Shown here: positions 1 to 64,000 of the stretch, in pieces
How positions within the stretch are numbered: position 1 is the first letter of the stretch
Layout: the number at the start of each line of letters is the position of its first letter
From: Firmicutes bacterium HGW-Firmicutes-1
Lineage (GTDB): Bacteria; Bacillota; Clostridia; Lachnospirales; Vallitaleaceae
DNA: 64,000 nucleotides
Direction of reading: 5' to 3'
NCBI GenBank assembly: GCA_002841625.1
Contig: PHAG01000006.1
Span: 248,001-312,000 of the forward strand
Translations under genes and position numbers: made by a program
Notes under the pieces: generated by a model
Databases searched by the model: none
Seen by the model: only the letters and a program-made list of their open reading frames with translations
What the model was told of the DNA's origin: nothing

Positions 1-1
1 G

Positions 2-3000
2 GGGCATTTTTTAAAACTGGCACAACTGTGGGCGTTAGGTGTCGAAATCAATTGGGAGGTATTACATAAAGATCAAATCCCAGGTCGTGTTTCTTTACCA
101 GGATACCAATTTGAAGGAGAAAGATTGTGGATACCTGAGTATGAAGCAATTGAGGCCTTACAAAGTCGACCTCACAATATGGATAAGCTCCATCCGATGA
201 TTGATAAAAACATTTCAACATTAGATGAACAGAGATTTTCCGTAGTATTTACAGGAAAGGAGTTCTTTGTATCAGAACATGTTATTGAAGGAAATAAGGT
301 GTTTCCTGGTGTCGGCTATATTGAGCTGGCAAGAGCTGCAGGTGAACTATCAGGAATAGATCCTATTAGAAAAATAAAAGACATTGTATGGGCAAGACCT
401 ATAACAGTGAATGATTCTTGTGAGGTGCAGATTAGTCTTTATCCAGAAGATGATTCAATTGATTACGAGGTTAATTCGATTAACGATGATGGAATGGTTT
501 TATTACACGGTCAGGGTAGATTGATCTTAGGGAGCAAAGATTTATTAACTGGTAGTAATCATAAAATAGACCTTCAGTCAATTAAAGAAAGATGTACAAA
601 GTATATTAGTGGAGAGCAATTTTACAAGTGGTATTCAGAAACTGGGTTTAAATATGGAAATAGCTTTAAAGCAGTAACTGACGTATATGTCGGTAATAAA
701 GAGACTCTAGCATATTTAGTATTTCCTGAGGATGGTACTACACAGCTAGAAGATATGGAACTTCATCCAACACTTATGGATGGGGCTTTACAGACAATCG
801 CAGGATTAGTTGACCAAAAAGATACTACAACCTATCTACCTTTTGCCTTAGGTGAAATTGAGATTTTAGGAAAGCTTGAGAAAAAATGCTATGCATATGC
901 TACATTAATAACTGATACAAAATATATGAGAAAGTATAACATCCAGTTGGTAAATGAAGAAGGTGTTATTTTAATCAACATAAAAGACTTTTCTCTTCGG
1001 GTGATGTCTGCTGAGGCGGTGGGTTCAGTAAGTGAAACACTTTACTATACTAGTAACTGGATACAAAGTAAGCTAATTGATAACGATAAAGTGATTTTAG
1101 GTGGTAACATTCTTATATTTGATCACGATAAGAGTCGTCTTAATGGTTTGGAGGAGAGCATACAAATTAGCACCAAAACAATTACTTATGTTAAACCCGG
1201 AACAAAGTATAATGAAGTGGGTGATGGTGAATATGAAATTAATCCCTCTAATGACAAAGACTATATAAAATTATTACATAATTTAAAGGAAAAAAAATGC
1301 ATACCATCTATTATTCTCCATTTTTGGAGTAGGGATGCAAGAATCCATAAAGTAGGTACGATAAATAATGATGCTGAATTTATAGAAGACATGGATACTG
1401 ACCCTAAACACTTGGGAAAAGAGCTTAAGACAAGTGTTTATTCGGTATACCATTTAACTCGTTCATTATTGGAACAAAAAATAGATACGCCAATTCAAAT
1501 CGTTTATGTGTATGAAATTGATGAAAACTTTGGAAAACCACAGTATGAAGCAGTCAATAGCTTTCTAAAAACTATATGTCTTGAAACCTCAAAAATTGAT
1601 TATAAGTCAATTGGATACGATACCAAGGAAAGCATAGAAATACAAAAATTACTACTATCTGAGTTAAAATCAGAGGATAAGGAAGTATTTTATCAGGATG
1701 GGCAAAGATTCACAAAGTCATTAAATGAAATAGATAAAATTGAAAGTGTAGCTAAGCCAAACGAATATCTTTTGAAGAATAAAGGCGTTTACCTTATTAC
1801 AGGAGGTGCGGGAGGTTTAGGTTCAATATTTGCAGAGTATTTGGCAAAAGCTTATCAAAGTAGAATCATCCTTACTGGTAGATCTTTGTTAGATCAACAG
1901 CAACAAGAAAAAATTGATAGCTTGAAGAAATATGGTGCAGAAGTACTTTATATTAGAGCTGATATATCCAATAAAGAGGATGTTGAAAAACTGATTATTG
2001 AATCGAAAAAAGCATTTTGTCAAATTGATGGTATTATCCATAGTGCGGGCATAATAAATGACGCATACATCATAAATAAAAAAGAAAAAGAGATGGAAAA
2101 AGTAATAGCACCAAAAGTATATGGAACAGTATGGCTAGATGAAGTAACAAAAAATGAAGAATTAGATTTCTTTGTTATGTTCTCATCAATATCAGCAACG
2201 CTAGGAAATTCTGGTCAGACAGATTATTCGTATGCGAATTCTTTTATGGATTATTATGCAGTCAAAAGAGAGAAAATGAAACAACATCATAAACGATATG
2301 GCAAGAGCATAGCAATTAATTGGCCTTTATGGCGAGATGGCGGAATGAGAGTAGATCAAGAAACACAAAAGCATATTGAAAAGACAATGGGATTAAAGGC
2401 TTTAGAAACTCAGACAGGTATTGATGCGTTCATTTTCAGTTTACAACAAACTACTTCTCAATTAATCGTTGTACAAGGTGATAAGAAAAAACTAAGGAAT
2501 ACAATGAATAAAACTAAGGATAATGGTGTAAAGGAAACCAAAGCTTTAGAAATAATTGAGGTAGATGATGATGAGCTATTTAATAAGCTTCAGCGAGATT
2601 TAACTCATATCGTATCAGATATACTAAAGTTAAATGTTAAGGACATTGATCTAGATGAAGACATGAGTGGGTTTGGATTTGATTCGATTTCCTTTACGGG
2701 GTTTAGTAATAAGCTTAACGATAAATTTAATATTCATGTTATGCCATCCTTATTTTATGAGCATCCCTCTCTGTTATCACTTTTAAGATATCTTCTTATG
2801 GAATACAGAGAAATATTGAGTTGTTATTATGTAGATGTTGTTAAAACGGTTAATGTTAATCCAATTATGAACAATGAGGATGGTTTGCCAGCAATAGAAC
2901 AAATGAAAACAAGAACTAGATTTAAGCTGCAAGACAATAGATTAAAAATATCAGATGCTTTAATGATAGAGAACGAACCAATTGCAATAGTTGGAATGAG

Positions 3001-6000
3001 CGGAGTAATGCCACAGTCAGATACTCTTGAAGAATTCTGGAATCAAATCAGGGATGAAAAAGATTTAATTACCGAAATTCCAAAAGATAGATGGGATTGG
3101 GAAAAAATATATGGGGATGCAAAGAGCGAAACCAATAAGACTAAAATAAAATGGGGAGGCTTCATGAAAGAAGTGGACAAGTTTGATCCGCTGTTCTTTG
3201 GCATTTCACCAAGAGAAGCAGAGCTTATGGATCCACAACAAAGAATATTCTTAGAAATAGTATGGAACACCTTAGAGGATGCAGGGTATAAATCAAAAGA
3301 TATTGCTGGAACAAATATGGGCGTGTTTGTTGGCGTTGCAACGTCTGAGTATAGTAATCTTTTGAAAGATTATCACGTTGACATTCAATCACAGACTTCG
3401 ACAGGAAGTGCGCACTCCGTTCTTGCGAACAGAATATCCTACCTATTGAATATTCATGGCCCAAGTGAACCAATAGATACAGCATGTTCGAGTTCATTGA
3501 CAGCAGTTCATAGGGCAGTTGAAGCGATCCGACAAGGTTATTGTGATATGGCAATAGCTGGAGGGGTGAACGTATTAGTCACTCCTGAAAATTACATCGC
3601 CTTTAATAAGGCGGGGATGCTAAGTGAAGATGGAAGGTGTAAAACCTTTGATAAGAGCGCAAACGGTTATGTTAGAGGGGAAGGTTCAGGAGCTTTGCTT
3701 TTGAAACCATTAAGTCACGCGATAAAAGATGGCAATCATATTTATGGTCTAATTAAAGGCAGTGAGATTAATCATGGTGGACACGTTAGTTCGTTAACAA
3801 CACCCAATCCAAATGCGCAAGCAGAGGTCATTTATAAAGCATGGAAGAAAGCGGGAGTAGATCCATCAACGATAGAATATATAGAAGCTCATGGAACGGG
3901 CACAAGCCTAGGAGATCCAATAGAAATCAACGGATTAAAAAAAGCTTTTGAGCAATTGTATTTAGATTGGGGTAAGAAACCAAGTGAGATCAAACACTGT
4001 GGTATTGGGTCTGTAAAGACGAATATCGGACATCTTGAAGCGGCAGCGGGTGTTGCTAGTATCATTAAAGTATTGCTTTCAATCAAGAATAATCAAATAC
4101 CTGGAAGCATTCATTTAAACGAGTTGAATCCATATATTCAGTTAGATAAAAGCCCACTATATATAGTAAAGCGAACACAGGATTGGAAAAGCAAATCAGA
4201 CGTTCCTAGGAGAGCAGGTATAAGTTCCTTTGGATTTGGTGGAACGAATGCTCATGTGGTTATAGAAGAATTCATAACACCAGAAGAAAGCATTTTAATG
4301 AAGGAAGAGCCACAGATCATTGTTTTATCTGCAAAAAACAAAGATAGACTAAAGGAATATGTAGAAATTTTAGTGAAGTATATCGAAAAGAGCAACACTA
4401 CATCTGCCAATCATATGCTTGAACAAAAGCTTATACATCATATTGAGGAGGATGTGCTTAAAATAACTGCCAAGGTTATTGATGTTCCAGATTATGAAAT
4501 AGATAACAACAAAACGTTAGATGAGTATGGTTATGATCCGGTTAATACAACAGAGTTGTATGCTAGGATATGGCAAATGTATAACATCGAAGAGGTGAAA
4601 GCATTAGCAGATCACTATGTATCTATCGAGTATATAGCACAGTATTTATATGAGAATCACAGAGATCTAATAATGAAATTTTACCCTCAAGTAGAAGTTG
4701 ATTCCAATATACAAATAATAGCAAATATGAATTTATCTGATATTGCCTATACATTACAGGTAGGACGAGATACAATGCCTGAGCGATTAGCAGTAGTTGT
4801 TTCAGATATAGAGTTACTCCTTGAGAAATTAAATCAATATTTAGAAGGTAAGACAGATATAGAAGATTTATATGAAAGAAGTAATACATATAAGAAGAAA
4901 AAGAACTTTGATTTTATAGACGGTGAAGAGGGTAATGAATTTATTAAAAACTTAATTAAGAATAAAAGATTAACTAATATAGCGAAATATTGGGTTGATG
5001 GAGGTGAAATCGATTGGGATCTTTTACATCATAAGAACAATCAAAGACGTATATCACTTCCTACTTATCCTTTTGCAAGAGAAAGTTATTGGGCACCAGA
5101 GAGAAATATAAGCGTAGGTTACTACAATCAACAGGAAGCAATAAGTAAGTTACACCCTATGATAGATAGAAACACTTCTACATTAGAAGAGCAGAAGTTT
5201 ACAACAGTATTTTCTGGGAAGGAGTTCTATTTTTCAGATCATGTGATAGCAGGAAATAAGATTTTGCCAAGAACAGCATATATTGAGATGGCAAGAGCTG
5301 CAAGTGAATTATCAGGAATAGATAATATTCAAAAAATAATAAATATTGTGTGGGCTAGTCCTATAATGTTAAATGACACTTGCGAAGTGCATATCTGTCT
5401 TTATCAAGAAGAGGATTCAATTGATTATGAGGTTCGTACGATTAATGACGATGGTTTGAGTATATTAAACGGACAAGGTACATTGATGTTAGAGGGCAAG
5501 GATTTTTCAAATGGTTATGAACAAATAATTGATATTCCATCAATTAGGCAAAGATGTACAAAGTTTATTAGTAGCGAGCAATTCTATAAGAGATATTCTG
5601 AAAATGGATATGAATATGGGAAAAGCTTAAGATCAATAAAAGAATTGTATATTGGTAATGGAGAAGTACTGGCACAGCTCACATTCCCAGAAGAAGTTAC
5701 TACGCAGCTTCAAGATATCACACTTCATCCATCCCTAATGGAGGGTGCCTTTCAATCCGTGGCAGCTATAGTAGCTGAAGGAGATACAACAACTTATTTA
5801 CCGTTTGAACTAGGCGAAATTGAGATTTTAGGTAAACTTGAGAAAAATTGTTATGCGTATACTACCTTAGTATCAGTTGATAGTAGCATGACAAAGTATA
5901 ATCTTGAGTTAGTAAATGAAGAAGGAATTATTTTGATTAAAATAAAAGGTTTCTCGCTGCGGGCCATTTCTACAGAGGCTATTGTTGAAGAGAGCGAGAC

Positions 6001-7132
6001 CGTTTACTACACGAGTAATTGGAAACAAAGGAAGTTGATTTATAATGAAAACAAGGTAGCTGTAGGGAACCTTCTTGTATTTGATCAGGAGGTAAGTCTG
6101 CTTAATGGGCTAGTAGATAGTACACAAATCAGTGCAAATACAGTAACATCAGTTAAACTTGGTGCAAAATTTGTTGAAGTGAATGAAGGCGAATATGAAA
6201 TTAATCCTGCCAATGATAAAGACTATATGAAATTATTGCAAAGGTTGGAGGAAAAAAACCGCATACCGTCTACGATACTTCATTTTTGGAGTAAGGAAGT
6301 AAGGGGATTTAAAGAAGACACTCAATATAAAGAAGCTAAGATTGGAGTGAATGTAAATACTGACACTGGACACTTGAAAAAAGAGCTTGTTACAAGTGTT
6401 TATTCGATATACCATTTAAGCCAATCATTATTAAAGCAAAAAATTGACACGCCTATTCAACTTGTATATGGGTATGCAATTGATGAAAATTTTGGGAAGC
6501 CACATTTTGAAGCAGTTAAGGGCTTACTAAAAACAGCCTGTATTGAAACTTCTAAATTGAAGTATAAGTCAATCGGTTACGACACCGAGAATAGCTTAGA
6601 ACTGCATAGCTTACTTATCTCTGAGTTAAAATCTGAGGACAATGAGGTGCTTTACCAAGGGACTCAAAGGCACATAAAATCTATTGTTGAAATAGATGAA
6701 ATTGAAATTACAGCGAAGCCAAAGGAATCTCTTTTAAAGAATAAAGGCGTTTACTTGATTACAGGAGGTGCAGGTGGTTTAGGTCAGATATTTGCTAAGC
6801 ATTTGGCGAAAGAATATCAAGCAAGATTGGTACTTGTGGGTAGGTCAAAACTTACGAAGGATAAGCAATCTCAAATTAATTTATTAAAGAAATATGGTGC
6901 TGCTGTAATCTATGTTCAAGCAGATATTTCTAAAAAAGAAGAGGTAGATCAGCTTATTACGAAAGCTAAAGATGAGTATAAAGAAATAAATGGTATCATC
7001 CACAGTGCAGGGGTTATTAGAGATTCTTATTTAATCAATAAAATAGAAGAAGAAATGACAGCAGTACTAAATCCAAAAGTATATGGGACTATGTGGTTGG
7101 ATGAGGCGACGAAAAAAGAGCCGTTAGATTGA
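2..7132 (+). CDS. Trans-AT polyketide synthase, fragment 1 (5' end off window; 3' end broken in KR2)
   Basis: The frame is open from the first base, so the gene starts left of the window; the ATG-like TTG at 125 is internal. Order: KS0 linker tail (2-150, ends LPGYQFEGERLW), DH1 (185-1010), KR1 (1030-2500), ACP1 (2570-2800), KS1 (2975-4280), an ACP-like insert (4405-4690), rest of the post-KS linker (4730-5120), DH2 (5149-6000), truncated KR2 (6010-7130). DH1 has HxxxGxxxxP (His codon 278) and DGxxQ (Asp codon 779). KR1 has GGAGGLG near 1802 and an intact SS/Y/N active site near 2183-2240; its IND motif keeps the Asp of B-type KRs. ACP1 carries GFDS (Ser codon 2684). KS1 has TACSSS (Cys codon 3485), HGTGT and NIGHLE. 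No AT follows the KS, hence trans-AT. The frame stops inside KR2 just after EPLD, where other KRs continue into FFVMFSS. Function is extension and beta-reduction/dehydration of an ACP-bound chain. DH2 has an unusual Glu for Asp. Confidence 0.93.
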   Translation, partial: GHFLKLAQLWALGVEINWEVLHKDQIPGRVSLPGYQFEGERLWIPEYEAIEALQSRPHNMDKLHPMIDKNISTLDEQRFSVVFTGKEFFVSEHVIEGNKVFPGVGYIELARAAGELSGIDPIRKIKDIVWARPITVNDSCEVQISLYPEDDSIDYEVNSINDDGMVLLHGQGRLILGSKDLLTGSNHKIDLQSIKERCTKYISGEQFYKWYSETGFKYGNSFKAVTDVYVGNKETLAYLVFPEDGTTQLEDMELHPTLMDGALQTIAGLVDQKDTTTYLPFALGEIEILGKLEKKCYAYATLITDTKYMRKYNIQLVNEEGVILINIKDFSLRVMSAEAVGSVSETLYYTSNWIQSKLIDNDKVILGGNILIFDHDKSRLNGLEESIQISTKTITYVKPGTKYNEVGDGEYEINPSNDKDYIKLLHNLKEKKCIPSIILHFWSRDARIHKVGTINNDAEFIEDMDTDPKHLGKELKTSVYSVYHLTRSLLEQKIDTPIQIVYVYEIDENFGKPQYEAVNSFLKTICLETSKIDYKSIGYDTKESIEIQKLLLSELKSEDKEVFYQDGQRFTKSLNEIDKIESVAKPNEYLLKNKGVYLITGGAGGLGSIFAEYLAKAYQSRIILTGRSLLDQQQQEKIDSLKKYGAEVLYIRADISNKEDVEKLIIESKKAFCQIDGIIHSAGIINDAYIINKKEKEMEKVIAPKVYGTVWLDEVTKNEELDFFVMFSSISATLGNSGQTDYSYANSFMDYYAVKREKMKQHHKRYGKSIAINWPLWRDGGMRVDQETQKHIEKTMGLKALETQTGIDAFIFSLQQTTSQLIVVQGDKKKLRNTMNKTKDNGVKETKALEIIEVDDDELFNKLQRDLTHIVSDILKLNVKDIDLDEDMSGFGFDSISFTGFSNKLNDKFNIHVMPSLFYEHPSLLSLLRYLLMEYREILSCYYVDVVKTVNVNPIMNNEDGLPAIEQMKTRTRFKLQDNRLKISDALMIENEPIAIVGMSGVMPQSDTLEEFWNQIRDEKDLITEIPKDRWDWEKIYGDAKSETNKTKIKWGGFMKEVDKFDPLFFGISPREAELMDPQQRIFLEIVWNTLEDAGYKSKDIAGTNMGVFVGVATSEYSNLLKDYHVDIQSQTSTGSAHSVLANRISYLLNIHGPSEPIDTACSSSLTAVHRAVEAIRQGYCDMAIAGGVNVLVTPENYIAFNKAGMLSEDGRCKTFDKSANGYVRGEGSGALLLKPLSHAIKDGNHIYGLIKGSEINHGGHVSSLTTPNPNAQAEVIYKAWKKAGVDPSTIEYIEAHGTGTSLGDPIEINGLKKAFEQLYLDWGKKPSEIKHCGIGSVKTNIGHLEAAAGVASIIKVLLSIKNNQIPGSIHLNELNPYIQLDKSPLYIVKRTQDWKSKSDVPRRAGISSFGFGGTNAHVVIEEFITPEESILMKEEPQIIVLSAKNKDRLKEYVEILVKYIEKSNTTSANHMLEQKLIHHIEEDVLKITAKVIDVPDYEIDNNKTLDEYGYDPVNTTELYARIWQMYNIEEVKALADHYVSIEYIAQYLYENHRDLIMKFYPQVEVDSNIQIIANMNLSDIAYTLQVGRDTMPERLAVVVSDIELLLEKLNQYLEGKTDIEDLYERSNTYKKKKNFDFIDGEEGNEFIKNLIKNKRLTNIAKYWVDGGEIDWDLLHHKNNQRRISLPTYPFARESYWAPERNISVGYYNQQEAISKLHPMIDRNTSTLEEQKFTTVFSGKEFYFSDHVIAGNKILPRTAYIEMARAASELSGIDNIQKIINIVWASPIMLNDTCEVHICLYQEEDSIDYEVRTINDDGLSILNGQGTLMLEGKDFSNGYEQIIDIPSIRQRCTKFISSEQFYKRYSENGYEYGKSLRSIKELYIGNGEVLAQLTFPEEVTTQLQDITLHPSLMEGAFQSVAAIVAEGDTTTYLPFELGEIEILGKLEKNCYAYTTLVSVDSSMTKYNLELVNEEGIILIKIKGFSLRAISTEAIVEESETVYYTSNWKQRKLIYNENKVAVGNLLVFDQEVSLLNGLVDSTQISANTVTSVKLGAKFVEVNEGEYEINPANDKDYMKLLQRLEEKNRIPSTILHFWSKEVRGFKEDTQYKEAKIGVNVNTDTGHLKKELVTSVYSIYHLSQSLLKQKIDTPIQLVYGYAIDENFGKPHFEAVKGLLKTACIETSKLKYKSIGYDTENSLELHSLLISELKSEDNEVLYQGTQRHIKSIVEIDEIEITAKPKESLLKNKGVYLITGGAGGLGQIFAKHLAKEYQARLVLVGRSKLTKDKQSQINLLKKYGAAVIYVQADISKKEEVDQLITKAKDEYKEINGIIHSAGVIRDSYLINKIEEEMTAVLNPKVYGTMWLDEATKKEPLD
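4405..4690 (+). other. ACP-like domain inserted in the post-KS1 linker, phosphopantetheine Ser replaced by Pro
   Basis: Between the end of KS1 (VVIEEF, 4270) and the conserved linker restart (LSDIAYTLQVGRD, 4733) lies about 95 residues with the pattern of an acyl carrier protein: helix 1 EEDVLKITAKVIDV, then the loop LDEYGYDPVNTTEL at the place of GFDSxSFTEL, then helices. The carrier Ser would be the Pro codon at 4538, so no phosphopantetheine can be attached. Other KSs in this window, except KS8, lack this insert. A structural or docking role is an inference. Confidence 0.7.
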
Positions 7133-7140
7133 AGAGCGTA
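7120..7140 (+). other. Deletion/frameshift scar in KR2
   Basis: At 7130 the sequence jumps from the codons for EPLD to the codons for KSVSINW. Compared with intact KR4 (15858-16000), about 133 nt are missing, covering the catalytic Ser, Tyr and Asn region. The loss shifts the frame and ends fragment 1. The 380 nt before the scar are nearly identical to those before the scar at 11500 (about ten differences by eye). Confidence 0.85.
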
Positions 7141-10100
7141 TCAATTAATTGGCCTCTATGGCGTGAAGGTGGTATGAAGGTTGACCAGCAAACAGAAATA
7201 TTGCTTCGAAAAAATTTTGGCTTTAAGCTTTTTGAAACTGAAATAGGAATTGACACCTTTGAATTAAGCTTATTACAGTCAGAATCACAGCTTATTGTAT
7301 TACAGGGCGATAAAATAAAAATAAACAATGCGATCAAAGGAAATCAAGAGAAAGATGTAAAAGAAATAACGGTAAAAGCAACAAATACTATTGAAATACT
7401 AGAAGCGGATGAAAAGGATATTTTAAATAAATTACAGGGTGACTTAAAGCAAATCATTGCAGAAATTCTAAAGCTTCAAATAAAGGATATAGATATTGAT
7501 GAAGATATGAGCGGTTTTGGATTTGATTCAATTTCTTTTACAGAGCTCAGTAACAAACTCAATGATCAATTTAATATACAGGTTATACCAGCCTTATTTT
7601 ATGAGCATCCTTCACTGTTGTCACTTTTAAAATTCCTTTATAAAGAATATAGTGAAATATTGAGTTGCCATTATATTGATACCGTTAGAACTGTTAATAT
7701 TAAGCCAATCATCAATGATGGGGATGGGATTCCGGTATTAGAACAAATAAAAGCAAGGACTAGGTTTAAGCCATTAAACAATAAAGCACAAACAACATCG
7801 TACGAACCAATTGCAATCGTTGGAATGAGTGGGGTAATGCCGCAGTCAGAAACCCTAGAAGAATTCTGGAAGCATTTAAAGGATGGGGAAGATTTAATTA
7901 CTGAAATTCCAAAAGACAGATGGGATTGGGAAAAAATATATGGTGATGCCAATAGTGAAGAGAACAAGACTAAAATAAAATGGGGAGGCTTCATGAAAGA
8001 AGTGGATAAGTTTGATCCACTGTTCTTTGGTATTTCTCCAAGAGAAGCAGAGCTCATGGATCCCCAACAAAGAATTTTCTTAGAAACAGCATGGAAGACT
8101 ATAGAAGATGCCGGATACAAGTCAAAGGATATTGCTGGAACAAATATGGGAGTGTTTGTGGGGGTTGCATCGTCTGATTATAGTAAGCTCTTGAAAGAAT
8201 ATAATGTTGCCATTCAGGCGCAAACTGCATCAGGAAGTGATCACGCCATTCTCGCGAATAGAATATCATACCTATTGAATATCCATGGCCCAAGTGAGCC
8301 AATAGATACGGCATGTTCTAGTTCGTTGACTGCAGTCCATAGGGCAGTTGAAGCGATACAACATGGTTATTGTGATATGGCAATAGCTGGTGCAGTGAAT
8401 CTATTAGTGAGTCCTGAAAATTATATTGCCACTAATAAGGCGGGGATGTTAAGTGAAGAGGGAAGGTGTAAAACCTTTGATAAGAGTGCAAATGGTTATG
8501 CTAGAGGTGAAGGTTCAGGTGCGTTGCTTTTAAAACCGCTAAGCCATGCCATTAAAGAGGGTAATCATATTTATGGTCTTATTAAAGGCATTGAAATAAA
8601 TCATGGCGGACATGTTAGCTCGTTAACCACGCCAAATCCAAATGCTCAAGCAGAGGTCATATTTAAAGCCTGGAAGAAAGCGGGAATAGATCCATCAACA
8701 ATAGACTATATAGAGGCTCATGGAACGGGAACAAGTTTAGGAGATCCAATAGAAATAAATGGATTAAAAAAAGCTTTCGAGCAATTGTATATAGAATGGG
8801 GTAAGAAGCCAAGTGAGATCAAACACTGCGGCATTGGATCTGTAAAGACGAATATTGGTCATCTTGAAACAGCAGCAGGTATTGCGGGTATGATAAAAGT
8901 TTTACTTTCAATTAAAAATAATCAGATACCTGCAAGCATTCATTTAAACGAGGTGAATCCATATATCCAGTTAGACAATAGCCCACTATATATTGTAAAG
9001 CAAACACAGGATTGGAAAAGCAAGTCGGATCTTCCTAGGAGAGCTGGTATAAGTTCCTTTGGGTTTGGAGGAACAAATGCCCATGTTGTGATTGAAGAAT
9101 ACATGGAACCACAAAAAAGCCTTGTAAATAATCAAGAGCCACAAATTATTGTATTATCAGCGAAAAACAAAGATAGGTTAAAGGAATATGTTAAGGCTTT
9201 AGTAAAACATATTGAAACTAATAATACTAATTTATCTGATGTTGCATATACGCTACAGATAGGGCGTGATCCAATGCCTGAACGATTAGCAGTAGTGGCT
9301 TCTGATATTAAGGTACTCCTTGGAAAATTAAATTGCTATCTAGAAGGTAAGGCGGATATAGAAGATTTACATGAAAAAATGCCTACACAAAACAAGCAAA
9401 AATCCTTCGATTTTATAGAGGGTGAAGAGGGTATAGGAGAAGTGGATTGGGAGCTTTTACATGATAAGAGCAATCAAAGACGAATATCACTTCCTACATA
9501 TCCCTTTGCAAGAGAGAGTTATTGGGTGCCAGAAAGAAATACTAGCTTAGGCGGTTACAATAAGCAGGAGTCAATAAGTGTGTTACACCCAATGATAGAT
9601 AGAAATACATCTACATTAGAAGAACAAAAGTTTGTTACGGTATTTTCAGGCAAGGAGTTCTTTCTTTCAGATCATGTGATAGCAGGAAATAAGATTTTAC
9701 CAGAATTAGCTTATATTGAAATGGCAAGAGCTGCAAGTGAACTATCTGGAATAGAGAATCTTAGAAAAATAAAAGATATTGTGTGGGCAAAACCTATCAT
9801 AATAAATGATTCTTGTGAAGTGCAAGTTAATCTTTATCCAGAAGAGGGTTCAATTGACTATGAGATTAGTACGATTAATAATAATTGCTCGAGGCTAGTA
9901 CACGGTCAAGGTAGATTGATAATAGGTAGCGAAAATTTAACAAATGGTTATGAACATAATATAGACCTTCAGTCGATTAAAGAAAGATGTACAAAGTATA
10001 TTAGTAAAGAGCAATTCTATAAAAGATATTCGGAAACTGGATGTGAATACGGAAAGAGTTTAAAATCAATAAAAGAATTGTATGTAGGAGAAGGAGAAGT

Positions 10101-11550
10101 GCTAGCACAGCTCATATTTCCTGAAGGTGTTAATACACAACTTCAAGATATCAGACTTCATCCATCACTAATGGAAGGTGTCCTCCAGACGGTAACGACA
10201 GCAACTTATCTACCTTATGCATTAGGTGAAATTGAGATTATAAACGAGTTTAAAGAAATATGTTATGCATATTCTACTTTAGTATCAGAAAATGTAAATA
10301 TAAAAAAATACAACATTGATGTAGTAGACGAAGAAGGGATGTTTATAGTAAGGATTAAAGATTTCACCCTAGAAGCGGTGAAAACAATTGATCAAACTGA
10401 TGATGAAGTGCAAAGTGAGACACTTTATTTCACTAGCAAGTGGAAACCTTGTAGCTTAATTGAACATGAAAAAGAGACAATCGCAGGTAATATTCTTGTA
10501 TTTGATCAGGAGAAGAGTTGCCTAAATGTGCTAGAAGATAGTATTCAAATTGGCATAAATACAGTAACTTACGTAAGATGTGGAACAAATTATACTGAAG
10601 TAGGTGAAAGCGAATATGAAATTGATCCTTCAAATTATAAAGACTATGTAAAGCTATTGCACTCTTTGAAGGAAAAAAACCGTATACCAGCTGTAATATT
10701 ACATCTTTGGAGTAAAAAAGAGCTGAGTACTGACCAGGAACACTTGAAAGAAGAACTTATGTCAAGCGTTTATTCAGTATACCATTTAAGCCGTTCGTTA
10801 TTGAAAGAAAAAATAGAAAATCCTATTCAAATTATATACGGATATTTTATTAACGAGAATTTTGGGAAACCACATTTTGAAGCTGTTAGTGGTTTGCTAA
10901 AAACAGCATGTCTTGAAAGTTCTAAAATTGATTATAAATCAATTGGCTATGACAACAAAAACAGCTTAGAACTACAAAGCATAATTATATCGGAGTTAAA
11001 ATCCAAAGATAAAGATATTGTATATCAAGAGGGAGAAAGGATCGTAAAATCTCTTGAAGAAATAGCAGAAATTGAAAATAGTGTTAAAGAAAATAAGACA
11101 CTATTAAAAGATAAAGGTGTTTATCTGATTACAGGAGGTGCAGGTGGGTTAGGTCAGATATTTGCTAAGCATTTGGCGAAAGAATATCAAGCAAGATTGG
11201 TACTTGTGGGTAGGTCAAAACTTACGAAGGATAAGCAATCTCAAATTGATTTATTAAAGAAATATGGTGCTGCTGTAATATATATTCAAGCAGATATTTC
11301 TAAAAAAGAAGAAGTAGATCAGCTTATTACGAAAGCTAAAGAGGAGTATAAAGAAATAAATGGTATCATCCACAGTGCAGGGGTTATTAGAGATTCTTAT
11401 CTAATCAATAAAATAGAAGAAGAAATGACAGCAGTACTAAATCCAAAAGTATATGGGACTATGTGGTTGGATGAGGCGACGAAAAAAGAGCCGTTAGATT
11501 CGGGAAGAGCGTATCAATTAATTGGCCTTTGTGGAGAGATGGAGGTATGA
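7129..11550 (+). CDS. Trans-AT polyketide synthase, fragment 2 (KR2 tail-ACP2-KS2-DH3-KR3 start)
   Basis: There is no ribosome binding site at the 5' end and the first residues (KSVSINWPLWREGG) are KR2 C-terminal sequence, so this is a continuation of fragment 1 in another frame, not a separate gene. Order: KR2 tail (7129-7330), ACP2 (7430-7650, GFDS, Ser codon 7528), KS2 (7800-9100; Cys codon 8314 in TACSSS; HGTGT; NIGHLE), post-KS linker (9120-9540) with an in-frame loss of about 22 residues at 9432, DH3 (9580-10390), KR3 structural half and Rossmann half (10400-11500). DH3 has His (codon 9673) but Glu in place of Asp (codon 10174) and is about nine residues short after that motif. KR3 loses its active site: after EPLD (11500) the frame runs into an unrelated tail of about 17 residues and stops at 11550. 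KR3 sequence upstream of the break is nearly identical to KR2 upstream of its break. Confidence 0.9.
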   Translation: MKSVSINWPLWREGGMKVDQQTEILLRKNFGFKLFETEIGIDTFELSLLQSESQLIVLQGDKIKINNAIKGNQEKDVKEITVKATNTIEILEADEKDILNKLQGDLKQIIAEILKLQIKDIDIDEDMSGFGFDSISFTELSNKLNDQFNIQVIPALFYEHPSLLSLLKFLYKEYSEILSCHYIDTVRTVNIKPIINDGDGIPVLEQIKARTRFKPLNNKAQTTSYEPIAIVGMSGVMPQSETLEEFWKHLKDGEDLITEIPKDRWDWEKIYGDANSEENKTKIKWGGFMKEVDKFDPLFFGISPREAELMDPQQRIFLETAWKTIEDAGYKSKDIAGTNMGVFVGVASSDYSKLLKEYNVAIQAQTASGSDHAILANRISYLLNIHGPSEPIDTACSSSLTAVHRAVEAIQHGYCDMAIAGAVNLLVSPENYIATNKAGMLSEEGRCKTFDKSANGYARGEGSGALLLKPLSHAIKEGNHIYGLIKGIEINHGGHVSSLTTPNPNAQAEVIFKAWKKAGIDPSTIDYIEAHGTGTSLGDPIEINGLKKAFEQLYIEWGKKPSEIKHCGIGSVKTNIGHLETAAGIAGMIKVLLSIKNNQIPASIHLNEVNPYIQLDNSPLYIVKQTQDWKSKSDLPRRAGISSFGFGGTNAHVVIEEYMEPQKSLVNNQEPQIIVLSAKNKDRLKEYVKALVKHIETNNTNLSDVAYTLQIGRDPMPERLAVVASDIKVLLGKLNCYLEGKADIEDLHEKMPTQNKQKSFDFIEGEEGIGEVDWELLHDKSNQRRISLPTYPFARESYWVPERNTSLGGYNKQESISVLHPMIDRNTSTLEEQKFVTVFSGKEFFLSDHVIAGNKILPELAYIEMARAASELSGIENLRKIKDIVWAKPIIINDSCEVQVNLYPEEGSIDYEISTINNNCSRLVHGQGRLIIGSENLTNGYEHNIDLQSIKERCTKYISKEQFYKRYSETGCEYGKSLKSIKELYVGEGEVLAQLIFPEGVNTQLQDIRLHPSLMEGVLQTVTTATYLPYALGEIEIINEFKEICYAYSTLVSENVNIKKYNIDVVDEEGMFIVRIKDFTLEAVKTIDQTDDEVQSETLYFTSKWKPCSLIEHEKETIAGNILVFDQEKSCLNVLEDSIQIGINTVTYVRCGTNYTEVGESEYEIDPSNYKDYVKLLHSLKEKNRIPAVILHLWSKKELSTDQEHLKEELMSSVYSVYHLSRSLLKEKIENPIQIIYGYFINENFGKPHFEAVSGLLKTACLESSKIDYKSIGYDNKNSLELQSIIISELKSKDKDIVYQEGERIVKSLEEIAEIENSVKENKTLLKDKGVYLITGGAGGLGQIFAKHLAKEYQARLVLVGRSKLTKDKQSQIDLLKKYGAAVIYIQADISKKEEVDQLITKAKEEYKEINGIIHSAGVIRDSYLINKIEEEMTAVLNPKVYGTMWLDEATKKEPLDSGRAYQLIGLCGEMEV
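9425..9445 (+). other. In-frame deletion scar in the post-KS2 linker
   Basis: After the codons for EGEEG the sequence goes straight to IGEVDW, where KS1's linker has 24 residues between EEG and EIDW, including the conserved (A)KxWVxGxEIDW strand. About 66 nt are missing. The frame is kept. Confidence 0.75.
11491..11515 (+). other. Deletion/frameshift scar in KR3
   Basis: Same position in the KR as the scar at 7130: codons for EPLD, then a junction TTCGGG, then sequence encoding KSVSINWPLW in another frame. About 130 nt are missing relative to KR4. The sequence after the junction (PLWRDGG type) differs from that after the first scar (PLWREGG type), so the two are not simple copies. Confidence 0.85.
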
Positions 11551-13796
11551 GAGTCGATCAACAAACAGAAAGACTTCTTGAAAATACCTTAGGCTTTAGG
11601 CTTTTTGAAACGCAAACAGGTCTTGAAGCTTTCGAATTTAGCTTAAAACAGGCTGCATCTCAATTAATTGTTGTACAAGGGGATAAGAGTAAACTAAGGA
11701 ATACAATTCATAAAACTAAAGAATATGTATTAAAAGAAATAGAGGTTTTAGAAATCAGTGAGGTAGATGATAACGAGCTATTCAATAAGCTTGAAAGAGA
11801 TTTAACACACATTGTATCAGACATATTAAAGTTGAATGTTAAGGATATTGAACTAGATGAAGACATGAGTGAATTTGGGTTTGATTCCATTTCATTTACT
11901 GAGTTTAGTAACAGACTCAATTCCAAATTTGATTTGAAAGTTATGCCAGCATTATTTTATGAGCATCTTTCACTATTATCACTTTTTAAATATCTTATTA
12001 AAGAATACAGGGAAATATTGAGTTGTCATTATAATGATGCTGGTAGTACGGTTAATGCTAAGCTAAACGTCAAGACTGGGGATGCTTTACCGGCCGTAGA
12101 ACAAATAAAAGCAAGGACTAGGTTTAAGCTATTAAACAATAAATTACAAACAACATCTTACGAACCAATTGCAATAGTTGGAATGAGTGGGGTAATGCCG
12201 CAGTCAGAAACCCTTGAAGAATTCTGGAAGCATCTAAAGAATGGGGAAGATTTAATTACTGAAATTCCCAAAGATAGATGGTCTTGGGAAGAAATATATG
12301 GTGATGCTAAGACGGAAGCTAACAAGACTAAAATAAAGTGGGGAGGCTTCATGAAAGAAGTGGACAAGTTTGATCCACTGTTCTTTGGTATTTCTCCAAG
12401 AGAAGCAGAGCTTATGGATCCCCAACAAAGAGTATTTTTAGAAACAGTATGGAAGACCATAGAAGATGCGGGCTACAAATCAAAGGACATAGCAGGGACA
12501 AATATGGGCGTATTTGTCGGCGTTGCTGCCTCTGATTATAGTAATCTTATGAAAGAACATAAGGTTGATATCCAGCCACAAACTTCAACTGGATGTGCTC
12601 ACGCCGTTCTTGCGAATAGAATATCATACCTATTGAATATCCATGGTCCAAGTGAACCAATAGATACTGCATGCTCCAGTTCGCTGACGGCAGTTCATAG
12701 GGCAGTCGAAGCCATTCGACAAGGTTATTGTGATATGGCAATAGCTGGTGCGGTAAACCTATTAATCAGTCCTGATAATTTCATTGTCAATAATAAAGCA
12801 GGGATGTTAAGTGAAGATGGTAGATGTAAAACTTTTGATATGAGTGCAAATGGTTATGTTAGAGGCGAAGGGGCAGGTGCGTTGCTTTTGAAACCGCTAA
12901 GCCATGCCATAAAAGAGGGTAACCATATATATGGTCTCATTAAAGGGAGTGAAATTAATCATGGCGGACATGTTAGCTCGTTAACCACGCCAAATCCAAA
13001 TGCTCAAGCAGAGGTTATATTTAAAGCCTGGAAGAAAGCGGGAATAGATCCATCAACAATAGACTATATAGAGGCTCATGGAACGGGAACAAGTTTAGGA
13101 GATCCTATAGAAATTAACGGCTTAAAAAAAGCTTTTGAGCAATTGTATATGGAATGGGGTAAGACGCCAAGTGAGATCAAACACTGCGGCATTGGATCTG
13201 TAAAGACGAATATTGGTCATCTTGAAACAGCAGCAGGTATTGCTGGGGTTATAAAAGTATTGCTTTCAATTAAGAACAATCAGATACCTGCAAGCATTCA
13301 TATAAACGAGGTGAACCCATATATCCAGTTAGACAATAGCCCACTATATATTGTAAATCAAACACAGGATTGGAAAAGCAAATCGGACCTTCCTAGGAGA
13401 GCCGGTATAAGTTCTTTTGGGTTTGGTGGAACAAATGCCCATGTCGTGATTGAAGAATACATGGAACCACAAAAAAGCCTTGAAAATAATCAAGAGCCAC
13501 AAATTATTGTATTATCAGCGAAAAACAAAGATAGGTTAAAGGAATATGTTAGCGCTTTGGTAAAACATATTGAAACTAACAATACTAATTTATCTGATGT
13601 TGCATATACACTACAGATTGGGCGGGATCCAATGCCTGTACGATTAGCAGTAGTGACTTCAGATATTGAGGTACTCCTTGAAAAGTTAAATTTCTATCTA
13701 GAAGGTAAGGCGGATATAGAAGATTTACATGAAAAAATGCCTACACAAAACAAGCAAAAATCCTTCGATTTTATAGAGGGTGAAGAGGGTATTTAG
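11529..13796 (+). CDS. Trans-AT polyketide synthase, fragment 3 (KR3 tail-ACP3-KS3)
   Basis: The apparent TTG start lies in the KR3 C-terminal motif (PLWRDGGMRVDQQTE), so this too is a frame-shifted continuation rather than an independent gene; the homologous frame can be read from about 11505. Order: KR3 tail (11505-11720), ACP3 (11770-12000, FGFDS, Ser codon 11886), KS3 (12165-13460; Cys codon 12672 in TACSSS; HGTGT; NIGHLE), start of the post-KS linker (13480-13790, DVAYTLQIGRDPMP). The frame ends at 13796, just after EGEEGI, where the linker of KS1 continues for 24 more residues before EIDW. KS3 is closely similar to KS1 and KS2. Catalytically KS3 looks intact. No start signal, docking helix or stop context of a normal PKS protein is present at either end, which supports breakage of one larger gene. 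Confidence 0.9.
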   Translation: MWRDGGMRVDQQTERLLENTLGFRLFETQTGLEAFEFSLKQAASQLIVVQGDKSKLRNTIHKTKEYVLKEIEVLEISEVDDNELFNKLERDLTHIVSDILKLNVKDIELDEDMSEFGFDSISFTEFSNRLNSKFDLKVMPALFYEHLSLLSLFKYLIKEYREILSCHYNDAGSTVNAKLNVKTGDALPAVEQIKARTRFKLLNNKLQTTSYEPIAIVGMSGVMPQSETLEEFWKHLKNGEDLITEIPKDRWSWEEIYGDAKTEANKTKIKWGGFMKEVDKFDPLFFGISPREAELMDPQQRVFLETVWKTIEDAGYKSKDIAGTNMGVFVGVAASDYSNLMKEHKVDIQPQTSTGCAHAVLANRISYLLNIHGPSEPIDTACSSSLTAVHRAVEAIRQGYCDMAIAGAVNLLISPDNFIVNNKAGMLSEDGRCKTFDMSANGYVRGEGAGALLLKPLSHAIKEGNHIYGLIKGSEINHGGHVSSLTTPNPNAQAEVIFKAWKKAGIDPSTIDYIEAHGTGTSLGDPIEINGLKKAFEQLYMEWGKTPSEIKHCGIGSVKTNIGHLETAAGIAGVIKVLLSIKNNQIPASIHINEVNPYIQLDNSPLYIVNQTQDWKSKSDLPRRAGISSFGFGGTNAHVVIEEYMEPQKSLENNQEPQIIVLSAKNKDRLKEYVSALVKHIETNNTNLSDVAYTLQIGRDPMPVRLAVVTSDIEVLLEKLNFYLEGKADIEDLHEKMPTQNKQKSFDFIEGEEGI

Positions 13797-16700
13797 TGGA
13801 GGGGAAATAGATTGGGAGCTTCTATATAATAAGAACAGCCAAAGACGTATATCACTTCCTACATATCCGTTTGCAAGAGAAGGTTATTGGATACCAGCGG
13901 GAAATACAAGTGTAAGTGGCTACAATCAGCAGGAAGTATTAAGAAAGTTACACCCTATGATAGATAGAAACACTTCTACATTAGAAGAGCAGAAGTTTAC
14001 AACAGTATTTTCTGGGAAGGAGTTCTATCTTTCGGATCATGTGATAGCAGGAGATAAGATCCTACCGGGAGTAACTTATATTGAGATGGCAAGAGCTGCA
14101 AGTGAACTATCTGGATTGGATCATATCCAAAAGATAAAAGATATTGTATGGATCAGACCGATTAAAATAGAGGAATGTTCAAGAGAGATTCAGATCTGTT
14201 TATACCCAAATCAAAATAACGTGGGTTATGAGATAAGTTCAATAAATGAGGATGGTACAAAGCTATTACATGGGCAAGGGAAAATGTTAATAGGTATGGA
14301 AAACACATTCTATAACAATGAGGAACCTATCAATTTGGAGTCCATTAAACAAAGATGTACAAACCATATCAGCAAAGAAGCATATTACAATAGGTACATA
14401 GAAGCTGGCTATGAATATGGAAAAAGCCTTCAATCAATGGAAGAAATATATGTTGGTAAAGGAGAAGCACTGGCACTGCTAATATTCCCAGCGGGAGTGA
14501 ATACTCAGCTTCAAGATATCAGACTTCATCCATCTCTAATGGATGGTGCTTTTCAAACAATAGCTGCGTTAGTAGACGAAAGAGATGCAACTGCTTATCT
14601 ACCCTTCGCACTTGGGGAAATTGAGATTATAAGGAACTTAAAAGAAAAATGTTATGCATATACTACATTAGTGTCAGAAACCTTTAATATCAAAAAGTAC
14701 AACATTGACGTAGTAGATGAAGAAGGGATGCTTTTATTGAGATTTAAGGACTTCTCCTTACGAGGGGTACAAATGATTCATCAAGCTGATGTAGCAGCAC
14801 AGAGTGAAACGCTATATTATAGCTGTCATTGGGAACAAAGAGCACTGATTGAGGTAGAAGAAAAGGTTACATTAGAAAGTATTCTTTTATTTGATCAAGA
14901 TGAAAATCTTTATAAAGTTTTAAAAGAAACCCACAGAGAAAGAAAAATAACGCTTGTAAAAGTAGGAGCAAGTTATAAAGAAGTTAGTGACGACGAATAT
15001 GAAATTAATCCAGCAAACCACGAAGATTATGTAAAAATGTTAAAATCTTTAGAAAAGAAAAAGAATATACCTACCCATATCTTGCATTTGTGGAACATAC
15101 AAAAATGTGAACAAATAGATTTAGGTGCTTATTCGGTATACCATTTAAGCCGTGCATTGGTAGAACAAAAATTAAATAAACATCTAAAGTTTGTATTTGG
15201 CTATTCAGTAGAAGGGGAAAAAGGGTATTCACACCATGAAGCTGTCGGAAGTCTGCTGAAGACCGTTTGTCTAGAAACTACTAAAATTGGATATAAAACC
15301 ATAGGCTTCAATACAAAAAGAACAATAGATATATTGGATATACTTCTGTCAGAGCTAAAAGCAGAGGATAAAGAAATTAAGTATCAAGATGGGCAAAGGC
15401 TCGTAAAATACATATATGAAATAGAAGAAATTGAAAATACTGAGAAAGAACATAAATCTCTTATAAAGCATAAAGGAGTTTACCTAATTACGGGAGGTGC
15501 AGGAGGTTTAGGGCAGATATTTGCTGAGCACTTAGCTAAGGTCTATCACGCAAGATTAGTACTTGTTGGTAGGTCAGAACTTACGAAGGAGAAGCAATTA
15601 AAAATTGATCTCTTAAAAAAATATGGTGCTGAAGTAATCTATATTGAAGCAGATATTTCTAAGAAGGAAGAGGTAGATCAGCTTATTACTAAAGCTAAGG
15701 TTGAGTATAAAGAAATAAATGGCATCATCCACAGTGCAGGAGTTATTAGAGATTCCTATTTAATCAATAAATCAGAAGAAGAAATGACTGCAGTACTAGA
15801 TCCAAAGGTATATGGGACGCTGTGGCTGGATGAGGCAACTAAAGATGAGCCATTAGATTTTTTTGTTATGTTTTCATCAATAACTGCAGTACTTGGTAAT
15901 GCAGGTCAAACAGATTATGCCTATGCCAATAGTTTTATGGATAGCTATGCAAATTACAGAGAGAAATTGAAACAACAAGTAGAGCGCCAAGGAAAGAGTA
16001 TATCAATTAATTGGCCACTATGGCGTGAGGGTGGTATGAAGGTTGATCAGCAGACTGAAATATTGATTGAGAAGAATTTCGGTTTGAAGCTTTTTGAAAC
16101 GGAAATAGGAATTGACACCTTTGAATTAAGCTTATTGCAGTCAGCAACACAGTTTATCGTATTACAGGGTGATAGAAAAAAGATAAATAATGCAATCAAA
16201 AAAAATCAAGAGAAAGTTATTATAGAAACAGAAACTATAGAAATTTTGGAGGCCGATGAAAAGAATATCCTAGAAAAATTACAAGAAGATTTAAAGCAAA
16301 TCATAGCAGGAATTCTAAAACTACAAATAAGTGATATAGATTTGGATGAAGATATGAGTGGCTTTGGGTTTGATTCGATTTCTTTTACTGAATTTAGCAA
16401 TGCTTTAAATGATAAGTATTTAATAGATATCATGCCTTCTATTTTTTATGAGCACACAACAATAATCTCGCTGATAGAATACCTGCTAGAAACTTATAAA
16501 GTTAAATTTGGGAACTATTTTGGCAAAAAGGTTAAAAAAGTAGATCATCAAGAAGTATTGAATAAGGTAGAAGAAATACCTGTAATAGAAACCAAAAGCA
16601 GATTAAGATTTAATAATTATCCTGTTTCAAGAGTGATACCACATATAGAGCATATGAAGGAGCCGGTAGCTATTGTTGGATTAAGTTGCGTTATGCCGGG

Positions 16701-19700
16701 ATCAGAAAATCATCGAGAATTTTGGAATAATATCGAGAATGAGAAAGATTTAATTACAGAGATTCCGAGAGATAGATGGGACTGGAAAGCATATTATGGT
16801 GACCCTATCAATGAAGCCAATAAAACGAATATTAAGTGGGGAGGCTTCATTAGAGATATTGACAAATTTGATCCGTTGTTCTTTGGTATTTCACCACGAG
16901 AAGCCGCATTAATGGATCCGCAACATAGGATATTTATAGAAAATGTATGGAGAGCAATAGAAGATGCAGGATATAAGGCGAGCGATCTAGCAGGAACTAG
17001 AACAGGGGTCTTTATTGGAGCAGGGGCTTGTGATTATAGTTACTTATTAAAAGAGAGTGGAATAGATTTACATGCACAAATAACAACGGGTACATCGTTT
17101 TCAATTATGGCAAATCGTGTATCTTATCAATTGGATTTGCGTGGGCCAAGTGAAATCATTGATACTGCTTGCTCGAGTTCTTTGGTTGCACTACATCGTG
17201 CCGTTGAGGCAATACAAAAAGATGGTTGTGAAATGGCTTTTGCAGGAGGCATTAATGCCTTGCTCAATCCAGAAACCTTCATTACACTTTCAAAGGCTGG
17301 AATGCTTTCAGAAGATGGAAGGTGTAAAACCTTTGATAAACGTGCCAATGGTTATGTCAGAGGTGAAGGTTGCGGTGTTCTGCTTTTGAAGCCTTTAAGT
17401 AAAGCAATTAAAGATCACGATACCATTTATGCGGTAATAAAAGGGTGTGCTGTCAACCACGGAGGGCATGCGAACACCATGACGACACCTAATCCAAATG
17501 CACAAGCAGAGTTAATCGTTAGTGCCTGGGAAGAGTCAAAGATTGATCCTACGACAATAGGATATATTGAAGCCCATGGTACGGGAACTAGCCTAGGAGA
17601 TCCAATTGAAATCAATGGATTAAAGAAAGCATTTGAGCAATTATGTAAAAATTCGGACATTGCAACGCTTGACAGAGCTTATTGTGGAATTGGCTCAGTG
17701 AAAACAAACATTGGACATCTTGAATTCGGTGCGGGTATAGCAGGTGTTATAAAAGTCATACTTGCTATGAAGAACAAAAAGATACCAGCAAGTATTCATT
17801 TTGAGGAACAAAATCCTTATATTAAATTGGAAGAGAGTCCATTTTATATAGTAGATAAAACAATTCAATGGGAGGCTCTTAAAGATGACAATAATAACTT
17901 GGTTCCAAGACGTGGAGGGGTTAGCTCATTTGGCTTTGGCGGTGTAAACGCACATATTGCATTAGAGGAGTATCTAGTTCCAACGGCTACTGTTGCGGAG
18001 GAGTCTATTAAACCACAAATGATTATTCTATCTGCTAAGAGTGAAGAACGCCTTAAAGCATATGCGAAGGATTTAATAGAATATATTGATCAGCAACAAG
18101 TGATGGAGGCACAAGAACCGCAACATAGTACGAATATTTCAGATATTGCTTATACCTTGCAAGTTGGAAGAGAAGAAATGGATGTAAGGATGGCTATTAT
18201 AGCCAGTCATTTATCAGAGCTAAGAGATAAATTAACTTCTTATTATAGAGATGAAGAAAATGCAGATCTCTTTATAGGGAATGTAAAGAATAATAAAGAC
18301 AAAATTAATTTATTAATTACAGGTGAAAAAGGTAAAAATTATATAAAAAGTATTGTAGAGGATGGTGAGTTAAGGCAAATAGCAAAATTGTGGATATCTG
18401 GGATTAAGATAGAATGGTCAAGTCCAGATCAAGAAAATAATAGAAAACGCATATCACTTCCTACATATCCATTTGCAAAAGAAAGCTATTGGGTACCAGA
18501 GAGAGATAAAAGTGAAGGTAATAACAATCAGTGTCAGTTGATCAGTAAGCTACACCCGATGATAGACAGAAACACTTCAACCTTAGAAGAACAGAGATTT
18601 ACAACAGTATTTTCAGGGAAAGAGTTCTTTCTTTCAGATCATATTATTGAAGGAAGTAAGATTCTGCCAGGAGTAACTTATATTGAGATGGCAAGAGCTG
18701 CAAGTGAATTATCTGGAATGAATCATATTCGAAAAATAAAAGATATTGTATGGATTAGACCTATGATAATAGATGAGGTTTCAAGAGAGGTACATATTTA
18801 TTTATACCCAAATCAGGATAATGTCGAATATGAGATTGGTACAATAAATGAGGAAGGTACATATTTATTACATGGTCAAGGTAAAATGCGAATAGGTATA
18901 GAAAACACCTTCAATACCAATGATGAACCTATCAATCTAGAGTCCATTAAACAAAGATGCACAAACCATATCAGCAAAGAAGCATATTACAATAGATACA
19001 TAGAAGCTGGTTATGAGTATGGAAAAAGCCTTCAATCAATGGAAGAATTGTATGTTGGTAAAGGAGAAGCACTGGCACTGCTAATATTCCCAGCGGGAGT
19101 GAATACCCAGCTTCAAGATATCAGACTTCATCCATCTCTAATGGACGGTGCTTTCCAAACAATAGCTGCGTTAGTAGACGAAGGAGATGCGACTGCTTAT
19201 CTACCCTTTGCACTCGGTGAGATTGAGATTATAAGAGACTTTAAAGAAAAATGCTATGCATATACTACTTTAGTATCAGAAAAAATTAATATTAAAAAGT
19301 ATAACATTGACGTCGTAGATGAAGAAGGGATGCTGCTAGTAAGATTTAAGGATTTCTCCTTACGAGGTATCCAAACAGTCGATCAAGTGGCAATAGCAGT
19401 ACAGAGCGAAACTCTTTATTATAGTAGTCAGTGGGAACAAAAAGAATTCATAGATGTAGAACAACAAAAGGTTGAGTTAAGAAGCATTCTTTTGTTTGAT
19501 ACAGAAGAAGGTCTCTATAAAGCAATAAAGGAAACGGATAGAGAAAGTGAAGTAACACTTGTAAAAGTAGGAGCAAGTTATAAGGTAGTTAGTGAAGATG
19601 AATATGAAATAAATCCTTCGAATCACAATGACTATATAAAATTAGTACAAGCTTTGAAAGAAAAGAAGCGCATACCTTCTGTTATACTTCATTTTTGGAG

Positions 19701-22700
19701 TAAAGATAATACGAAGTTTATTGAAGAGAGGAATACGGAGCCTGAACACTTGGAAAAAGAGCTTATGACAAGTGTTTATTCCGTATACCATTTAAGTGGA
19801 TCGTTATTGAAGGAAAAAATAGACACACCAATTCAAATTGTATATGCCTATTCTGTAAATGGACTTAAAGGACATTCACACTATGAAGCTGTCGGAAGTC
19901 TGTTAAAAACCATATGTTTTGAAACCTCTAAAATTGGGTATAAAACGATTGGTTTTAACCTAACGAATGCGGAGGGCGAGTATCCTTTGACTACAGAAAT
20001 AGCGGTAGATATATTGGATATACTGTTATCAGAGCTAAAATCAGAGGATAAGGAGGTCATTTATCAGGAGGGTCACAGATCAGTAAAAGTAATAAGTGCT
20101 ATTGATAATATTGAGAAAAATCAAAGTGAGATACCACTCATAAAAGATAAAGGGGTATACATCATAACAGGAGGCGCAGGAGGTTTAGGTTTCATATTTG
20201 CTGAGCACTTAGCTAAAGTCTATCAAGCAAGATTGGTACTTGTTGGAAGGTCAGACCTTACTAAGGATAAGCAATCTCAAATCGATCTTCTAAAGGGATA
20301 TGGTGCTCAAGTAGCCTATGTTAAAGCAGATATTTCTAAAAAAGAAGATGCAGATGAGCTTATTACTAAAGCTAAAGATGAGTATAAAGAAATAAATGGC
20401 ATCATTCACAGCGCAGGGGTTATTAGAGATTCTTATTTGATTAATAAAACAGAAGAAGAACTTACAGCAGTATTTGCTCCAAAAGTATATGGAACTCAGT
20501 GGTTGGATGAGGCGACGAAAGATGAGCCATTAGATTTTTTTGCTATGTTTTCATCAATAACCTCTGTACTTGGTAATGCAGGTCAAACAGATTATGCCTA
20601 TGCCAATGGTTTTATGGATAGCTATGCAATTTATAGAGAGAAAATGAAGCAGCATAAAAAACGCCAAGGAAAGAGTATATCAATTAATTGGCCATTATGG
20701 CGTGAGGGTGGTATGAAGGTTGATCAGCAGACCGAAATATTGCTTGAAAAGAACTTTGGTTTAAAGCTTTTTGAAACGGAGATAGGAATTGACACCTTTG
20801 AATTAAGCTTATTACAGCCAGTGTCACAGCTTATTGTATTGCAGGGTGATAAAAGAAAGATAAATAATACAATCAAAAGAAATCAAGAAAAAGCTGTTAA
20901 GGAAACAGAAACTATAGAAATTTTGGAAGCTGATGAAAAGAATATCTTAGAGAAGTTACAAGGAGACTTAAAGCAAATTATAGCAGAAATTCTAAAATTA
21001 CAGATAAGTGATATTGATTTAGATGAAGATATGAGCGGCTTTGGGTTTGATTCGATTTCTTTTACTGAATTTAGCAATGCTTTAAATAATAAATATTTAA
21101 TAGATATCATGCCATCTGTTTTTTATGAGCACACAACACTAATTTCGTTGATAAAATATCTACTAGATACTTATAAAGGTATATTAGGTAATTACTTTGG
21201 CGAAAAGGTTATAAGAGTAAGTCATCAAGAGGTATCGAATAAGGTGGAAGAAATACCTGTAATAGAAACCAAAGGCAGAACAAGATTTAACAATTACCCT
21301 GTTTCAAGAGTGATACCACATATAGAACATAGTAAGGAGCCGGTGGCTATTGTTGGATTAAGTTGCGTTATGCCGGGATCAGAAAATTATCAGGAATTTT
21401 GGAATAATATTGAGAATGAAAAAGATTTAATTACAGAAATTCCGAGTGATAGATGGGACTGGAAAGCATACTATGGTGACCCTATCAATGAAGCCAATAA
21501 AACGAATATTAAGTGGGGAGGCTTCATGAAGGACATTGACAAATTTGATCCATTGTTCTTTGGTATTTCACCACGAGAAGCCGCATTAATGGATCCGCAA
21601 CATAGGATATTTATAGAAAATGTATGGAGAGCAGTAGAAGATGCTGGATATAAGGCAAGCGATTTAGCGGGAACGAGAACGGGTGTATTTATAGGGGCAG
21701 GAGCTTGTGAGTATCGTTACTTATTAAAGGAAAGTGGTATAGATCTTCATGCGCAGATATCAACGGGTACAGCATTTTCAATCATGGCAAATCGTATATC
21801 GTACCAATTAGATTTGCGTGGGCCAAGTGAGGTAATTGATACTGCTTGCTCTAGTTCTTTGGTTGCAATACATCGTGCAGTTGAGGCAATACAAAGAGAT
21901 GGTTGTGAAATGGCCTTTGCCGGAGGCATTAATGCCTTATTCAGTCCGGAAAATTTTATAACATTTTCTAAGGCTGGAATGCTCTCGCAAGATGGAAGGT
22001 GTAAGACTTTTGATAAGAGCGCCAATGGTTATGTAAGAGGTGAGGGATGTGGGGTGGTGCTTTTAAAGCCTTTAAGTAAAGCTATTAAAGACCATGATAC
22101 CATTTATGCTGTAATAAAAGGGTGTGCTGTCAACCACGGAGGGCATGCGAACACGATGACGACACCTAATCCAAATGCACAAGCAGAGTTAATCGTTAGT
22201 GCATGGGAAGAGTCAAATATTGATCCTACGACAATAGGATATATTGAAGCCCATGGAACGGGAACTAGCCTAGGAGATCCAATTGAAATCAATGGATTAA
22301 AGAAAGCATTTGAGCAATTATATAAAAACTCGGAAATAACAATGCCAGACAGACCTTATTGTGGAATTGGCTCAGTGAAAACAAACATTGGACATCTTGA
22401 ATTCGGTGCTGGCATAGCAGGTGTTATAAAAATCATACTTGCTATGAAGAACAAAAAGATACCAGCAAGCATTCATTTTGAAGAACAAAATCCTTATATT
22501 AAACTAGAGGACAGCCCTTTTTATATTGTAGACAAAACAATACAATGGGAGGCCTTTAAAGATGATCGTAATAACTGGATTCCTAGACGTGGAGGAGTTA
22601 GTTCATTTGGCTTTGGAGGTGTAAACGCACATCTTGCATTAGAGGAGTATCTAGCTCCAACTGCTGCAATTGTAGAGGAGTCAGCTCAACCACAAATCAT

Positions 22701-25700
22701 CATTTTATCTGCTAAGAGTGAAGACCGCCTTAAGGCATATGCAAAGGATTTAATCGAATTTCTTGATCATCAACTAGTGATTGAGGATCAAGAGCCTCAA
22801 CACTGTGTGAAGGTTTCAGATATTGCTTATACCTTGCAAGTTGGAAGAGAAGAAATGGATGTAAGGATGGCTATTATAGCAAGTCATTTATTAGAACTAA
22901 GAGACAAATTAACTTCTTATTATAGAGATGAAGAAAATGCAGATCTCTTTATAGGTAATGTAAAGAACAATAAAGACAAAATTAATTTGTTAATTACAGG
23001 TGAAAAAGGTAAAAAATATATAAAGAGTGTTGTAGAAGATGGTGAGTTGAGACAAATAGCTGGATTGTGGATATCTGGGGTTAAGATAGAATGGTCAAGT
23101 TCAGACAAAGGAAATCATAGTAAACGTATTGCACTCCCTACATATCCTTTTGCAAGAGAAAGTCATTGGTTTACCGATTTACCAAGTGGAAAAAAATCTA
23201 AAACAGCTATTGTATCTGAAACAAATGATTTGCATCCATTAATAAGTAAAAATACTTCTGATTTTTATGAACAGAAATTCACAACAATATTGGATGAAAA
23301 CCAATTTTATCTTGCAGATCATGTAGTAGCAGGGCAAAAGATGTTGCCTGGTGTTGCTTCTATCGAGATGGCATACATTGCTGGAAAACTCTCTGGGAAA
23401 AGAAATATTTCAAAAATTCAAGATATTATATGGATTAGACCAATTATAGTATTAGAGAAGTTAAAAGAAGTTAATATCAGTCTTTCTACAAAGGGAGATG
23501 TGATTGATTATGCGATCCAATCGATAAATGAGGACAACAGTCGAACGCTATATTCTCAAGGTAAATTACGAATGGATTTAAAGGACATACAACCTATTCA
23601 TACATACATTGATATTGGTGCTATAAAGGAACAATGTCAAGTTTTAATAGATAGTCAACAATGTTACAGTAAGTTTAGGGAAAGCGGATTAGAATACGGT
23701 TCAAGTTTTAGAACCATAAAAGAGATATACAGTGGTGATAATGAAGCACTCACAGCACTTCAATTACCAAGTGATCTTATAGAAGACTTCAATAAATTTG
23801 AGTTACACCCTTCTTTAATGGATGGTGCACTTCAATCAGTAATTGGTATAAAAAATTCAGGGTTAGAGGGAGAGGGTGTACATCTTCCGATTGGCATTGA
23901 AGAAATAGAAATCTTTCATCCATTGAGTATCCAATGCTATATATATGCCAAAACAGTTAAGGATTTTGAAAAAGCAGAAGGCCGTAGTAAAAAGTATACG
24001 ATTGAAATTGTAGACACCAATGGCTTGGTATTGGTTAGAATGAAAGAATTTATGGTAAGGCCGCTTCACAAGACAGTGTCAGAGGAGCAAAACTCATTTA
24101 ACGTAACTAAGTACGATAACACTGATTTATTAAATAAAGTACAAGAGAAATTAAAACGAATTTTATCGGAAGAAATTAATATGCCAATAACAAGAATTGA
24201 TGCATATGAACCATTCGAAAAATACGGCATTGATTCCATAATGATTATGAGCTTGAACGGAGTACTTGAAACCCATTTTGGTAACATATCAAAGACATTG
24301 CTCTTTGAGTATAAGAATCTTAGAGAGCTTGCAGAATATTTTGCTAAAAACCACAGTGAAAAATTTGAAGAAGGTATGGGTAGCACTGAAGAAATGATAC
24401 CAAAAGAGATAAATCCTGTAACAGAGGTTAAAACCAATATACCTTTACGTTCTAATAGTGAGAGGTTTGTTAGGTCAGAACAAATTATGAATAAGTCTGA
24501 AATTGCAGAAGATGATATTGCAATTATTGGAGTAAGTGGTAGATACCCAATGGCAGATACACTTGATGAGTTCTGGGAAAATCTTAAGGTAGGCAAGGAC
24601 TGTATTACGGAAGTTCCTAAAGAAAGATGGAATCACGATGCTTATTATGACGCCGACAAAAATAAAAAAGGCAAAAGTTATAGTAAGTGGGGAGGCTTTA
24701 TTAATGATGTAGACAAGTTTGATCCAATGTTCTTTAATATTTCCCCTAAAGAAGCTGAAATTATGGATCCACAAGAAAGACTTTTTCTTCAAACAGTTTG
24801 GCATACAATAGAGGATGCTGGGTATACAAAGTTACGTCTAGAACAGTATAAGGTTGGGGTATTTGCAGGGGTTATGTATAATCACTATCCAATGTATGCT
24901 GCGGAAGAATCAATGAAGGGTAATGTTATAGCGGTGAATTCGACCTATGCCTCTATTGCTAATAGAGTATCCTATTATTTTAATCTTAATGGACCAAGTA
25001 TTTCATTGGATACTATGTGTTCTTCATCTTTAACAGCTATTCACTTAGCGTGTGAAAGTATAAAAAGAGGTGAATGTGACGCTGCTTTAGCAGGGGGCGT
25101 AAACGTTACGATTCATCCAAATAAATACATTATGTTAAGTCAAGGTAGGTTTGCCTCTAGTGATGGAAGATGCAGGAGCTTTGGTGAAGGGGGAGACGGT
25201 TATGTGCCAGGTGAAGGAGTAGGTACAGTTTTATTAAAACCATTGAAGAAAGCTATACTGGATGGAGACAGAATCTATTCCGTTATTAAAGGAACAGCTA
25301 TGAACCATGGTGGTAAGACAAATGGTTATGCAGTTCCGAATCCAAAGGCTCAAAGTACTTTGATTTCGGAAGCCTTAATAAAGGCAAAAGTGAATCCTAG
25401 AACGATCAGTTATATAGAAGCCCATGGAACAGGAACATCCTTGGGAGATCCTATTGAGATTGCGGGATTACAAAAGGCCTTTGAAGCTTATACACAGGAT
25501 GCACAGTTTTGCTCAATTGGTTCATCAAAATCTAATATTGGTCATCTTGAATCAGCCGCTGGGATAGCTGCCATAACAAAAGTCATTCTACAAATGAAGT
25601 ATAAGACCTTGGTGCCTTCCATTCATTCTGAAAACATGAATCCGAATATTAATTTTGAGACCTCACCATTTTATATTCAGCATGAGTTAAAGGAGTGGAA

Positions 25701-27324
25701 AGCGCCAATTATTGACGGACAAAATTATCCAAGGTGTGCGGGCATTAGTTCGTTTGGTGCGGGTGGATCAAATGCCCATATTATAATGGAGGAATACATA
25801 GATTCAATATCACAGCCGAGGGTTACAGTTCGAGAAAAAGAATTAATACTATTATCAGCAAGAGACGAAGATAGGTTAAAAGAATATGCGTTAAGATTAT
25901 CAACATATCTTGAAAAAATTGAAGCATATGAGAAGCCATCTCTAAGTGGAATTGCATATACGTTGCAAACGGGTAGAGAAGCTATGGAAGAGAGATTAGC
26001 CTTAATTGTATCAAATATAGAAGAGTTGCGTGAAAAATTACTAGGGTTTATCAGAAGCGATAAACATATGGAGGCTGTCTATAGGGGAAGCATTAAAACT
26101 AGAATAAATCATGAAGACCTTTTTGATACAGTGAAACAGGAAAACAATAGAAAACTGTTTGAATTAAAGCAATACGAGAAGCTTGCTCAAGAATGGACGG
26201 TAGGGGAAGCCATTGATTGGAGAACATTATACCGTGATGAGATGAATAAGGTCCTATCACTACCCGTGTACCCATTTGCTAGAGAATATTATTGGATACC
26301 AGGCCAAGGAGAAAATAACTTGAATTCTGATGCTAAACAGCAAACTGCAGCAACCCTACACCACTTAGTAGGTAAGAATACATCAACCCTTAATGAGCAA
26401 TGTTTTGAAACAGTATTTAACGGTAACGAGTTCTTCTTTAAGGACCATGTTGTAGCGGGGCGAAAAATAATGCCAGCAGCAGCATTCATAGAAATGGCTA
26501 GAGCTGCAGGGGATTTATCCGAAAACATGAAGGTTTGTAAAATGAAGGATATGATTTGGGTTAAGCCGATAACGATGGATAATATATCCAAGCTAATACA
26601 AATAAATCTTATACCAGAGATTGGATTCGTAGAATATGAAATAGTTGAAACGCTAGAGAATGACATAAAAACCATTTATTCAAAAGGTAGATTAATTTAT
26701 GGTGAACTGACTTTGGATGAGATGGATGAAGTGTTCTTTGATATTGAATCTATTAAAGGAAGGAGTACCGAGGTTATTAGTAGACAACAATGTTATACCG
26801 CATTTGATGAGATTGATATACAATATGGTAATCGTTTTAGAGTAATACAAGAAATGTATGTTGGCAAAGGTCAAGCATTAGCTAAATTAAAGTTGCAAGA
26901 AAAAGATGATCTTGATGAATTCGTTTTGCATCCTACAATACTTGATGGTATGTTTCAATCCGTGCTAGGTGTTGGGTATGGTCAATCTGCCAAGCAGCTT
27001 TATATACCATTTACTATAGGAGAATTGAGTATTTACGGACCATTATCATATAGAGGTTATAGCTATGCGGTATCTAAGAATAATGGACGATTAGAAAGTG
27101 ATATAAAGGTGTTTGATATTTATCTTTTGGATGAAGCTGGAAAGGTAGTATTAAAAGTTAGTGACTTTTCGGTAAAACCGATGATAAAAAGAGTAAGCCA
27201 TCCAGCGAATAGTATGGAGGGTGTTGAACTTATAGATTTATTAAATAAAGTATACCTTGGAGAAACAGAGGTTGATAGCGTTATCGAGTTCATAGAGGGT
27301 AAGGAGGGTATGGAGAATGCATAA
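13780..27324 (+). CDS. Trans-AT polyketide synthase, fragment 4 (DH4-KR4-ACP4-KS4-DH5-KR5-ACP5-KS5-DH6-ACP6-KS6-DH7)
   Basis: 4514 residues; the 5' end is again a linker break (homology starts at SGGEIDW near 13795), so the listed start is arbitrary. By residue: linker tail 1-45; DH4 54-331 (H87, D255); KR4 342-814 (GGAGGLG near 572, S699/S700, Y713, N717); ACP4 824-901 (S866); KS4 959-1399 (C1131); linker; DH5 1591-1869 (H1621, D1789); KR5 1879-2371, with an 11-residue insert at 2061-2071; ACP5 (S2425); KS5 about 2520-2957 (C2690); linker; DH6 (H3181, D3348); ACP6 directly after DH6 (GIDS, S3486), so no KR; KS6 (C3747, MCSSS); linker; DH7 (H4223, D4389); acidic helical tail from about 4478. 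KS4 and KS5, and DH4 and DH5, are near-duplicates at DNA level. ACP6 and KS6 belong to a different sequence type. The last module is split: DH7 here, its KR in the next protein. It overlaps the next gene by 8 nt, so the two are translationally coupled. Confidence 0.93.
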   Translation: MKRVFSGGEIDWELLYNKNSQRRISLPTYPFAREGYWIPAGNTSVSGYNQQEVLRKLHPMIDRNTSTLEEQKFTTVFSGKEFYLSDHVIAGDKILPGVTYIEMARAASELSGLDHIQKIKDIVWIRPIKIEECSREIQICLYPNQNNVGYEISSINEDGTKLLHGQGKMLIGMENTFYNNEEPINLESIKQRCTNHISKEAYYNRYIEAGYEYGKSLQSMEEIYVGKGEALALLIFPAGVNTQLQDIRLHPSLMDGAFQTIAALVDERDATAYLPFALGEIEIIRNLKEKCYAYTTLVSETFNIKKYNIDVVDEEGMLLLRFKDFSLRGVQMIHQADVAAQSETLYYSCHWEQRALIEVEEKVTLESILLFDQDENLYKVLKETHRERKITLVKVGASYKEVSDDEYEINPANHEDYVKMLKSLEKKKNIPTHILHLWNIQKCEQIDLGAYSVYHLSRALVEQKLNKHLKFVFGYSVEGEKGYSHHEAVGSLLKTVCLETTKIGYKTIGFNTKRTIDILDILLSELKAEDKEIKYQDGQRLVKYIYEIEEIENTEKEHKSLIKHKGVYLITGGAGGLGQIFAEHLAKVYHARLVLVGRSELTKEKQLKIDLLKKYGAEVIYIEADISKKEEVDQLITKAKVEYKEINGIIHSAGVIRDSYLINKSEEEMTAVLDPKVYGTLWLDEATKDEPLDFFVMFSSITAVLGNAGQTDYAYANSFMDSYANYREKLKQQVERQGKSISINWPLWREGGMKVDQQTEILIEKNFGLKLFETEIGIDTFELSLLQSATQFIVLQGDRKKINNAIKKNQEKVIIETETIEILEADEKNILEKLQEDLKQIIAGILKLQISDIDLDEDMSGFGFDSISFTEFSNALNDKYLIDIMPSIFYEHTTIISLIEYLLETYKVKFGNYFGKKVKKVDHQEVLNKVEEIPVIETKSRLRFNNYPVSRVIPHIEHMKEPVAIVGLSCVMPGSENHREFWNNIENEKDLITEIPRDRWDWKAYYGDPINEANKTNIKWGGFIRDIDKFDPLFFGISPREAALMDPQHRIFIENVWRAIEDAGYKASDLAGTRTGVFIGAGACDYSYLLKESGIDLHAQITTGTSFSIMANRVSYQLDLRGPSEIIDTACSSSLVALHRAVEAIQKDGCEMAFAGGINALLNPETFITLSKAGMLSEDGRCKTFDKRANGYVRGEGCGVLLLKPLSKAIKDHDTIYAVIKGCAVNHGGHANTMTTPNPNAQAELIVSAWEESKIDPTTIGYIEAHGTGTSLGDPIEINGLKKAFEQLCKNSDIATLDRAYCGIGSVKTNIGHLEFGAGIAGVIKVILAMKNKKIPASIHFEEQNPYIKLEESPFYIVDKTIQWEALKDDNNNLVPRRGGVSSFGFGGVNAHIALEEYLVPTATVAEESIKPQMIILSAKSEERLKAYAKDLIEYIDQQQVMEAQEPQHSTNISDIAYTLQVGREEMDVRMAIIASHLSELRDKLTSYYRDEENADLFIGNVKNNKDKINLLITGEKGKNYIKSIVEDGELRQIAKLWISGIKIEWSSPDQENNRKRISLPTYPFAKESYWVPERDKSEGNNNQCQLISKLHPMIDRNTSTLEEQRFTTVFSGKEFFLSDHIIEGSKILPGVTYIEMARAASELSGMNHIRKIKDIVWIRPMIIDEVSREVHIYLYPNQDNVEYEIGTINEEGTYLLHGQGKMRIGIENTFNTNDEPINLESIKQRCTNHISKEAYYNRYIEAGYEYGKSLQSMEELYVGKGEALALLIFPAGVNTQLQDIRLHPSLMDGAFQTIAALVDEGDATAYLPFALGEIEIIRDFKEKCYAYTTLVSEKINIKKYNIDVVDEEGMLLVRFKDFSLRGIQTVDQVAIAVQSETLYYSSQWEQKEFIDVEQQKVELRSILLFDTEEGLYKAIKETDRESEVTLVKVGASYKVVSEDEYEINPSNHNDYIKLVQALKEKKRIPSVILHFWSKDNTKFIEERNTEPEHLEKELMTSVYSVYHLSGSLLKEKIDTPIQIVYAYSVNGLKGHSHYEAVGSLLKTICFETSKIGYKTIGFNLTNAEGEYPLTTEIAVDILDILLSELKSEDKEVIYQEGHRSVKVISAIDNIEKNQSEIPLIKDKGVYIITGGAGGLGFIFAEHLAKVYQARLVLVGRSDLTKDKQSQIDLLKGYGAQVAYVKADISKKEDADELITKAKDEYKEINGIIHSAGVIRDSYLINKTEEELTAVFAPKVYGTQWLDEATKDEPLDFFAMFSSITSVLGNAGQTDYAYANGFMDSYAIYREKMKQHKKRQGKSISINWPLWREGGMKVDQQTEILLEKNFGLKLFETEIGIDTFELSLLQPVSQLIVLQGDKRKINNTIKRNQEKAVKETETIEILEADEKNILEKLQGDLKQIIAEILKLQISDIDLDEDMSGFGFDSISFTEFSNALNNKYLIDIMPSVFYEHTTLISLIKYLLDTYKGILGNYFGEKVIRVSHQEVSNKVEEIPVIETKGRTRFNNYPVSRVIPHIEHSKEPVAIVGLSCVMPGSENYQEFWNNIENEKDLITEIPSDRWDWKAYYGDPINEANKTNIKWGGFMKDIDKFDPLFFGISPREAALMDPQHRIFIENVWRAVEDAGYKASDLAGTRTGVFIGAGACEYRYLLKESGIDLHAQISTGTAFSIMANRISYQLDLRGPSEVIDTACSSSLVAIHRAVEAIQRDGCEMAFAGGINALFSPENFITFSKAGMLSQDGRCKTFDKSANGYVRGEGCGVVLLKPLSKAIKDHDTIYAVIKGCAVNHGGHANTMTTPNPNAQAELIVSAWEESNIDPTTIGYIEAHGTGTSLGDPIEINGLKKAFEQLYKNSEITMPDRPYCGIGSVKTNIGHLEFGAGIAGVIKIILAMKNKKIPASIHFEEQNPYIKLEDSPFYIVDKTIQWEAFKDDRNNWIPRRGGVSSFGFGGVNAHLALEEYLAPTAAIVEESAQPQIIILSAKSEDRLKAYAKDLIEFLDHQLVIEDQEPQHCVKVSDIAYTLQVGREEMDVRMAIIASHLLELRDKLTSYYRDEENADLFIGNVKNNKDKINLLITGEKGKKYIKSVVEDGELRQIAGLWISGVKIEWSSSDKGNHSKRIALPTYPFARESHWFTDLPSGKKSKTAIVSETNDLHPLISKNTSDFYEQKFTTILDENQFYLADHVVAGQKMLPGVASIEMAYIAGKLSGKRNISKIQDIIWIRPIIVLEKLKEVNISLSTKGDVIDYAIQSINEDNSRTLYSQGKLRMDLKDIQPIHTYIDIGAIKEQCQVLIDSQQCYSKFRESGLEYGSSFRTIKEIYSGDNEALTALQLPSDLIEDFNKFELHPSLMDGALQSVIGIKNSGLEGEGVHLPIGIEEIEIFHPLSIQCYIYAKTVKDFEKAEGRSKKYTIEIVDTNGLVLVRMKEFMVRPLHKTVSEEQNSFNVTKYDNTDLLNKVQEKLKRILSEEINMPITRIDAYEPFEKYGIDSIMIMSLNGVLETHFGNISKTLLFEYKNLRELAEYFAKNHSEKFEEGMGSTEEMIPKEINPVTEVKTNIPLRSNSERFVRSEQIMNKSEIAEDDIAIIGVSGRYPMADTLDEFWENLKVGKDCITEVPKERWNHDAYYDADKNKKGKSYSKWGGFINDVDKFDPMFFNISPKEAEIMDPQERLFLQTVWHTIEDAGYTKLRLEQYKVGVFAGVMYNHYPMYAAEESMKGNVIAVNSTYASIANRVSYYFNLNGPSISLDTMCSSSLTAIHLACESIKRGECDAALAGGVNVTIHPNKYIMLSQGRFASSDGRCRSFGEGGDGYVPGEGVGTVLLKPLKKAILDGDRIYSVIKGTAMNHGGKTNGYAVPNPKAQSTLISEALIKAKVNPRTISYIEAHGTGTSLGDPIEIAGLQKAFEAYTQDAQFCSIGSSKSNIGHLESAAGIAAITKVILQMKYKTLVPSIHSENMNPNINFETSPFYIQHELKEWKAPIIDGQNYPRCAGISSFGAGGSNAHIIMEEYIDSISQPRVTVREKELILLSARDEDRLKEYALRLSTYLEKIEAYEKPSLSGIAYTLQTGREAMEERLALIVSNIEELREKLLGFIRSDKHMEAVYRGSIKTRINHEDLFDTVKQENNRKLFELKQYEKLAQEWTVGEAIDWRTLYRDEMNKVLSLPVYPFAREYYWIPGQGENNLNSDAKQQTAATLHHLVGKNTSTLNEQCFETVFNGNEFFFKDHVVAGRKIMPAAAFIEMARAAGDLSENMKVCKMKDMIWVKPITMDNISKLIQINLIPEIGFVEYEIVETLENDIKTIYSKGRLIYGELTLDEMDEVFFDIESIKGRSTEVISRQQCYTAFDEIDIQYGNRFRVIQEMYVGKGQALAKLKLQEKDDLDEFVLHPTILDGMFQSVLGVGYGQSAKQLYIPFTIGELSIYGPLSYRGYSYAVSKNNGRLESDIKVFDIYLLDEAGKVVLKVSDFSVKPMIKRVSHPANSMEGVELIDLLNKVYLGETEVDSVIEFIEGKEGMENA
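13785..13800 (+). other. Deletion/frameshift scar in the post-KS3 linker
   Basis: Same position as the in-frame scar at 9432: codons for EGEEG, then about 13 nt, then GEIDWELL in another frame. About 59 nt are missing relative to the KS1 linker. The roughly 300 nt before this scar are nearly identical to those before 9432. Confidence 0.85.
16650..22660 (+). repeat. Tandem near-identical KS-DH-KR-ACP module repeat, period about 4.68 kb
   Basis: The KS4 block (16655-17980) and KS5 block (21335-22650) are nearly identical in DNA, and the active-site Cys codons are 4677 nt apart (17170 and 21847). The flanking DH4/DH5 (for example 14330-14600 and 18930-19200) and KR4/KR5-ACP4/ACP5 segments are also closely matched. 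This indicates recent module duplication or gene conversion. Confidence 0.8.
19954..19992 (+). repeat. Copy 1 of an identical 39-nt repeat; 33 nt of it an in-frame insert (LTNAEGEYPLT)
   Basis: This stretch, starting TTTAACCTAACGAATGCGGA, is identical base for base to 34946-34984. It lies in the structural half of KR5. Aligned to KR4 (GFN-TKRTIDILDIL), KR5 reads GFN-LTNAEGEYPLT-TEIAVDILDIL, so codons 19960-19992 are an exact 11-codon insertion after FN. The insert is more G+C-rich than its surroundings. TTTAAC before it and TTTGAC at its end resemble a short direct repeat. Confidence 0.85.
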
Positions 27325-30300
27325 AGAGACTAGAGATATTATTGAATTAATTAAAGATAAAAAAATAACCCCAGAGGAAGGTTTTAAGCGTATTAAAGCT
27401 AATACAGATCAAATATCTGAGAATCACTATTATCTTGAGCAGTGGCAACAACTAGAAGAAAGCGCAATAGAAAACACGAGGTTATTGAAAGGTAATATAC
27501 TGCTTTTTGATGTGGATCAACAGTTTTGTAATGCGATAAGAGAGTATGTTTATAAGGAAATGGGGAGCAATGACATTAAAATTGTTTTAGTAATGCCTGG
27601 ATCCAGTTTTGGTTATTTAGAAAATGATCTTTATGAAGTAAATATTAAAAATAGTAATGATTATAAAAGCTTGTTGGATGATCTTGAAGGACGCAATGTA
27701 TTTCCAGAAACGATTCTTCATATGTGGTCAAAAGACAATGATTCAACATCCTTTAAATCACGCTTTTATAAAGGGATAGATGCTATATTTTATCTTGCTA
27801 AGGAGCTGGTTATACGTAAGATTAAATCGTACATGTCATTAATGTATTTTCATCAAGGTCATTTAAATGACATGCAACCCCAATATGCTTCAGTGGCAAG
27901 CTTTCTTAGAACCTTGAATATGGAAAATCCATACTTAAAATGCAAATCAATATGTATGGAGGAATCTGTTGATATCCACTCTTTTGTAAAGATTATAGGC
28001 AATGAAATGGCTGTAAATTTAACGGATATAGAGATCTGTTATGACGAAAGGTTAAACAGATATGTTAGAGGCTATAAGCTTTACACACCGACAAATCAAT
28101 CTGTCGTGAAACCGGTGCTAAAGAATGGGGGCACGTATATCATTACCGGTGGCGCTGGAAGCATTGGTTTGATTATTGCTGGATATATTGCCAGCAAGGT
28201 TAAATGCCATATTGCACTCACAGGAAGATCAACGCTATCTCAAGAAAAACAGGATATTCTAAAAAAGCTTGAGGAGAATGGTTCAGAAGTGGTTTATTTT
28301 GAAAGTGATATCACAAGTAAAAAAAGTGTTCAAAAACTAATAGGCGATGTGAAAATAAAATTTGATAAAATTGATGGTATTATACATTCGGCAGGAATCC
28401 TTAGAGATAGCTTTTTATTTATAAAAACAAAAAAGGATTTTGATAAGGTATTGGCACCAAAAATTTACGGTACATTTTGGCTAGATGAAGTGACCAAAGA
28501 TGAAGAATTAGATTTTTTTGTTTTATTTTCATCCGTGTCCGCGACATTAGGAAATGTTGGACAAACAGATTATGCTTATGCTAACAGCTTCATGGATTAT
28601 TATGCGAAAAAAAGAGAGTTAATGGTGAATCAAAAGCAACGATGGGGTAAAAGCATTTCTATAAATTGGCCTTACTGGTCTGATGGAGGAATGACCATAA
28701 ATGAGAAGACCTTGATCTGGTTAAAAGAGAACATGGGTATATTACCTCTAAGCTCGGAAAATGGGATAAAGGCTTTTGAAGACGCTTTAAACAATTCATT
28801 TAATCAATTAATTGTTTTTGAAGGAGATGAAAAGAAGATAAGCCAATTGTTTTCATCCAATAAGCAGCAGTATATTGATGAAAGCCAAGACGCCCTTGTA
28901 AGTAGTACGACAGTTAGCATAACTAAAGAAAACATAGATCAAGAAAATATAGATCAAGAAAACATAAATCAAGAAAACATAAATCAAGAAAACACAAATC
29001 AAGAAAACATAGATTCAGACCATATAGTTCTAGACCATATAGATCCATACGATACAGAAATAGGATTAGACTTGAAAGACAAAGCGGAGTTAGTTGAAAA
29101 AACAAAGAATTTTCTGAAACCGTTAATATCCAAAGAGACTAAGGTGCCTCTATCGAAAATAGATTCAGAGGCAGATTTTGAAAAATTCGGGCTTGATTCT
29201 GTTATGATCATGGGACTAAATAGAGAGCTGGAAAATAATTTTGGAGAGTTATCAAAAACCTTGTTTTATGAAAACCAAACAATCGGCCAGCTTGCTCATT
29301 ACCTAGTACAGAACTATGAAGATAAAGTAGTTGAAAAACTTAGTGGGTCACTAAAACAAGACCAAAGAGATCTGGACGAAGAAAACAAAAACATAGTATC
29401 ACATTCAATTACTTCCTTGAAACGTCAAATGAATACCAAAACATTTGAAAAAAACAAGGTAACCATTCTAGAACAATTACAGAATAAACAAAACAATGAA
29501 TGTATAGAAGACGATATTGCAATTATTGGGTTAAGTGGTAAATATCCGATGGCCTCAACCATAAGCGACTTTTGGGAGAATTTAAAATCAGGAAAAGATT
29601 GTATTACCCAGATTCCAACAACAAGATGGGATTATACTAAATACTTCGATGCTAACAAGAATGCAAAAGGAAAAACTTATAGTAAATGGGGTGGGTTCAT
29701 AGAAGATGTAGATAAGTTTGATCCGTTGTTTTTTAACATCTCTCCAAGAGAAGCATGTTATATTGACCCACAGGAACGTATTTTTTTAGAAACTGCCTGG
29801 CATACCCTAGAAGATGGGGGCTATACGAGAGATAAAATTTCAGAAGAAAATATTGGTGTATTTGTTGGTGCGATGTTTGGACATTATCAACTGTTTGGTG
29901 CTGAGGAATCTATGAGGGGCAATGATATTGGACTAAGCTCATCATTTGCTTCCATTGCAAATCGTGTGTCCTATATCTTAAATCTTAAAGGCCCTAGTAT
30001 TGCATTAGATACAATGTGCTCCTCTTCTTTAACAGCAATTCATATTGCAAAAGAAAGTATCCTTAGAGGCGAATGTGATGTTGCAATAGCTGGGGGCGTT
30101 AATGTTACAATTCATCCTAATAAATATATACTTCTTAGCCAAAGTAATTTTCCGTCAACAGATGGTAAGTGTAGAAGTTTTGGCGACGGAGGAGATGGTT
30201 ACGTTCCTGGAGAAGGAACGGGTGCAGTTCTATTAAAACCACTTAAGAAGGCCATAGCAGATGGTGATCATATATATGGGGTAATTAAGGGGAGTGCATT

Positions 30301-33300
30301 AAATCATGGAGGAAAGACGAGCGGGTACTCGGTGCCAAATCCCAACGCTCAAGCCTCTTTGATTTCTAAAGCACTATTGAAAGCAGGTATTGAGCCACGA
30401 ACAATTAGTTATATTGAAGCACATGGAACGGGTACTGCACTTGGAGATCCAATAGAAATAACGGGCTTAGTTCATGCGTTTCAAAAAAGCACAAAAGACA
30501 AACAGTTTTGTGCTATTGGATCTGTTAAATCTAATATTGGTCATTGCGAATCTGCTGCAGGTATAGCAGGACTAACGAAGGTACTCCTTCAAATGCAATA
30601 TAAGCAGCTAGTACCATCGATACACTCGGCAAAGTTAAATGCAAATATTAAATTTGAGAATACACCCTTTACCGTTCAACAAAGGTTAGAGGAATGGAAG
30701 CAGCCTGACATCGAGGGTAAAAAATATCTTAGACGTGCTGGTATCAGCTCCTTTGGAGCAGGAGGATCAAATGCTCATATTTTAGTTGAGGAATATATTT
30801 ACAATGAATTAGAGTATTATGAAAATAGAGAGCAATTAATCGTTCTTTCTGCAAGAAATGAAGAGCGCCTTTTAGCATATTCACAAGAATTAATCCGTTA
30901 TTTAATGGAGTCATTTGTTGAGCAACAAAAATATGGAAGAACTTCCCTAGAACAAATAGCCTATACCCTTCAGGTAGGTCGAGAAGCAATGACTGAACGT
31001 CTAGGGATAATCGCATCAAGCATAGAAGAATTGATAGAAAAACTAGAACAATATTTACTCAATAATTTGGAAACAGATAACCTATACTTGGGAACCGTAA
31101 AAGAAAAGAGTGGTATGTCTGATCAACTTGATGATGATGATGAGGGACAGGCATTTGTTTTCGCATTGATTAAAAACAAAAAACTAAACAAGCTTGCTAA
31201 ACTGTGGGTCACAGGTGTAGAAGTGGACTGGAAGACACTATATAACAATACTATTAGAAGGGTTTCGCTACCGACATATCCTTTTGCAAAAGTGCGTTAT
31301 TGGGTACCAGAACAAGAAGGGGGAGCAGTAGAGGCATTCCATAATACGCAAAACATTATATCAAAGCTTCACCCAATGATAGATCAGAATATATCAACAA
31401 TTGATGAACAGATGTTTAGTACGACATTTAGTGGGGAGGAATTCTTTCTTAAAGATCATGTGATAGAAGGTAAAATGATTTTGCCAGGTGTCGCATATAT
31501 AGAAATGGCGAGGGCAGCAGGCGAATTATCAGGTGTATTGGGAATTACTAAGATAAAAGATATACTTTGGATAAGACCCATTACGATACATGGCCCGTTG
31601 GTTGAAGTGCATATTGGTCTTTATCCAAAAGAGGATTCCCTTGAATATGAAATTAGCACAAGAAATAATGATCAAATCATTGTTCATAGTCAAGGCAGGT
31701 TATTATTTGAGGATGAAAACTTCTTGGATTTAAAGGAAGAAAAGGTGGACATTGAGACCATTATTCAAAGATGTACTGAAACCATAAGCAGTGAAGTTCT
31801 GTATCAGCGATTAGGAGAAGCCGGCTTTACTTATGGAAAACATTTTCAGCCAATAACAAAAATAGTTGTTGGAGAAGGAGAAGCATTAGCGTATCTTCAA
31901 CTATCTAATAATGGCATCGACACATTAGAGGAGTTTAAATTACACCCATCATTAATGGATGGTGCACTGCAGTCTGTTGCAGGCCTTAGTAAAGACGAAT
32001 ACTTACCATTTGCACTCGGTGAGGTGGACATTCTCAGAGAATTAAAGGAAAAATGCTATGCTCATGTATGCCTTACATTAGATACTCCCAGTATAAAAAA
32101 ATATTGTATCAATCTATTAGATGAAGAGGGAGAGGTACTGGTCAGGTTAAAGGATTTCTCCTTACGAGCATTTAAACCAAAAACAATCCAAGCTCAAAAA
32201 GCAACACACATAAGCCCTAATACACAAATCGAAACAATAAAGGTAGAAAATCAAGAACTATCAAATAGTCTGCAAAAAGATATTGTACATTTTATAGCCA
32301 ATATAGTAATGATGAAAGAGATTGATATAGATATAAACAAAGATATGAGTCGATTTGGATTTGATTCTATATCGTTTACTGAGCTAAGCAATAAATTTAA
32401 TGAGAAGTATAAAATGCATATTATGCCCTCTCTATTTTACGAGCATGAAACCATTTTATCTTTAATTAAATACCTTTTAAAGGAATACAAGGAACTTTTA
32501 TATCAATATTACAGTGACAGTCTTAACGAAGACCACTATAAATCCAAGATTCCATTAGTTACTGAAGATTCTGCAGAAGATTCGGTGGAACAAATTAGGT
32601 CAAGGTATAGAGCCTTGCCATATATTGCTCAAACCTCCAATTTAATAGGAAGACTTAATGAGCCCATTGCAATTATAGGTTTAAGCGGTGTTATGCCAGG
32701 CTCAGATACCCTCGAAGAATATTGGAACAATATTGAAGCTGGGAAAGACCTCATCACTGAAATACCTGAAGATCGGTGGGATTGGAGAGCTTATTATGGT
32801 GATCCTATGAAAGAACCCAACAAAACAAATGTTAAATGGGGAGGCTTCATGAAGGAAGTGGATAAGTTTGACTCCCGGTTTTTTGAAATATCACCTAGAG
32901 AAGCAGAGTTGATGGATCCTCAACAGAGAATATTTCTTCAAACGGTATGGAAAGCAATAGAAGATGCAGGATATAGTCCAAAAGAAATATCAGGAACGAA
33001 AACAGGTGTATTTGTTGGTGTAGGAACTTCTGATTATGGTGATCTTCTTAAAGAAAATAACATAGAAATAAAGGCTCAAATTACAACGGGTCTATCCAAT
33101 TGTATTATTGCAAACAGAATCTCATATTTATTAAATTTTCATGGTCCAAGTGAGCCTATAGATACGGCGTGTTCTAGTTCATTAGTGGCTGTTCATCGGG
33201 CAGTGGAAGCAATACAATTAGGAAACTGTGAAATGGCTATTGCTGGAGGTGTGAGTGTTATAGCAAGTCCTTCTCCTTATATAGCCCTAAGTAAAGCAGC

Positions 33301-36300
33301 TATGATTTGTGAGGATGGTAGATGTAAAACCTTTGATAAGCATGCAAATGGGTATGTTAGAGGAGAAGGTTCGGGTGCCATATTATTAAAACCATTAAGT
33401 AAAGCAATTGACGATCATGATCACATTTATGCTGTTATTAAGGGAAGTGATGTGAATCATGGAGGCCATGTTAATTCTATGACAACACCAAATCCAAATG
33501 CACAAGCAGAGGTTATTGTAAAGGCGTGGAAGAAGTCGGGAATAGATCCTTCTACAATAGGATACATAGAAGCCCATGGTTCAGGAACAAGTTTGGGGGA
33601 TCCAATTGAGATTAATGGATTAAAAAAAGCATTTTCACAGCTATATTTGGAAAGGGGTAAGACAGCACAAGGGAAGCCTTATTGTGGTATTGGTTCTGTA
33701 AAAACGAATGTAGGACATCTTGAAACTGCTGCTGGAATAGCGGGTCTATTAAAAGTTGTTCTTGCTATGAAAAATAAAAAGATACCTCCTACCATTCATT
33801 TTAATGAATTAAACCCTTATATAGAGTTAGGGGGTAGTCCTTTCTATATCGCAGAGGATTTAAAGGTGTGGGAAAAAATCGGGAATGAGCCTAGAAGAGC
33901 AGGCGTCAGTTCCTTTGGATTTGGTGGAACCAATGCCCATGTAGTACTTGAAGAATACGAGATGCCACAATATAAATTACAGGAAGAAAATCAAAAACAG
34001 ATCATTATTCTTTCAGCAAAAAACAAAAACAAACTTCAAGAATATGCGAGTGAAATGATAAGATATTTGGATACAATTTGTAAGGAAGTTCATAACCTGC
34101 CCTATGATGGACAATTAATTCAGCTGATAGAGAGTGACTTAATAAAACTAGCAGCAGAAATAATGAATGTATCACAAGAAGAAATCTCAATTCATGAAAG
34201 TTTAGATGTATATGGATTTGATCCTGTTAGATTAATTGAATTTAGAAAAGATATTGATGACAAATTTGGGATGGAAAACACAATCCTATTGACTAGGCAG
34301 TATTTATCTATCAAAGAGATTGCTCTAATAATTTATAATCAGTTTCAAGAAGGTTTTTTGGATTATTATCGTGATAAAATTGTGGACAATAGGAATGCGA
34401 TAAAGGAGAATATTAGTTTAAGAGACATTGCCTTTACGCTTCAGGTAGGTAGAGAAGAAATGTCTGAACGCCTTGCAGTTGTAGTTTCTGATAAAACGGA
34501 TTTAAAAGAAAAATTATGCATGTTCGTAGGAGAACGGGGAGATGCTGAAAAGTTATACTTAGATACAGCTAGAGATAGCAAAAATAAAATGACTTTTATT
34601 ATGGACGGTGAAGAAGGACGGGAATTTTTATATAGGTTAATCAAAGAGAAAAAAATTGAGAAAATAGCACAGCTTTGGGTGAGTGGTACAGCAATAGATT
34701 GGAAGCTTTTATATGAAAACAGATTACCAAGACGTTTGTCACTTCCGACGTATCCATTTGCAAGAGATCGATATTGGTTACCTGAACAAAAAGAAAAGCC
34801 TAAAGTAAAAAATATAGTTGAAAGTAAGGCTGTGAAGGATGATGTTTTATACTATACGAGTAGTTGGGAAAACTGTGAATTAGATGAGCATTTGGATAAC
34901 AAATTACCTATTAGCTTACTTGTGTTCGATTCAGGAAAGGGTATATTTAACCTAACGAATGCGGAGGGCGAGTATCCTTTGACTGCTTTGAAAGGGCATG
35001 AAAAAGAAGCATTCAATGAAGTGATTTTAGTACATAGGGGAGAGACTTTTAAAGAATTAAGTAAATGTGAATATGAAGTGAATCCTTTAAAGAAAGAAGA
35101 CTATGTAAAATTATTCGAAATATTAAAGGAAAAAAATCAAGTACCGACGCACCTTCTATATTTATGGAATTATTTAGAGGAGATAACAGTTGAAGATATT
35201 CACCTGAATGAAGCTATAGGGCACCAACTAGAAACGAGTGCTTATTCATTGCTTCATTTATGTCATGGCTTAATAGAGAAAAAATGGGAAAAGAACATTA
35301 AAATTATCTACGCTTATAATTCAACCATGAGTGAAAACATATCTCAATATGAAGCTGTAAGTGGTTTGCTAAAAACAGTATGTCTAGAAAATGCAAGGAT
35401 ATCCTATAAAACAATAATGCTTGATATGGACCCTAAGAATATAGAAGATTTAAGAACCTTGCTTATAGAAGAGCTTATGGATGAAAGTGCTGAGGTGATG
35501 CATCAAGATGGACGAAGGTCAGTTAAAATCTTGATTGAAAAAAATGTTACATTAAATAAAGGTGAATATGAGGATAAAAAATCCCTATTAAGGGACAGAG
35601 GCGTATATATCATTACTGGAGGTGCGGGTGGTTTAGGGTTGATTTTTGCTGAATACTTAGCCCGGAATTATAGAGCAAGGCTTGTGCTGACAGGTAGATC
35701 AGAACTTGAAATAAGTAAACAAGTTAAGCTAGAGTCATTTAAGAAGTACGGAGCAGAGGTCATCTATGTTAGGACAGACGTATCTAAACAAGAGGAAGTT
35801 GAAAACCTTATAGACGAGGCCAAAAGAAATTTTACCCAAATCAACGGTATTATTCATAGTGCAGGTGTCATAAGAGATGCATACCTCATCAAAAAAACAG
35901 ACAAAGAGATGAAAGAAGTACTTTTGCCAAAAGTATATGGGACAGTATTGCTAGATGAGATTACAAAAAATGATAACCTAGACTTTTTCGTACTATTTTC
36001 ATCCATAGCAGCTGTTTTTGGGAATCCTGGACAGGGAGATTATGCTTATGCCAATGGTTTTTTGGACAGTTTTTCACATAAAAGAGCGGATATGGTAAAG
36101 AAGAAGGAACGTTATGGCAAGTCTATTTCTGTTAACTGGCCTTTGTGGCAACATGGTAATATGCAAGTAGATCAACAGATTGAGCAGATGATGGAAAACA
36201 GTCTGGGAATTAGATTGCTTCAGACTCATGTTGGCATTGATGCTTTTGAATTTAGCCTTACCCAGGAAAGTAATCAGTTGATGGTGCTTCAAGGGAACAA

Positions 36301-38695
36301 GAATAAAATCAACAGTATTATAGGGAAGACAATCATTGACAATCGTAAAGAAAAAGTGGAAATCAGTATAAAAGATCTCATGAAGAAATTGCAGAAAGTG
36401 TTAATGCATTTAGTATCTGACATACTAAAGATTCCTTTAAGTGACATTCAATTAGATGAAGATCTAAGTCAATTTGGTTTCGATTCTATATCGTTTATTG
36501 AATTTGCAAATCAGTTAAATGAAAAATATGATTTAGCTATAGTACCTTCTATATTCTATGAGTATTCTACCCTCGAATCCTTTGCGAAGCATCTAACAGA
36601 AGCCTATAAGGATTTATTGGGATACCATTTGATGGGGAACAACAAATTAGAGGGTCGTAAAGCAGAATTTGTAGAGCCGTTTACAGAGGAAACACTAGAA
36701 ATACCTGAAAAAGAAGGTATATTAGCTATTGAGGGTCAAGGGATGATGGACAGATTTAAAGATCCAGTGGCAATAGTTGGAATATGTGGTGTTTTTCCAC
36801 AATCTGATACATTAGAAGAATTCTGGGATAATCTTCAAGGTGAAAAGGACCTTATATCAGAAATACCAAAGGACCGTTGGGATTGGAAAGAATATTATGG
36901 TAATCCATTGAGGGAGGTTCATAAAACCAATATCAAATGGGGTGGCTTTATGAAAGAGGTGGATAAGTTTGACCCTCTGTTTTTTGGGATATCCCCAAGA
37001 GAAGCAGAACTTATGGATCCCCAACAAAGGATATTTCTACAAATAGTATGGAAGACAATAGAAGATGCAGGCTATCGATCAAAGGACATATCTGGGACAA
37101 ACACAGGTGTATTTGTAGGTGTTGGAAATTCAGATTACAGTGACCTAATAAAGGAACACAAAGTTGAGATACAGGCTCAAATTTCGACAGGATTGTCCCA
37201 CAGTGTTATTGCAAACAGGATATCCTATCTACTGAATCTAAGGGGCCCTAGTGAGCCAATTGATACAGCTTGCTCAAGCTCTCTTACAGCGGTGCATAGA
37301 GCGGTGGAATCCATACAGCTAGGACATTGTGATATGGCAATAGCAGGAGGCATAAGCGTGTTAGTAAGTCCGACACCTTATATTGCATTAAGTAAAGCAG
37401 GGATGCTATCGGAAGATGGAAGGTGTAAGACCTTTGATAAAAATGCAAATGGTTATGTAAGAGGAGAAGGGGCAGGAGCTGTTTTATTAAAGTCCTTAAG
37501 TCAAGCGGTTGCTGATGGTAATCATATTTATGCTGTAATAAAAGGAAGTGCTCTAAATCACGGGGGTCATGTAAATTCCTTAACAACGCCAAATCCCATT
37601 GCTCAAGCGGAAGTAATTCTGAAGGCGTGGAAAAAGGCTGAAGTCGATCCAACAACGATCGGCTATATAGAAGCACATGGGACAGGAACAAGTCTGGGAG
37701 ATCCGATTGAAATTAACGGATTAAAGAAAGCATTTGAACAGTACAATAAAGAACTGGGCAAAGCTATGGCAGAAAAACCCTATTGTGGTATCGGTTCGGT
37801 TAAGACAAATATAGGACATCTTGAAGCGGCTGCCGGTATAGCAGGTTTATTTAAAGTGATCCTTTCCATGCAGTATAAAAAAATACCAGCTAGCATCAAT
37901 TGGAAAGAGCTTAATCCCTACATACAATTAGAAGGGAGCCCTATGTATATTGTTCAATCTACACAGGAATGGGAAAAAATTGGAGATGAAAAAAGGCGGG
38001 CAGGCGTCAGCTCTTTCGGATATGCAGGAACCAATGCGCATGTTCTGCTTGAAGAATACGAAGCACCTAAAAGCGATAGGGGTGCTAATTGTGAGCCCTA
38101 CATATTCGTACTATCTGCTAAAAGTGATGAAAGGCTTAAGGCGTATATAAAAGAAATGGTAAGATTTATTGATTGTAATGATGAGAAAAATAACTCTATT
38201 TCTTTGGAGAATATGGCCTATACCTTGCAGGTGGGTAGAGATACTATGACAAATCGACTATCAGTTGTTGTCTCGACCTTTGATGAGCTTAAGGATAAGC
38301 TTAAAAGATTTTTAAATAATGAAGCTAATATAGAAGGATTATATAGGGGTCACGCAAACAAAAACAAGGAACTTGTACTTCATCTATTTGATGGTGAAGC
38401 GGGAAAAGAATTTATTAAAAACATTATAAAGAACCGGGAATATGAAAATATTGCGCAACTATGGGTGAATGGATATGAAATGAATTGGAATTTATTAAAG
38501 GGTAATACAGCTTGTACAAGGGTATCGTTGCCTACATATCCCTTTGAACAGGAGAGGTATTGGTTATCAAAAGTCAAAAGCAATGATCAAAATGATAATG
38601 ATGAATTGCTGCAGCGGTTAAGAGATATTGAATCAGGCAAATTAGATGTTGAAAGTGCAATGCGCAGGGAGAAGGGAGAGTCTTATGAATCATAA
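27317..38695 (+). CDS. Trans-AT polyketide synthase (KR7-ACP7-KS7-DH8-ACP8-KS8-KR8-ACP9-KS9)
   Basis: 3792 residues, complete. The ATG at 27317 follows GGAGAATGC-rich sequence and overlaps the upstream stop. By residue: N-terminal docking helices 1-38 (IIELIKDKKITPEEGFKRI); KR7 40-508 (GGAGSIG; FSS, Y and N present; LRD motif, so B-type); a linker with six QEN-type pentapeptides (538-567); ACP7 (GLDS, S628); KS7 (C901 in MCSSS); post-KS linker; DH8 (H1381, D1548); ACP8 (S1684) with no KR between; KS8 (C1952; HGSGT instead of HGTGT); ACP-like insert with Pro at the Ser position (P2303); linker; KR8 about 2505-2995, with an 11-residue insert at 2546-2556 and an intact active site; ACP9 (S3057); KS9 (C3319); linker; C-terminal docking helix (ELLQRLRDIESGKLDVESAM). 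KR8's module has no DH, so a hydroxyl is expected there. The last module is split after KS9. Overlap with the next gene is 11 nt. Confidence 0.95.
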   Translation: MHKETRDIIELIKDKKITPEEGFKRIKANTDQISENHYYLEQWQQLEESAIENTRLLKGNILLFDVDQQFCNAIREYVYKEMGSNDIKIVLVMPGSSFGYLENDLYEVNIKNSNDYKSLLDDLEGRNVFPETILHMWSKDNDSTSFKSRFYKGIDAIFYLAKELVIRKIKSYMSLMYFHQGHLNDMQPQYASVASFLRTLNMENPYLKCKSICMEESVDIHSFVKIIGNEMAVNLTDIEICYDERLNRYVRGYKLYTPTNQSVVKPVLKNGGTYIITGGAGSIGLIIAGYIASKVKCHIALTGRSTLSQEKQDILKKLEENGSEVVYFESDITSKKSVQKLIGDVKIKFDKIDGIIHSAGILRDSFLFIKTKKDFDKVLAPKIYGTFWLDEVTKDEELDFFVLFSSVSATLGNVGQTDYAYANSFMDYYAKKRELMVNQKQRWGKSISINWPYWSDGGMTINEKTLIWLKENMGILPLSSENGIKAFEDALNNSFNQLIVFEGDEKKISQLFSSNKQQYIDESQDALVSSTTVSITKENIDQENIDQENINQENINQENTNQENIDSDHIVLDHIDPYDTEIGLDLKDKAELVEKTKNFLKPLISKETKVPLSKIDSEADFEKFGLDSVMIMGLNRELENNFGELSKTLFYENQTIGQLAHYLVQNYEDKVVEKLSGSLKQDQRDLDEENKNIVSHSITSLKRQMNTKTFEKNKVTILEQLQNKQNNECIEDDIAIIGLSGKYPMASTISDFWENLKSGKDCITQIPTTRWDYTKYFDANKNAKGKTYSKWGGFIEDVDKFDPLFFNISPREACYIDPQERIFLETAWHTLEDGGYTRDKISEENIGVFVGAMFGHYQLFGAEESMRGNDIGLSSSFASIANRVSYILNLKGPSIALDTMCSSSLTAIHIAKESILRGECDVAIAGGVNVTIHPNKYILLSQSNFPSTDGKCRSFGDGGDGYVPGEGTGAVLLKPLKKAIADGDHIYGVIKGSALNHGGKTSGYSVPNPNAQASLISKALLKAGIEPRTISYIEAHGTGTALGDPIEITGLVHAFQKSTKDKQFCAIGSVKSNIGHCESAAGIAGLTKVLLQMQYKQLVPSIHSAKLNANIKFENTPFTVQQRLEEWKQPDIEGKKYLRRAGISSFGAGGSNAHILVEEYIYNELEYYENREQLIVLSARNEERLLAYSQELIRYLMESFVEQQKYGRTSLEQIAYTLQVGREAMTERLGIIASSIEELIEKLEQYLLNNLETDNLYLGTVKEKSGMSDQLDDDDEGQAFVFALIKNKKLNKLAKLWVTGVEVDWKTLYNNTIRRVSLPTYPFAKVRYWVPEQEGGAVEAFHNTQNIISKLHPMIDQNISTIDEQMFSTTFSGEEFFLKDHVIEGKMILPGVAYIEMARAAGELSGVLGITKIKDILWIRPITIHGPLVEVHIGLYPKEDSLEYEISTRNNDQIIVHSQGRLLFEDENFLDLKEEKVDIETIIQRCTETISSEVLYQRLGEAGFTYGKHFQPITKIVVGEGEALAYLQLSNNGIDTLEEFKLHPSLMDGALQSVAGLSKDEYLPFALGEVDILRELKEKCYAHVCLTLDTPSIKKYCINLLDEEGEVLVRLKDFSLRAFKPKTIQAQKATHISPNTQIETIKVENQELSNSLQKDIVHFIANIVMMKEIDIDINKDMSRFGFDSISFTELSNKFNEKYKMHIMPSLFYEHETILSLIKYLLKEYKELLYQYYSDSLNEDHYKSKIPLVTEDSAEDSVEQIRSRYRALPYIAQTSNLIGRLNEPIAIIGLSGVMPGSDTLEEYWNNIEAGKDLITEIPEDRWDWRAYYGDPMKEPNKTNVKWGGFMKEVDKFDSRFFEISPREAELMDPQQRIFLQTVWKAIEDAGYSPKEISGTKTGVFVGVGTSDYGDLLKENNIEIKAQITTGLSNCIIANRISYLLNFHGPSEPIDTACSSSLVAVHRAVEAIQLGNCEMAIAGGVSVIASPSPYIALSKAAMICEDGRCKTFDKHANGYVRGEGSGAILLKPLSKAIDDHDHIYAVIKGSDVNHGGHVNSMTTPNPNAQAEVIVKAWKKSGIDPSTIGYIEAHGSGTSLGDPIEINGLKKAFSQLYLERGKTAQGKPYCGIGSVKTNVGHLETAAGIAGLLKVVLAMKNKKIPPTIHFNELNPYIELGGSPFYIAEDLKVWEKIGNEPRRAGVSSFGFGGTNAHVVLEEYEMPQYKLQEENQKQIIILSAKNKNKLQEYASEMIRYLDTICKEVHNLPYDGQLIQLIESDLIKLAAEIMNVSQEEISIHESLDVYGFDPVRLIEFRKDIDDKFGMENTILLTRQYLSIKEIALIIYNQFQEGFLDYYRDKIVDNRNAIKENISLRDIAFTLQVGREEMSERLAVVVSDKTDLKEKLCMFVGERGDAEKLYLDTARDSKNKMTFIMDGEEGREFLYRLIKEKKIEKIAQLWVSGTAIDWKLLYENRLPRRLSLPTYPFARDRYWLPEQKEKPKVKNIVESKAVKDDVLYYTSSWENCELDEHLDNKLPISLLVFDSGKGIFNLTNAEGEYPLTALKGHEKEAFNEVILVHRGETFKELSKCEYEVNPLKKEDYVKLFEILKEKNQVPTHLLYLWNYLEEITVEDIHLNEAIGHQLETSAYSLLHLCHGLIEKKWEKNIKIIYAYNSTMSENISQYEAVSGLLKTVCLENARISYKTIMLDMDPKNIEDLRTLLIEELMDESAEVMHQDGRRSVKILIEKNVTLNKGEYEDKKSLLRDRGVYIITGGAGGLGLIFAEYLARNYRARLVLTGRSELEISKQVKLESFKKYGAEVIYVRTDVSKQEEVENLIDEAKRNFTQINGIIHSAGVIRDAYLIKKTDKEMKEVLLPKVYGTVLLDEITKNDNLDFFVLFSSIAAVFGNPGQGDYAYANGFLDSFSHKRADMVKKKERYGKSISVNWPLWQHGNMQVDQQIEQMMENSLGIRLLQTHVGIDAFEFSLTQESNQLMVLQGNKNKINSIIGKTIIDNRKEKVEISIKDLMKKLQKVLMHLVSDILKIPLSDIQLDEDLSQFGFDSISFIEFANQLNEKYDLAIVPSIFYEYSTLESFAKHLTEAYKDLLGYHLMGNNKLEGRKAEFVEPFTEETLEIPEKEGILAIEGQGMMDRFKDPVAIVGICGVFPQSDTLEEFWDNLQGEKDLISEIPKDRWDWKEYYGNPLREVHKTNIKWGGFMKEVDKFDPLFFGISPREAELMDPQQRIFLQIVWKTIEDAGYRSKDISGTNTGVFVGVGNSDYSDLIKEHKVEIQAQISTGLSHSVIANRISYLLNLRGPSEPIDTACSSSLTAVHRAVESIQLGHCDMAIAGGISVLVSPTPYIALSKAGMLSEDGRCKTFDKNANGYVRGEGAGAVLLKSLSQAVADGNHIYAVIKGSALNHGGHVNSLTTPNPIAQAEVILKAWKKAEVDPTTIGYIEAHGTGTSLGDPIEINGLKKAFEQYNKELGKAMAEKPYCGIGSVKTNIGHLEAAAGIAGLFKVILSMQYKKIPASINWKELNPYIQLEGSPMYIVQSTQEWEKIGDEKRRAGVSSFGYAGTNAHVLLEEYEAPKSDRGANCEPYIFVLSAKSDERLKAYIKEMVRFIDCNDEKNNSISLENMAYTLQVGRDTMTNRLSVVVSTFDELKDKLKRFLNNEANIEGLYRGHANKNKELVLHLFDGEAGKEFIKNIIKNREYENIAQLWVNGYEMNWNLLKGNTACTRVSLPTYPFEQERYWLSKVKSNDQNDNDELLQRLRDIESGKLDVESAMRREKGESYES
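28928..29017 (+). repeat. Six 15-nt tandem repeats encoding ENIDQ/ENINQ between KR7 and ACP7
   Basis: Units start at 28928, 28943, 28958, 28973, 28988 and 29003 and read ENIDQ, ENIDQ, ENINQ, ENINQ, ENTNQ, ENIDS. They form a polar, flexible KR7-ACP7 linker and continue into a degenerate DHIVLDHIDP stretch. The 15-nt period keeps the frame, so copy number could vary between strains. Confidence 0.9.
34120..34350 (+). other. ACP-like domain inserted in the post-KS8 linker, Ser replaced by Pro
   Basis: Same location relative to the KS as the insert after KS1. The sequence reads LIESDLIKLAAEIMNV, then LDVYGFDPVRLIEF, then a YLSIKEIALII helix. The codon at 34223 is Pro where an active carrier has Ser. 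The two inserts share the GxDPV core, so they look like one conserved domain type rather than random decay. KS8's module has KR but no DH; KS1's has DH and KR, so the insert does not track with reduction pattern. Confidence 0.7.
34946..34984 (+). repeat. Copy 2 of the identical 39-nt repeat, in-frame in KR8
   Basis: Identical to 19954-19992, but placed at a non-homologous position in the KR structural half. Aligned to KR10 (LFN-LLRIDQKEKIQEVILV), KR8 reads IFN-LTNAEGEYPLT-ALKGHEKEAFNEVILV, again an exact 11-codon insertion (34952-34984) after FN. Neighbouring KR8 sequence shows no special similarity to KR5, so module duplication or gene conversion does not explain the match. Confidence 0.85.
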
Positions 38696-41600
38696 AGATT
38701 ATGAAAAAAGAAAGATATTTGAAAGGGTAAAGAACCAAGAGATATCATCGGATGAGGCATATCAACTTATGAATGAAATTAATAATAGTACAGAGGTAGA
38801 AGCTTATGTGAATGAATTGGCTTGTTATCAATGTGACTGGGAACAATCCGAAATAGATCCTGCTATCATAAATAGAAATAAGCTTGAGGATATGATTGTT
38901 TTTGATAATGATTGTAATGAAAAGGATATATTTGATGTTCTAGATGCTGTTGATGAAAGAACAATCATAAGAGTAAAAACAGGAAATGTCTTTACGAAGA
39001 TCAATAATCAGGAATATGCTATCAATCCTAAAAGTGCCAATGACTATGTTCTTTTATTCGCCAACTTAGTAGAACAAGGATTTAATCCAAAGGTGATTCT
39101 GAATTTATGGACTATTAATGGAAAATTTAATGGAGATATCAAGATTGAAGATACTGATGAATATTTAAATGTAGGAATCTATGCGATATTTCATATTCTA
39201 ACAGCTATGAGTGAACTGAAAATTAAATCATTACTTAAATTTTTGGTAGCCCTAGAGGATACGAAAATAACAAACCCATTTGCTGATGCGATTAGGGGAT
39301 TTGCAGGATCTCTTTCTATATGCATGCCGAACTTGATTTTTTCTACTTTTGAAATGGTATTTGATGATAGCAGTAAGGAGCATTTTCTTAAGTTGAGTTT
39401 AGATGAACTAAGTGTTGATAACGGTAGTATATCTGTGGATGTTAAGTACGAAGGAAATACTCGATACATAAGGAAAATTAAGGAAGCTGAGAATAATCCA
39501 AATGAAGATATCCTGCTTAAACAACAAGGTGTTTATCTAATAACTGGTGGAGCGGGTGGTTTAGGATTGGTTTTTGCTCGCTACTTAGCAAAAGCGTATA
39601 AAGCCAAGCTAGTACTAACGGGAAGGTCTAAACTGAATATAATAAAGGAAAATGAACTTAATGATATTAGAAAAAGTGGAGCTGAAGTGCTGTATATTCA
39701 AGCTGATGTAGGAAATGTTGAAGAAATGCAAAAGGTTATTTGGGCAATAAAAGAACAATTCGGACAGCTTAATGGTATTTTACACACAAGTGGAATAAAT
39801 TCTATCACTGGAATGTTAAAAAAAGATTTTAAAGAATTTAAAGAGATTTTATGGCCAAAAGTACAAGGCACAATTGTACTCGATGCTGTTAGCAAGGAAG
39901 AGGAGCTAGATTTTCTGCTGCTATTTTCCTCTGTATCAGCAGTGTTAGGGGATTTTGGTCAGGGAGATTATGCCGTTTCAAATAGGTTTTTGGATGGATT
40001 TGTTAGCTACAGAGAAGGATTGAGAAGAAAAGAAAACAGAAAAGGTGTTACAAAGGCAATCAGTTGGCCATTGTGGAGAGATGGAGGAATGCATCTAGAA
40101 AGGGAGGCAGAATCTTTGTATTTACAATCTTCGGGTATGTCCTATTTAGAAAATGAGGATGGAATTCAGGTTTTTGAAAATATGCTTTCTAACAATGAAA
40201 CCCATATGATTGTCTTTAAAGGCGATAGGAAAAAAATTCAACGATTTATAGATGTAGAAAATCAAGGTAAACAAAGTGGATCACCTAAAAAACATAATGG
40301 TTCAAAAAATAAAAAGGTAAAATCATTTGCACCTAAGGGACTAACACTTGAACAAAAAGTCGAATACGACATTGTTAAGGTTGCATCGGACATTCTTAAA
40401 ATAGATATTGATAAGCTTGATGTTTATGAAAATATCGGGAGTTTTGGGTTTGACTCAATTAGTCTTAAAGAATTTGCTGACAAAATTGGGGAAATATATC
40501 AAGTAGAAATTACACCAGTCGTATTTTTTGATTTAAGCACTTTAAGGGCGTTTAGTCATTATTTTATTACCGAGTTTACTGATGAGATTCATGATTTTTA
40601 TGTAGAGTCAGAAGTTGAATATTCTAGAAGTAAAGATGTGAGGACTATTCAAAGATTACCATTTATTAGCAATAATCTTTCAAATAAGCTCGTAACAACT
40701 TTAGAAAAGGAATCTATTGCAATTGTTGGTATGAGTGGTGTTTTTCCAGGATCTAATAATGTTGAAGAGTTTTGGGAAAATATGATTCAAGAAAGAGACT
40801 TAATTAGAGAAATTCCGGTGGAAAGATGGGATTGGAAAACCTATTATGAAAATTCAGAAGACAAGCATGAAAAAATTTCGAAATGGGGAGGTTTTATAAA
40901 CGGTATAGATCAGTTTGATGCTAAATTTTTCAATATATCTCCAAAGGAAGCGGAGTGTATGGATCCTCAACAAAGGGTGTTTTTGGAGACAGTTTGGAAG
41001 ACCGTTGAAGATGCAGGCTACAAAGCTACTGAATTATCTGGTAAAAACATTGGAGTCTTTGTTGGTGTTCAAGCAAATGAATATCATGAATTATTTGCAC
41101 ATACTGGAACCATTCAACCTCAACAAGTTACTGGTAATGCAAATGCATTGATCTCTAACCGTATATCCTTTTTGTTAAACCTTAGAGGCCCTAGTGAATC
41201 AATTGATACAGCTTGTTCAAGTAGCCTTGTAGCATTAAATCGAGCAGTCAAATCGATTCAATGTGGGGAGAGCGAACTTGCTTTAGCAGGAGGTGTCAGT
41301 CTAATGATTTCACCTAATGTTTTCATAGGGGCAATTAAACTTGGTGTTTTGTCGCCTGATGGAAGATGTAAAACCTTTGATAGAAGTGCAAATGGATATG
41401 TCAGAGGAGAAGGGGGCGGTTGCGTTTTATTAAAACCATTAAGCAAAGCAATAGCAGACAATGACAATATCTATGCGGTCATAAGAGGAGCGGCAGAAGG
41501 ACATGGTGGTAAAGCCAATTCTCTAACAGCTCCTAATTCGGATGCTCAAGCAAATCTTTTAATAAGAGCTTATGAGGATGCAGGCATAAACCCTGATACC

Positions 41601-44600
41601 ATAACCTTTATTGAAGCACATGGTACAGGGACTGAACTTGGAGATCCAGTTGAGATACAAGGTCTTAAGAAAGCTTTTAACACTATGATGGAGAAACAGA
41701 AGTCTACAAGTACAAATGCAAAATATTGTGCAATTGGTTCAGTGAAAACAAATATTGGACACTTGGAACCGGCTTCTGGAATTGCTGGGTTGATTAAGGT
41801 TGTTTTAAGTATGAAGAATAAACAACTACCGGCAATCTTACATTTTACTGAGCAAAATCCGTATATAGACCTAAAGGAAACACCCTTTTACATTCTTAAT
41901 CAAACAAAACCGTGGGAAAAGATTGTTGATGATAAAGGAAACGAAATACCACGAAGGGCAGGCATAAGCTCTTTTGGATTTGGTGGTGCCTGTGCGCATA
42001 TTGTTTTAGAAGAATATGAAAATAGTCAAGAGGATTCCAAGCTACATAGTGATACACCGCATTTAATTATCCTTTCTGCTAAGAAGCAAGAGCTACTTAG
42101 GGATTATGCAGAGCAACTAAGGGCATTTCTTGTTTTGGAAGCTACGCGAAAGACGAATGAGGATGGATATAAAGGTCATAGTTTAGTAGATATTGCTTAT
42201 ACTCTTCAGACGGGGAGAGAGTCAATGAATCATCGATTAGTCATTAAGACGAATAGTGTCAAGCATCTCATTGAAGGCTTGAAAGCATATCTTGATGGAA
42301 AGCCTCAGGAACATCTCTTTATAGGAGATATTAAAGAAAGTTTGGTAGATACATTGTTGAGTGGAGAAAACGGTAGATCCTTTATTAAAAGTACGATAGT
42401 AGATAACGACTTAGATAAGTTAGCACGATTGTGGGTCAATGGCATTGAAATCGACTGGAAGTTATTATATATTAACACAGCACCCAGAAGAGTATCTCTT
42501 CCAAGCTATCCTTTCGCAAAAGAACGGCATTGGATTGATAATGCAAAAGACAAGCCTATAGATATTGTAGGCAGTGATTTGTTCGTAAAAAAACAACTCC
42601 AGATAGAAACAGAGACGCTCTATTACAGTAGTCATTGGGAAAAATGCGAATTAACAGATGTACAGGCTAATAAATCAGCTATTAGATTACTGCTTTTTGA
42701 TACAAATGAAGACTTATTTAACTTATTGAGAATTGACCAGAAAGAAAAAATACAAGAAGTAATCCTTGTAAAACAAGGAGAAAAATATGAAGAACTGAGC
42801 GAATGGGAATACATTGTAAATCCCTTAAAGAAAGAGGATTACAATAAATTATTTGAAGTCTTAAAGGAGAAAAACTATGTACCCACTCACATTCTCCATT
42901 TATGGAGTCCTGCTTCATCTTTACATGACTTAAATCAGCTTACTTCAAGTGCTTATTTTATGATTTACTTATGTTGTGCATTATTAGAAGCCCAATGGAA
43001 AAACAAATGTAAAAACAAATGTAAGATTATATACACCTATTATACAAATAGGGGAGAATATCAACCTCAGTATGAAGCAGTAGGTGGTTTGTTAAAGACA
43101 GTCTGTCTTGAAAATGCCAAGATATCCTTTAAAACCATAAAGCTTGAACTTGATTCAAAGAAAATAGAAGATGTCAGGTCTTTACTTCTAAAAGAACTTG
43201 AAGATGAAAGCACAGAAGTGAGGATTCAAGATGAACAAAGGTCAGTTAAAAGGTTAGTTGAAATAGAGGATATCTTAAAGGAAGAGGATAATAAGAAATC
43301 CCTATTCAAGGACAAGGGCGTATACCTTATAACAGGTGGTGCAGGAGGCTTGGGTCTAATATTTGCGGAGTATCTAGCAAAAAGGTATAAAGCAAGACTC
43401 ATACTATCAAGTAGATCAGAGATTAATTCAGAAAAGCAAGCAAAAATTCAAGCACTAAAACAGCATGGAGCTGAGGTTATTTATATAAAAGCGGATGTTT
43501 CAAAGCGGGACGAAGTAGAAAGGCTTATTGATGAAGCCAAAACACAGTTTAATGAAATAAATGGTATTATTCATAGTGCTGGGGTTATAAGAGATGCGTA
43601 CCTTATCAATAAAACAGAAAAAGACATTGAAGAAGTGCTTTTGCCAAAAGTATTTGGGACAGTATGGCTTGATGAGGCTACAAAAGATGAAAAACTAGAC
43701 TTCTTTGCCTTGTTTTCATCTATTGCTGCAGTTCTTGGAAGTCCAGGACAGGTAGATTATGCTTATGGAAACGGCTTTATGGACAGCTATATTCAAAAAA
43801 GAGCTGCTTTGGTAAAAACAAATGAGCGTTATGGCAAGTCGATTACAATTAACTGGCCTCTATGGCGACATGGAGGTATGAAGGTAGATTATCAAGTAGA
43901 GCAGATGATTGAAAAGACTCTCGGCCTTCAATTGCTCCAATCCCAAATCGGTATTGAAGCCTTTGAATTTAGCTTAATTCAACCAAACAATCAGTTGCTA
44001 GTGTTACATGGAAACAAGAAAAAAATTCAAGGCTTATTGGCTAAAACCTCGGAACAAGAGAGCAAAGATATGAATAAGTTTTCTTACACTAAAATAGACG
44101 AAAATAGTCTTATGAAAAGTGTTCAAGATGACTGCGTTTTCATTGTATCAGAAATACTTAAAATTAAAATGAGTGAGATTGATTTAGAGGAGGACTTGAG
44201 TACATTTGGTTTTGATTCGATATCTTTTACTGAATTTAGTAATAAATTAAGTGATACTTACAATCTTTATGTAATGCCAGCTATCTTTTATGAACATGGG
44301 ACACTGAATTCCCTAATTACATATCTATGTGAAGAATATAAAGAGATACTTAGTGCATATTACGGTGATGATTGGATAACTGAGGAACTAAAACCTAGGG
44401 TTCAAGAAGTATCTCATCAAGTAAAAGATTTTAATGCTTTTAAAAACGCAGATGAACCAATAGCAATTGTTGGAATGAGTGGTATTATGCCTGGGGCAGA
44501 TACGCTTGATGAGTTCTGGGAGAATATTGAAGCTGAGAAAGATCTTATTACAGAAATACCGATAGAGCGCTGGAATTGGAAAGATATCTACGGTGATCCC

Positions 44601-46283
44601 ATAAGCGAACCCAATAAGACAAATATTAAATGGGGAGGCTTTATAAGGGATGTAGATAAGTTTGATCCGTTGTTTTTCGGACTTTCTAAAGAAGAAGCAG
44701 AGTTTATGGATCCTCAGCAAAGAATATTGCTTCAGACGGTGTGGAAGACAATAGAAGATGCAGGATACAAGTCAAAAGACCTATCAGGTACAAATACAGG
44801 TGTATTTGTTGGAGTGGGTGTATTAGATTACGGGGAGGTGCTAAACGATGAAGGTATAGAAATTCATCCACTGATATCTACAGGAATGTCTCATTCAATA
44901 GTTGCTAATAGGATATCTTATTTATTAAATTTGCGTGGTCCCAGTGAACCAATAGATACAGCTTGTGCAAGCTCTTTAACTGCAATACATAGGGCAGTAG
45001 AAGAAATACAGCTAGGACATTGTGATATGGCCATAGTCGGGTCTATTAAAATTATTTTAAGCCCAACTCTGTATATTGCTTTTAGTAAAGCCGGTATGTT
45101 AAGTGAGGATGGAAGATGTAAGACTTTTGATAAAACCGCCAATGGTTATGTAAGAGGAGAAGGTTCGGGAGCTGTATTATTGAAACCCCTAAGTAAGGCA
45201 ATCGCAGATTGCGACAATATATATGCTGTGATTAAAGGAAGTGCGATTAACCACGGTGGGCATGTAAATTCTATGACCACTCCAAATCCAAATGCACAGG
45301 CTGAGGTAATCATTAAAGCCTGGGAAAAAGCAAATGTAGATCCTTCAACTATTGGTTATATAGAAGCTCATGGTGCTGGAACTAACTTGGGAGATTCGAT
45401 AGAGGTTAATGGATTAAAAAAGGCATTCAAACAGTTATACAAGGATTGGGGTATTCATGAACCACCAGAGCAACATTGTGGAATAGGTTCGGTTAAAACG
45501 AACATAGGACATTTAGAGACTGCGGCTGGTATGGCAGGACTATTAAAGGTTATTCTGGCGATAAAGAATAAAAAAATACCTGCTACCATTCATTTATCAG
45601 AGATGAATCCTAATATTCAATTAGAAGGAAGTCCCTTATATATAGTCGACAAGACCAGGGAATGGATTAAGGAAGCAGGTGAGCTTAGAAGGGCAGGCAT
45701 TAGTGCGTTTGGCTATGGAGGTGTTAATGCCCATGTGGTATTAGAGGAGTATGAACAAGTTGAACGCAATCTAATGCAAGGCAAAAACCCACAAATCATT
45801 ATCTTATCTGCGAAGAATGTAGAAAGACTTAAAGATTATGTTAGGGAAATGATTAGCTATCTTGATGACATATCTTCAAAGGAAATAGACGTTAGTATTA
45901 GAGATTTAGCTTATACACTTCAGATAGGTAGAGATGAAATGACAGAGCGGCTCGCGATAGTTGTCGCAAGTATAGATACATTGAAAGAAAAGCTTGAGTT
46001 ATTTATGGAAGCTTCTATAGATATTGATAATCTATACATAAATACAGACATGAATTATTCTAGCAAAACCAGATTCTTAATAGATGGAGAGGAGGGTTTA
46101 GAATTTGTTAATATGTTAATAGAGAGCAAAGGGTTAGAGAAATTAGCTCAGCTATGGGTATCGGGAGTAGAAATTGACTGGCAAAAGCTACATAGGAAGC
46201 ATACGGTAAAACGATTATCACTTCCTACATATCCATTTGCAAAAGAACGCTACTGGATAACACAAAAAGACAGTTTAACCTAA
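38685..46283 (+). CDS. Trans-AT polyketide synthase (KR9-ACP10-KS10-KR10-ACP11-KS11), last PKS protein of the operon
   Basis: The start is set at ATG 38685 because GGGAGAAGGGAGAG lies just upstream and the protein then begins with a docking segment (residues 1-33, IFERVKNQEISSDEAYQLM) that matches the N-terminus of the preceding PKS; the longer TTG reading from 38646 has no such support. 2532 residues: KR9 with its structural half (about 40-520), where the usual xRD motif is INS, so the B-type Asp is missing; Tyr and Asn remain. ACP10 (S591); KS10 (C844, HGTGT, NIGHLE); linker; KR10 (about 1305-1785, GVIRD motif, intact active site); ACP11 (S1845); KS11 (C2094 in TACASS; HGAGT with His 2229; GDS for GDP); linker ending FAKERYW. 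The protein stops eight residues later (ITQKDSLT). It has no ACP, thioesterase or C-terminal docking helix after KS11, and no further PKS gene follows. No DH in this protein, so hydroxyl groups are expected. Confidence 0.94.
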   Translation: MNHKDYEKRKIFERVKNQEISSDEAYQLMNEINNSTEVEAYVNELACYQCDWEQSEIDPAIINRNKLEDMIVFDNDCNEKDIFDVLDAVDERTIIRVKTGNVFTKINNQEYAINPKSANDYVLLFANLVEQGFNPKVILNLWTINGKFNGDIKIEDTDEYLNVGIYAIFHILTAMSELKIKSLLKFLVALEDTKITNPFADAIRGFAGSLSICMPNLIFSTFEMVFDDSSKEHFLKLSLDELSVDNGSISVDVKYEGNTRYIRKIKEAENNPNEDILLKQQGVYLITGGAGGLGLVFARYLAKAYKAKLVLTGRSKLNIIKENELNDIRKSGAEVLYIQADVGNVEEMQKVIWAIKEQFGQLNGILHTSGINSITGMLKKDFKEFKEILWPKVQGTIVLDAVSKEEELDFLLLFSSVSAVLGDFGQGDYAVSNRFLDGFVSYREGLRRKENRKGVTKAISWPLWRDGGMHLEREAESLYLQSSGMSYLENEDGIQVFENMLSNNETHMIVFKGDRKKIQRFIDVENQGKQSGSPKKHNGSKNKKVKSFAPKGLTLEQKVEYDIVKVASDILKIDIDKLDVYENIGSFGFDSISLKEFADKIGEIYQVEITPVVFFDLSTLRAFSHYFITEFTDEIHDFYVESEVEYSRSKDVRTIQRLPFISNNLSNKLVTTLEKESIAIVGMSGVFPGSNNVEEFWENMIQERDLIREIPVERWDWKTYYENSEDKHEKISKWGGFINGIDQFDAKFFNISPKEAECMDPQQRVFLETVWKTVEDAGYKATELSGKNIGVFVGVQANEYHELFAHTGTIQPQQVTGNANALISNRISFLLNLRGPSESIDTACSSSLVALNRAVKSIQCGESELALAGGVSLMISPNVFIGAIKLGVLSPDGRCKTFDRSANGYVRGEGGGCVLLKPLSKAIADNDNIYAVIRGAAEGHGGKANSLTAPNSDAQANLLIRAYEDAGINPDTITFIEAHGTGTELGDPVEIQGLKKAFNTMMEKQKSTSTNAKYCAIGSVKTNIGHLEPASGIAGLIKVVLSMKNKQLPAILHFTEQNPYIDLKETPFYILNQTKPWEKIVDDKGNEIPRRAGISSFGFGGACAHIVLEEYENSQEDSKLHSDTPHLIILSAKKQELLRDYAEQLRAFLVLEATRKTNEDGYKGHSLVDIAYTLQTGRESMNHRLVIKTNSVKHLIEGLKAYLDGKPQEHLFIGDIKESLVDTLLSGENGRSFIKSTIVDNDLDKLARLWVNGIEIDWKLLYINTAPRRVSLPSYPFAKERHWIDNAKDKPIDIVGSDLFVKKQLQIETETLYYSSHWEKCELTDVQANKSAIRLLLFDTNEDLFNLLRIDQKEKIQEVILVKQGEKYEELSEWEYIVNPLKKEDYNKLFEVLKEKNYVPTHILHLWSPASSLHDLNQLTSSAYFMIYLCCALLEAQWKNKCKNKCKIIYTYYTNRGEYQPQYEAVGGLLKTVCLENAKISFKTIKLELDSKKIEDVRSLLLKELEDESTEVRIQDEQRSVKRLVEIEDILKEEDNKKSLFKDKGVYLITGGAGGLGLIFAEYLAKRYKARLILSSRSEINSEKQAKIQALKQHGAEVIYIKADVSKRDEVERLIDEAKTQFNEINGIIHSAGVIRDAYLINKTEKDIEEVLLPKVFGTVWLDEATKDEKLDFFALFSSIAAVLGSPGQVDYAYGNGFMDSYIQKRAALVKTNERYGKSITINWPLWRHGGMKVDYQVEQMIEKTLGLQLLQSQIGIEAFEFSLIQPNNQLLVLHGNKKKIQGLLAKTSEQESKDMNKFSYTKIDENSLMKSVQDDCVFIVSEILKIKMSEIDLEEDLSTFGFDSISFTEFSNKLSDTYNLYVMPAIFYEHGTLNSLITYLCEEYKEILSAYYGDDWITEELKPRVQEVSHQVKDFNAFKNADEPIAIVGMSGIMPGADTLDEFWENIEAEKDLITEIPIERWNWKDIYGDPISEPNKTNIKWGGFIRDVDKFDPLFFGLSKEEAEFMDPQQRILLQTVWKTIEDAGYKSKDLSGTNTGVFVGVGVLDYGEVLNDEGIEIHPLISTGMSHSIVANRISYLLNLRGPSEPIDTACASSLTAIHRAVEEIQLGHCDMAIVGSIKIILSPTLYIAFSKAGMLSEDGRCKTFDKTANGYVRGEGSGAVLLKPLSKAIADCDNIYAVIKGSAINHGGHVNSMTTPNPNAQAEVIIKAWEKANVDPSTIGYIEAHGAGTNLGDSIEVNGLKKAFKQLYKDWGIHEPPEQHCGIGSVKTNIGHLETAAGMAGLLKVILAIKNKKIPATIHLSEMNPNIQLEGSPLYIVDKTREWIKEAGELRRAGISAFGYGGVNAHVVLEEYEQVERNLMQGKNPQIIILSAKNVERLKDYVREMISYLDDISSKEIDVSIRDLAYTLQIGRDEMTERLAIVVASIDTLKEKLELFMEASIDIDNLYINTDMNYSSKTRFLIDGEEGLEFVNMLIESKGLEKLAQLWVSGVEIDWQKLHRKHTVKRLSLPTYPFAKERYWITQKDSLT

Positions 46284-46365
46284 AGAACGCGAAGGTTTTG
46301 TATCATTGACATTAAATCATGAAAGAAAGATACCATTCTATTTATCATAATCTAAGGAGAAAAAC

Positions 46366-46887
46366 ATGGAAAAGAAATTGAAATTTAGCAGGGGTACTAT
46401 TATTGCGGCATTCATCTCAGGGGTATGGCTCTGTTTAACATTATTCATTTTGGGCTTGTTTAAAATTACGATTGCATGGCCGGCTTTTATGCCTTTTGTG
46501 CTATTTACACTCATCGGGTGGAAGACTGATCAAATTAAAAATATATTTTGTGGTGGAGTTGTGGGCATTCTTATGGGTGGATTGGTACTTAAAGGTATAT
46601 ACTTAGTGATAGGTAAAACAGGAGTTTATAACACTCTTTTGATTCCGATTTTTATTGCGATATTTCTACTAGTTGTTTTGGGAGAGACGTTACCTATGCT
46701 TTTTAATAATTATACGTTTTGTTTTTATACAATTACCTTTGCTAGCCCACAACAAGATACCTTACAGTGGTTAATTGTAATGTTATTGGGTGGGGCCTTT
46801 TATTTTGGAGGAATGTTAATGCTATTGCGATTATTTATAAAACAAGAACTACCAATAGTAGAAAAAGCGAACGAAGAAGCAGCTTAA
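46366..46887 (+). CDS. Small multi-pass membrane protein of unknown function
   Basis: 173 residues with AAGGAGAAAAAC before the ATG. Hydrophobic segments lie near residues 11-32, 35-52, 59-82, 90-109, perhaps 113-126, and 133-157, with a short charged C-terminus (EKANEEAA). Size and topology are reminiscent of small DUF1097/YcdZ-like membrane proteins, but no diagnostic motif was recognised and this is only a guess. It lies 82 nt after the last PKS gene on the same strand and is followed by a terminator, so it may be the last gene of the PKS transcript. A TTGACA at 46306 in the gap has no good -10 at normal spacing (best TACCAT, 19 nt). A role in export or self-protection would be pure inference from position. 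Confidence 0.75.
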   Translation: MEKKLKFSRGTIIAAFISGVWLCLTLFILGLFKITIAWPAFMPFVLFTLIGWKTDQIKNIFCGGVVGILMGGLVLKGIYLVIGKTGVYNTLLIPIFIAIFLLVVLGETLPMLFNNYTFCFYTITFASPQQDTLQWLIVMLLGGAFYFGGMLMLLRLFIKQELPIVEKANEEAA

Positions 46888-46909
46888 TACTAGAAATAAA
46901 AGCAATGAA

Positions 46910-46941
46910 AAGGCCTTCTTAGATTTACCTAAGAAGGCCTT
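46910..46941 (+). terminator. Rho-independent terminator ending the PKS region
   Basis: A perfect 13-bp stem, AAGGCCTTCTTAG (46910-46922) and CTAAGAAGGCCTT (46929-46941), with a 6-nt loop ATTTAC, is followed by a T-rich tract (GATTTTAATTT) and preceded by an A-rich tract. It could work in both directions. It separates the PKS operon from the ribosomal operon. Confidence 0.9.
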
Positions 46942-47140
46942 GATTTTAATTTACAAGCCTTAAAAAAATATGCTTGAAAATTAAAGATTTCTTGATATAT
47001 TTACAACAACTGTAAAAACTATACAATTATGGGTTAATTTGGCATTAAGCACAATAGCGTTCTAAAAGAAAAACATTCATCGCAATCATTAAGCCGTTAA
47101 ATCCACAAGAAAAAAAATATAAAAAATCCTAAAAAAAGGC
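46942..47140. other. Non-coding gap between PKS terminator and rpsJ promoter
   Basis: About 200 nt of A+T-rich sequence without a credible reading frame, strong hairpin or ribosome binding site. In many Firmicutes the tuf/fusA/rpsG/rpsL (str) genes end just upstream of rpsJ; here no remnant of them is visible. Confidence 0.6.
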
Positions 47141-47169
47141 TTGCAATGAAAGAAAATGTGATGTATAAT
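47141..47169 (+). promoter_or_regulatory. Promoter of the S10-spc ribosomal protein operon
   Basis: The -35 box TTGCAA (47141-47146) and the -10 box TATAAT (47164-47169) are separated by 17 nt, the SigA optimum. The upstream 40 nt are very A-rich, as in UP elements of strong ribosomal promoters. Transcription should start near 47176. The rpsM promoter at 60714 has the same two boxes and spacing. Confidence 0.85.
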
Positions 47170-47175
47170 AATTAT

Positions 47176-47385
47176 TGCTGTGACAAAAGAGCAATGAAGT
47201 AAGAGGTTGCTGTATTTATACAGGTTTTCTTACGGAGCGATGTCAAGTTCAAGAAACTGGCGACAAGATCACTGTACAATAAATCAATGAAGTTGATTAA
47301 GAGTGTGTAACAACTATGATACACACGGCAACATGTACAGTCACCACTTGTCGTACTAACGTACGAAAAGGAGGCGACTTTTTTT
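47176..47385 (+). promoter_or_regulatory. Structured 5' leader of rpsJ
   Basis: About 200 nt of untranslated leader with nested perfect pairings: GTAAGA/TCTTAC (47199-47204 with 47228-47233) around CTGTA/TACAG; CGACAAG (47261-47267) with CTTGTCG (47347-47353); inside it ACTGTACA (47271-47278) with TGTACAGT (47334-47341), enclosing AATCA/TGATT and GTGTGTA/TACACAC hairpins; then TCGTAC/GTACGA just before the AAGGAGG. This is a multi-branch RNA close to the start codon. Autoregulation by a protein of the operon (L4 does this in E. coli) is the obvious hypothesis; no known leader family was matched. Confidence 0.7.
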
Positions 47386-47697
47386 ATGGCAACTCAAAAA
47401 ATGAGAATCAGTTTAAAGGCTTACGATCATCAATTAATCGATCAATCAGCTAAGAAAATCATTGAAACAGCTAAGAAGACAGGCGCAATGGTAAGCGGAC
47501 CTATTCCTCTCCCAACAAAGAGAGAAATAATCACAATTCTTAGAGCGGTTCATAAGTACAAAGACTCGAGAGAGCAATTTGAACAAAGAACCCACAAGAG
47601 ATTAATTGACATTAACATGCCAACTGCAAAGACAGTAGATGCATTAATGCGTCTAGAACTACCTGCTGGGGTAGACATTAAAGTAGATGTGAAATAA
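47386..47697 (+). CDS. rpsJ: 30S ribosomal protein S10 (uS10)
   Basis: 103 residues, the normal length. The sequence [30 protein letters not shown] and the THKRLIDI motif are typical of uS10, which sits in the 30S head and also acts as NusE in antitermination. AAAGGAGGCGAC precedes the ATG. First gene of the S10-spc operon, after a promoter and structured leader; a 287-nt structured gap separates it from rplC. Confidence 0.98.
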
Positions 47698-47984
47698 TCC
47701 AACAAAGTATTTGCGCAGTACATAACGTACAAAGCGAAATAATTTGTAGAGGTTTATATATATTTTGAACATTAAAACAAAGACTTCGTGTTATTGGTTT
47801 TATGCATCAAGAATTGAGTTGTTTGAATTCTTGTGAAGGTTTCGAAAGTATAAACCATCTAGGATGATTACATTTAGTGAAGGAAAGGATGTCTTGCTTT
47901 TAAGAGATTAGACTTTCCCAACATACTAGTTTGAAAAGCAAGCTAGTACGTGTAATCCGCTGTAGATTAATAGGAGGTTCGACA
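47698..47984 (+). promoter_or_regulatory. Structured rpsJ-rplC intergenic region
   Basis: 287 nt without a gene, unusually long inside a ribosomal operon. It holds CAAGAATT (47808-47815) pairing with AATTCTTG (47826-47833), and CTTGCTTTT (47894-47902) pairing perfectly with AAAAGCAAG (47935-47943), followed by CTAGT that can pair with ACTAG (47926-47930). No stem is followed by a T run, so simple termination is unlikely; an RNA processing or autoregulatory site is possible. An upstream extension of rplC to 47931 was rejected because it has no ribosome binding site. Confidence 0.55.
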
Positions 47985-48614
47985 ATGAAGAAAGCGATTA
48001 TAGCTCAAAAAATCGGCATGACACAAATTTTCATGGAAGATGGAACATTTGTACCGGTTACAGTATTACAAGCAGGACCTTGTACAGTTGCACAAGTAAA
48101 AACCGAAAAAAACGATGGCTACAGTGCAGTACAAATAGGTTTTGCAGACAAAAAAGAAAAGCACACAACAAAACCATTACAAGGACATTTTAACAAAGCA
48201 GGCTCAGAGTTCAAAAGACATCTAAAAGAGTTTAAATTAGATGGTGCAGAAAGTTATGAACTTGGACAATCTATTACTGCAGATGTGTTTGAAGTAGGAG
48301 ACTTAGTGGATGTTTCTGGTATTTCCAAAGGTAAAGGCTTCCAAGGCTCTATTAAGAGACACGGTCAAAGCAGAGGACCGATGGCCCATGGTTCAAAATC
48401 TCATAGAGTTTCTGGTTCAATGGGTTCAGCATCATCACCAAGTAGAGTATACAAAGGTAAAAAATTACCTGGACATATGGGTGCTGAAAAAATTACAGTT
48501 CAAAATTTAGAAGTTGTTAGAATCGATTTAGAAGACAACTTAATTCTAGTAAAAGGTGCAGTACCTGGACCTAAAAAAGCAATCGTAACTATTATTGATG
48601 CGGTTAAAGCTTAA
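47985..48614 (+). CDS. rplC: 50S ribosomal protein L3 (uL3)
   Basis: 209 residues. The start ATG at 47985 is preceded by TAGGAGG at good spacing and gives the family N-terminus [16 protein letters not shown]. The [23 protein letters not shown] segment is the conserved L3 loop that reaches toward the peptidyl transferase centre. One of the earliest proteins to bind 23S rRNA. Followed 24 nt later by rplD. Confidence 0.98.
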
Positions 48615-48638
48615 TAAACACAGGAAGGAGGAACAATA

Positions 48639-49259
48639 ATGGCTAAAGTATCTGTATACAACATGGAAGGTCAACAAGTTGGTGAATTAGAACTCAACGA
48701 TGAAATCTTTGGCGTTGATGTGAAAAATCACTTAATGCATAAGTCTGTTGTGGGACAGCTCGCAAATAGTCGCCAAGGAACGCAAAGCGCAAAAACTCGC
48801 GCAGAAGTACGAGGCGGTGGTGCAAAACCATGGAAACAAAAAGGAACTGGTAGAGCAAGACAAGGTTCTATTAGATCTCCTCAATGGAAAGGTGGCGGTG
48901 TTGTATTTGCTCCAAAACCAAGAGATTATTCCGTTAAATTAAACAAAAAAGAAAAAAGAGCAGCACTAAAGTCCGCTTTAACTGCGAAGGTAAATGATCA
49001 AAAGTTTATTGTTTTAGATCAACTTGTATTTGATGAGATTAAAACAAAAAGCATGATTAAAGTATTAGAGAACCTAAAGGTATCAAAAGCACTTATCGTA
49101 ATAGCAGACAATGATAAAAACGTTGTATTATCAGCTAGAAACATTGCTGATATAAAAACTGCACAAACGAATACAATCAATGTTTACGATATTCTAAAAT
49201 ATGATACATTTGTAGTAACTAAAGATGCAGTTGCAACTATTGAGGAGGTGTACGCATAA
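48639..49259 (+). CDS. rplD: 50S ribosomal protein L4 (uL4)
   Basis: 206 residues, normal length. The Gly/Arg-rich loop ([24 protein letters not shown] region, residues about 57-80) is the extension that lines the exit tunnel. AGGAAGGAGG precedes the ATG. In E. coli L4 also represses its own operon, which makes the rpsJ leader here worth testing. Its stop overlaps the rplW start by one base (TAATG). Confidence 0.98.
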
Positions 49260-49558
49260 TGGCTGACTTAAAATACTATGACGTACTACTAAAACCTGTT
49301 ATTACCGAAAAAAGCATGAATTCAATGTCCGAAAAGAAATATACTTTCCTAGTTCATCCAAGCGCAACGAAAGTACAAGTAAAAGAAGCAGTTGAAAAAA
49401 TGTTTAAAGGCACTAAGGTAAAATCAGTTAATACAATGAATAAAGCTGGTAAATTAAAAAGAAGAGGTCAAACTGCTGGTAAAACTGCTAAGACTAAGAA
49501 AGCTATTGTAGCACTTACAGCTGAAAGCAAAGATATTGAATTCTTCGAAGGCATGTAA
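49259..49558 (+). CDS. rplW: 50S ribosomal protein L23 (uL23)
   Basis: 99 residues. [19 protein letters not shown] matches the family N-terminus, with the usual basic loop [19 protein letters not shown]23 sits at the tunnel exit and is the contact point for trigger factor and SRP. The start overlaps the rplD stop by one base, so translation is coupled; GAGGAGG lies inside the rplD end. Confidence 0.98.
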
Positions 49559-49627
49559 TTAGTAATTAACACTAAGTATGAATAGACACACACGGTAGCG
49601 TGTAAGTTTTTGAAAGGAGTGAAAATC

Positions 49628-50464
49628 ATGGGTATAAAAAAATACAGCCCGTATACACCTTCTAGAAGACATATGACAGCTTCAACTTTTGAGGAGATTA
49701 CGAAATCAACGCCTGAAAAGTCATTGGTAGTAAGCTTGAAAAAACATTCTGGACGTAATAATCAAGGGAAAATAACTGTAAGACATCGCGGTGGCGGTGC
49801 TAAAATCAAGTATAGAATCATTGATTTTAAAAGAAATAAAGATAATGTACCAGCTAAGGTAGTAGCAATTGAGTATGATCCTAACAGAACAGCAAATATT
49901 GCATTACTTCAATATGATGATGGTGAAAAAAGCTATATCATTGCACCATACAAATTAAAAGTAGGTACTAAGTTATTGAATGGCCCTGAAGCCGAAATAA
50001 AGATAGGTAACGCTCTTCCACTAGAATTCATTCCAGTAGGTACAAGCGTTCACAATATTGAAATGCAACCTGGAAAAGGCGGACAAATGGTTCGTTCAGC
50101 AGGAAATGTAGCTCAACTTATGGCAAAAGAAGGCAAAATGGCAACTCTTAGATTACCATCTGGTGAAATGAGAATGGTTCCAGTCAAATGTAGAGCAACA
50201 GTAGGTCAAGTAGGAAATATTGATCATGAGCTTATTACAATTGGTAAAGCAGGTCGTAAACGTCACATGGGCATTCGTCCAACAGTTCGTGGATCTGTTA
50301 TGAACCCTAATGATCATCCACATGGTGGTGGTGAAGGTAGAGCGCCGATTGGTCGTCCAAGTCCTATGACACCTTGGGGTAAACCAGCTCTTGGTTATAA
50401 GACAAGAAAGAAAAATAAACAATCAAACAAATATATCGTAAGAAGACGTAGTACTAAGAAATAA
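49628..50464 (+). CDS. rplB: 50S ribosomal protein L2 (uL2)
   Basis: 278 residues. The ATG at 49628 has GAAAGGAG upstream and gives [14 protein letters not shown], the normal start; the longer reading from 49610 lies in the ribosome binding site. [11 protein letters not shown] and the C-terminal [20 protein letters not shown] loop with its conserved His are present; this loop contacts the peptidyl transferase region. A hairpin (CTTCTC/GAGAAG) occupies the 87-nt gap before rpsS. Confidence 0.98.
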
Positions 50465-50551
50465 TTTGCGATACAAAACTAATAAATGATTTAACTTCTC
50501 GGTTACACAAGTACCAATAATTGAGAAGGACTTGAAAAAGGAGGTTTAATA

Positions 50552-50833
50552 ATGGCTCGTTCATTGAAAAAAGGACCCTTCGCTGATGAAAGCTTACTTA
50601 AGAAAATAGCAGCTTTAAATGAAACTGAAAGCAAACAAGTTGTCAAAACATGGTCAAGAAGATCAACGATTTTCCCTGAAATGGTTGGACATACAATTGC
50701 TGTTCATGACGGAAGAAAACACGTACCAGTTTATGTTGGCGAAGACATGGTTGGACATAAATTAGGTGAATTCGTTTTAACTAGGACCTATAAAGGTCAT
50801 ACAAGAGATGAAAAGAAATCAAGAGTGCGTTAG
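50552..50833 (+). CDS. rpsS: 30S ribosomal protein S19 (uS19)
   Basis: 93 residues, normal length. [19 protein letters not shown] and the [23 protein letters not shown] core are diagnostic. Located in the 30S head, it contacts S13 and the A-site finger of 23S rRNA. AAAAAGGAGG precedes the ATG. Confidence 0.98.
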
Positions 50834-50856
50834 TTAATTGAAAGGAGGCAATCTAG

Positions 50857-51243
50857 ATGGCTAAAGGACATAGAAGTCAGATTAAAAGAGAAAGAAATGC
50901 GAATAAAGATGCTAGGCCAAAAGCTAAGTTATCTTACGCAAGAGTATCGACTACAAAAGCAAAAATTGTTCTTGATACAATTAAAGGTAAAGACGTTGTT
51001 TCAGCACTTGGTATTTTAGCTTACACACCAAGAAACGGCGCTAGAATTATAGAAAAATTATTAAAATCAGCAGTAGCAAACGCTGAAAATAATAGTGGCA
51101 TGAATTCAGATACTCTATTTATTGATGAAGCCTTTGCAAACAAAGGACCATCACTTAAGAGAATCAGACCAAGAGCTCAAGGTAGAGCTTTTAGAATTGA
51201 AAAGAAAACAAGTCACATTACTATTATCTTAAACAATAAATAG
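50857..51243 (+). CDS. rplV: 50S ribosomal protein L22 (uL22)
   Basis: 128 residues, with a somewhat longer basic N-terminus than E. coli L22. The core ARVSTTKAKIVLDTIKGK and the C-terminal RPRAQGRAFRIEKKTSHITIIL hairpin, which lines the exit tunnel near macrolide sites, are present. GAAAGGAGG lies upstream; rpsC follows 15 nt later. Confidence 0.98.
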   Translation: MAKGHRSQIKRERNANKDARPKAKLSYARVSTTKAKIVLDTIKGKDVVSALGILAYTPRNGARIIEKLLKSAVANAENNSGMNSDTLFIDEAFANKGPSLKRIRPRAQGRAFRIEKKTSHITIILNNK

Positions 51244-51258
51244 ATAAGGAGGTTAGGC

Positions 51259-51915
51259 ATGGGACAAAAAGTTAATCCACACGGCCTGAGAGTCGGTATC
51301 ATCAAGGATTGGGATTCAAGATGGTATGCTGAAAAGAACTTTTCTGATTTTTTAGTTGAAGACGACAAACTCAGAAAACTCATTAAGAAAAAATTATTTG
51401 CGGCTGGCATCAATAAAATAGAAATTGAAAGAGCATCAGAACGCATAAAAATTAACATTCATACTGCTAAACCAGGTATTCTTATTGGTAAAGGCGGAGC
51501 ATCAATAGAAGAATTAAGAAAATTTATTCAAACACATACAACTAGTAAAGTAATTGTAAACATTATGGAAGTAAAGAGACCGGAAAAATGTGCTCAGCTT
51601 GTTGCTGAAAACGTAGCTGCACAACTTCAAAACCGTGTATCATTCCGTAGAGCAATGAAACAAAGCATGGGTCGTGCTATGAAAGCAGGATCAAAAGGAA
51701 TAAAAATTGGTTGTTCAGGACGTTTAGGCGGCGCTGAAATGGCTCGTAGTGAGTCTTACAACGAAGGAACTATTCCACTACAAACACTTAGAGCTGATAT
51801 TGAGTATGGTTTTGCTGAAGCAAACACAACTTATGGTAAAGTTGGCGTAAAAGTATGGATATATCATGGCGAAATTCTTCCTATGAAAGATAAGAACAAA
51901 GGAGGAGTACTGTAA
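51259..51915 (+). CDS. rpsC: 30S ribosomal protein S3 (uS3)
   Basis: 218 residues. [20 protein letters not shown] start, KH-domain motif [15 protein letters not shown], and C-terminal [15 protein letters not shown] are typical. S3 forms part of the mRNA entry tunnel. AAGGAGG precedes the ATG. The stop overlaps the rplP start by one base. Confidence 0.98.
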
Positions 51916-52355
51916 TGTTAATGCCAAAAAGAGTTAAGAGACGTAAGCAATTCCGTGGATCAATGGCTGGAAAAGCTACACGTGGAAACAATATTAGTTA
52001 TGGAGAATTTGGTATTGTTGCTATGGAACCATGTTGGATTAAATCAAACCAAATAGAAGCAGCCCGTATTGCTATGACTCGTCATATCAAACGTGGTGGT
52101 AAAGTTTGGATCAAAATATTCCCAGACAAACCTGTTACAACGAAACCTGCTGAAACAAGAATGGGATCTGGTAAAGGTTCTCCTGAGTACTGGGTAGCAG
52201 TTGTAAAACCTGGAAGAGTTATGTTTGAACTTGCAGGTGTAGAAGAATCAGTAGCAAGAGAAGCACTAAGATTAGCTGTGCATAAATTACCATGCAAATG
52301 CAAAGTTGTTTCTCGTAAGGATTTAGAAGGCGGTGATAATTGTGAAAACAACTAA
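51915..52355 (+). CDS. rplP: 50S ribosomal protein L16 (uL16)
   Basis: 146 residues. [15 protein letters not shown] start, [28 protein letters not shown] core and [19 protein letters not shown] are diagnostic. L16 supports the A-site tRNA in the large subunit. GGAGGAG at the end of rpsC serves as ribosome binding site. The 3' end overlaps rpmC. Confidence 0.98.
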
Positions 52356-52551
52356 ATTTTTAGACGAATTAAAGACCAAATCCGCTGTGGAATTACAATC
52401 CGAATTAGTGGCTGCAAAAAAAGAGTTATTTAATTTGAGATTTCAAAATGCAACAAATCAATTAGAAAATACAGGCAGAATTACTGAAGTTCGCAAAAAT
52501 ATTGCTAGAATTCAAACAATTATAACTGAACAAAGTAAAGTAAGCAAATAA
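52342..52551 (+). CDS. rpmC: 50S ribosomal protein L29 (uL29)
   Basis: 69 residues with the GTG at 52342, giving (V/M)[17 protein letters not shown], the usual N-terminus; an alternative GTG at 52333 adds three residues and cannot be excluded. The [19 protein letters not shown] signature is present. It lies at the tunnel exit beside L23. It overlaps the rplP end by 14 nt. Confidence 0.96.
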
Positions 52552-52583
52552 AGTTACCCTAATTCTGAAGGGAGGAAATAAGC

Positions 52584-52841
52584 GTGGAAGAAAGAAATAT
52601 GAGAAAAACTCGTACAGGTAGAGTTGTAAGTGATAAAATGGATAAAACCATTGTTGTAGCTGTGCAAACCAGTGTTAAGCATCCACTTTATAGCAAAGTA
52701 ATTAAAAGAACTTACAAGTTGAAAGCTCATGATGAGAACAATGAATGTGGAATTGGCGATAGAGTAAAAGTAATGGAAACAAGACCGATATCCAAGGACA
52801 AAAGATGGAGATTGGTACAAATAGTCGAAAAAGCAAAATAA
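52584..52841 (+). CDS. rpsQ: 30S ribosomal protein S17 (uS17)
   Basis: 85 residues. A GTG start at 52584 with GGGAGGA at good spacing gives [22 protein letters not shown], which aligns with the family start. [19 protein letters not shown] and the [13 protein letters not shown] end are conserved. An early 16S rRNA binder with an OB fold. Confidence 0.98.
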
Positions 52842-52896
52842 TTTTTAGGGTTTAGATCATTGAGATCAATGATCGTAACTGAAAGGAGGATTAAGC

Positions 52897-53265
52897 ATGA
52901 TTCAACAAGAATCTAGACTTAAAGTAGCCGATAATACAGGAGCAAAAGAAATACTTTGTATTCGTGTATTAGGAGGATCTACTAGAAGATATGCCAATGT
53001 AGGCGATATCATCGTTGCTACAGTTAAAGATGCAACACCAGGTGGCGTTGTAAAAAAAGGTGACGTAGTGAAAGCAGTAGTAGTTAGAACGGTTAAAGGT
53101 GTACGTCGTAAAGATGGTTCATATATCAAATTTGACCAAAACGCAGCAGTAGTTATTAAAGACGACAAGACTCCAAAGGGAACTCGTATATTTGGACCTG
53201 TTGCAAGAGAACTTCGTGAAAAAAAATTCATGAAAATATTATCATTAGCACCAGAAGTATTATAA
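52897..53265 (+). CDS. rplN: 50S ribosomal protein L14 (uL14)
   Basis: 122 residues, exactly the usual length. [18 protein letters not shown] start, [17 protein letters not shown] and [13 protein letters not shown] are diagnostic. It forms inter-subunit bridges and is the RsfS silencing-factor contact. GAAAGGAGG precedes the ATG, and a TAAGGAGG at its stop serves the next gene. Confidence 0.98.
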
Positions 53266-53278
53266 GGAGGTGTAAGAA

Positions 53279-53614
53279 TTGGCGAATATCAAATTAAAAA
53301 CTGGCGATACAGTACAAGTGATTGCTGGTAAAGATAAAGGTAAAAAAGGTAAAATCCTTTCTGTTGACAAGAAAAACGGAAGAGTCTTAGTTGAAGGCAT
53401 TAACATGGCTACGAAACATAGTAAGCCAAGTGCGAAAAATCAACAAGGTGGCATTATTCATCAAGAAGCTGCCATTACAGTATCTAACGTTATGTATGTT
53501 CATAAAGGTCAACCAACAAGATTAGGCATTAAATTGACAAAAGAAGAAAGAGACGGAAAGATGAAAAACGTTCGTCTTAGAGTAGCAAAATCAACAGGTG
53601 AAGTAATTGATTAA
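53279..53614 (+). CDS. rplX: 50S ribosomal protein L24 (uL24)
   Basis: 111 residues, a little longer than the usual 102-105. It starts with TTG at 53279, supported by AAGGAGGTG at good spacing and by the N-terminal KOW motif ([21 protein letters not shown]). Initiates 50S assembly. No nearby ATG fits the family start. Confidence 0.97.
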
Positions 53615-53637
53615 TTTAAGGAAGGAGGTCACTTATT

Positions 53638-54180
53638 ATGAGTAGATTAATAGAGACTTACAATAATGAAATTGTTGATGCAATGATGAAAAAGTTTAAT
53701 TATAAAAACATTATGGAAGTACCAAAAATAGAAAAAGTTGTTATTAATATGGGTGTTGGTGAAGCAAAAGAAAATTCTAAAGCTATGGATGCCGCTATTA
53801 ATGATTTAACAATTATTTCAGGACAAAAACCACTTCCAATCAAAGCTAAAAAGTCAGTAGCTGCTTTTAAGTTAAGAGAAGGAATGACAATTGGTACTAA
53901 AGTAACCCTTCGTGGTAAGAGAATGTATGAGTTTGTAGATAGACTTATTAATTTATCACTTCCACGTGTTCGTGACTTTAGAGGCGTTAATGCCAATTCA
54001 TTCGATGGCAGAGGAAACTATGCTTTAGGCGTTAAAGAACAATTAATATTCCCAGAAATATCTTACGAAAAAATCGATAAGATCAGAGGGATGGATGTTA
54101 TATTTGTAACGACTGCTAAAACTGATGAAGAAGCTCGAGAACTGTTAACATTATTCGGAATGCCTTTCAAAAAGCAGTAA
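53638..54180 (+). CDS. rplE: 50S ribosomal protein L5 (uL5)
   Basis: 180 residues, normal length. Motifs [38 protein letters not shown] and LPRVRDFRG are diagnostic. It binds 5S rRNA in the central protuberance. GGAAGGAGG precedes the ATG. Confidence 0.98.
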
Positions 54181-54195
54181 GGAGGAAGCAATTAA

Positions 54196-54381
54196 ATGGC
54201 AAAAACATCAATGAAAGTGAAACAACAACGTACGCCTAAGTTCGCTGTTCAAGCGTACAGTCGTTGTAGAATTTGCGGAAGACCTCACGGTTACTTAAGA
54301 AAGTATGGCGTGTGTAGAATTTGTTTCCGTGAACTTGCATATAAAGGACAAATACCTGGCGTTAGAAAAGCTAGCTGGTAA
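54196..54381 (+). CDS. rpsN: 30S ribosomal protein S14, zinc-binding short form
   Basis: 61 residues. C24/C27 and C40/C43 (CRICG and CRICF) form the zinc ribbon of the short, C+ type S14 that many Firmicutes use; a zinc-free paralogue, if any, would be elsewhere. AAGGAGG at the rplE stop is its ribosome binding site. Located in the 30S head. Confidence 0.98.
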
Positions 54382-54408
54382 ACAAAGTTTAGGAAGGAGG
54401 CAACAAAC

Positions 54409-54810
54409 ATGACAATGAGTGATCCTATTGCAGATATGTTAACTAGAATTAGAAATGCGAACACAGCTAAACACGATTTTGTTGATGTGCCAGCTTCAAT
54501 CATGAAGCTTGCAATTGCAGAAATATTAACAAAAGAAGGTTTTATCAAAGGATATAAATCCATTGAAGATGGTCACATTAAAACAATTCGATTAGAGTTA
54601 AAATATGGCAAAGATAAAAGCGAAAAAGTTATTTCTGGTATTAAGAAAATTTCAAAGCCTGGGCTCCGAGTATACGCTGGTAAAGATGAATTACCAAAGG
54701 TATTAGGTGGTCTTGGAACAGCAATTATTTCAACAAATAAGGGTATTATTACAGATAAAGAAGCTAGAAAGATCAATGTTGGCGGCGAAGTAATCGCATT
54801 TATTTGGTAA
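54409..54810 (+). CDS. rpsH: 30S ribosomal protein S8 (uS8)
   Basis: 133 residues. [18 protein letters not shown] start and [29 protein letters not shown]-terminal core are diagnostic; AGGAAGGAGG precedes the ATG. In E. coli S8 represses the spc operon; whether the hairpin-rich gap just downstream has a related role here is unknown. Confidence 0.98.
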
Positions 54811-54835
54811 TAAAATCCAACAAATACTTAGAATT

Positions 54836-54929
54836 GCGTTTGCTTTGCAAACGCTCTTGAAGAGTAATGAAGACTAAAAAGATTGCGTTTGTAAACAAAC
54901 GCTCTAGGTGAAACGATAGCAATGCTATC
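54836..54929 (+). promoter_or_regulatory. Three tandem hairpins between rpsH and rplF, two of them duplicates
   Basis: The 146-nt gap (54811-54956) holds GCGTTTGC-TTT-GCAAACGC (54836-54854), GCGTTTG-TAAA-CAAACGC (54885-54902) and GATAGC-AAT-GCTATC (54915-54929). The first two share the flanks ATT before and TCT after and the same stem with different loops, so they look like a duplicated element. No T run follows, so these are probably RNA processing, mRNA stability or protein-binding sites rather than terminators. Confidence 0.7.
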
Positions 54930-54956
54930 TCAATCTAACCACTAGGAGGAAATAAA

Positions 54957-55499
54957 ATGTCAAGAATTGGAAGATTACCTATTGAAATTCCAGCTGGTGT
55001 AGAAGTTAATGTTACTGACAAAAACTTCATCACAGTGAAAGGACCAAAAGGTTCTTTAGAAAGACAATTGGTTAAAGAAATTACGGTAGAAAAAGTAGAA
55101 GATCAAATCCTTGTTACAAGACCTAATGATTTAAAGAAAATGAGATCATTACATGGTTTAACAAGAACATTGGTAGCTAATATGGTTGAAGGTGTAACCA
55201 AAGGTTACGAAAAGAAATTAGAAATCAATGGTGTTGGTTATAGAGCTGTAAAACAAGGGAACAAAATAGTATTATCTTTAGGTTACAGCCATCCTGTTGA
55301 AATGATAGATCCTGAAGGCATTGAAACAGTGGTTGAAGGAACAAATGTTATCATTGTAAGAGGTATTAATAAAGAACAAGTTGGACAATTTGCTGCTGAA
55401 ATTAGAATTAAAAGAAAACCAGAACCTTACAAAGGTAAAGGTATTAAATATTCTGATGAAGTTATCATACGTAAAGAAGGTAAAACAGGTAAGAAGTAA
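54957..55499 (+). CDS. rplF: 50S ribosomal protein L6 (uL6)
   Basis: 180 residues. [17 protein letters not shown] start and the C-terminal [18 protein letters not shown] motif are diagnostic of the two-lobed L6, which sits near the sarcin-ricin loop. CTAGGAGG precedes the ATG. The upstream gap is unusually long and hairpin-rich. Confidence 0.98.
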
Positions 55500-55561
55500 G
55501 ACGCATAGTCAAGCTCATTATCTGAAACACAATGATTACAAAGTAAAGAGGTGAAACCCAA

Positions 55562-55924
55562 ATGGTAAATAAAGAAGTAAGATCAAAAGTACGTGTTAAA
55601 AAACACAGAAAGATCAGAAACAAAATTCAAGGCACTTCTGAAAGACCACGTTTATGTGTGTTTAGAAGTAACAGTCATATATATGCACAAATTATTGATG
55701 ATACAAAAGGTGTAACACTTACAGCTGCATCAACATTAGACAAAGATTTTCAACTTGAAAAGAAAAATGATGTTGAAGCTGCCAAAGCAGTTGGTACCAC
55801 TATCGCTAAAAAAGCAGTAGAAAAAGGTATCGGAAGTGTTGTATTTGACCGTGGAGGTTATATATACCATGGTAAAGTGCAAGCTTTAGCTGATGCTGCA
55901 AGAGAAGCAGGATTAATTTTCTAA
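55562..55924 (+). CDS. rplR: 50S ribosomal protein L18 (uL18)
   Basis: 120 residues, normal length. [20 protein letters not shown] and the [25 protein letters not shown] end are diagnostic. Binds 5S rRNA with L5. AGAGGTG upstream is the ribosome binding site. Confidence 0.98.
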
Positions 55925-55984
55925 GTTGATATATCAATTGATCGCAATAGAACAAGCGTATAATTATAGCAAGGAGGTAAAATG

Positions 55985-56494
55985 ATGAAACATACAGTTT
56001 TAGATACAAGCGGAATGGACCTTAAAGAAAAAGTAGTATCCATTAGACGTGTAACGAAAGTTGTTAAAGGCGGACGTAATTTTAGATTTGCAGCTTTGGT
56101 TGTTGTTGGAGACGAAAATGGTCATGTTGGAGCTGGAATGGGAAAAGCAACTGAAATTCCAGAAGCAATCCGTAAAGGCATTGATGATGCTAAAAAGAAA
56201 ATGATCGAAATTCCAATTGATGAGAATGGCAGTATCCCACATGACTACCTTGGTAACTTTGGAAGTGCTTCTGTACTTCTTAAAAGAGCACCAGAAGGTA
56301 CTGGAGTAATCGCTGGTGGACCAGTACGTGCCGTACTTGAGCTTGCAGGAATTAAAAATATTAGAACAAAATCTTTAGGTTCAAATAATAAAAATAATGT
56401 TGTTGCGGCAACAATACAAGGTTTATTTGAATTAAAGACTCCAGAACAAGTTGCAAAACTTCGTGGAAAATCAGTAGAAGAAATCACAGGTTAG
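55985..56494 (+). CDS. rpsE: 30S ribosomal protein S5 (uS5)
   Basis: 169 residues from the second of two adjacent ATGs; 55985 is preferred because AAGGAGG (55971-55977) then has normal spacing, but 55982 is possible. Motifs [23 protein letters not shown] and [20 protein letters not shown] are diagnostic. It contributes to decoding accuracy and mRNA entry; spectinomycin contacts lie in its loop. Confidence 0.97.
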
Positions 56495-56506
56495 GAGGAA
56501 ACAAAG

Positions 56507-56689
56507 ATGGCAAATAAATTAAAAATCACACTTGTTAAATCAACCATTGGAGCCATTCCTAAACACAAAAAAACTGCAGTAGCATTAGGTTTAACAAAGC
56601 TAAACAAAACAGTTGAGCAACAAGATAACCCTGCAATTAGAGGGATGGTAAAACACATTATTCACTTAATCAAAGTTGAAGAAATATAG
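56507..56689 (+). CDS. rpmD: 50S ribosomal protein L30 (uL30)
   Basis: 60 residues, typical. KITLVKSTIGAIPKHKKTAVALGL and NPAIRGMVKHIIHLIKVEE match the family. TAGGAGG precedes the ATG, 12 nt after rpsE. Confidence 0.97.
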   Translation: MANKLKITLVKSTIGAIPKHKKTAVALGLTKLNKTVEQQDNPAIRGMVKHIIHLIKVEEI

Positions 56690-56720
56690 AACACTAAAAT
56701 AGTTAGGAGGTGTAATCTGC

Positions 56721-57161
56721 ATGAATTTATCAGATTTAAGACCTGTTGAAGGTTCAACGAGCAATAGATATAGAAAAGGGAGAGGTCATGGTTCAGGTAA
56801 CGGTAAATTTGCTGGAAGAGGAAGAGATGGACAAAACTCTCGTTCTGGCGGAGGAACTAGAATTGGATTTGAAGGTGGTCAAATGCCACTTTACAGACGA
56901 CTTCCAAAAAGAGGTTTTACTTGCAGAAGTTCTAAAGAAATTATTGGCATCAATATTGAAGCCCTTAATGTATTTAGAGCTGGCGGTGTAGTCACAATTG
57001 AGAAACTAATCGAAAAAGGCATAGTAAACAATCCAAAAGATGGCGTTAAAATATTAGGAAATGGCGAGATGACGAAAAAGTTAACTGTTCAAGCAAATGC
57101 TTTCAGTAAATCAGCCATTGAAAAAATAGAAGCTGCTGGTGGGAAAGCCGAGGTGGTGTAA
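56721..57161 (+). CDS. rplO: 50S ribosomal protein L15 (uL15)
   Basis: 146 residues. The Gly/Arg-rich N-terminal arm (residues about 18-55) and [18 protein letters not shown] are diagnostic. It organises the core of 23S rRNA. TTAGGAGG precedes the ATG. The stop abuts the secY start with no gap. Confidence 0.98.
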
Positions 57162-58427
57162 TTGTTCAAAACAATTCGTGATGCATTTAAAGTACCAGAC
57201 TTAAGAAGTAAACTTATTTTCACTTTACTCATGTTATTTGTGATTAGAATGGGGGCTGCGATCCCTATTCCAGGAATAAATGCTGATGTATTAAAAGATT
57301 ATTTCTCACAGGCTGGGGATTTACTTGGATTATTTGATGCTTTCTCTGGTGGAGCATTCGCTAACATGACATTATTTGCAATGGGTATTATTCCATATAT
57401 CAATGCATCTATTATCATGAACCTTTTAACCATTGCAATTCCAGCACTTGAGGAAATGCAAAAAGAAGGTGAAGATGGACGTAAGAAGATCGCTAAGATG
57501 ACTAGATATGGTACAGTTGTTCTTGCTCTAGTACAATCATTAGCAATTTCTCTTGGACTTAGAACCATTTTTAACGAATACAATGTTTTGTCAGTTGTAA
57601 TCGCGGTATCTGCTATGACTGCTGGTACAGCATTTCTAATGTGGATAGGCGAAAGAATAAACGAAAAAGGTATCGGAAACGGTATATCATTAATCATTTT
57701 TGTTAATATAGTATCCAGATTTCCTTCAGGAGCAAAAGCTCTTTATAATCAAGCGATATTAGGTAAATATATTCAAGTACTTGCTATGTTGTTAGTATTT
57801 TTTGGTATGATCGTGTTGGTAGTTCTTATTTACTTAGGTGAAAGAAGGATTTCAGTACAATACGCTAAAAAGATGCAGGGAAGAAAGTCCTATGGTGGAC
57901 AATCAACACACATTCCACTAAAGGTTAATATGGCTGGTGTTATTCCAGTAATATTTGCTTCTTCACTTTTACAATTTCCGCAAGTTATCACTGGGTTTTT
58001 TACTCAAACACCAGCACCATGGCTGGATAAAACGATTAATTTCTTGAATTATAATAGATCTCCATTTGGAGCAGGCCTATACTTCGTATTAATTATCTTA
58101 TTTGCATTTTTCTATACTGCGATTATCTTTAATCCGTATGAAGTTGCAAATAACATGAAGAAGAATGGTGGTTTTGTTCCAGGTATTAGACCAGGTAAAC
58201 CAACAGTTGACTATTTAACGAACATTTTAAACAAAATTGTCCTCATAGGAGGTATTTTGTTGGGAATCGTAGCTATATCTCCAATTGCTTTATCTGCTCT
58301 TACAAAGGTACAAATTGGATTTGGTGGTACTTCACTGATCATTGTTGTTGGTGTATGCTTAGAAACAATTAAGCAAATTGAATCTCAATTGGTAATGAGA
58401 CATTACAAAGGATTTTTAAATTCATAA
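57162..58427 (+). CDS. secY: Preprotein translocase subunit SecY
   Basis: 421 residues with about ten membrane segments. It starts with TTG immediately after the rplO stop, using GAGGTGG inside rplO; MFKTIRDAFKVPDLRSKL aligns with the family start. Conserved features include the plug-side GLFDAFSGGAFANMTLFAMGIIPYINASI region and ERRISVQYAKKM in the cytoplasmic loop that contacts SecA and the ribosome. It forms the SecYEG channel for protein export and membrane insertion. Confidence 0.98.
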   Translation: MFKTIRDAFKVPDLRSKLIFTLLMLFVIRMGAAIPIPGINADVLKDYFSQAGDLLGLFDAFSGGAFANMTLFAMGIIPYINASIIMNLLTIAIPALEEMQKEGEDGRKKIAKMTRYGTVVLALVQSLAISLGLRTIFNEYNVLSVVIAVSAMTAGTAFLMWIGERINEKGIGNGISLIIFVNIVSRFPSGAKALYNQAILGKYIQVLAMLLVFFGMIVLVVLIYLGERRISVQYAKKMQGRKSYGGQSTHIPLKVNMAGVIPVIFASSLLQFPQVITGFFTQTPAPWLDKTINFLNYNRSPFGAGLYFVLIILFAFFYTAIIFNPYEVANNMKKNGGFVPGIRPGKPTVDYLTNILNKIVLIGGILLGIVAISPIALSALTKVQIGFGGTSLIIVVGVCLETIKQIESQLVMRHYKGFLNS

Positions 58428-58524
58428 TTCAGATGAGGAAAGGACACTTCCAAGAGAAGTTCACTTTCCAAGTCTTGTATTTAATTTTAAACAGAGTCTT
58501 TTGTAAAGATATGGAGGCGATAGA

Positions 58525-59169
58525 ATGAAGTTAATTATGTTAGGGGCTCCTGGTGCAGGAAAAGGAACACAAGCAAAATATATTGCTGCAACCTATAAAA
58601 TACCACATATATCTACGGGTGATATTTTTAGAGCAAACATTAAAAACGATACTGAACTTGGTAAAAAAGCAAAAGAATATATGGATCTTGGGTTATTAGT
58701 TCCAGATGATCTGGTTGTAGATTTAGTAGCAGATCGCCTTCAACAAGAGGACTGTATAAATGGATTTGTATTAGATGGTTTTCCAAGAACAATTCCGCAG
58801 GCTGAAAGTTTAGACAGTGCACTATCAAATATGGGAGCAAAAATGGATTATGCTATTGAAGTTGCTGTTCCTGATGATGATATCGTGCGAAGGATGTCAG
58901 GCAGAAGAGCTTGTGTTGGATGTGGTGCAACCTATCATATCGTCAACGTTCCACCAAAAACAGAAAACCAATGTGATACATGTGGTTCTGGACTAATCCT
59001 TAGGGATGACGATAAAGAAGAAACTGTTCTTAAGAGATTGGAAGTCTATCATGAACAAACCCAACCTTTGATTGATTACTATAACAATCAAGGTATATTA
59101 ATCTCAATAAATGGAACTTTAACTGTTAAAGACATTACAGACGAGATTATTAAAGTTTTGGGGGCATAG
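58525..59169 (+). CDS. adk: Adenylate kinase, zinc-lid type
   Basis: 214 residues. The P-loop GAPGAGKGTQ (7-16), DGFPRT (84-89) and the lid with C130, C133, C150 and C153 identify the long, zinc-binding bacterial form. It catalyses ATP + AMP = 2 ADP in the cytoplasm. ATGGAGGCG lies upstream. The position after secY and three bases before map is the standard spc arrangement. The 97-nt gap before it holds a weak GGAAAG/CTTTCC hairpin. Confidence 0.98.
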   Translation: MKLIMLGAPGAGKGTQAKYIAATYKIPHISTGDIFRANIKNDTELGKKAKEYMDLGLLVPDDLVVDLVADRLQQEDCINGFVLDGFPRTIPQAESLDSALSNMGAKMDYAIEVAVPDDDIVRRMSGRRACVGCGATYHIVNVPPKTENQCDTCGSGLILRDDDKEETVLKRLEVYHEQTQPLIDYYNNQGILISINGTLTVKDITDEIIKVLGA

Positions 59170-59172
59170 TTT

Positions 59173-59925
59173 ATGTCAATTCTTATTAAGAACGATCAAG
59201 AAATAGAACTCATGCGAGAAGCTGGAAAAATTGTTGCCTTAACACACCAATTAATTGAAAGAAATATAAAAGCAGGCATGAAAACCTTAGAATTAGATCA
59301 AATAGCAGAAGAATTCATTAGAAGTAAAAACGCTCAACCTTCTTTCAAAGGTTACAACGGCTATCCTGCATCAATATGCGTTTCTATTAATTCAGAAGTG
59401 GTTCATGGTATTCCAAGTAAACACAGACGAATTGAAGAAGGCGATATTGTTAGTATTGATATAGGAGCTATGTATAAGGGCTACCATGGAGATGCTGCAA
59501 GAACACATAGTATCGGAAGGATTTCTGAGGAAGCAACGCATTTGATTAAAATTACTGAGGAAAGCTTTTATGAAGGAATTAAAATGGCAAAGGCAGGCAA
59601 TCATTTGCATCAAATATCCGAAGCAATTCAAAATTATGTTGAAAATAATGGATGCTCTGTTGTTAGAGATCTAGTTGGTCATGGCATTGGTAAAGATATG
59701 CATGAGGAACCGCAAATACCTAATTATAAACCTATAGGAAGAGGACCAAAGCTTCAAAAGGGCATGGTACTTGCAATAGAACCTATGGTGAATGCCGGTA
59801 GATACGAGGTTCGGGTACTTGAAGACGATTGGACTGTTGTGACATTAGATAAGTCATTATCGGCACACTATGAAAATACGATTCTGATTACAGAAGATGG
59901 TTACGAGCTTCTTACAGTAGTATAA
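59173..59925 (+). CDS. map: Methionine aminopeptidase type I
   Basis: 250 residues. The five metal ligands of the pita-bread fold are present: D96, D107, H170, E203 and E234; H78 is the substrate-binding His. It removes the initiator Met from nascent proteins after deformylation. It begins 3 nt after the adk stop with only a weak G-rich ribosome binding site, so coupling to adk is likely. Confidence 0.98.
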   Translation: MSILIKNDQEIELMREAGKIVALTHQLIERNIKAGMKTLELDQIAEEFIRSKNAQPSFKGYNGYPASICVSINSEVVHGIPSKHRRIEEGDIVSIDIGAMYKGYHGDAARTHSIGRISEEATHLIKITEESFYEGIKMAKAGNHLHQISEAIQNYVENNGCSVVRDLVGHGIGKDMHEEPQIPNYKPIGRGPKLQKGMVLAIEPMVNAGRYEVRVLEDDWTVVTLDKSLSAHYENTILITEDGYELLTVV

Positions 59926-59940
59926 GATGAGGTGAATACC

Positions 59941-60228
59941 ATGGATAAATTTCAATACGGTCAAATTATTAAATCAAAGGCTGGAAGAGATCAAGATAAA
60001 ATATTCGTAATAATAGATATTCAAGATGAATATGTATATTTGGTAGATGGACATTTTAGAAGGATTGAAAACCCAAAGAAAAAAAAGCTAAAACATATTC
60101 AGCCAATGAATATAGTAATCGAAACCATTAAACATAAAATTGAAAATGAAGAAAAGCTGACAAATGCCGATATTAGAAGAGAACTAATCGTATATCAAAA
60201 AGGCCTAGATCATCGTAAGGAGGTTTAA
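59941..60228 (+). CDS. KOW-domain RNA-binding protein (L14e-like)
   Basis: 95 residues from ATG 59941, which has GAGGTGA six bases upstream; a GTG at 59932 lies inside that signal. The N-terminal YGQIIKSKAGRDQDKIFVIIDI and DGHFRRIENPKKKKLKHI resemble the KOW fold of archaeal/eukaryotic L14e/L6e proteins; homologues occupy this slot between map and infA in many Firmicutes. Its job is not established; RNA or ribosome binding is inferred from fold and context. Confidence 0.85.
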   Translation: MDKFQYGQIIKSKAGRDQDKIFVIIDIQDEYVYLVDGHFRRIENPKKKKLKHIQPMNIVIETIKHKIENEEKLTNADIRRELIVYQKGLDHRKEV

Positions 60229-60231
60229 AGT

Positions 60232-60450
60232 ATGTCAAAAAAAGATGTTATTGAAGTAGAAGGAAAAGTTCTTGAAAAACTACCTAATGCAATGTTTCAA
60301 GTAGAGCTAGAAAATGGACACACCATTTTAGCACATATTAGTGGAAAATTAAGAATGCATTATATAAGAATTCTGCCAGGTGATAAAGTCACAGTTGAAA
60401 TGTCTCCTTATGATTTAACTAAAGGAAGAATAACTTGGCGTGATAAGTAA
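60232..60450 (+). CDS. infA: Translation initiation factor IF-1
   Basis: 72 residues, the standard length, with the S1-like OB fold sequence [20 protein letters not shown] and [22 protein letters not shown]. It blocks the 30S A site during initiation. TAAGGAGG precedes the ATG; it follows the KOW gene by 3 nt. Confidence 0.98.
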
Positions 60451-60530
60451 ATATGAATCATTGAGATGTAAAACCCTTCAAGTTGGGAAAAAATTTACAT
60501 GACAATTGTACATGGAAAGGAGCGATATTG

Positions 60531-60644
60531 ATGAAAGTTAGAGCATCAGTAAAACCTATTTGTGAAAAATGTAAAATAATTAAGAGACATGGGAGAATTC
60601 GCGTTATCTGTGATAATCCTAAGCACAAACAAAAACAAGGTTGA
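60531..60644 (+). CDS. rpmJ: 50S ribosomal protein L36, zinc-binding form
   Basis: 37 residues, too short for most ORF filters. It reads [20 protein letters not shown] and ends [10 protein letters not shown], with the zinc ligands C11, C14, C27 and H32. AAAGGAGCG precedes the ATG. It is the expected gene between infA and rpsM. Confidence 0.97.
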
Positions 60645-60713
60645 TTAAAACAGTTGTATTTTGGCTTAACAATGATTAAACACATAAAAATTGTTAAAAC
60701 TTATAAAAAATGC

Positions 60714-60742
60714 TTGCAACCTTGACAAAACTATTATATAAT
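60714..60742 (+). promoter_or_regulatory. Internal promoter for the rpsM-rpsK-rpsD-rpoA-rplQ (alpha) operon
   Basis: TTGCAA (60714-60719), 17 nt, TATAAT (60737-60742): the same boxes and spacing as the rpsJ promoter, both preceded by GC. A TTGACA at 60722 is nearby but is only 9 nt from this -10 and so cannot pair with it. Start expected near 60749. Confidence 0.75.
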
Positions 60743-60749
60743 ATCTAAT

Positions 60750-60998
60750 TGTGATATTCTGTAAGCGGCTGACGCAATGAACCACTAGGAACCGTTGTAG
60801 GTTAAGTGATTTTTTGCTGATAGAAGAGATAAATAATACCTTAACAATCCTATTATATGCACATGTTGCAGTGCCAATAATAGACATATTGTTAACCGTC
60901 AAAATAGTATAGGTCTCGTTTATACGTTCACCGCATATGAAGAGACACTGTATTTAGAAACTAACCTTAATTTTAAAAGCTGGAGGTGCAAAGATAAC
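60750..60998 (+). promoter_or_regulatory. Structured leader of rpsM (alpha operon)
   Basis: About 250 nt with no gene. Its clearest element is a long hairpin: TTAACAAT (60841-60848) with ATTGTTAA (60888-60895), CTATTAT (60850-60856) with ATAATAG (60877-60883), and GCAC (60859-60862) with GTGC (60871-60874) at the tip. GTTAAG near 60801 could compete for the CTTAAC at the base of the stem, giving an alternative fold. In other bacteria S4 represses the alpha operon through its leader; a similar loop here is an inference. Confidence 0.6.
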
Positions 60999-61367
60999 AT
61001 GGCTCGTATTAGTGGTGTTGACTTACCAAGAGAAAAACGCGTTGAAATTGGTCTAACTTATATTTATGGAATTGGTAGAGTAAGTTCAAATAGAATTTTA
61101 ACACAAGCTGGAATTAGTCCAGATACAAGAGTAAGAGATTTAACGGATGAAGAAGTAGCTAAAATACGTGAAATCATTGATGCTTCTCAAATGGTTGAAG
61201 GTGATTTAAGACGTGAAGTAGCGCTTAATATCAAACGTTTAATGGAAATTGGTTGTTATCGTGGAATCCGTCATAGAAGAGGTCTTCCAGTAAGAGGACA
61301 AAAAACTAAGACAAATGCAAGAACAAGAAAAGGCCCACGTAAAACAGTTGCTAACAAGAAGAAATAA
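60999..61367 (+). CDS. rpsM: 30S ribosomal protein S13 (uS13)
   Basis: 122 residues. [26 protein letters not shown] start and the [27 protein letters not shown] tail are diagnostic. It lies in the 30S head at bridges to the large subunit and near the P-site tRNA. CTGGAGG precedes the ATG. First gene after an internal promoter and leader. Confidence 0.98.
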
Positions 61368-61368
61368 T

Positions 61369-61458
61369 TTTCGCGAGTAGCGAGGAGAGCGAATGTATGT
61401 ATGTATTCATTCGACGAGTACCGCGAAACTACAGAAACTGCGAAGCATGTTTCTGTAG
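61369..61458 (+). promoter_or_regulatory. Hairpin cluster between rpsM and rpsK
   Basis: TTTCGCG (61369-61375) pairs with CGCGAAA (61422-61428), enclosing CGAATG/CATTCG (61390-61395 with 61408-61413). It is followed directly by a perfect 10-bp stem CTACAGAAAC (61429-61438) and GTTTCTGTAG (61449-61458), whose loop can add TGC/GCA. No T run follows. Probably an RNA processing or regulatory site within the operon. Confidence 0.65.
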
Positions 61459-61514
61459 GATTAGATGATGTTTAGGAAACCATTAGAGATCATAATCGTA
61501 AGGAGGTTTGATTG

Positions 61515-61910
61515 ATGGCAAAGAAAGTAGTTAAAAAAGTTACTAAAAAGCGCGTAAAGAAACATATCGAACGCGGACAAGCTCATATAAAATCAACATT
61601 TAACAATACGCTAGTTACACTAACCGATACAGAAGGCAATACGCTTTCATGGGCAAGTGCAGGTGGACTTGGTTTTAGAGGATCAAGAAAATCTACGCCT
61701 TATGCAGCTCAAATGGCTGCAGACACTGCGGCAAAAGCTGCTATGATTCATGGATTAAAAGCTGTAGAAGTTATGGTAAAAGGCCCTGGTGCTGGTAGAG
61801 AAGCTGCTATTAGAGCGCTACAAGCGGCAGGATTAGATGTAACAAGTATCAAGGATGTAACACCAGTACCACATAATGGATGTCGTCCACCAAAACGCAG
61901 AAGAGTGTAA
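61515..61910 (+). CDS. rpsK: 30S ribosomal protein S11 (uS11)
   Basis: 131 residues. The ATG at 61515 is preferred over the adjacent TTG at 61512 because AAGGAGG then has normal spacing and the protein begins [23 protein letters not shown] and the C-terminal [16 protein letters not shown] are diagnostic. It forms the 30S platform with S6/S18 and lines the E-site mRNA path. Confidence 0.98.
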
Positions 61911-61929
61911 CCGTCAGGAGGTGTAAACA

Positions 61930-62556
61930 ATGGCAAGATATACAGGAGCAGTATGTAGATTGTGTCGTAGAGAAGGCGATAAGCTTTTCTTAAAAGGCGA
62001 TAGATGCTACACTGGTAAATGTGCAATAGATCGTAGACCGTATCCACCAGGACAACACGGTAAATCACGTACAAAAGTTTCCGAATACGGATTACAATTA
62101 CGTGAAAAGCAAAAAGCAAAAAGAATTTATGGTGTGCTTGAAACTCAATTTAGAAATTATTTTGAAGAAGCTGATCGTAAAAAAGGTATTACAGGTGATA
62201 ACTTACTAATTACTCTTGAGTCACGTTTAGACAATGTTGCTTATAAAGCAGGGTTAGGTCGTTCTAGAACTGAAGCAAGACAAGTGGTTCGTCATAACCA
62301 TGTAATCATAAATGGTAAAAGAGTTAACATTCCTTCTTATTTAGTAAAAGCAGGAGATGTTATTCAAATAGCAGAAAAATCTCATGGCATTCAAAGATTC
62401 AAAGATATTTTTGAAAGTACATCAGGTAGACCTGTTGCAGAATGGTTAAGTGTAGACTTAGACAGTTATACTGTTAAGGTTTTAGCTCTTCCAACAAGAG
62501 AACAAATTACAGTTCCAGTTTTAGAAACGCTTATCATTGAGTTGTATTCTAAATAA
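61930..62556 (+). CDS. rpsD: 30S ribosomal protein S4, zinc-binding form
   Basis: 208 residues. C9, C12, C26 and C31 form the N-terminal zinc site of C+ S4. The S4 RNA-binding motif [20 protein letters not shown] is present. It is a primary 16S binder and, in several bacteria, autogenous repressor of the mRNA that carries it. CAGGAGG precedes the ATG. Confidence 0.98.
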
Positions 62557-62672
62557 TAACATATGTCATGAGCAAGCTAGAAGCATTTTACCCTCAGAAT
62601 TCGCGCTAAAGCACATATGTAGAATGAAGATATTCTATATAATATTAATTTATAGAAGGAGGGTCTTTAAAC
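62557..62672 (+). other. rpsD-rpoA gap with small inverted repeats
   Basis: 116 nt. ACATATG-type repeats (near 62560 and 62613) can pair over a long loop, and AGAAT/ATTCT forms a small hairpin near 62621-62635. A TATAAT at 62638 lacks a recognisable -35 at 17 nt, so a promoter is not claimed. AGAAGGAGGG at the end serves rpoA. Confidence 0.4.
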
Positions 62673-63632
62673 GTGTTTGATTTTGAAAAACCAAAAATTG
62701 ATATTATCGAAATAACCGAAGATAATAGATATGGGCGATTTGTGATTGAACCTCTGGAGAGAGGTTATGGCACAACGCTTGGCAATTCCCTTAGAAGAAT
62801 TATGTTATCATCATTGCCAGGAGCAGCAATTAGTAGTATTAAAATTGATGGAGTATTGCATGAATTTAGTACGATTCCTGGTGTTAAGGAAGATGTTTCG
62901 GAAATTATTCTTAACATTAAAAGATTGGCTATTAAAAACAACAGTGACAGTTTTGAACCAAAAGTTGCTTATATTGAATTTGAAGGTGAAGGTATCGTAA
63001 CAGGAGCTGATATTCAAGCAGATCCAGATATTGAAATCCTTAACCCAGATGTTACTATAGCAACATTAAGCGGTGGAGCTGACAGTAAGCTGTTTATTGA
63101 GTTAACGATTACTAGAGGAAGAGGATACATCGGTGCTGAGAAAAACAAATCTGATGATCAACCAATCGGAGTGATTCCAATTGACTCAAGTTATACGCCA
63201 GTTGAACGTGTCAATCTTATTGTAGAAAATACACGTGTTGGACAGATTACAGATTATGATAAATTAACACTCGAAGTATGGACCAATTGTACATTGTCAC
63301 CAGATGAAGCAGTAAGCTTAGCAGCTAGGGTTTTAAGCGAGCATTTAAACTTGTTTGTAGACTTATCTGAAAGTGCTAAAAATACTGAAGTAATGGTTGA
63401 AAAAGAAGACAATGAAAAAGAAAAGGTTCTTGAAATGAGCATTGATGAATTAGAACTATCTGTACGTTCTTACAACTGCTTGAAAAGAGCAGGGATTAAT
63501 ACAGTTGAAGAATTAACGAATAGAACATCCGAAGATATGATGAAAGTAAGAAACTTAGGAAGAAAATCTTTGGAAGAAGTATTATCAAAATTAAAAGAAC
63601 TTGAATTGGTGTTAAAACCTAGTGATGAATAG
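62673..63632 (+). CDS. rpoA: DNA-directed RNA polymerase subunit alpha
   Basis: 319 residues with a GTG start after AGAAGGAGGG. The N-terminal domain (to about residue 230) has [24 protein letters not shown], which dimerises and nucleates polymerase assembly. The C-terminal domain (from about 245, [26 protein letters not shown] and [11 protein letters not shown]) binds UP-element DNA and activators. Confidence 0.98.
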
Positions 63633-63687
63633 ATTCGTTGATTTATATACTAGAGAATACAACATCTGATAAAGGAGGTAAATAGAG

Positions 63688-64000
63688 ATGGCAGGATTAG
63701 GATATAGAAAGCTAGGAAGAACTTCTTCTCAAAGAAAAGCTTTGCTTAGAAATCAAGTTACTAATTTGATTTATCATGGCAAGATTAAAACTACTGAGAC
63801 TAAAGCAAAAGAAGTTCGTAAAATAGCTGAAAAACTAATTGCTCTTGCAGTTAGAGAAAAAGATAATTTTGTTGAAACTACTGTAACTCAAAAAGTGCCT
63901 AAAAAGACAGCTGATGGAAGTAGAGTTAAAACTACTGTTGATGGCAAGAAGGTTACTGAGTTTGAAGAAATTAAAAAGAATATTAAAAAAGATAATCCTT
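63688..64000 (+). CDS. rplQ: 50S ribosomal protein L17 (bL17), 3' end off window
   Basis: ATG at 63688 with AAAGGAGG upstream; open to the last base, so truncated by the window. [20 protein letters not shown] and [22 protein letters not shown] are diagnostic. After residue about 68 it carries a Lys/Thr-rich insertion ([20 protein letters not shown]) in place of the shorter loop of E. coli L17; longer L17s are common in clostridia. Last gene of the alpha operon. Confidence 0.96.

Follow-up and report, generated by a model that had tools for sequence, protein, structure and literature searches.

Serine-less acyl-carrier-like domains nested in the flanking subdomain of trans-AT polyketide synthase ketosynthases recur about every third or fourth ketosynthase

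The window, meaning the whole 64 kb stretch of DNA that was analysed, comprises the larger part of one trans-AT polyketide synthase (PKS) line, the start of which lies upstream of the window. It contains 11 ketosynthases (KSs). Reading the linkers of all 11, we found an insertion of about 110 residues, with a domain core of about 90 residues, in the linker (the post-KS flanking subdomain, FSD) of the first (KS1) and the eighth (KS8) only; the remaining nine carry none. Both segments are in frame with the PKS genes and lie where the first-pass annotation had placed an additional ACP-shaped domain. On the plus strand, KS1 with its FSD and insert extends over 2975..5107, up to the motif LPTYPF, with the insert at 4391..4732 (core 4415-4690), the motif GYDPV at 4529-4543 and a proline codon at 4538..4540, in the place of the phosphopantetheine serine. 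The corresponding region of KS8, on the same strand and again up to LPTYPF, spans 32660..34792, with the insert at 34073..34417 (core 34103-34375), the motif GFDPV at 34214-34228 and the proline codon at 34223..34225. KS7 (29510..31318, plus strand), which possesses an ordinary insert-free FSD, was used as comparator; other insert-free KS-FSDs ending with LPTYPF are located at 7804-9540, 16660-18507, 21337-23184, 24511-26310, 40710-42548 and 44454-46271.

The insert follows the first linker helix (..LSAKN..RL..Y..) and precedes the helix starting with ..DIAYTLQVGR. The match to the Pfam model of the RhiE-like KS linker (PF22336) runs up to about profile position 23 and resumes at position 24-25 past the insert, both linker halves being present on its two sides in KS1 and KS8. 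Compared to the FSD or KS-AT linker of trans-AT KSs (PF22336, PF22621) with its LINKS region, the insert is a loop insertion which leaves both halves intact. Among the sequence matches listed (E up to 1), the structures solved for KS-FSD extend over just the two halves of the linker in KS1 and KS8, and single carrier domains were matched weakly. For a larger KS-FSD insertion, which had been read as AT-like, no Pfam AT match was obtained.

The PP-binding model PF00550 matched the KS8 insert with 28.7 bits (cut-off 20.8, E 1.6e-6), while the KS1 insert, with 20.1 bits and an E of 7.6e-4, lies just below the cut-off of 20.8. Structure prediction by AlphaFold2, a check proposed in the first-pass annotation, gave for the KS1 insert (5-row alignment) a four-helix carrier fold with an ACP-like helix order at a mean pLDDT of 82.8. 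The model of KS8 with its FSD showed a mean pLDDT of 70.0, with values of 61-89 for the blocks of the insert, and its helix II (522-536) starts at the proline. A Foldseek search with the KS1 insert model returned PKS and NRPS carriers as top rows, with weak E values (best 4e-3) and a TM by target of 0.76-0.85 among the better rows. With VIA-align the best Z of this model was 11.8, for BlmI (rmsd 1.5, 83 residues), although helical bundles easily reach middling Z; the matches listed were carriers or carrier domains of complexes. Altogether, an acyl-carrier fold is predicted for the inserts of KS1 and KS8, with proline where the phosphopantetheine serine should be, and the additional ACP-shaped domain of the first-pass annotation is confirmed.

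Using a profile of linker, insert and linker as query, full-length members were found in 4 of 392 genomes of the order sample (the source genome G000, G001, G017 and G155), in 5 of 391 of the class sample (G000 again, G523, G449, G583 and G707) and in 1 of 398 of the phylum sample, namely the source genome, which comprises six such inserts on two contigs. A fifth order genome with profile matches, G013, showed ordinary ACPs only and no insert. For the Paenibacillaceae, matches at E up to 1e-20 were obtained in 23 of 295 genomes. In the plasmid collection, three records matched the full query: Bacillus velezensis, Paenibacillus sonchi and Klebsiella grimontii, the Klebsiella insert being located on a plasmid. 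Since gene order, sizes and the number of 11 KSs agree with the published summary (PMC4397504), the B. velezensis genes are assigned to macrolactin. In this PKS (MlnD/MlnG), KS6 and KS10 each carry an insert like those of the window, and no difference of weight was found; the other PKS genes of the record showed no full-length insert. No KS of the stretches covered in six records from outside the Firmicutes (Rhizobium, Agrobacterium, Eleftheria, Nostoc, Pseudoalteromonas pTML1 and Ensifer) carried an insert. A scan of the genome collection with the insert alone gave 5 loci: two linker inserts in the HGW-Firmicutes-7 genome and, outside linkers, three Paenibacillus carrier domains with the motif GFDPI. 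A full-text search of the open-access literature, with most subscription journals outside its scope, yielded no description of this insert.

Two sets of inserts were read. The first set of 31 comprises 26 inserts from eight Clostridia genomes, 2 from macrolactin, 2 from P. sonchi and 1 from K. grimontii; the second set comprises 30 from 13 Paenibacillaceae clusters, a subset of the sites matched by the profile search. The distance from the KS end to the second linker half was, in the first set, 46-63 residues for KSs without insert and 131-178 for those with it, and 46-78 versus 138-179 in the second, with nothing between. Past the insert, the part of the FSD that contains LINKS showed a median length of 103 both with and without insert (P 0.77). 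Since this side of the FSD is equally long in both cases, the insert is not a replacement of LINKS.

Among the 61 inserts, one shows serine, whereas the ordinary ACPs from the clusters concerned have it in 285 of 287 cases. In the first set its place was taken by Pro (16), Ala (4), Leu (3), Val (2) and by Arg, Thr, Asp, Ile, Glu and Tyr once each; none of the 31 showed serine, whereas 145 of 146 ordinary ACPs of the same stretches (140 of 140 full-length ones) did. In the second set, Pro (9), Gln (7), Ala (6) and His (2) were found next to Glu, Ser, Ile, Thr, Lys and Gly once each; against this single serine in 30 inserts, the ordinary ACPs from these clusters possess it in 140 of 141 cases. 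The 61 counted do not include two further, mutually identical K. grimontii copies with GIDQV. Homologues with serine, named in the first-pass annotation as evidence against its proposal, are thus represented by a single insert (G1302, GTDSM). The profile search it had suggested for other linker inserts with a DP core did reveal a family, but with this core in a minority: proline occurs in just 25 of 61, the others showing Ala, Gln, Leu, Val and further residues, and the proline substitution as such does not stand as the conserved feature. The conserved trait is the loss of serine with the fold kept.

Compared to the ACP domain of type I PKSs (PF00550), the inserts share the predicted fold, the helix order, the G-[FYL]-D turn and the hydrophobic core. 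In an alignment of the first set, the core columns (Leu, Ile, Tyr/Phe, G-x-D turn) were conserved equally in inserts and ACPs, whereas the PTLFFEY stretch at helix III (columns 61-67) was conserved in ACPs, not in inserts. The inserts further differ by the lack of serine in 60 of 61 and by their location, being nested in the KS flanking subdomain, while an ordinary ACP lies between catalytic domains. Since most inserts have Pro, Ala, Gln or Leu at this place, residues unable to take phosphopantetheine, the insert cannot be a normal carrier, which supports this part of the first-pass proposal. A carrier of other chemistry, loaded on another residue, would have the fold alone in its favour, and in view of the same residues it is hardly credible. 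What is found is an ACP-derived domain without the phosphopantetheine serine, nested in the FSD of selected trans-AT PKS KSs.

On a tree of ACPs and inserts, the inserts need 7 changes compared to 25.4 after shuffling (0 of 500 shuffles as low), based on 27 of the 31 first-set inserts (4 with fewer than 60 filled columns were left out) and on few columns, with many forks open. The inserts are one ACP-derived family, and a single origin is compatible with the ACP tree; local capture of neighbouring ACPs is unsupported, the inserts grouping together on this tree. On the KS tree the insert label is scattered, with 21 changes compared to 22.3 shuffled; well-supported branches require at least 8 changes. 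Since the inserts cluster on the one tree and scatter on the other, KS bodies and inserts have different histories, which fits the recombination and co-evolution around KS and FSD reported in PMC11260071.

The inserts diverge fast. Four orthologous pairs of sister genomes showed a KS identity of 84-92% and an insert identity of 39-49%; inserts within one line are 21% identical to each other, inserts overall 17-21%, and no conserved surface was found. Gain or loss between sister genomes was observed as well (G000C1_323811 without insert, its counterpart G001C48_162353 with insert). A few family members are barely recognisable. An ACP that once landed in the FSD loop and was carried along as a functionless relic would explain the fast divergence, the gain or loss and the barely recognisable members. 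It would not explain that the fold core is kept over 61 copies at about 20% identity, nor the regular spacing described below, which was predicted and then found in the second set, and such a relic is considered quite improbable. The view of the first-pass annotation that this is not decay is upheld by an old, widespread and non-random family, with serine in 1 of 61 inserts and a spacing that was repeated.

In the first set, successive inserts were 3-4 KSs apart in 9 of 12 spacings (expected 3.4, P 0.001). This pattern was then predicted in advance for the second set (13 clusters), where a spacing of 2 occurred once, 3 seven times, 4 seven times and 5 once. Counting a line for each of the two G1316 clusters and including G1432, this amounts to 14 of 16 spacings at 3-4 with 4.6 expected, and 0 of 100,000 shuffles were as high; without the G1432 line, which is related to G1358, the count was 12 of 14 with 4.0 expected (P 3e-5). 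While the line patterns for the counts of 9/12 and 14/16 were taken by hand from domain tables, those of a stratified recount were computed, with shuffles confined to FSD-bearing KSs whose upstream DH state was identical. With G1316 as one line and with G1432 and both G001 lines left out, the recount gave 12 of 15 spacings at 3-4 in the second set (P 1e-4), 9 of 12 in the first (P 0.002) and 21 of 27 in both (0 of 50,000 shuffles as high). The spacing counts exclude the G155 lines with their fragmented ORFs, and in the G449 line, as in several Paenibacillaceae lines, the stretch read covers only part of the line. Three further predictions made in advance for the second set did not hold: that no insert would have serine (1 of 30 did), that the last KS would be free of inserts (it carries one in the stretches of G1289, G1358 and G1432), and that each cluster would comprise an AT-ER (6 of 13 stretches did). 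An earlier form of the pattern, one insert per multi-KS polypeptide (P 0.008 and 0.005, with the broken window ORFs counted as one polypeptide and G000 and G001 treated as independent), was replaced by the spacing along the line. Altogether, a line carries an insert at about every third or fourth KS, and this recurrence points to a structural, not a chemical job.

The spacing could also be the trace of a duplication of three- or four-module blocks and not of function. In favour of such a trace, KSs of insert pairs at lag 3-4 were slightly more alike than other pairs at that lag (56.5%, n=21, compared to 50.7%, n=245). However, the within-line KS identity for lags 1-5 (53.2, 51.5, 51.4, 50.9 and 51.0%) has no peak at 3 or 4, and the nearest relative was found in the same line for only 12 of 56 inserts, leaving block duplication with very little probability. 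The window's own line is an outlier, its spacing of 7 departing furthest from the pattern among all lines of the set. The KSs between its two inserts include some with 88-91% identity to the first and two that are 92% identical to each other; the inserts enclose up to three recent module copies (KS bodies 88-92%), in a region of broken ORFs. Judging from these sequences and post hoc, an ancestral spacing of 4 before the module copying is possible.

Concerning the chemistry of the modules, an upstream DH was found for 21 of 25 KSs with insert and 35 of 50 without (p 0.26), and the insert was likewise independent of its own DH (p 0.80), the upstream KR (p 0.76) and its own KR (p 0.11). Positioning of the DH, one of the functions suggested in the first-pass annotation, is thus not supported. 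A link to an inactive upstream DH, suggested by a regex count, was rejected after alignment of the catalytic columns (3/26 versus 2/44, p 0.35). Both macrolactin inserts are located downstream of modules whose DH comprises no catalytic His, and in the product structure the hydroxyl is kept at the steps preceding KS6 and KS10. This would suit a module-specific gate, by which the insert would be linked with the upstream module's chemistry and, for example, block or replace the DH step. Co-evolution of KSs with upstream domains and the FSD end as recombination site, both given in PMC11260071, point in the same direction. Since neither the domain tests nor the count of dead DHs supports a gate, and the spacing persists when stratified by the upstream DH, we regard it as improbable.

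An AT-ER fusion (TIGR02814) adjoins the insert-bearing PKS genes in 8 of 8 insert-bearing Clostridia genomes and is present in the clusters of macrolactin, P. sonchi and K. grimontii as well; all 11 genomes or records tested that carry an insert possess it. It also occurs without insert in G013 and on the thiomarinol plasmid pTML1, and in the Paenibacillaceae an ER was found in 6 of 13 stretches, which are of limited length. In macrolactin, the single ER-requiring step, judged from the product structure, feeds KS3, and KS3 has no insert. Recruitment of a trans-ER as the sole reason for the insert was rejected based on these cases. The main rival to a structural role is a docking station, by which the insert would hold a stand-alone AT or the AT-ER near the line, one per three or four modules. 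The co-occurrence in 11 of 11 is in its favour, ATs have the ACP fold as their natural partner, and a review names the need for a docking site for stand-alone ATs on trans-AT modules as an open question. The fusions without inserts, the ER count of the Paenibacillaceae and the insert-free KS3 stand against it, and inserts of 17-21% identity without a conserved surface would be odd for one common partner; docking is therefore considered rather unlikely. For the docking of a trans-acting enzyme suggested in the first-pass annotation, the co-occurrence is a possible but unspecific sign.

Since the tests of module chemistry were negative and the AT-ER fusion occurs without inserts too, a structural role in the FSD is favoured. 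With a probability of roughly 0.4, the insert would be a structural FSD element that organises assembly lines and is neither catalytic nor cargo-bearing. Somewhat more tentatively, Firmicute-type trans-AT lines may possess periodic serine-less carriers that set the register or spacing of a supramolecular PKS complex. A spaced register element fits since the fold is kept, the sequence is not, and a non-carrier stands at every third or fourth KS. FSDs mediate lateral contacts between KS dimers according to PMC11260071, and a role of the LINKS helices is described there and in PMC11907408. A carrier fold would have been recruited as a structural part of the FSD, and the two inserts per KS dimer would project on the side where FSDs reportedly meet, as spaced pins that could keep adjacent lines, or consecutive dimers within a line, in register. 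The fast, position-specific divergence of the inserts might then be a recognition code, as was reportedly argued in a study of LINKS for the divergence of these FSD helices. Against the register reading it counts that the insert does not replace LINKS, that many trans-AT lines do without insert, that G1302 keeps GTDSM and that the window shows a spacing of 7.

In PMC11260071, the function of the FSD in trans-AT KSs is stated as unclear beyond lateral contacts, and a domain marking every third or fourth KS offers a handle on it. The insert is cleanly deletable, is present in the genetically tractable macrolactin producer and gives a numerical prediction. For PKS engineering, the recommended fusion point is the FSD end, so module swaps would shift or break the insert spacing. 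In annotation, serine-less inserts are likely counted as extra ACPs. A published table lists 15 ACPs and 11 KSs for the macrolactin PKS (PMC4397504), and one of its inserts may have been counted there as an ACP.

Among the 61 linker inserts read, a single one bears the carrier Ser, with the turn motif GTDSM (L196, G1302:C2:106715, from the Paenibacillaceae set). This Ser could be ancestral or regained, or the insert could be a working carrier. In Paenibacillus sinensis, carrier domains with the motif GFDPI are located outside the linkers (loci L118, L119 and L121, around 6001-6260), which indicates that Ser-less carriers are also found at ordinary places. Two of these domains immediately precede another carrier domain.

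A comparison of counterpart KSs between the sister genomes showed no insert at G000:C1:323811, whereas G001:C48:162353 comprises one, giving G001 the sole adjacent insert pair of the whole set.

For some KSs, 436-533 residues separate the KS from the end of the FSD, the KS linker. These comprise the first KS of the macrolactin line (MlnB KS1, L171) and of the Paenibacillaceae lines G1358 (G1358:C1:4165725) and G1265 (G1265:C1:4910955), as well as L103 (G017:C20:23873) and L107 (G523:C1:977385) from Clostridia and G1173:C4:107592. In cis-AT PKSs, the AT occupies the same position as this segment of the trans-AT KSs. A GHS-like GVGNG stretch was seen in the segment of G017, but a Pfam search gave no AT match.

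The PKS reading frame of the window is broken at three points (7129-7132, 11529-11550 and 13780-13796), all within near-identical modules. The segment holding the catalytic Tyr is missing from two KRs, and one linker is cut. These breaks could originate either from repeats collapsed during assembly or from true deletions. Directly downstream of the end of the PKS line, the S10-spc-alpha ribosomal protein genes (47386-64000) follow with their S10-Clostridia leader (47186-47266).

A trans-AT PKS/NRPS cluster of the Firmicute kind was also observed on the mobilizable Klebsiella grimontii plasmid pNY3A (loci L170 and L179). Several of its frames are broken, and an insert-bearing stretch occurs repeatedly in it, at 72023 and 49010.

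Follow-up and report, generated by a model that had tools for sequence, protein, structure and literature searches.

The PKS ORFs considered here follow one another on the forward strand of the window, the whole 64,000-nucleotide stretch that was analysed, at 13780–27324 (4514 aa), 27317–38695 (3792 aa) and 38646–46283 (2545 aa). The first hosts, in its ketoreductase KR5, a 33-nt insert (19960–19992, forward strand), placed directly after the hexamer TTTAAC (19954–19959), which supplies Phe and Asn codons. The same 33 nt are found in KR8 of the second ORF (34952–34984, forward strand), again preceded by TTTAAC (34946–34951). The 39-nt identity claimed in the original prediction, between 19954–19992 and 34946–34984, is exact, with two matches against none expected when up to three mismatches are allowed, and the 39-nt sequence has, as claimed, a raised G+C content (46%, against 35% for the window). 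Both inserts lie in codon phase 0 and add eleven codons in frame (LTNAEGEYPLT); both copies translate as FNLTNAEGEYPLT.

Paralogous sites that lack the insert are present on the forward strand in KR4 (15283–15342) and KR10 (42687–42752), and support the proposal of an in-frame gain after TTTAAC. In the comparison with KR4, GGCTTCAAT is followed directly by ACA (junction 15312/15313), whereas KR5 has GGTTTTAAC, the 33 nt and then ACA. Similarly, KR10 has TTATTTAAC followed by TTA (junction 42722/42723), whereas KR8 has ATATTTAAC, the 33 nt and GCT. TTTAAC is present at the insert-free KR10 site too. A protein alignment of seven KRs places the eleven residues in KR5 and KR8 only, at differing positions, which bears out the claim that the two sites are not homologous.

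As this is a draft genome of 33 contigs, I considered whether the identity could be a chance match, a misassembly or an ancestral KR loop. However, no match is expected by chance, the remaining aligned KRs lack the loop, and the same element occurs in the independent assembly of another species; a unique artefact and an ancestral loop are both rejected on the insert-free paralogues and the dispersed copies described below, and the probability left to such an explanation is negligible.

A dispersed repeat family in two congeneric genomes

The two PKS inserts had been presented as a pair. They are indeed the only exact 39-nt copies in this genome, both within the PKS cluster, but the sequence is not limited to them: a third short copy (46274–46310, forward strand; type A2, TTTAAC plus 31 nt, CTAAAGAACGCGAAGGTTTTGTATCATTGAC) lies at the end of the last PKS ORF, and variants are dispersed throughout the genome. 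The 33-mer is thus a short form, of type A1, of a dispersed and previously unnamed repeat family. Copies were counted by pattern, covariance-model and sampled-locus searches. In the two congeneric genomes compared, this one and its nearest sequenced relative, the MAG HGW-Firmicutes-7, the covariance model recovers 71 and 55 copies respectively; in 20 further genomes of the family it recovers none. The pattern search finds 16 dispersed copies on both strands of HGW-Firmicutes-7 with up to three mismatches (none with a reversed-pattern control), and 58 copies with a variant 3' end in the genome studied here. Scans of genome contigs and viral contigs with the exact 21-mer gave no match; with a looser pattern, HGW-Firmicutes-7 was the sole match among genome contigs and no viral contig matched. 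The repeat was not found in plasmid and phage collections either.

These observations support the original proposal of a tiny mobile or copied element that adds a tolerated peptide, as copies are dispersed and orthologous loci of the sister genomes differ in the presence or absence of the repeat. Dispersed copies with clean empty sites, by which it was suggested that the idea be judged, are found at the level of the family. Between the two species, base-precise empty sites are mostly unobtainable because intergenic DNA has diverged by approximately 20%; KR4 and KR10 provide two such sites within the cluster. Of the 55 copies sampled, 50 are intergenic and 2 extend a gene in frame, and in-frame insertion is therefore the exception within the family.

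A simpler account would have the 39 nt copied once between the two PKS sites, by template switching or gene conversion at TTTAAC, with no mobile element involved. The identity of the two exact copies and their confinement to one cluster fit this, as does the richness of the PKS in long exact repeats. Yet both copies have insert-free paralogues, and the sequence recurs together with TTTAAC across the sister genome and, as variants, throughout this one. Copying within the PKS is largely refuted as the source of the sequence, and I hold it to be very unlikely as a full explanation, although a copy event could have made the two PKS inserts identical.

The copies also show a marked orientation, with the G-rich strand in 51 of 55 copies in this genome and 52 of 66 in the sister genome; the frequency of the target does not explain it, and the bias is confounded with gene direction, most copies being codirectional with genes. 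Head-to-tail copies also occur, in which the junction is the TTTGAC-like 3' end; this arrangement would be predicted if that end can itself act as a TTTRAC target.

Structure of the full-length element

Full copies are non-coding and approximately 141–145 nt long, within an overall range of 27–174 nt from the shortest forms to the longest. Their ends are constant, with a C directly 3' of TTTAAC as the first base and TTGAC(T) at the end. A target logo from 65 copies shows TTTAAC as the sole conserved flank, with random sequence past both ends. There is no target duplication, and both classical MITE features, terminal inverted repeats and target duplication, are absent.

The element folds into a cloverleaf-like four-way junction, formed by a closing stem and three hairpins. 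A further hairpin lies 3' of this domain, ahead of a short single-stranded tail. The closing stem extends with one of its arms into the TAAC of the target, and an invariant GTAG sits inside the 3' hairpin. The consensus structure is 92.9% paired, with a covariation of 0.199 against 0.115 for shuffled and at most 0.045 for slid alignments, a signal carried mainly by two lineages; further compensating variants of the closing stem occur at sampled loci L077 and L216. The fold z-scores as single-stranded DNA are −12.6 and −7.8. Hairpin 1 and the 3' hairpin form palindromes near the termini, and are missing from the short forms. The insert had been described as non-palindromic, which holds for the 33-nt form, but the parent element contains strong internal palindromes.

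Such a strong covarying structure, in a repeat that is mostly intergenic and codirectional with genes, might suggest chiefly a structured RNA under selection, such as an element of 3'-UTRs or one akin to a terminator, whose copies spread through an RNA-mediated process or through recombination by the host. The TAA of the target is also the stop codon of the upstream ORF in 26 copies of the family. However, this placement follows from the TAA that the target contains, and the repeat as a whole has no Rfam match at E ≤ 1 or at the gathering level; the hairpins of L009 give only a chance-level match to ohsC (31.2 bits against a cut-off of 50, E = 0.81). The presence/absence differences between orthologous loci, and a large class of structureless, core-deleted copies (31 of the 84 with a recognisable 5' end), also argue against this interpretation, which I consider rather improbable.

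Core deletion and the short forms

The short forms, of 27–33 nt, consist of the two ends of the element only, the core being deleted, and fold no better than shuffled sequences. All of their junctions fall at direct repeats of 4–6 nt, CGAA in type A and CGAATG, GAAT or AACCG in type B. The 33-nt PKS insert is accordingly a shrunken, end-to-end remnant of a ∼145-nt mobile repeat. Among the type A forms, only the 33-nt one is both a multiple of three and stop-free in a sense frame, and since this is its sole stop-free sense frame, the two PKS copies share frame and peptide.

These junctions would also be seen if the short forms had never moved, a long element having inserted at each PKS site and then shrunk at CGAA to an identical 33 nt. 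The PATEs of Haloquadratum provide documented examples of such core deletions (PMC3119063). But long forms carry stops in every target-compatible frame tested, and each PKS would thus have been disrupted before the collapse. In addition, a derived ACGC variant is common to several short copies of type A2, and all long copies of type A lack it. Collapse in place thus seems somewhat unlikely.

Taken as a whole, the inserts are probably core-deleted copies of a small non-autonomous mobile repeat, mobilised in trans as single-stranded DNA, that survived in the PKS by virtue of their frame. Short forms would arise by repeat-mediated deletion, and may be at least partly mobile as such. The two PKS insertions would owe their survival to the 33-nt form having no stop codon in the sense frame and a length divisible by three, and would be tolerated since it adds exactly eleven harmless amino acids; in a model of KR5 the insert falls within the structural subdomain, in what may be a flexible loop. 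They offer a clear case of a non-coding selfish repeat turned into protein, where core deletion yielded a stop-free form that is present twice in one megasynthase. The third insertion, in turn, would have terminated the last PKS gene, the TAA stop of ORF 38646–46283 coming from the CTAA of this copy.

Probable mobilisation, known systems and likely origin of the cluster

Mobilisation in trans as single-stranded DNA, similar to that of IS200/IS605 insertion sequences, is the likeliest mechanism by analogy with known ends. An HUH/Y1 transposase would act on the single-stranded element at the replication fork, with TTTAAC as 5' cleavage site and target, and TTGAC as 3' cleavage site. IS200/IS605 elements are single-stranded DNA insertion sequences with an HUH/Y1 transposase (PMC6006769); like them, the repeat inserts 3' of a short fixed sequence, has a target-like 3' end (TTTGAC for TTTAAC), and possesses a hairpin near this end with a GTTA just 5' that is predicted to pair with the target TAAC. 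The strand bias may resemble that of insertion into the lagging-strand template, but is here confounded with gene direction. In contrast, the left end has no canonical guide immediately 5' of the hairpin. The repeat also carries neither tnpA nor tnpB and, being non-coding, has not been filed as a member.

A close parallel is found in the palindrome-associated transposable elements (PATEs) of Haloquadratum walsbyi, for which terminal-only forms of 52 bp are described (PMC3119063). Both are non-coding, too short for a transposase gene and have near-terminal palindromes; both lack terminal inverted repeats and target duplication, with a conserved terminal oligonucleotide that serves as the target; and in both, repeat-mediated core deletion leads to terminal-only copies, perhaps mobilised themselves (PMC3119063). 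The present family differs in its Bacillota host, in whose genome no related IS605-type transposon was found, in its cloverleaf, where PATEs have two similar end hairpins, in its smaller terminal-only forms and in its in-frame PKS insertion.

No transposase gene with the repeat's ends was found in this genome or the sister genome. The only intact Y1 proteins in both are RAYT-like (250–267 aa, one or two genes per genome). In the genome studied here, such a protein is encoded at C6:161720–162475. The repeat resembles REP sequences in being dispersed, intergenic and non-autonomous and in its invariant GTAG (PMC6006769, PMC3733652); however, the GTAG is internal instead of at the foot of a REP-type palindrome, and the element is longer, with fixed ends. 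The RAYT gene flanks (L033, L034 and L035) contain other repeats and not this one, and RAYT relatives of ∼40% identity occur in family members that lack it, on which grounds a RAYT/REP assignment was rejected. A TnpB omega-RNA/RE was rejected as neither genome has TnpB (PF07282), and an integron attC site, suggested by the similarity of CCTAAC...GTTAGG to R boxes, because the same stem is CAGCTG/CAGCTGG or CGAATG/CATTCGG in other lineages.

The original prediction drew a parallel to Rickettsia palindromic elements, which are ∼150 bp long, lie largely within genes and encode a conserved peptide (PMC10969869). The likeness, made by description, stands for the tolerated in-frame peptide but not for location, genic insertion being infrequent here; the coding copies are also only 33 nt long, in another phylum, and the searches run placed the repeat in a single genus of Bacillota. 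Mobile repeats of very small size are reported from cyanobacteria too, as small dispersed repeats (Elhai et al., 2008).

More tentatively, the 27–33-nt forms may themselves have been transposed in trans, diversifying modular enzymes as in-frame peptides, with their type recording the source genome of the cluster; I find this somewhat doubtful. If true, they would rank with the smallest mobile DNA elements described so far, raising the question of which enzyme can move a hairpin-less DNA of 30 nt where the sole Y1-family gene detected is RAYT-like. Repeat sequence types could also provide a marker for horizontal transfer of the PKS cluster. All three window copies are of the sister-genome type, against none of 49 elsewhere (3:0 against 0:49, p = 4.5e-5); the cluster was therefore probably acquired, from a genome like that of the sister species.

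The 33-nt insert of the PKS and its parent element

The window contains just two exact occurrences of the 39-mer TTTAACCTAACGAATGCGGAGGGCGAGTATCCTTTGACT, at 19954–19992 in KR5 (PKS ORF 13780–27324) and at 34946–34984 in KR8 (PKS ORF 27317–38695), both coordinates including the hexamer TTTAAC and both copies lying in phase 0. The 33 nt are absent from KR4 (GGCTTCAAT directly followed by ACA, versus GGTTTTAAC, the insert and ACA in KR5) and from KR10 (TTATTTAAC directly followed by TTA, versus ATATTTAAC, the insert and GCT in KR8), and in an alignment of seven ketoreductase domains the 11-residue peptide is confined to KR5 and KR8, at differing positions. These exact matches and insert-free paralogues bear out the original prediction of an identical 39-nt sequence representing an in-frame gain of 33 nt at two sites.

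The 27-nt core of the 39-mer, with up to 3 mismatches, has no further match elsewhere in the 3.95-Mb genome (G000). The sister MAG HGW-Firmicutes-7 (G001), the one further genus member with an available genome, gave 16 dispersed matches on both strands at the same threshold, and none for the reversed pattern used as a control. Their surroundings reveal a longer repeat, consisting of TTTAAC, then CTAACGAAGGAAGT, two hairpins and GCAAGCAAAGCTTGCGTTAGGTTACGAGCTCGTAGCGAATGCGGAGGGCGAGTATCCTTTGAC, of which the 33-nt form (short type A1) retains the first few bases and the last ∼25, joined at a common CGAA. A variant, type B (TTTAAC, then CGAATGGAA...CATTCGGTTACGAAACCGTAGCGAATGCGGAGGTTTTGTAACATTGAC), dominates in G000, where its 3′ end has 58 matches, and is found in long (∼141 nt), medium and short sizes, the short ones being of 27 nt (TTTAAC, then CGAATGCGGAGGTTTTGTAACATTGAC, junction at CGAATG) or 32 nt (junction at GAAT or AACCG). 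Across 65 copies, upstream conservation is limited to TTTAAC, and the flank past the 3′ GAC is random with T slightly in excess. No target duplication is seen at the element ends; the 3′ boundary is uncertain by 1 base, and at the PKS sites the reading frame sets the length of 33 nt.

A folded, mobile repeat

Nineteen aligned long copies, of both types, share a fold in which a closing stem surrounds three hairpins, its 5′ arm taking in part of the target and pairing with CRTTAGGTT or CATTCGGTT; a second, 3′ hairpin and a short tail with the TTGAC end follow. In the consensus fold, paired cells make up 92.9%, and covariation scores 0.199, versus 0.115 in shuffles and no more than 0.045 with slid partners; as most of the covariation divides two lineages, the independent events are few. 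Closing-stem variants with pairing kept were read directly at the G000 loci L077 (AACCAGCTG/CAGCTGGTT) and L216 (AACCCAAT/ATTGGGTT). Shuffled sequences fold much less well as single-stranded DNA than the long copies do (z −12.6 and −7.8 for the latter); short forms fold no better than their shuffles. Rfam gave no match at gathering level.

A covariance model has 71 matches in G000 and 55 in G001, counts that include a few second, opposite-strand matches to one palindromic copy, and none in 20 other family genomes. Syntenic DNA of the two genomes is ∼80% identical, and at orthologous loci (L013/L172, L012/L150, L150/L012, L070/L150) the element is found in one genome and missing in the other. 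One locus common to both has, in G000, a type B element placed at the TTTAAC that belongs to a decayed type A copy. Several copies lie head to tail, the TTTGAC-like end of one being immediately followed by the start of the second, as expected from the resemblance of the 3′ end to the target. Dispersal, presence or absence at orthologous loci and head-to-tail copies together show that the repeat is mobile, and not a one-off duplication.

L011 (G001:C23:50925–51350) has three copies head to tail, the TTTGC-type 3′ end of one copy being the start point of the next. L216 (G000:C9:198200–199500) holds ∼3 tandem copies of a further repeat lineage with its own compensating closing stem, and L077 (G000:C1 near 213200) has tandem partial copies, with the stem variant CCAGCTG/CAGCTGG, immediately past the stop of an unidentified gene.

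Candidate mechanism and known systems

The fixed 5′ target, the lack of target duplication, the 3′ hairpin with adjacent GTTA near a target-like 3′ end, and the strong strand preference are all reminiscent of IS200/IS605 elements, and suggest that the repeat probably moves by single-strand transposition of that kind. Copies lie on the G-rich strand in 51 of 55 cases in G000 and 52 of 66 in G001, a preference that gene direction confounds, as at least one neighbour of nearly every copy is codirectional; intergenic TTTAAC shows no G-rich-strand enrichment once element targets are discounted. In 26 cases a copy follows a stop codon, since TAA is part of the target. TnpB is absent, and all intact Y1 proteins are RAYT-like (L035 2721–3479, that is G000:C6:161720–162475; L033 2833–3627; L034 2562–3329), with relatives, ∼40% identical, in family genomes lacking the repeat. 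The element is not in the flanks of their genes, which carry CCTGTCCCC/GGGACAGG-type repeats instead (CCGTCCC in L034). I put the chance that an HUH enzyme moves the element in trans at about even; the explanation as a whole is probably right, most weight resting on its demonstrated parts.

By its way of working the element is nearest to palindrome-associated transposable elements (PATEs), whose tested features it shares, bar ends in common with an IS605-type transposon; no such transposon was found in G000 or G001. A REP was rejected, as the RAYT genes are not flanked by the element and there is no GTAG foot, as was a classical MITE, for want of terminal inverted repeats or duplication; nor is it a Rickettsia palindromic element. 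Within a limited literature search, no published description was found.

Short forms, reading frame and origin of the cluster

The short forms may themselves move, since otherwise the PKS would need two gene-breaking long insertions and two identical collapses. A derived ACGC, common to type A2 short copies and found in 0 of 15 type A long copies, counts for such movement; the lack of a recognisable short-form structure counts against it, as do the direct-repeat junctions, which show core deletion to be a recurrent event. Movement and core deletion have both been described in Haloquadratum PATEs, whose 52-bp terminal-only copies were suspected to be mobile (PMC3119063).

In translations of one long copy per type, both have stops in frame 0, and also in each of the other frames except type A frame 1 (early TAA). 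The 33-nt A1 form is open in sense frame 0 only, and a surviving sense copy within a gene must therefore read FN-LTNAEGEYPLT, so that two identical in-frame peptides are no longer a coincidence. The 27-nt type B form is likewise open and a multiple of three, and no sampled type B copy extends a long ORF; among short copies examined, only those of KR5 and KR8 lie inside a long ORF continuing on both sides. In a model of KR5, the sole KR modelled (mean pLDDT 77.6), the insert spans residues 161–171, between a strand (152–160) and a helix (172–185), and with a pLDDT of about 54 probably forms a flexible, extended loop.

Types A1/A2 account for all three window copies and for 33 of the 37 typed copies in G001, while each of the 49 copies typed elsewhere in G000 is type B (Fisher p 4.5e-5, window versus rest of G000); two decayed pieces resembling type A also lie in G000 (L078 and the L144 locus). 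The simplest reading is that the elements would have entered the PKS cluster within a type A genome, before the cluster was acquired. G001 has no orthologue of the window PKS (best identity 46%). The third copy, a short type A2 (46274–46310), supplies the stop of the last PKS ORF (38646–46283), whose natural C-terminus before insertion was probably different. The PKS modules (window 1–46283) also have long exact repeats in common, up to 99 nt (e.g. 9336/13694, 7032/11402, 6779/11149), a sign that modules were recently duplicated or converted.
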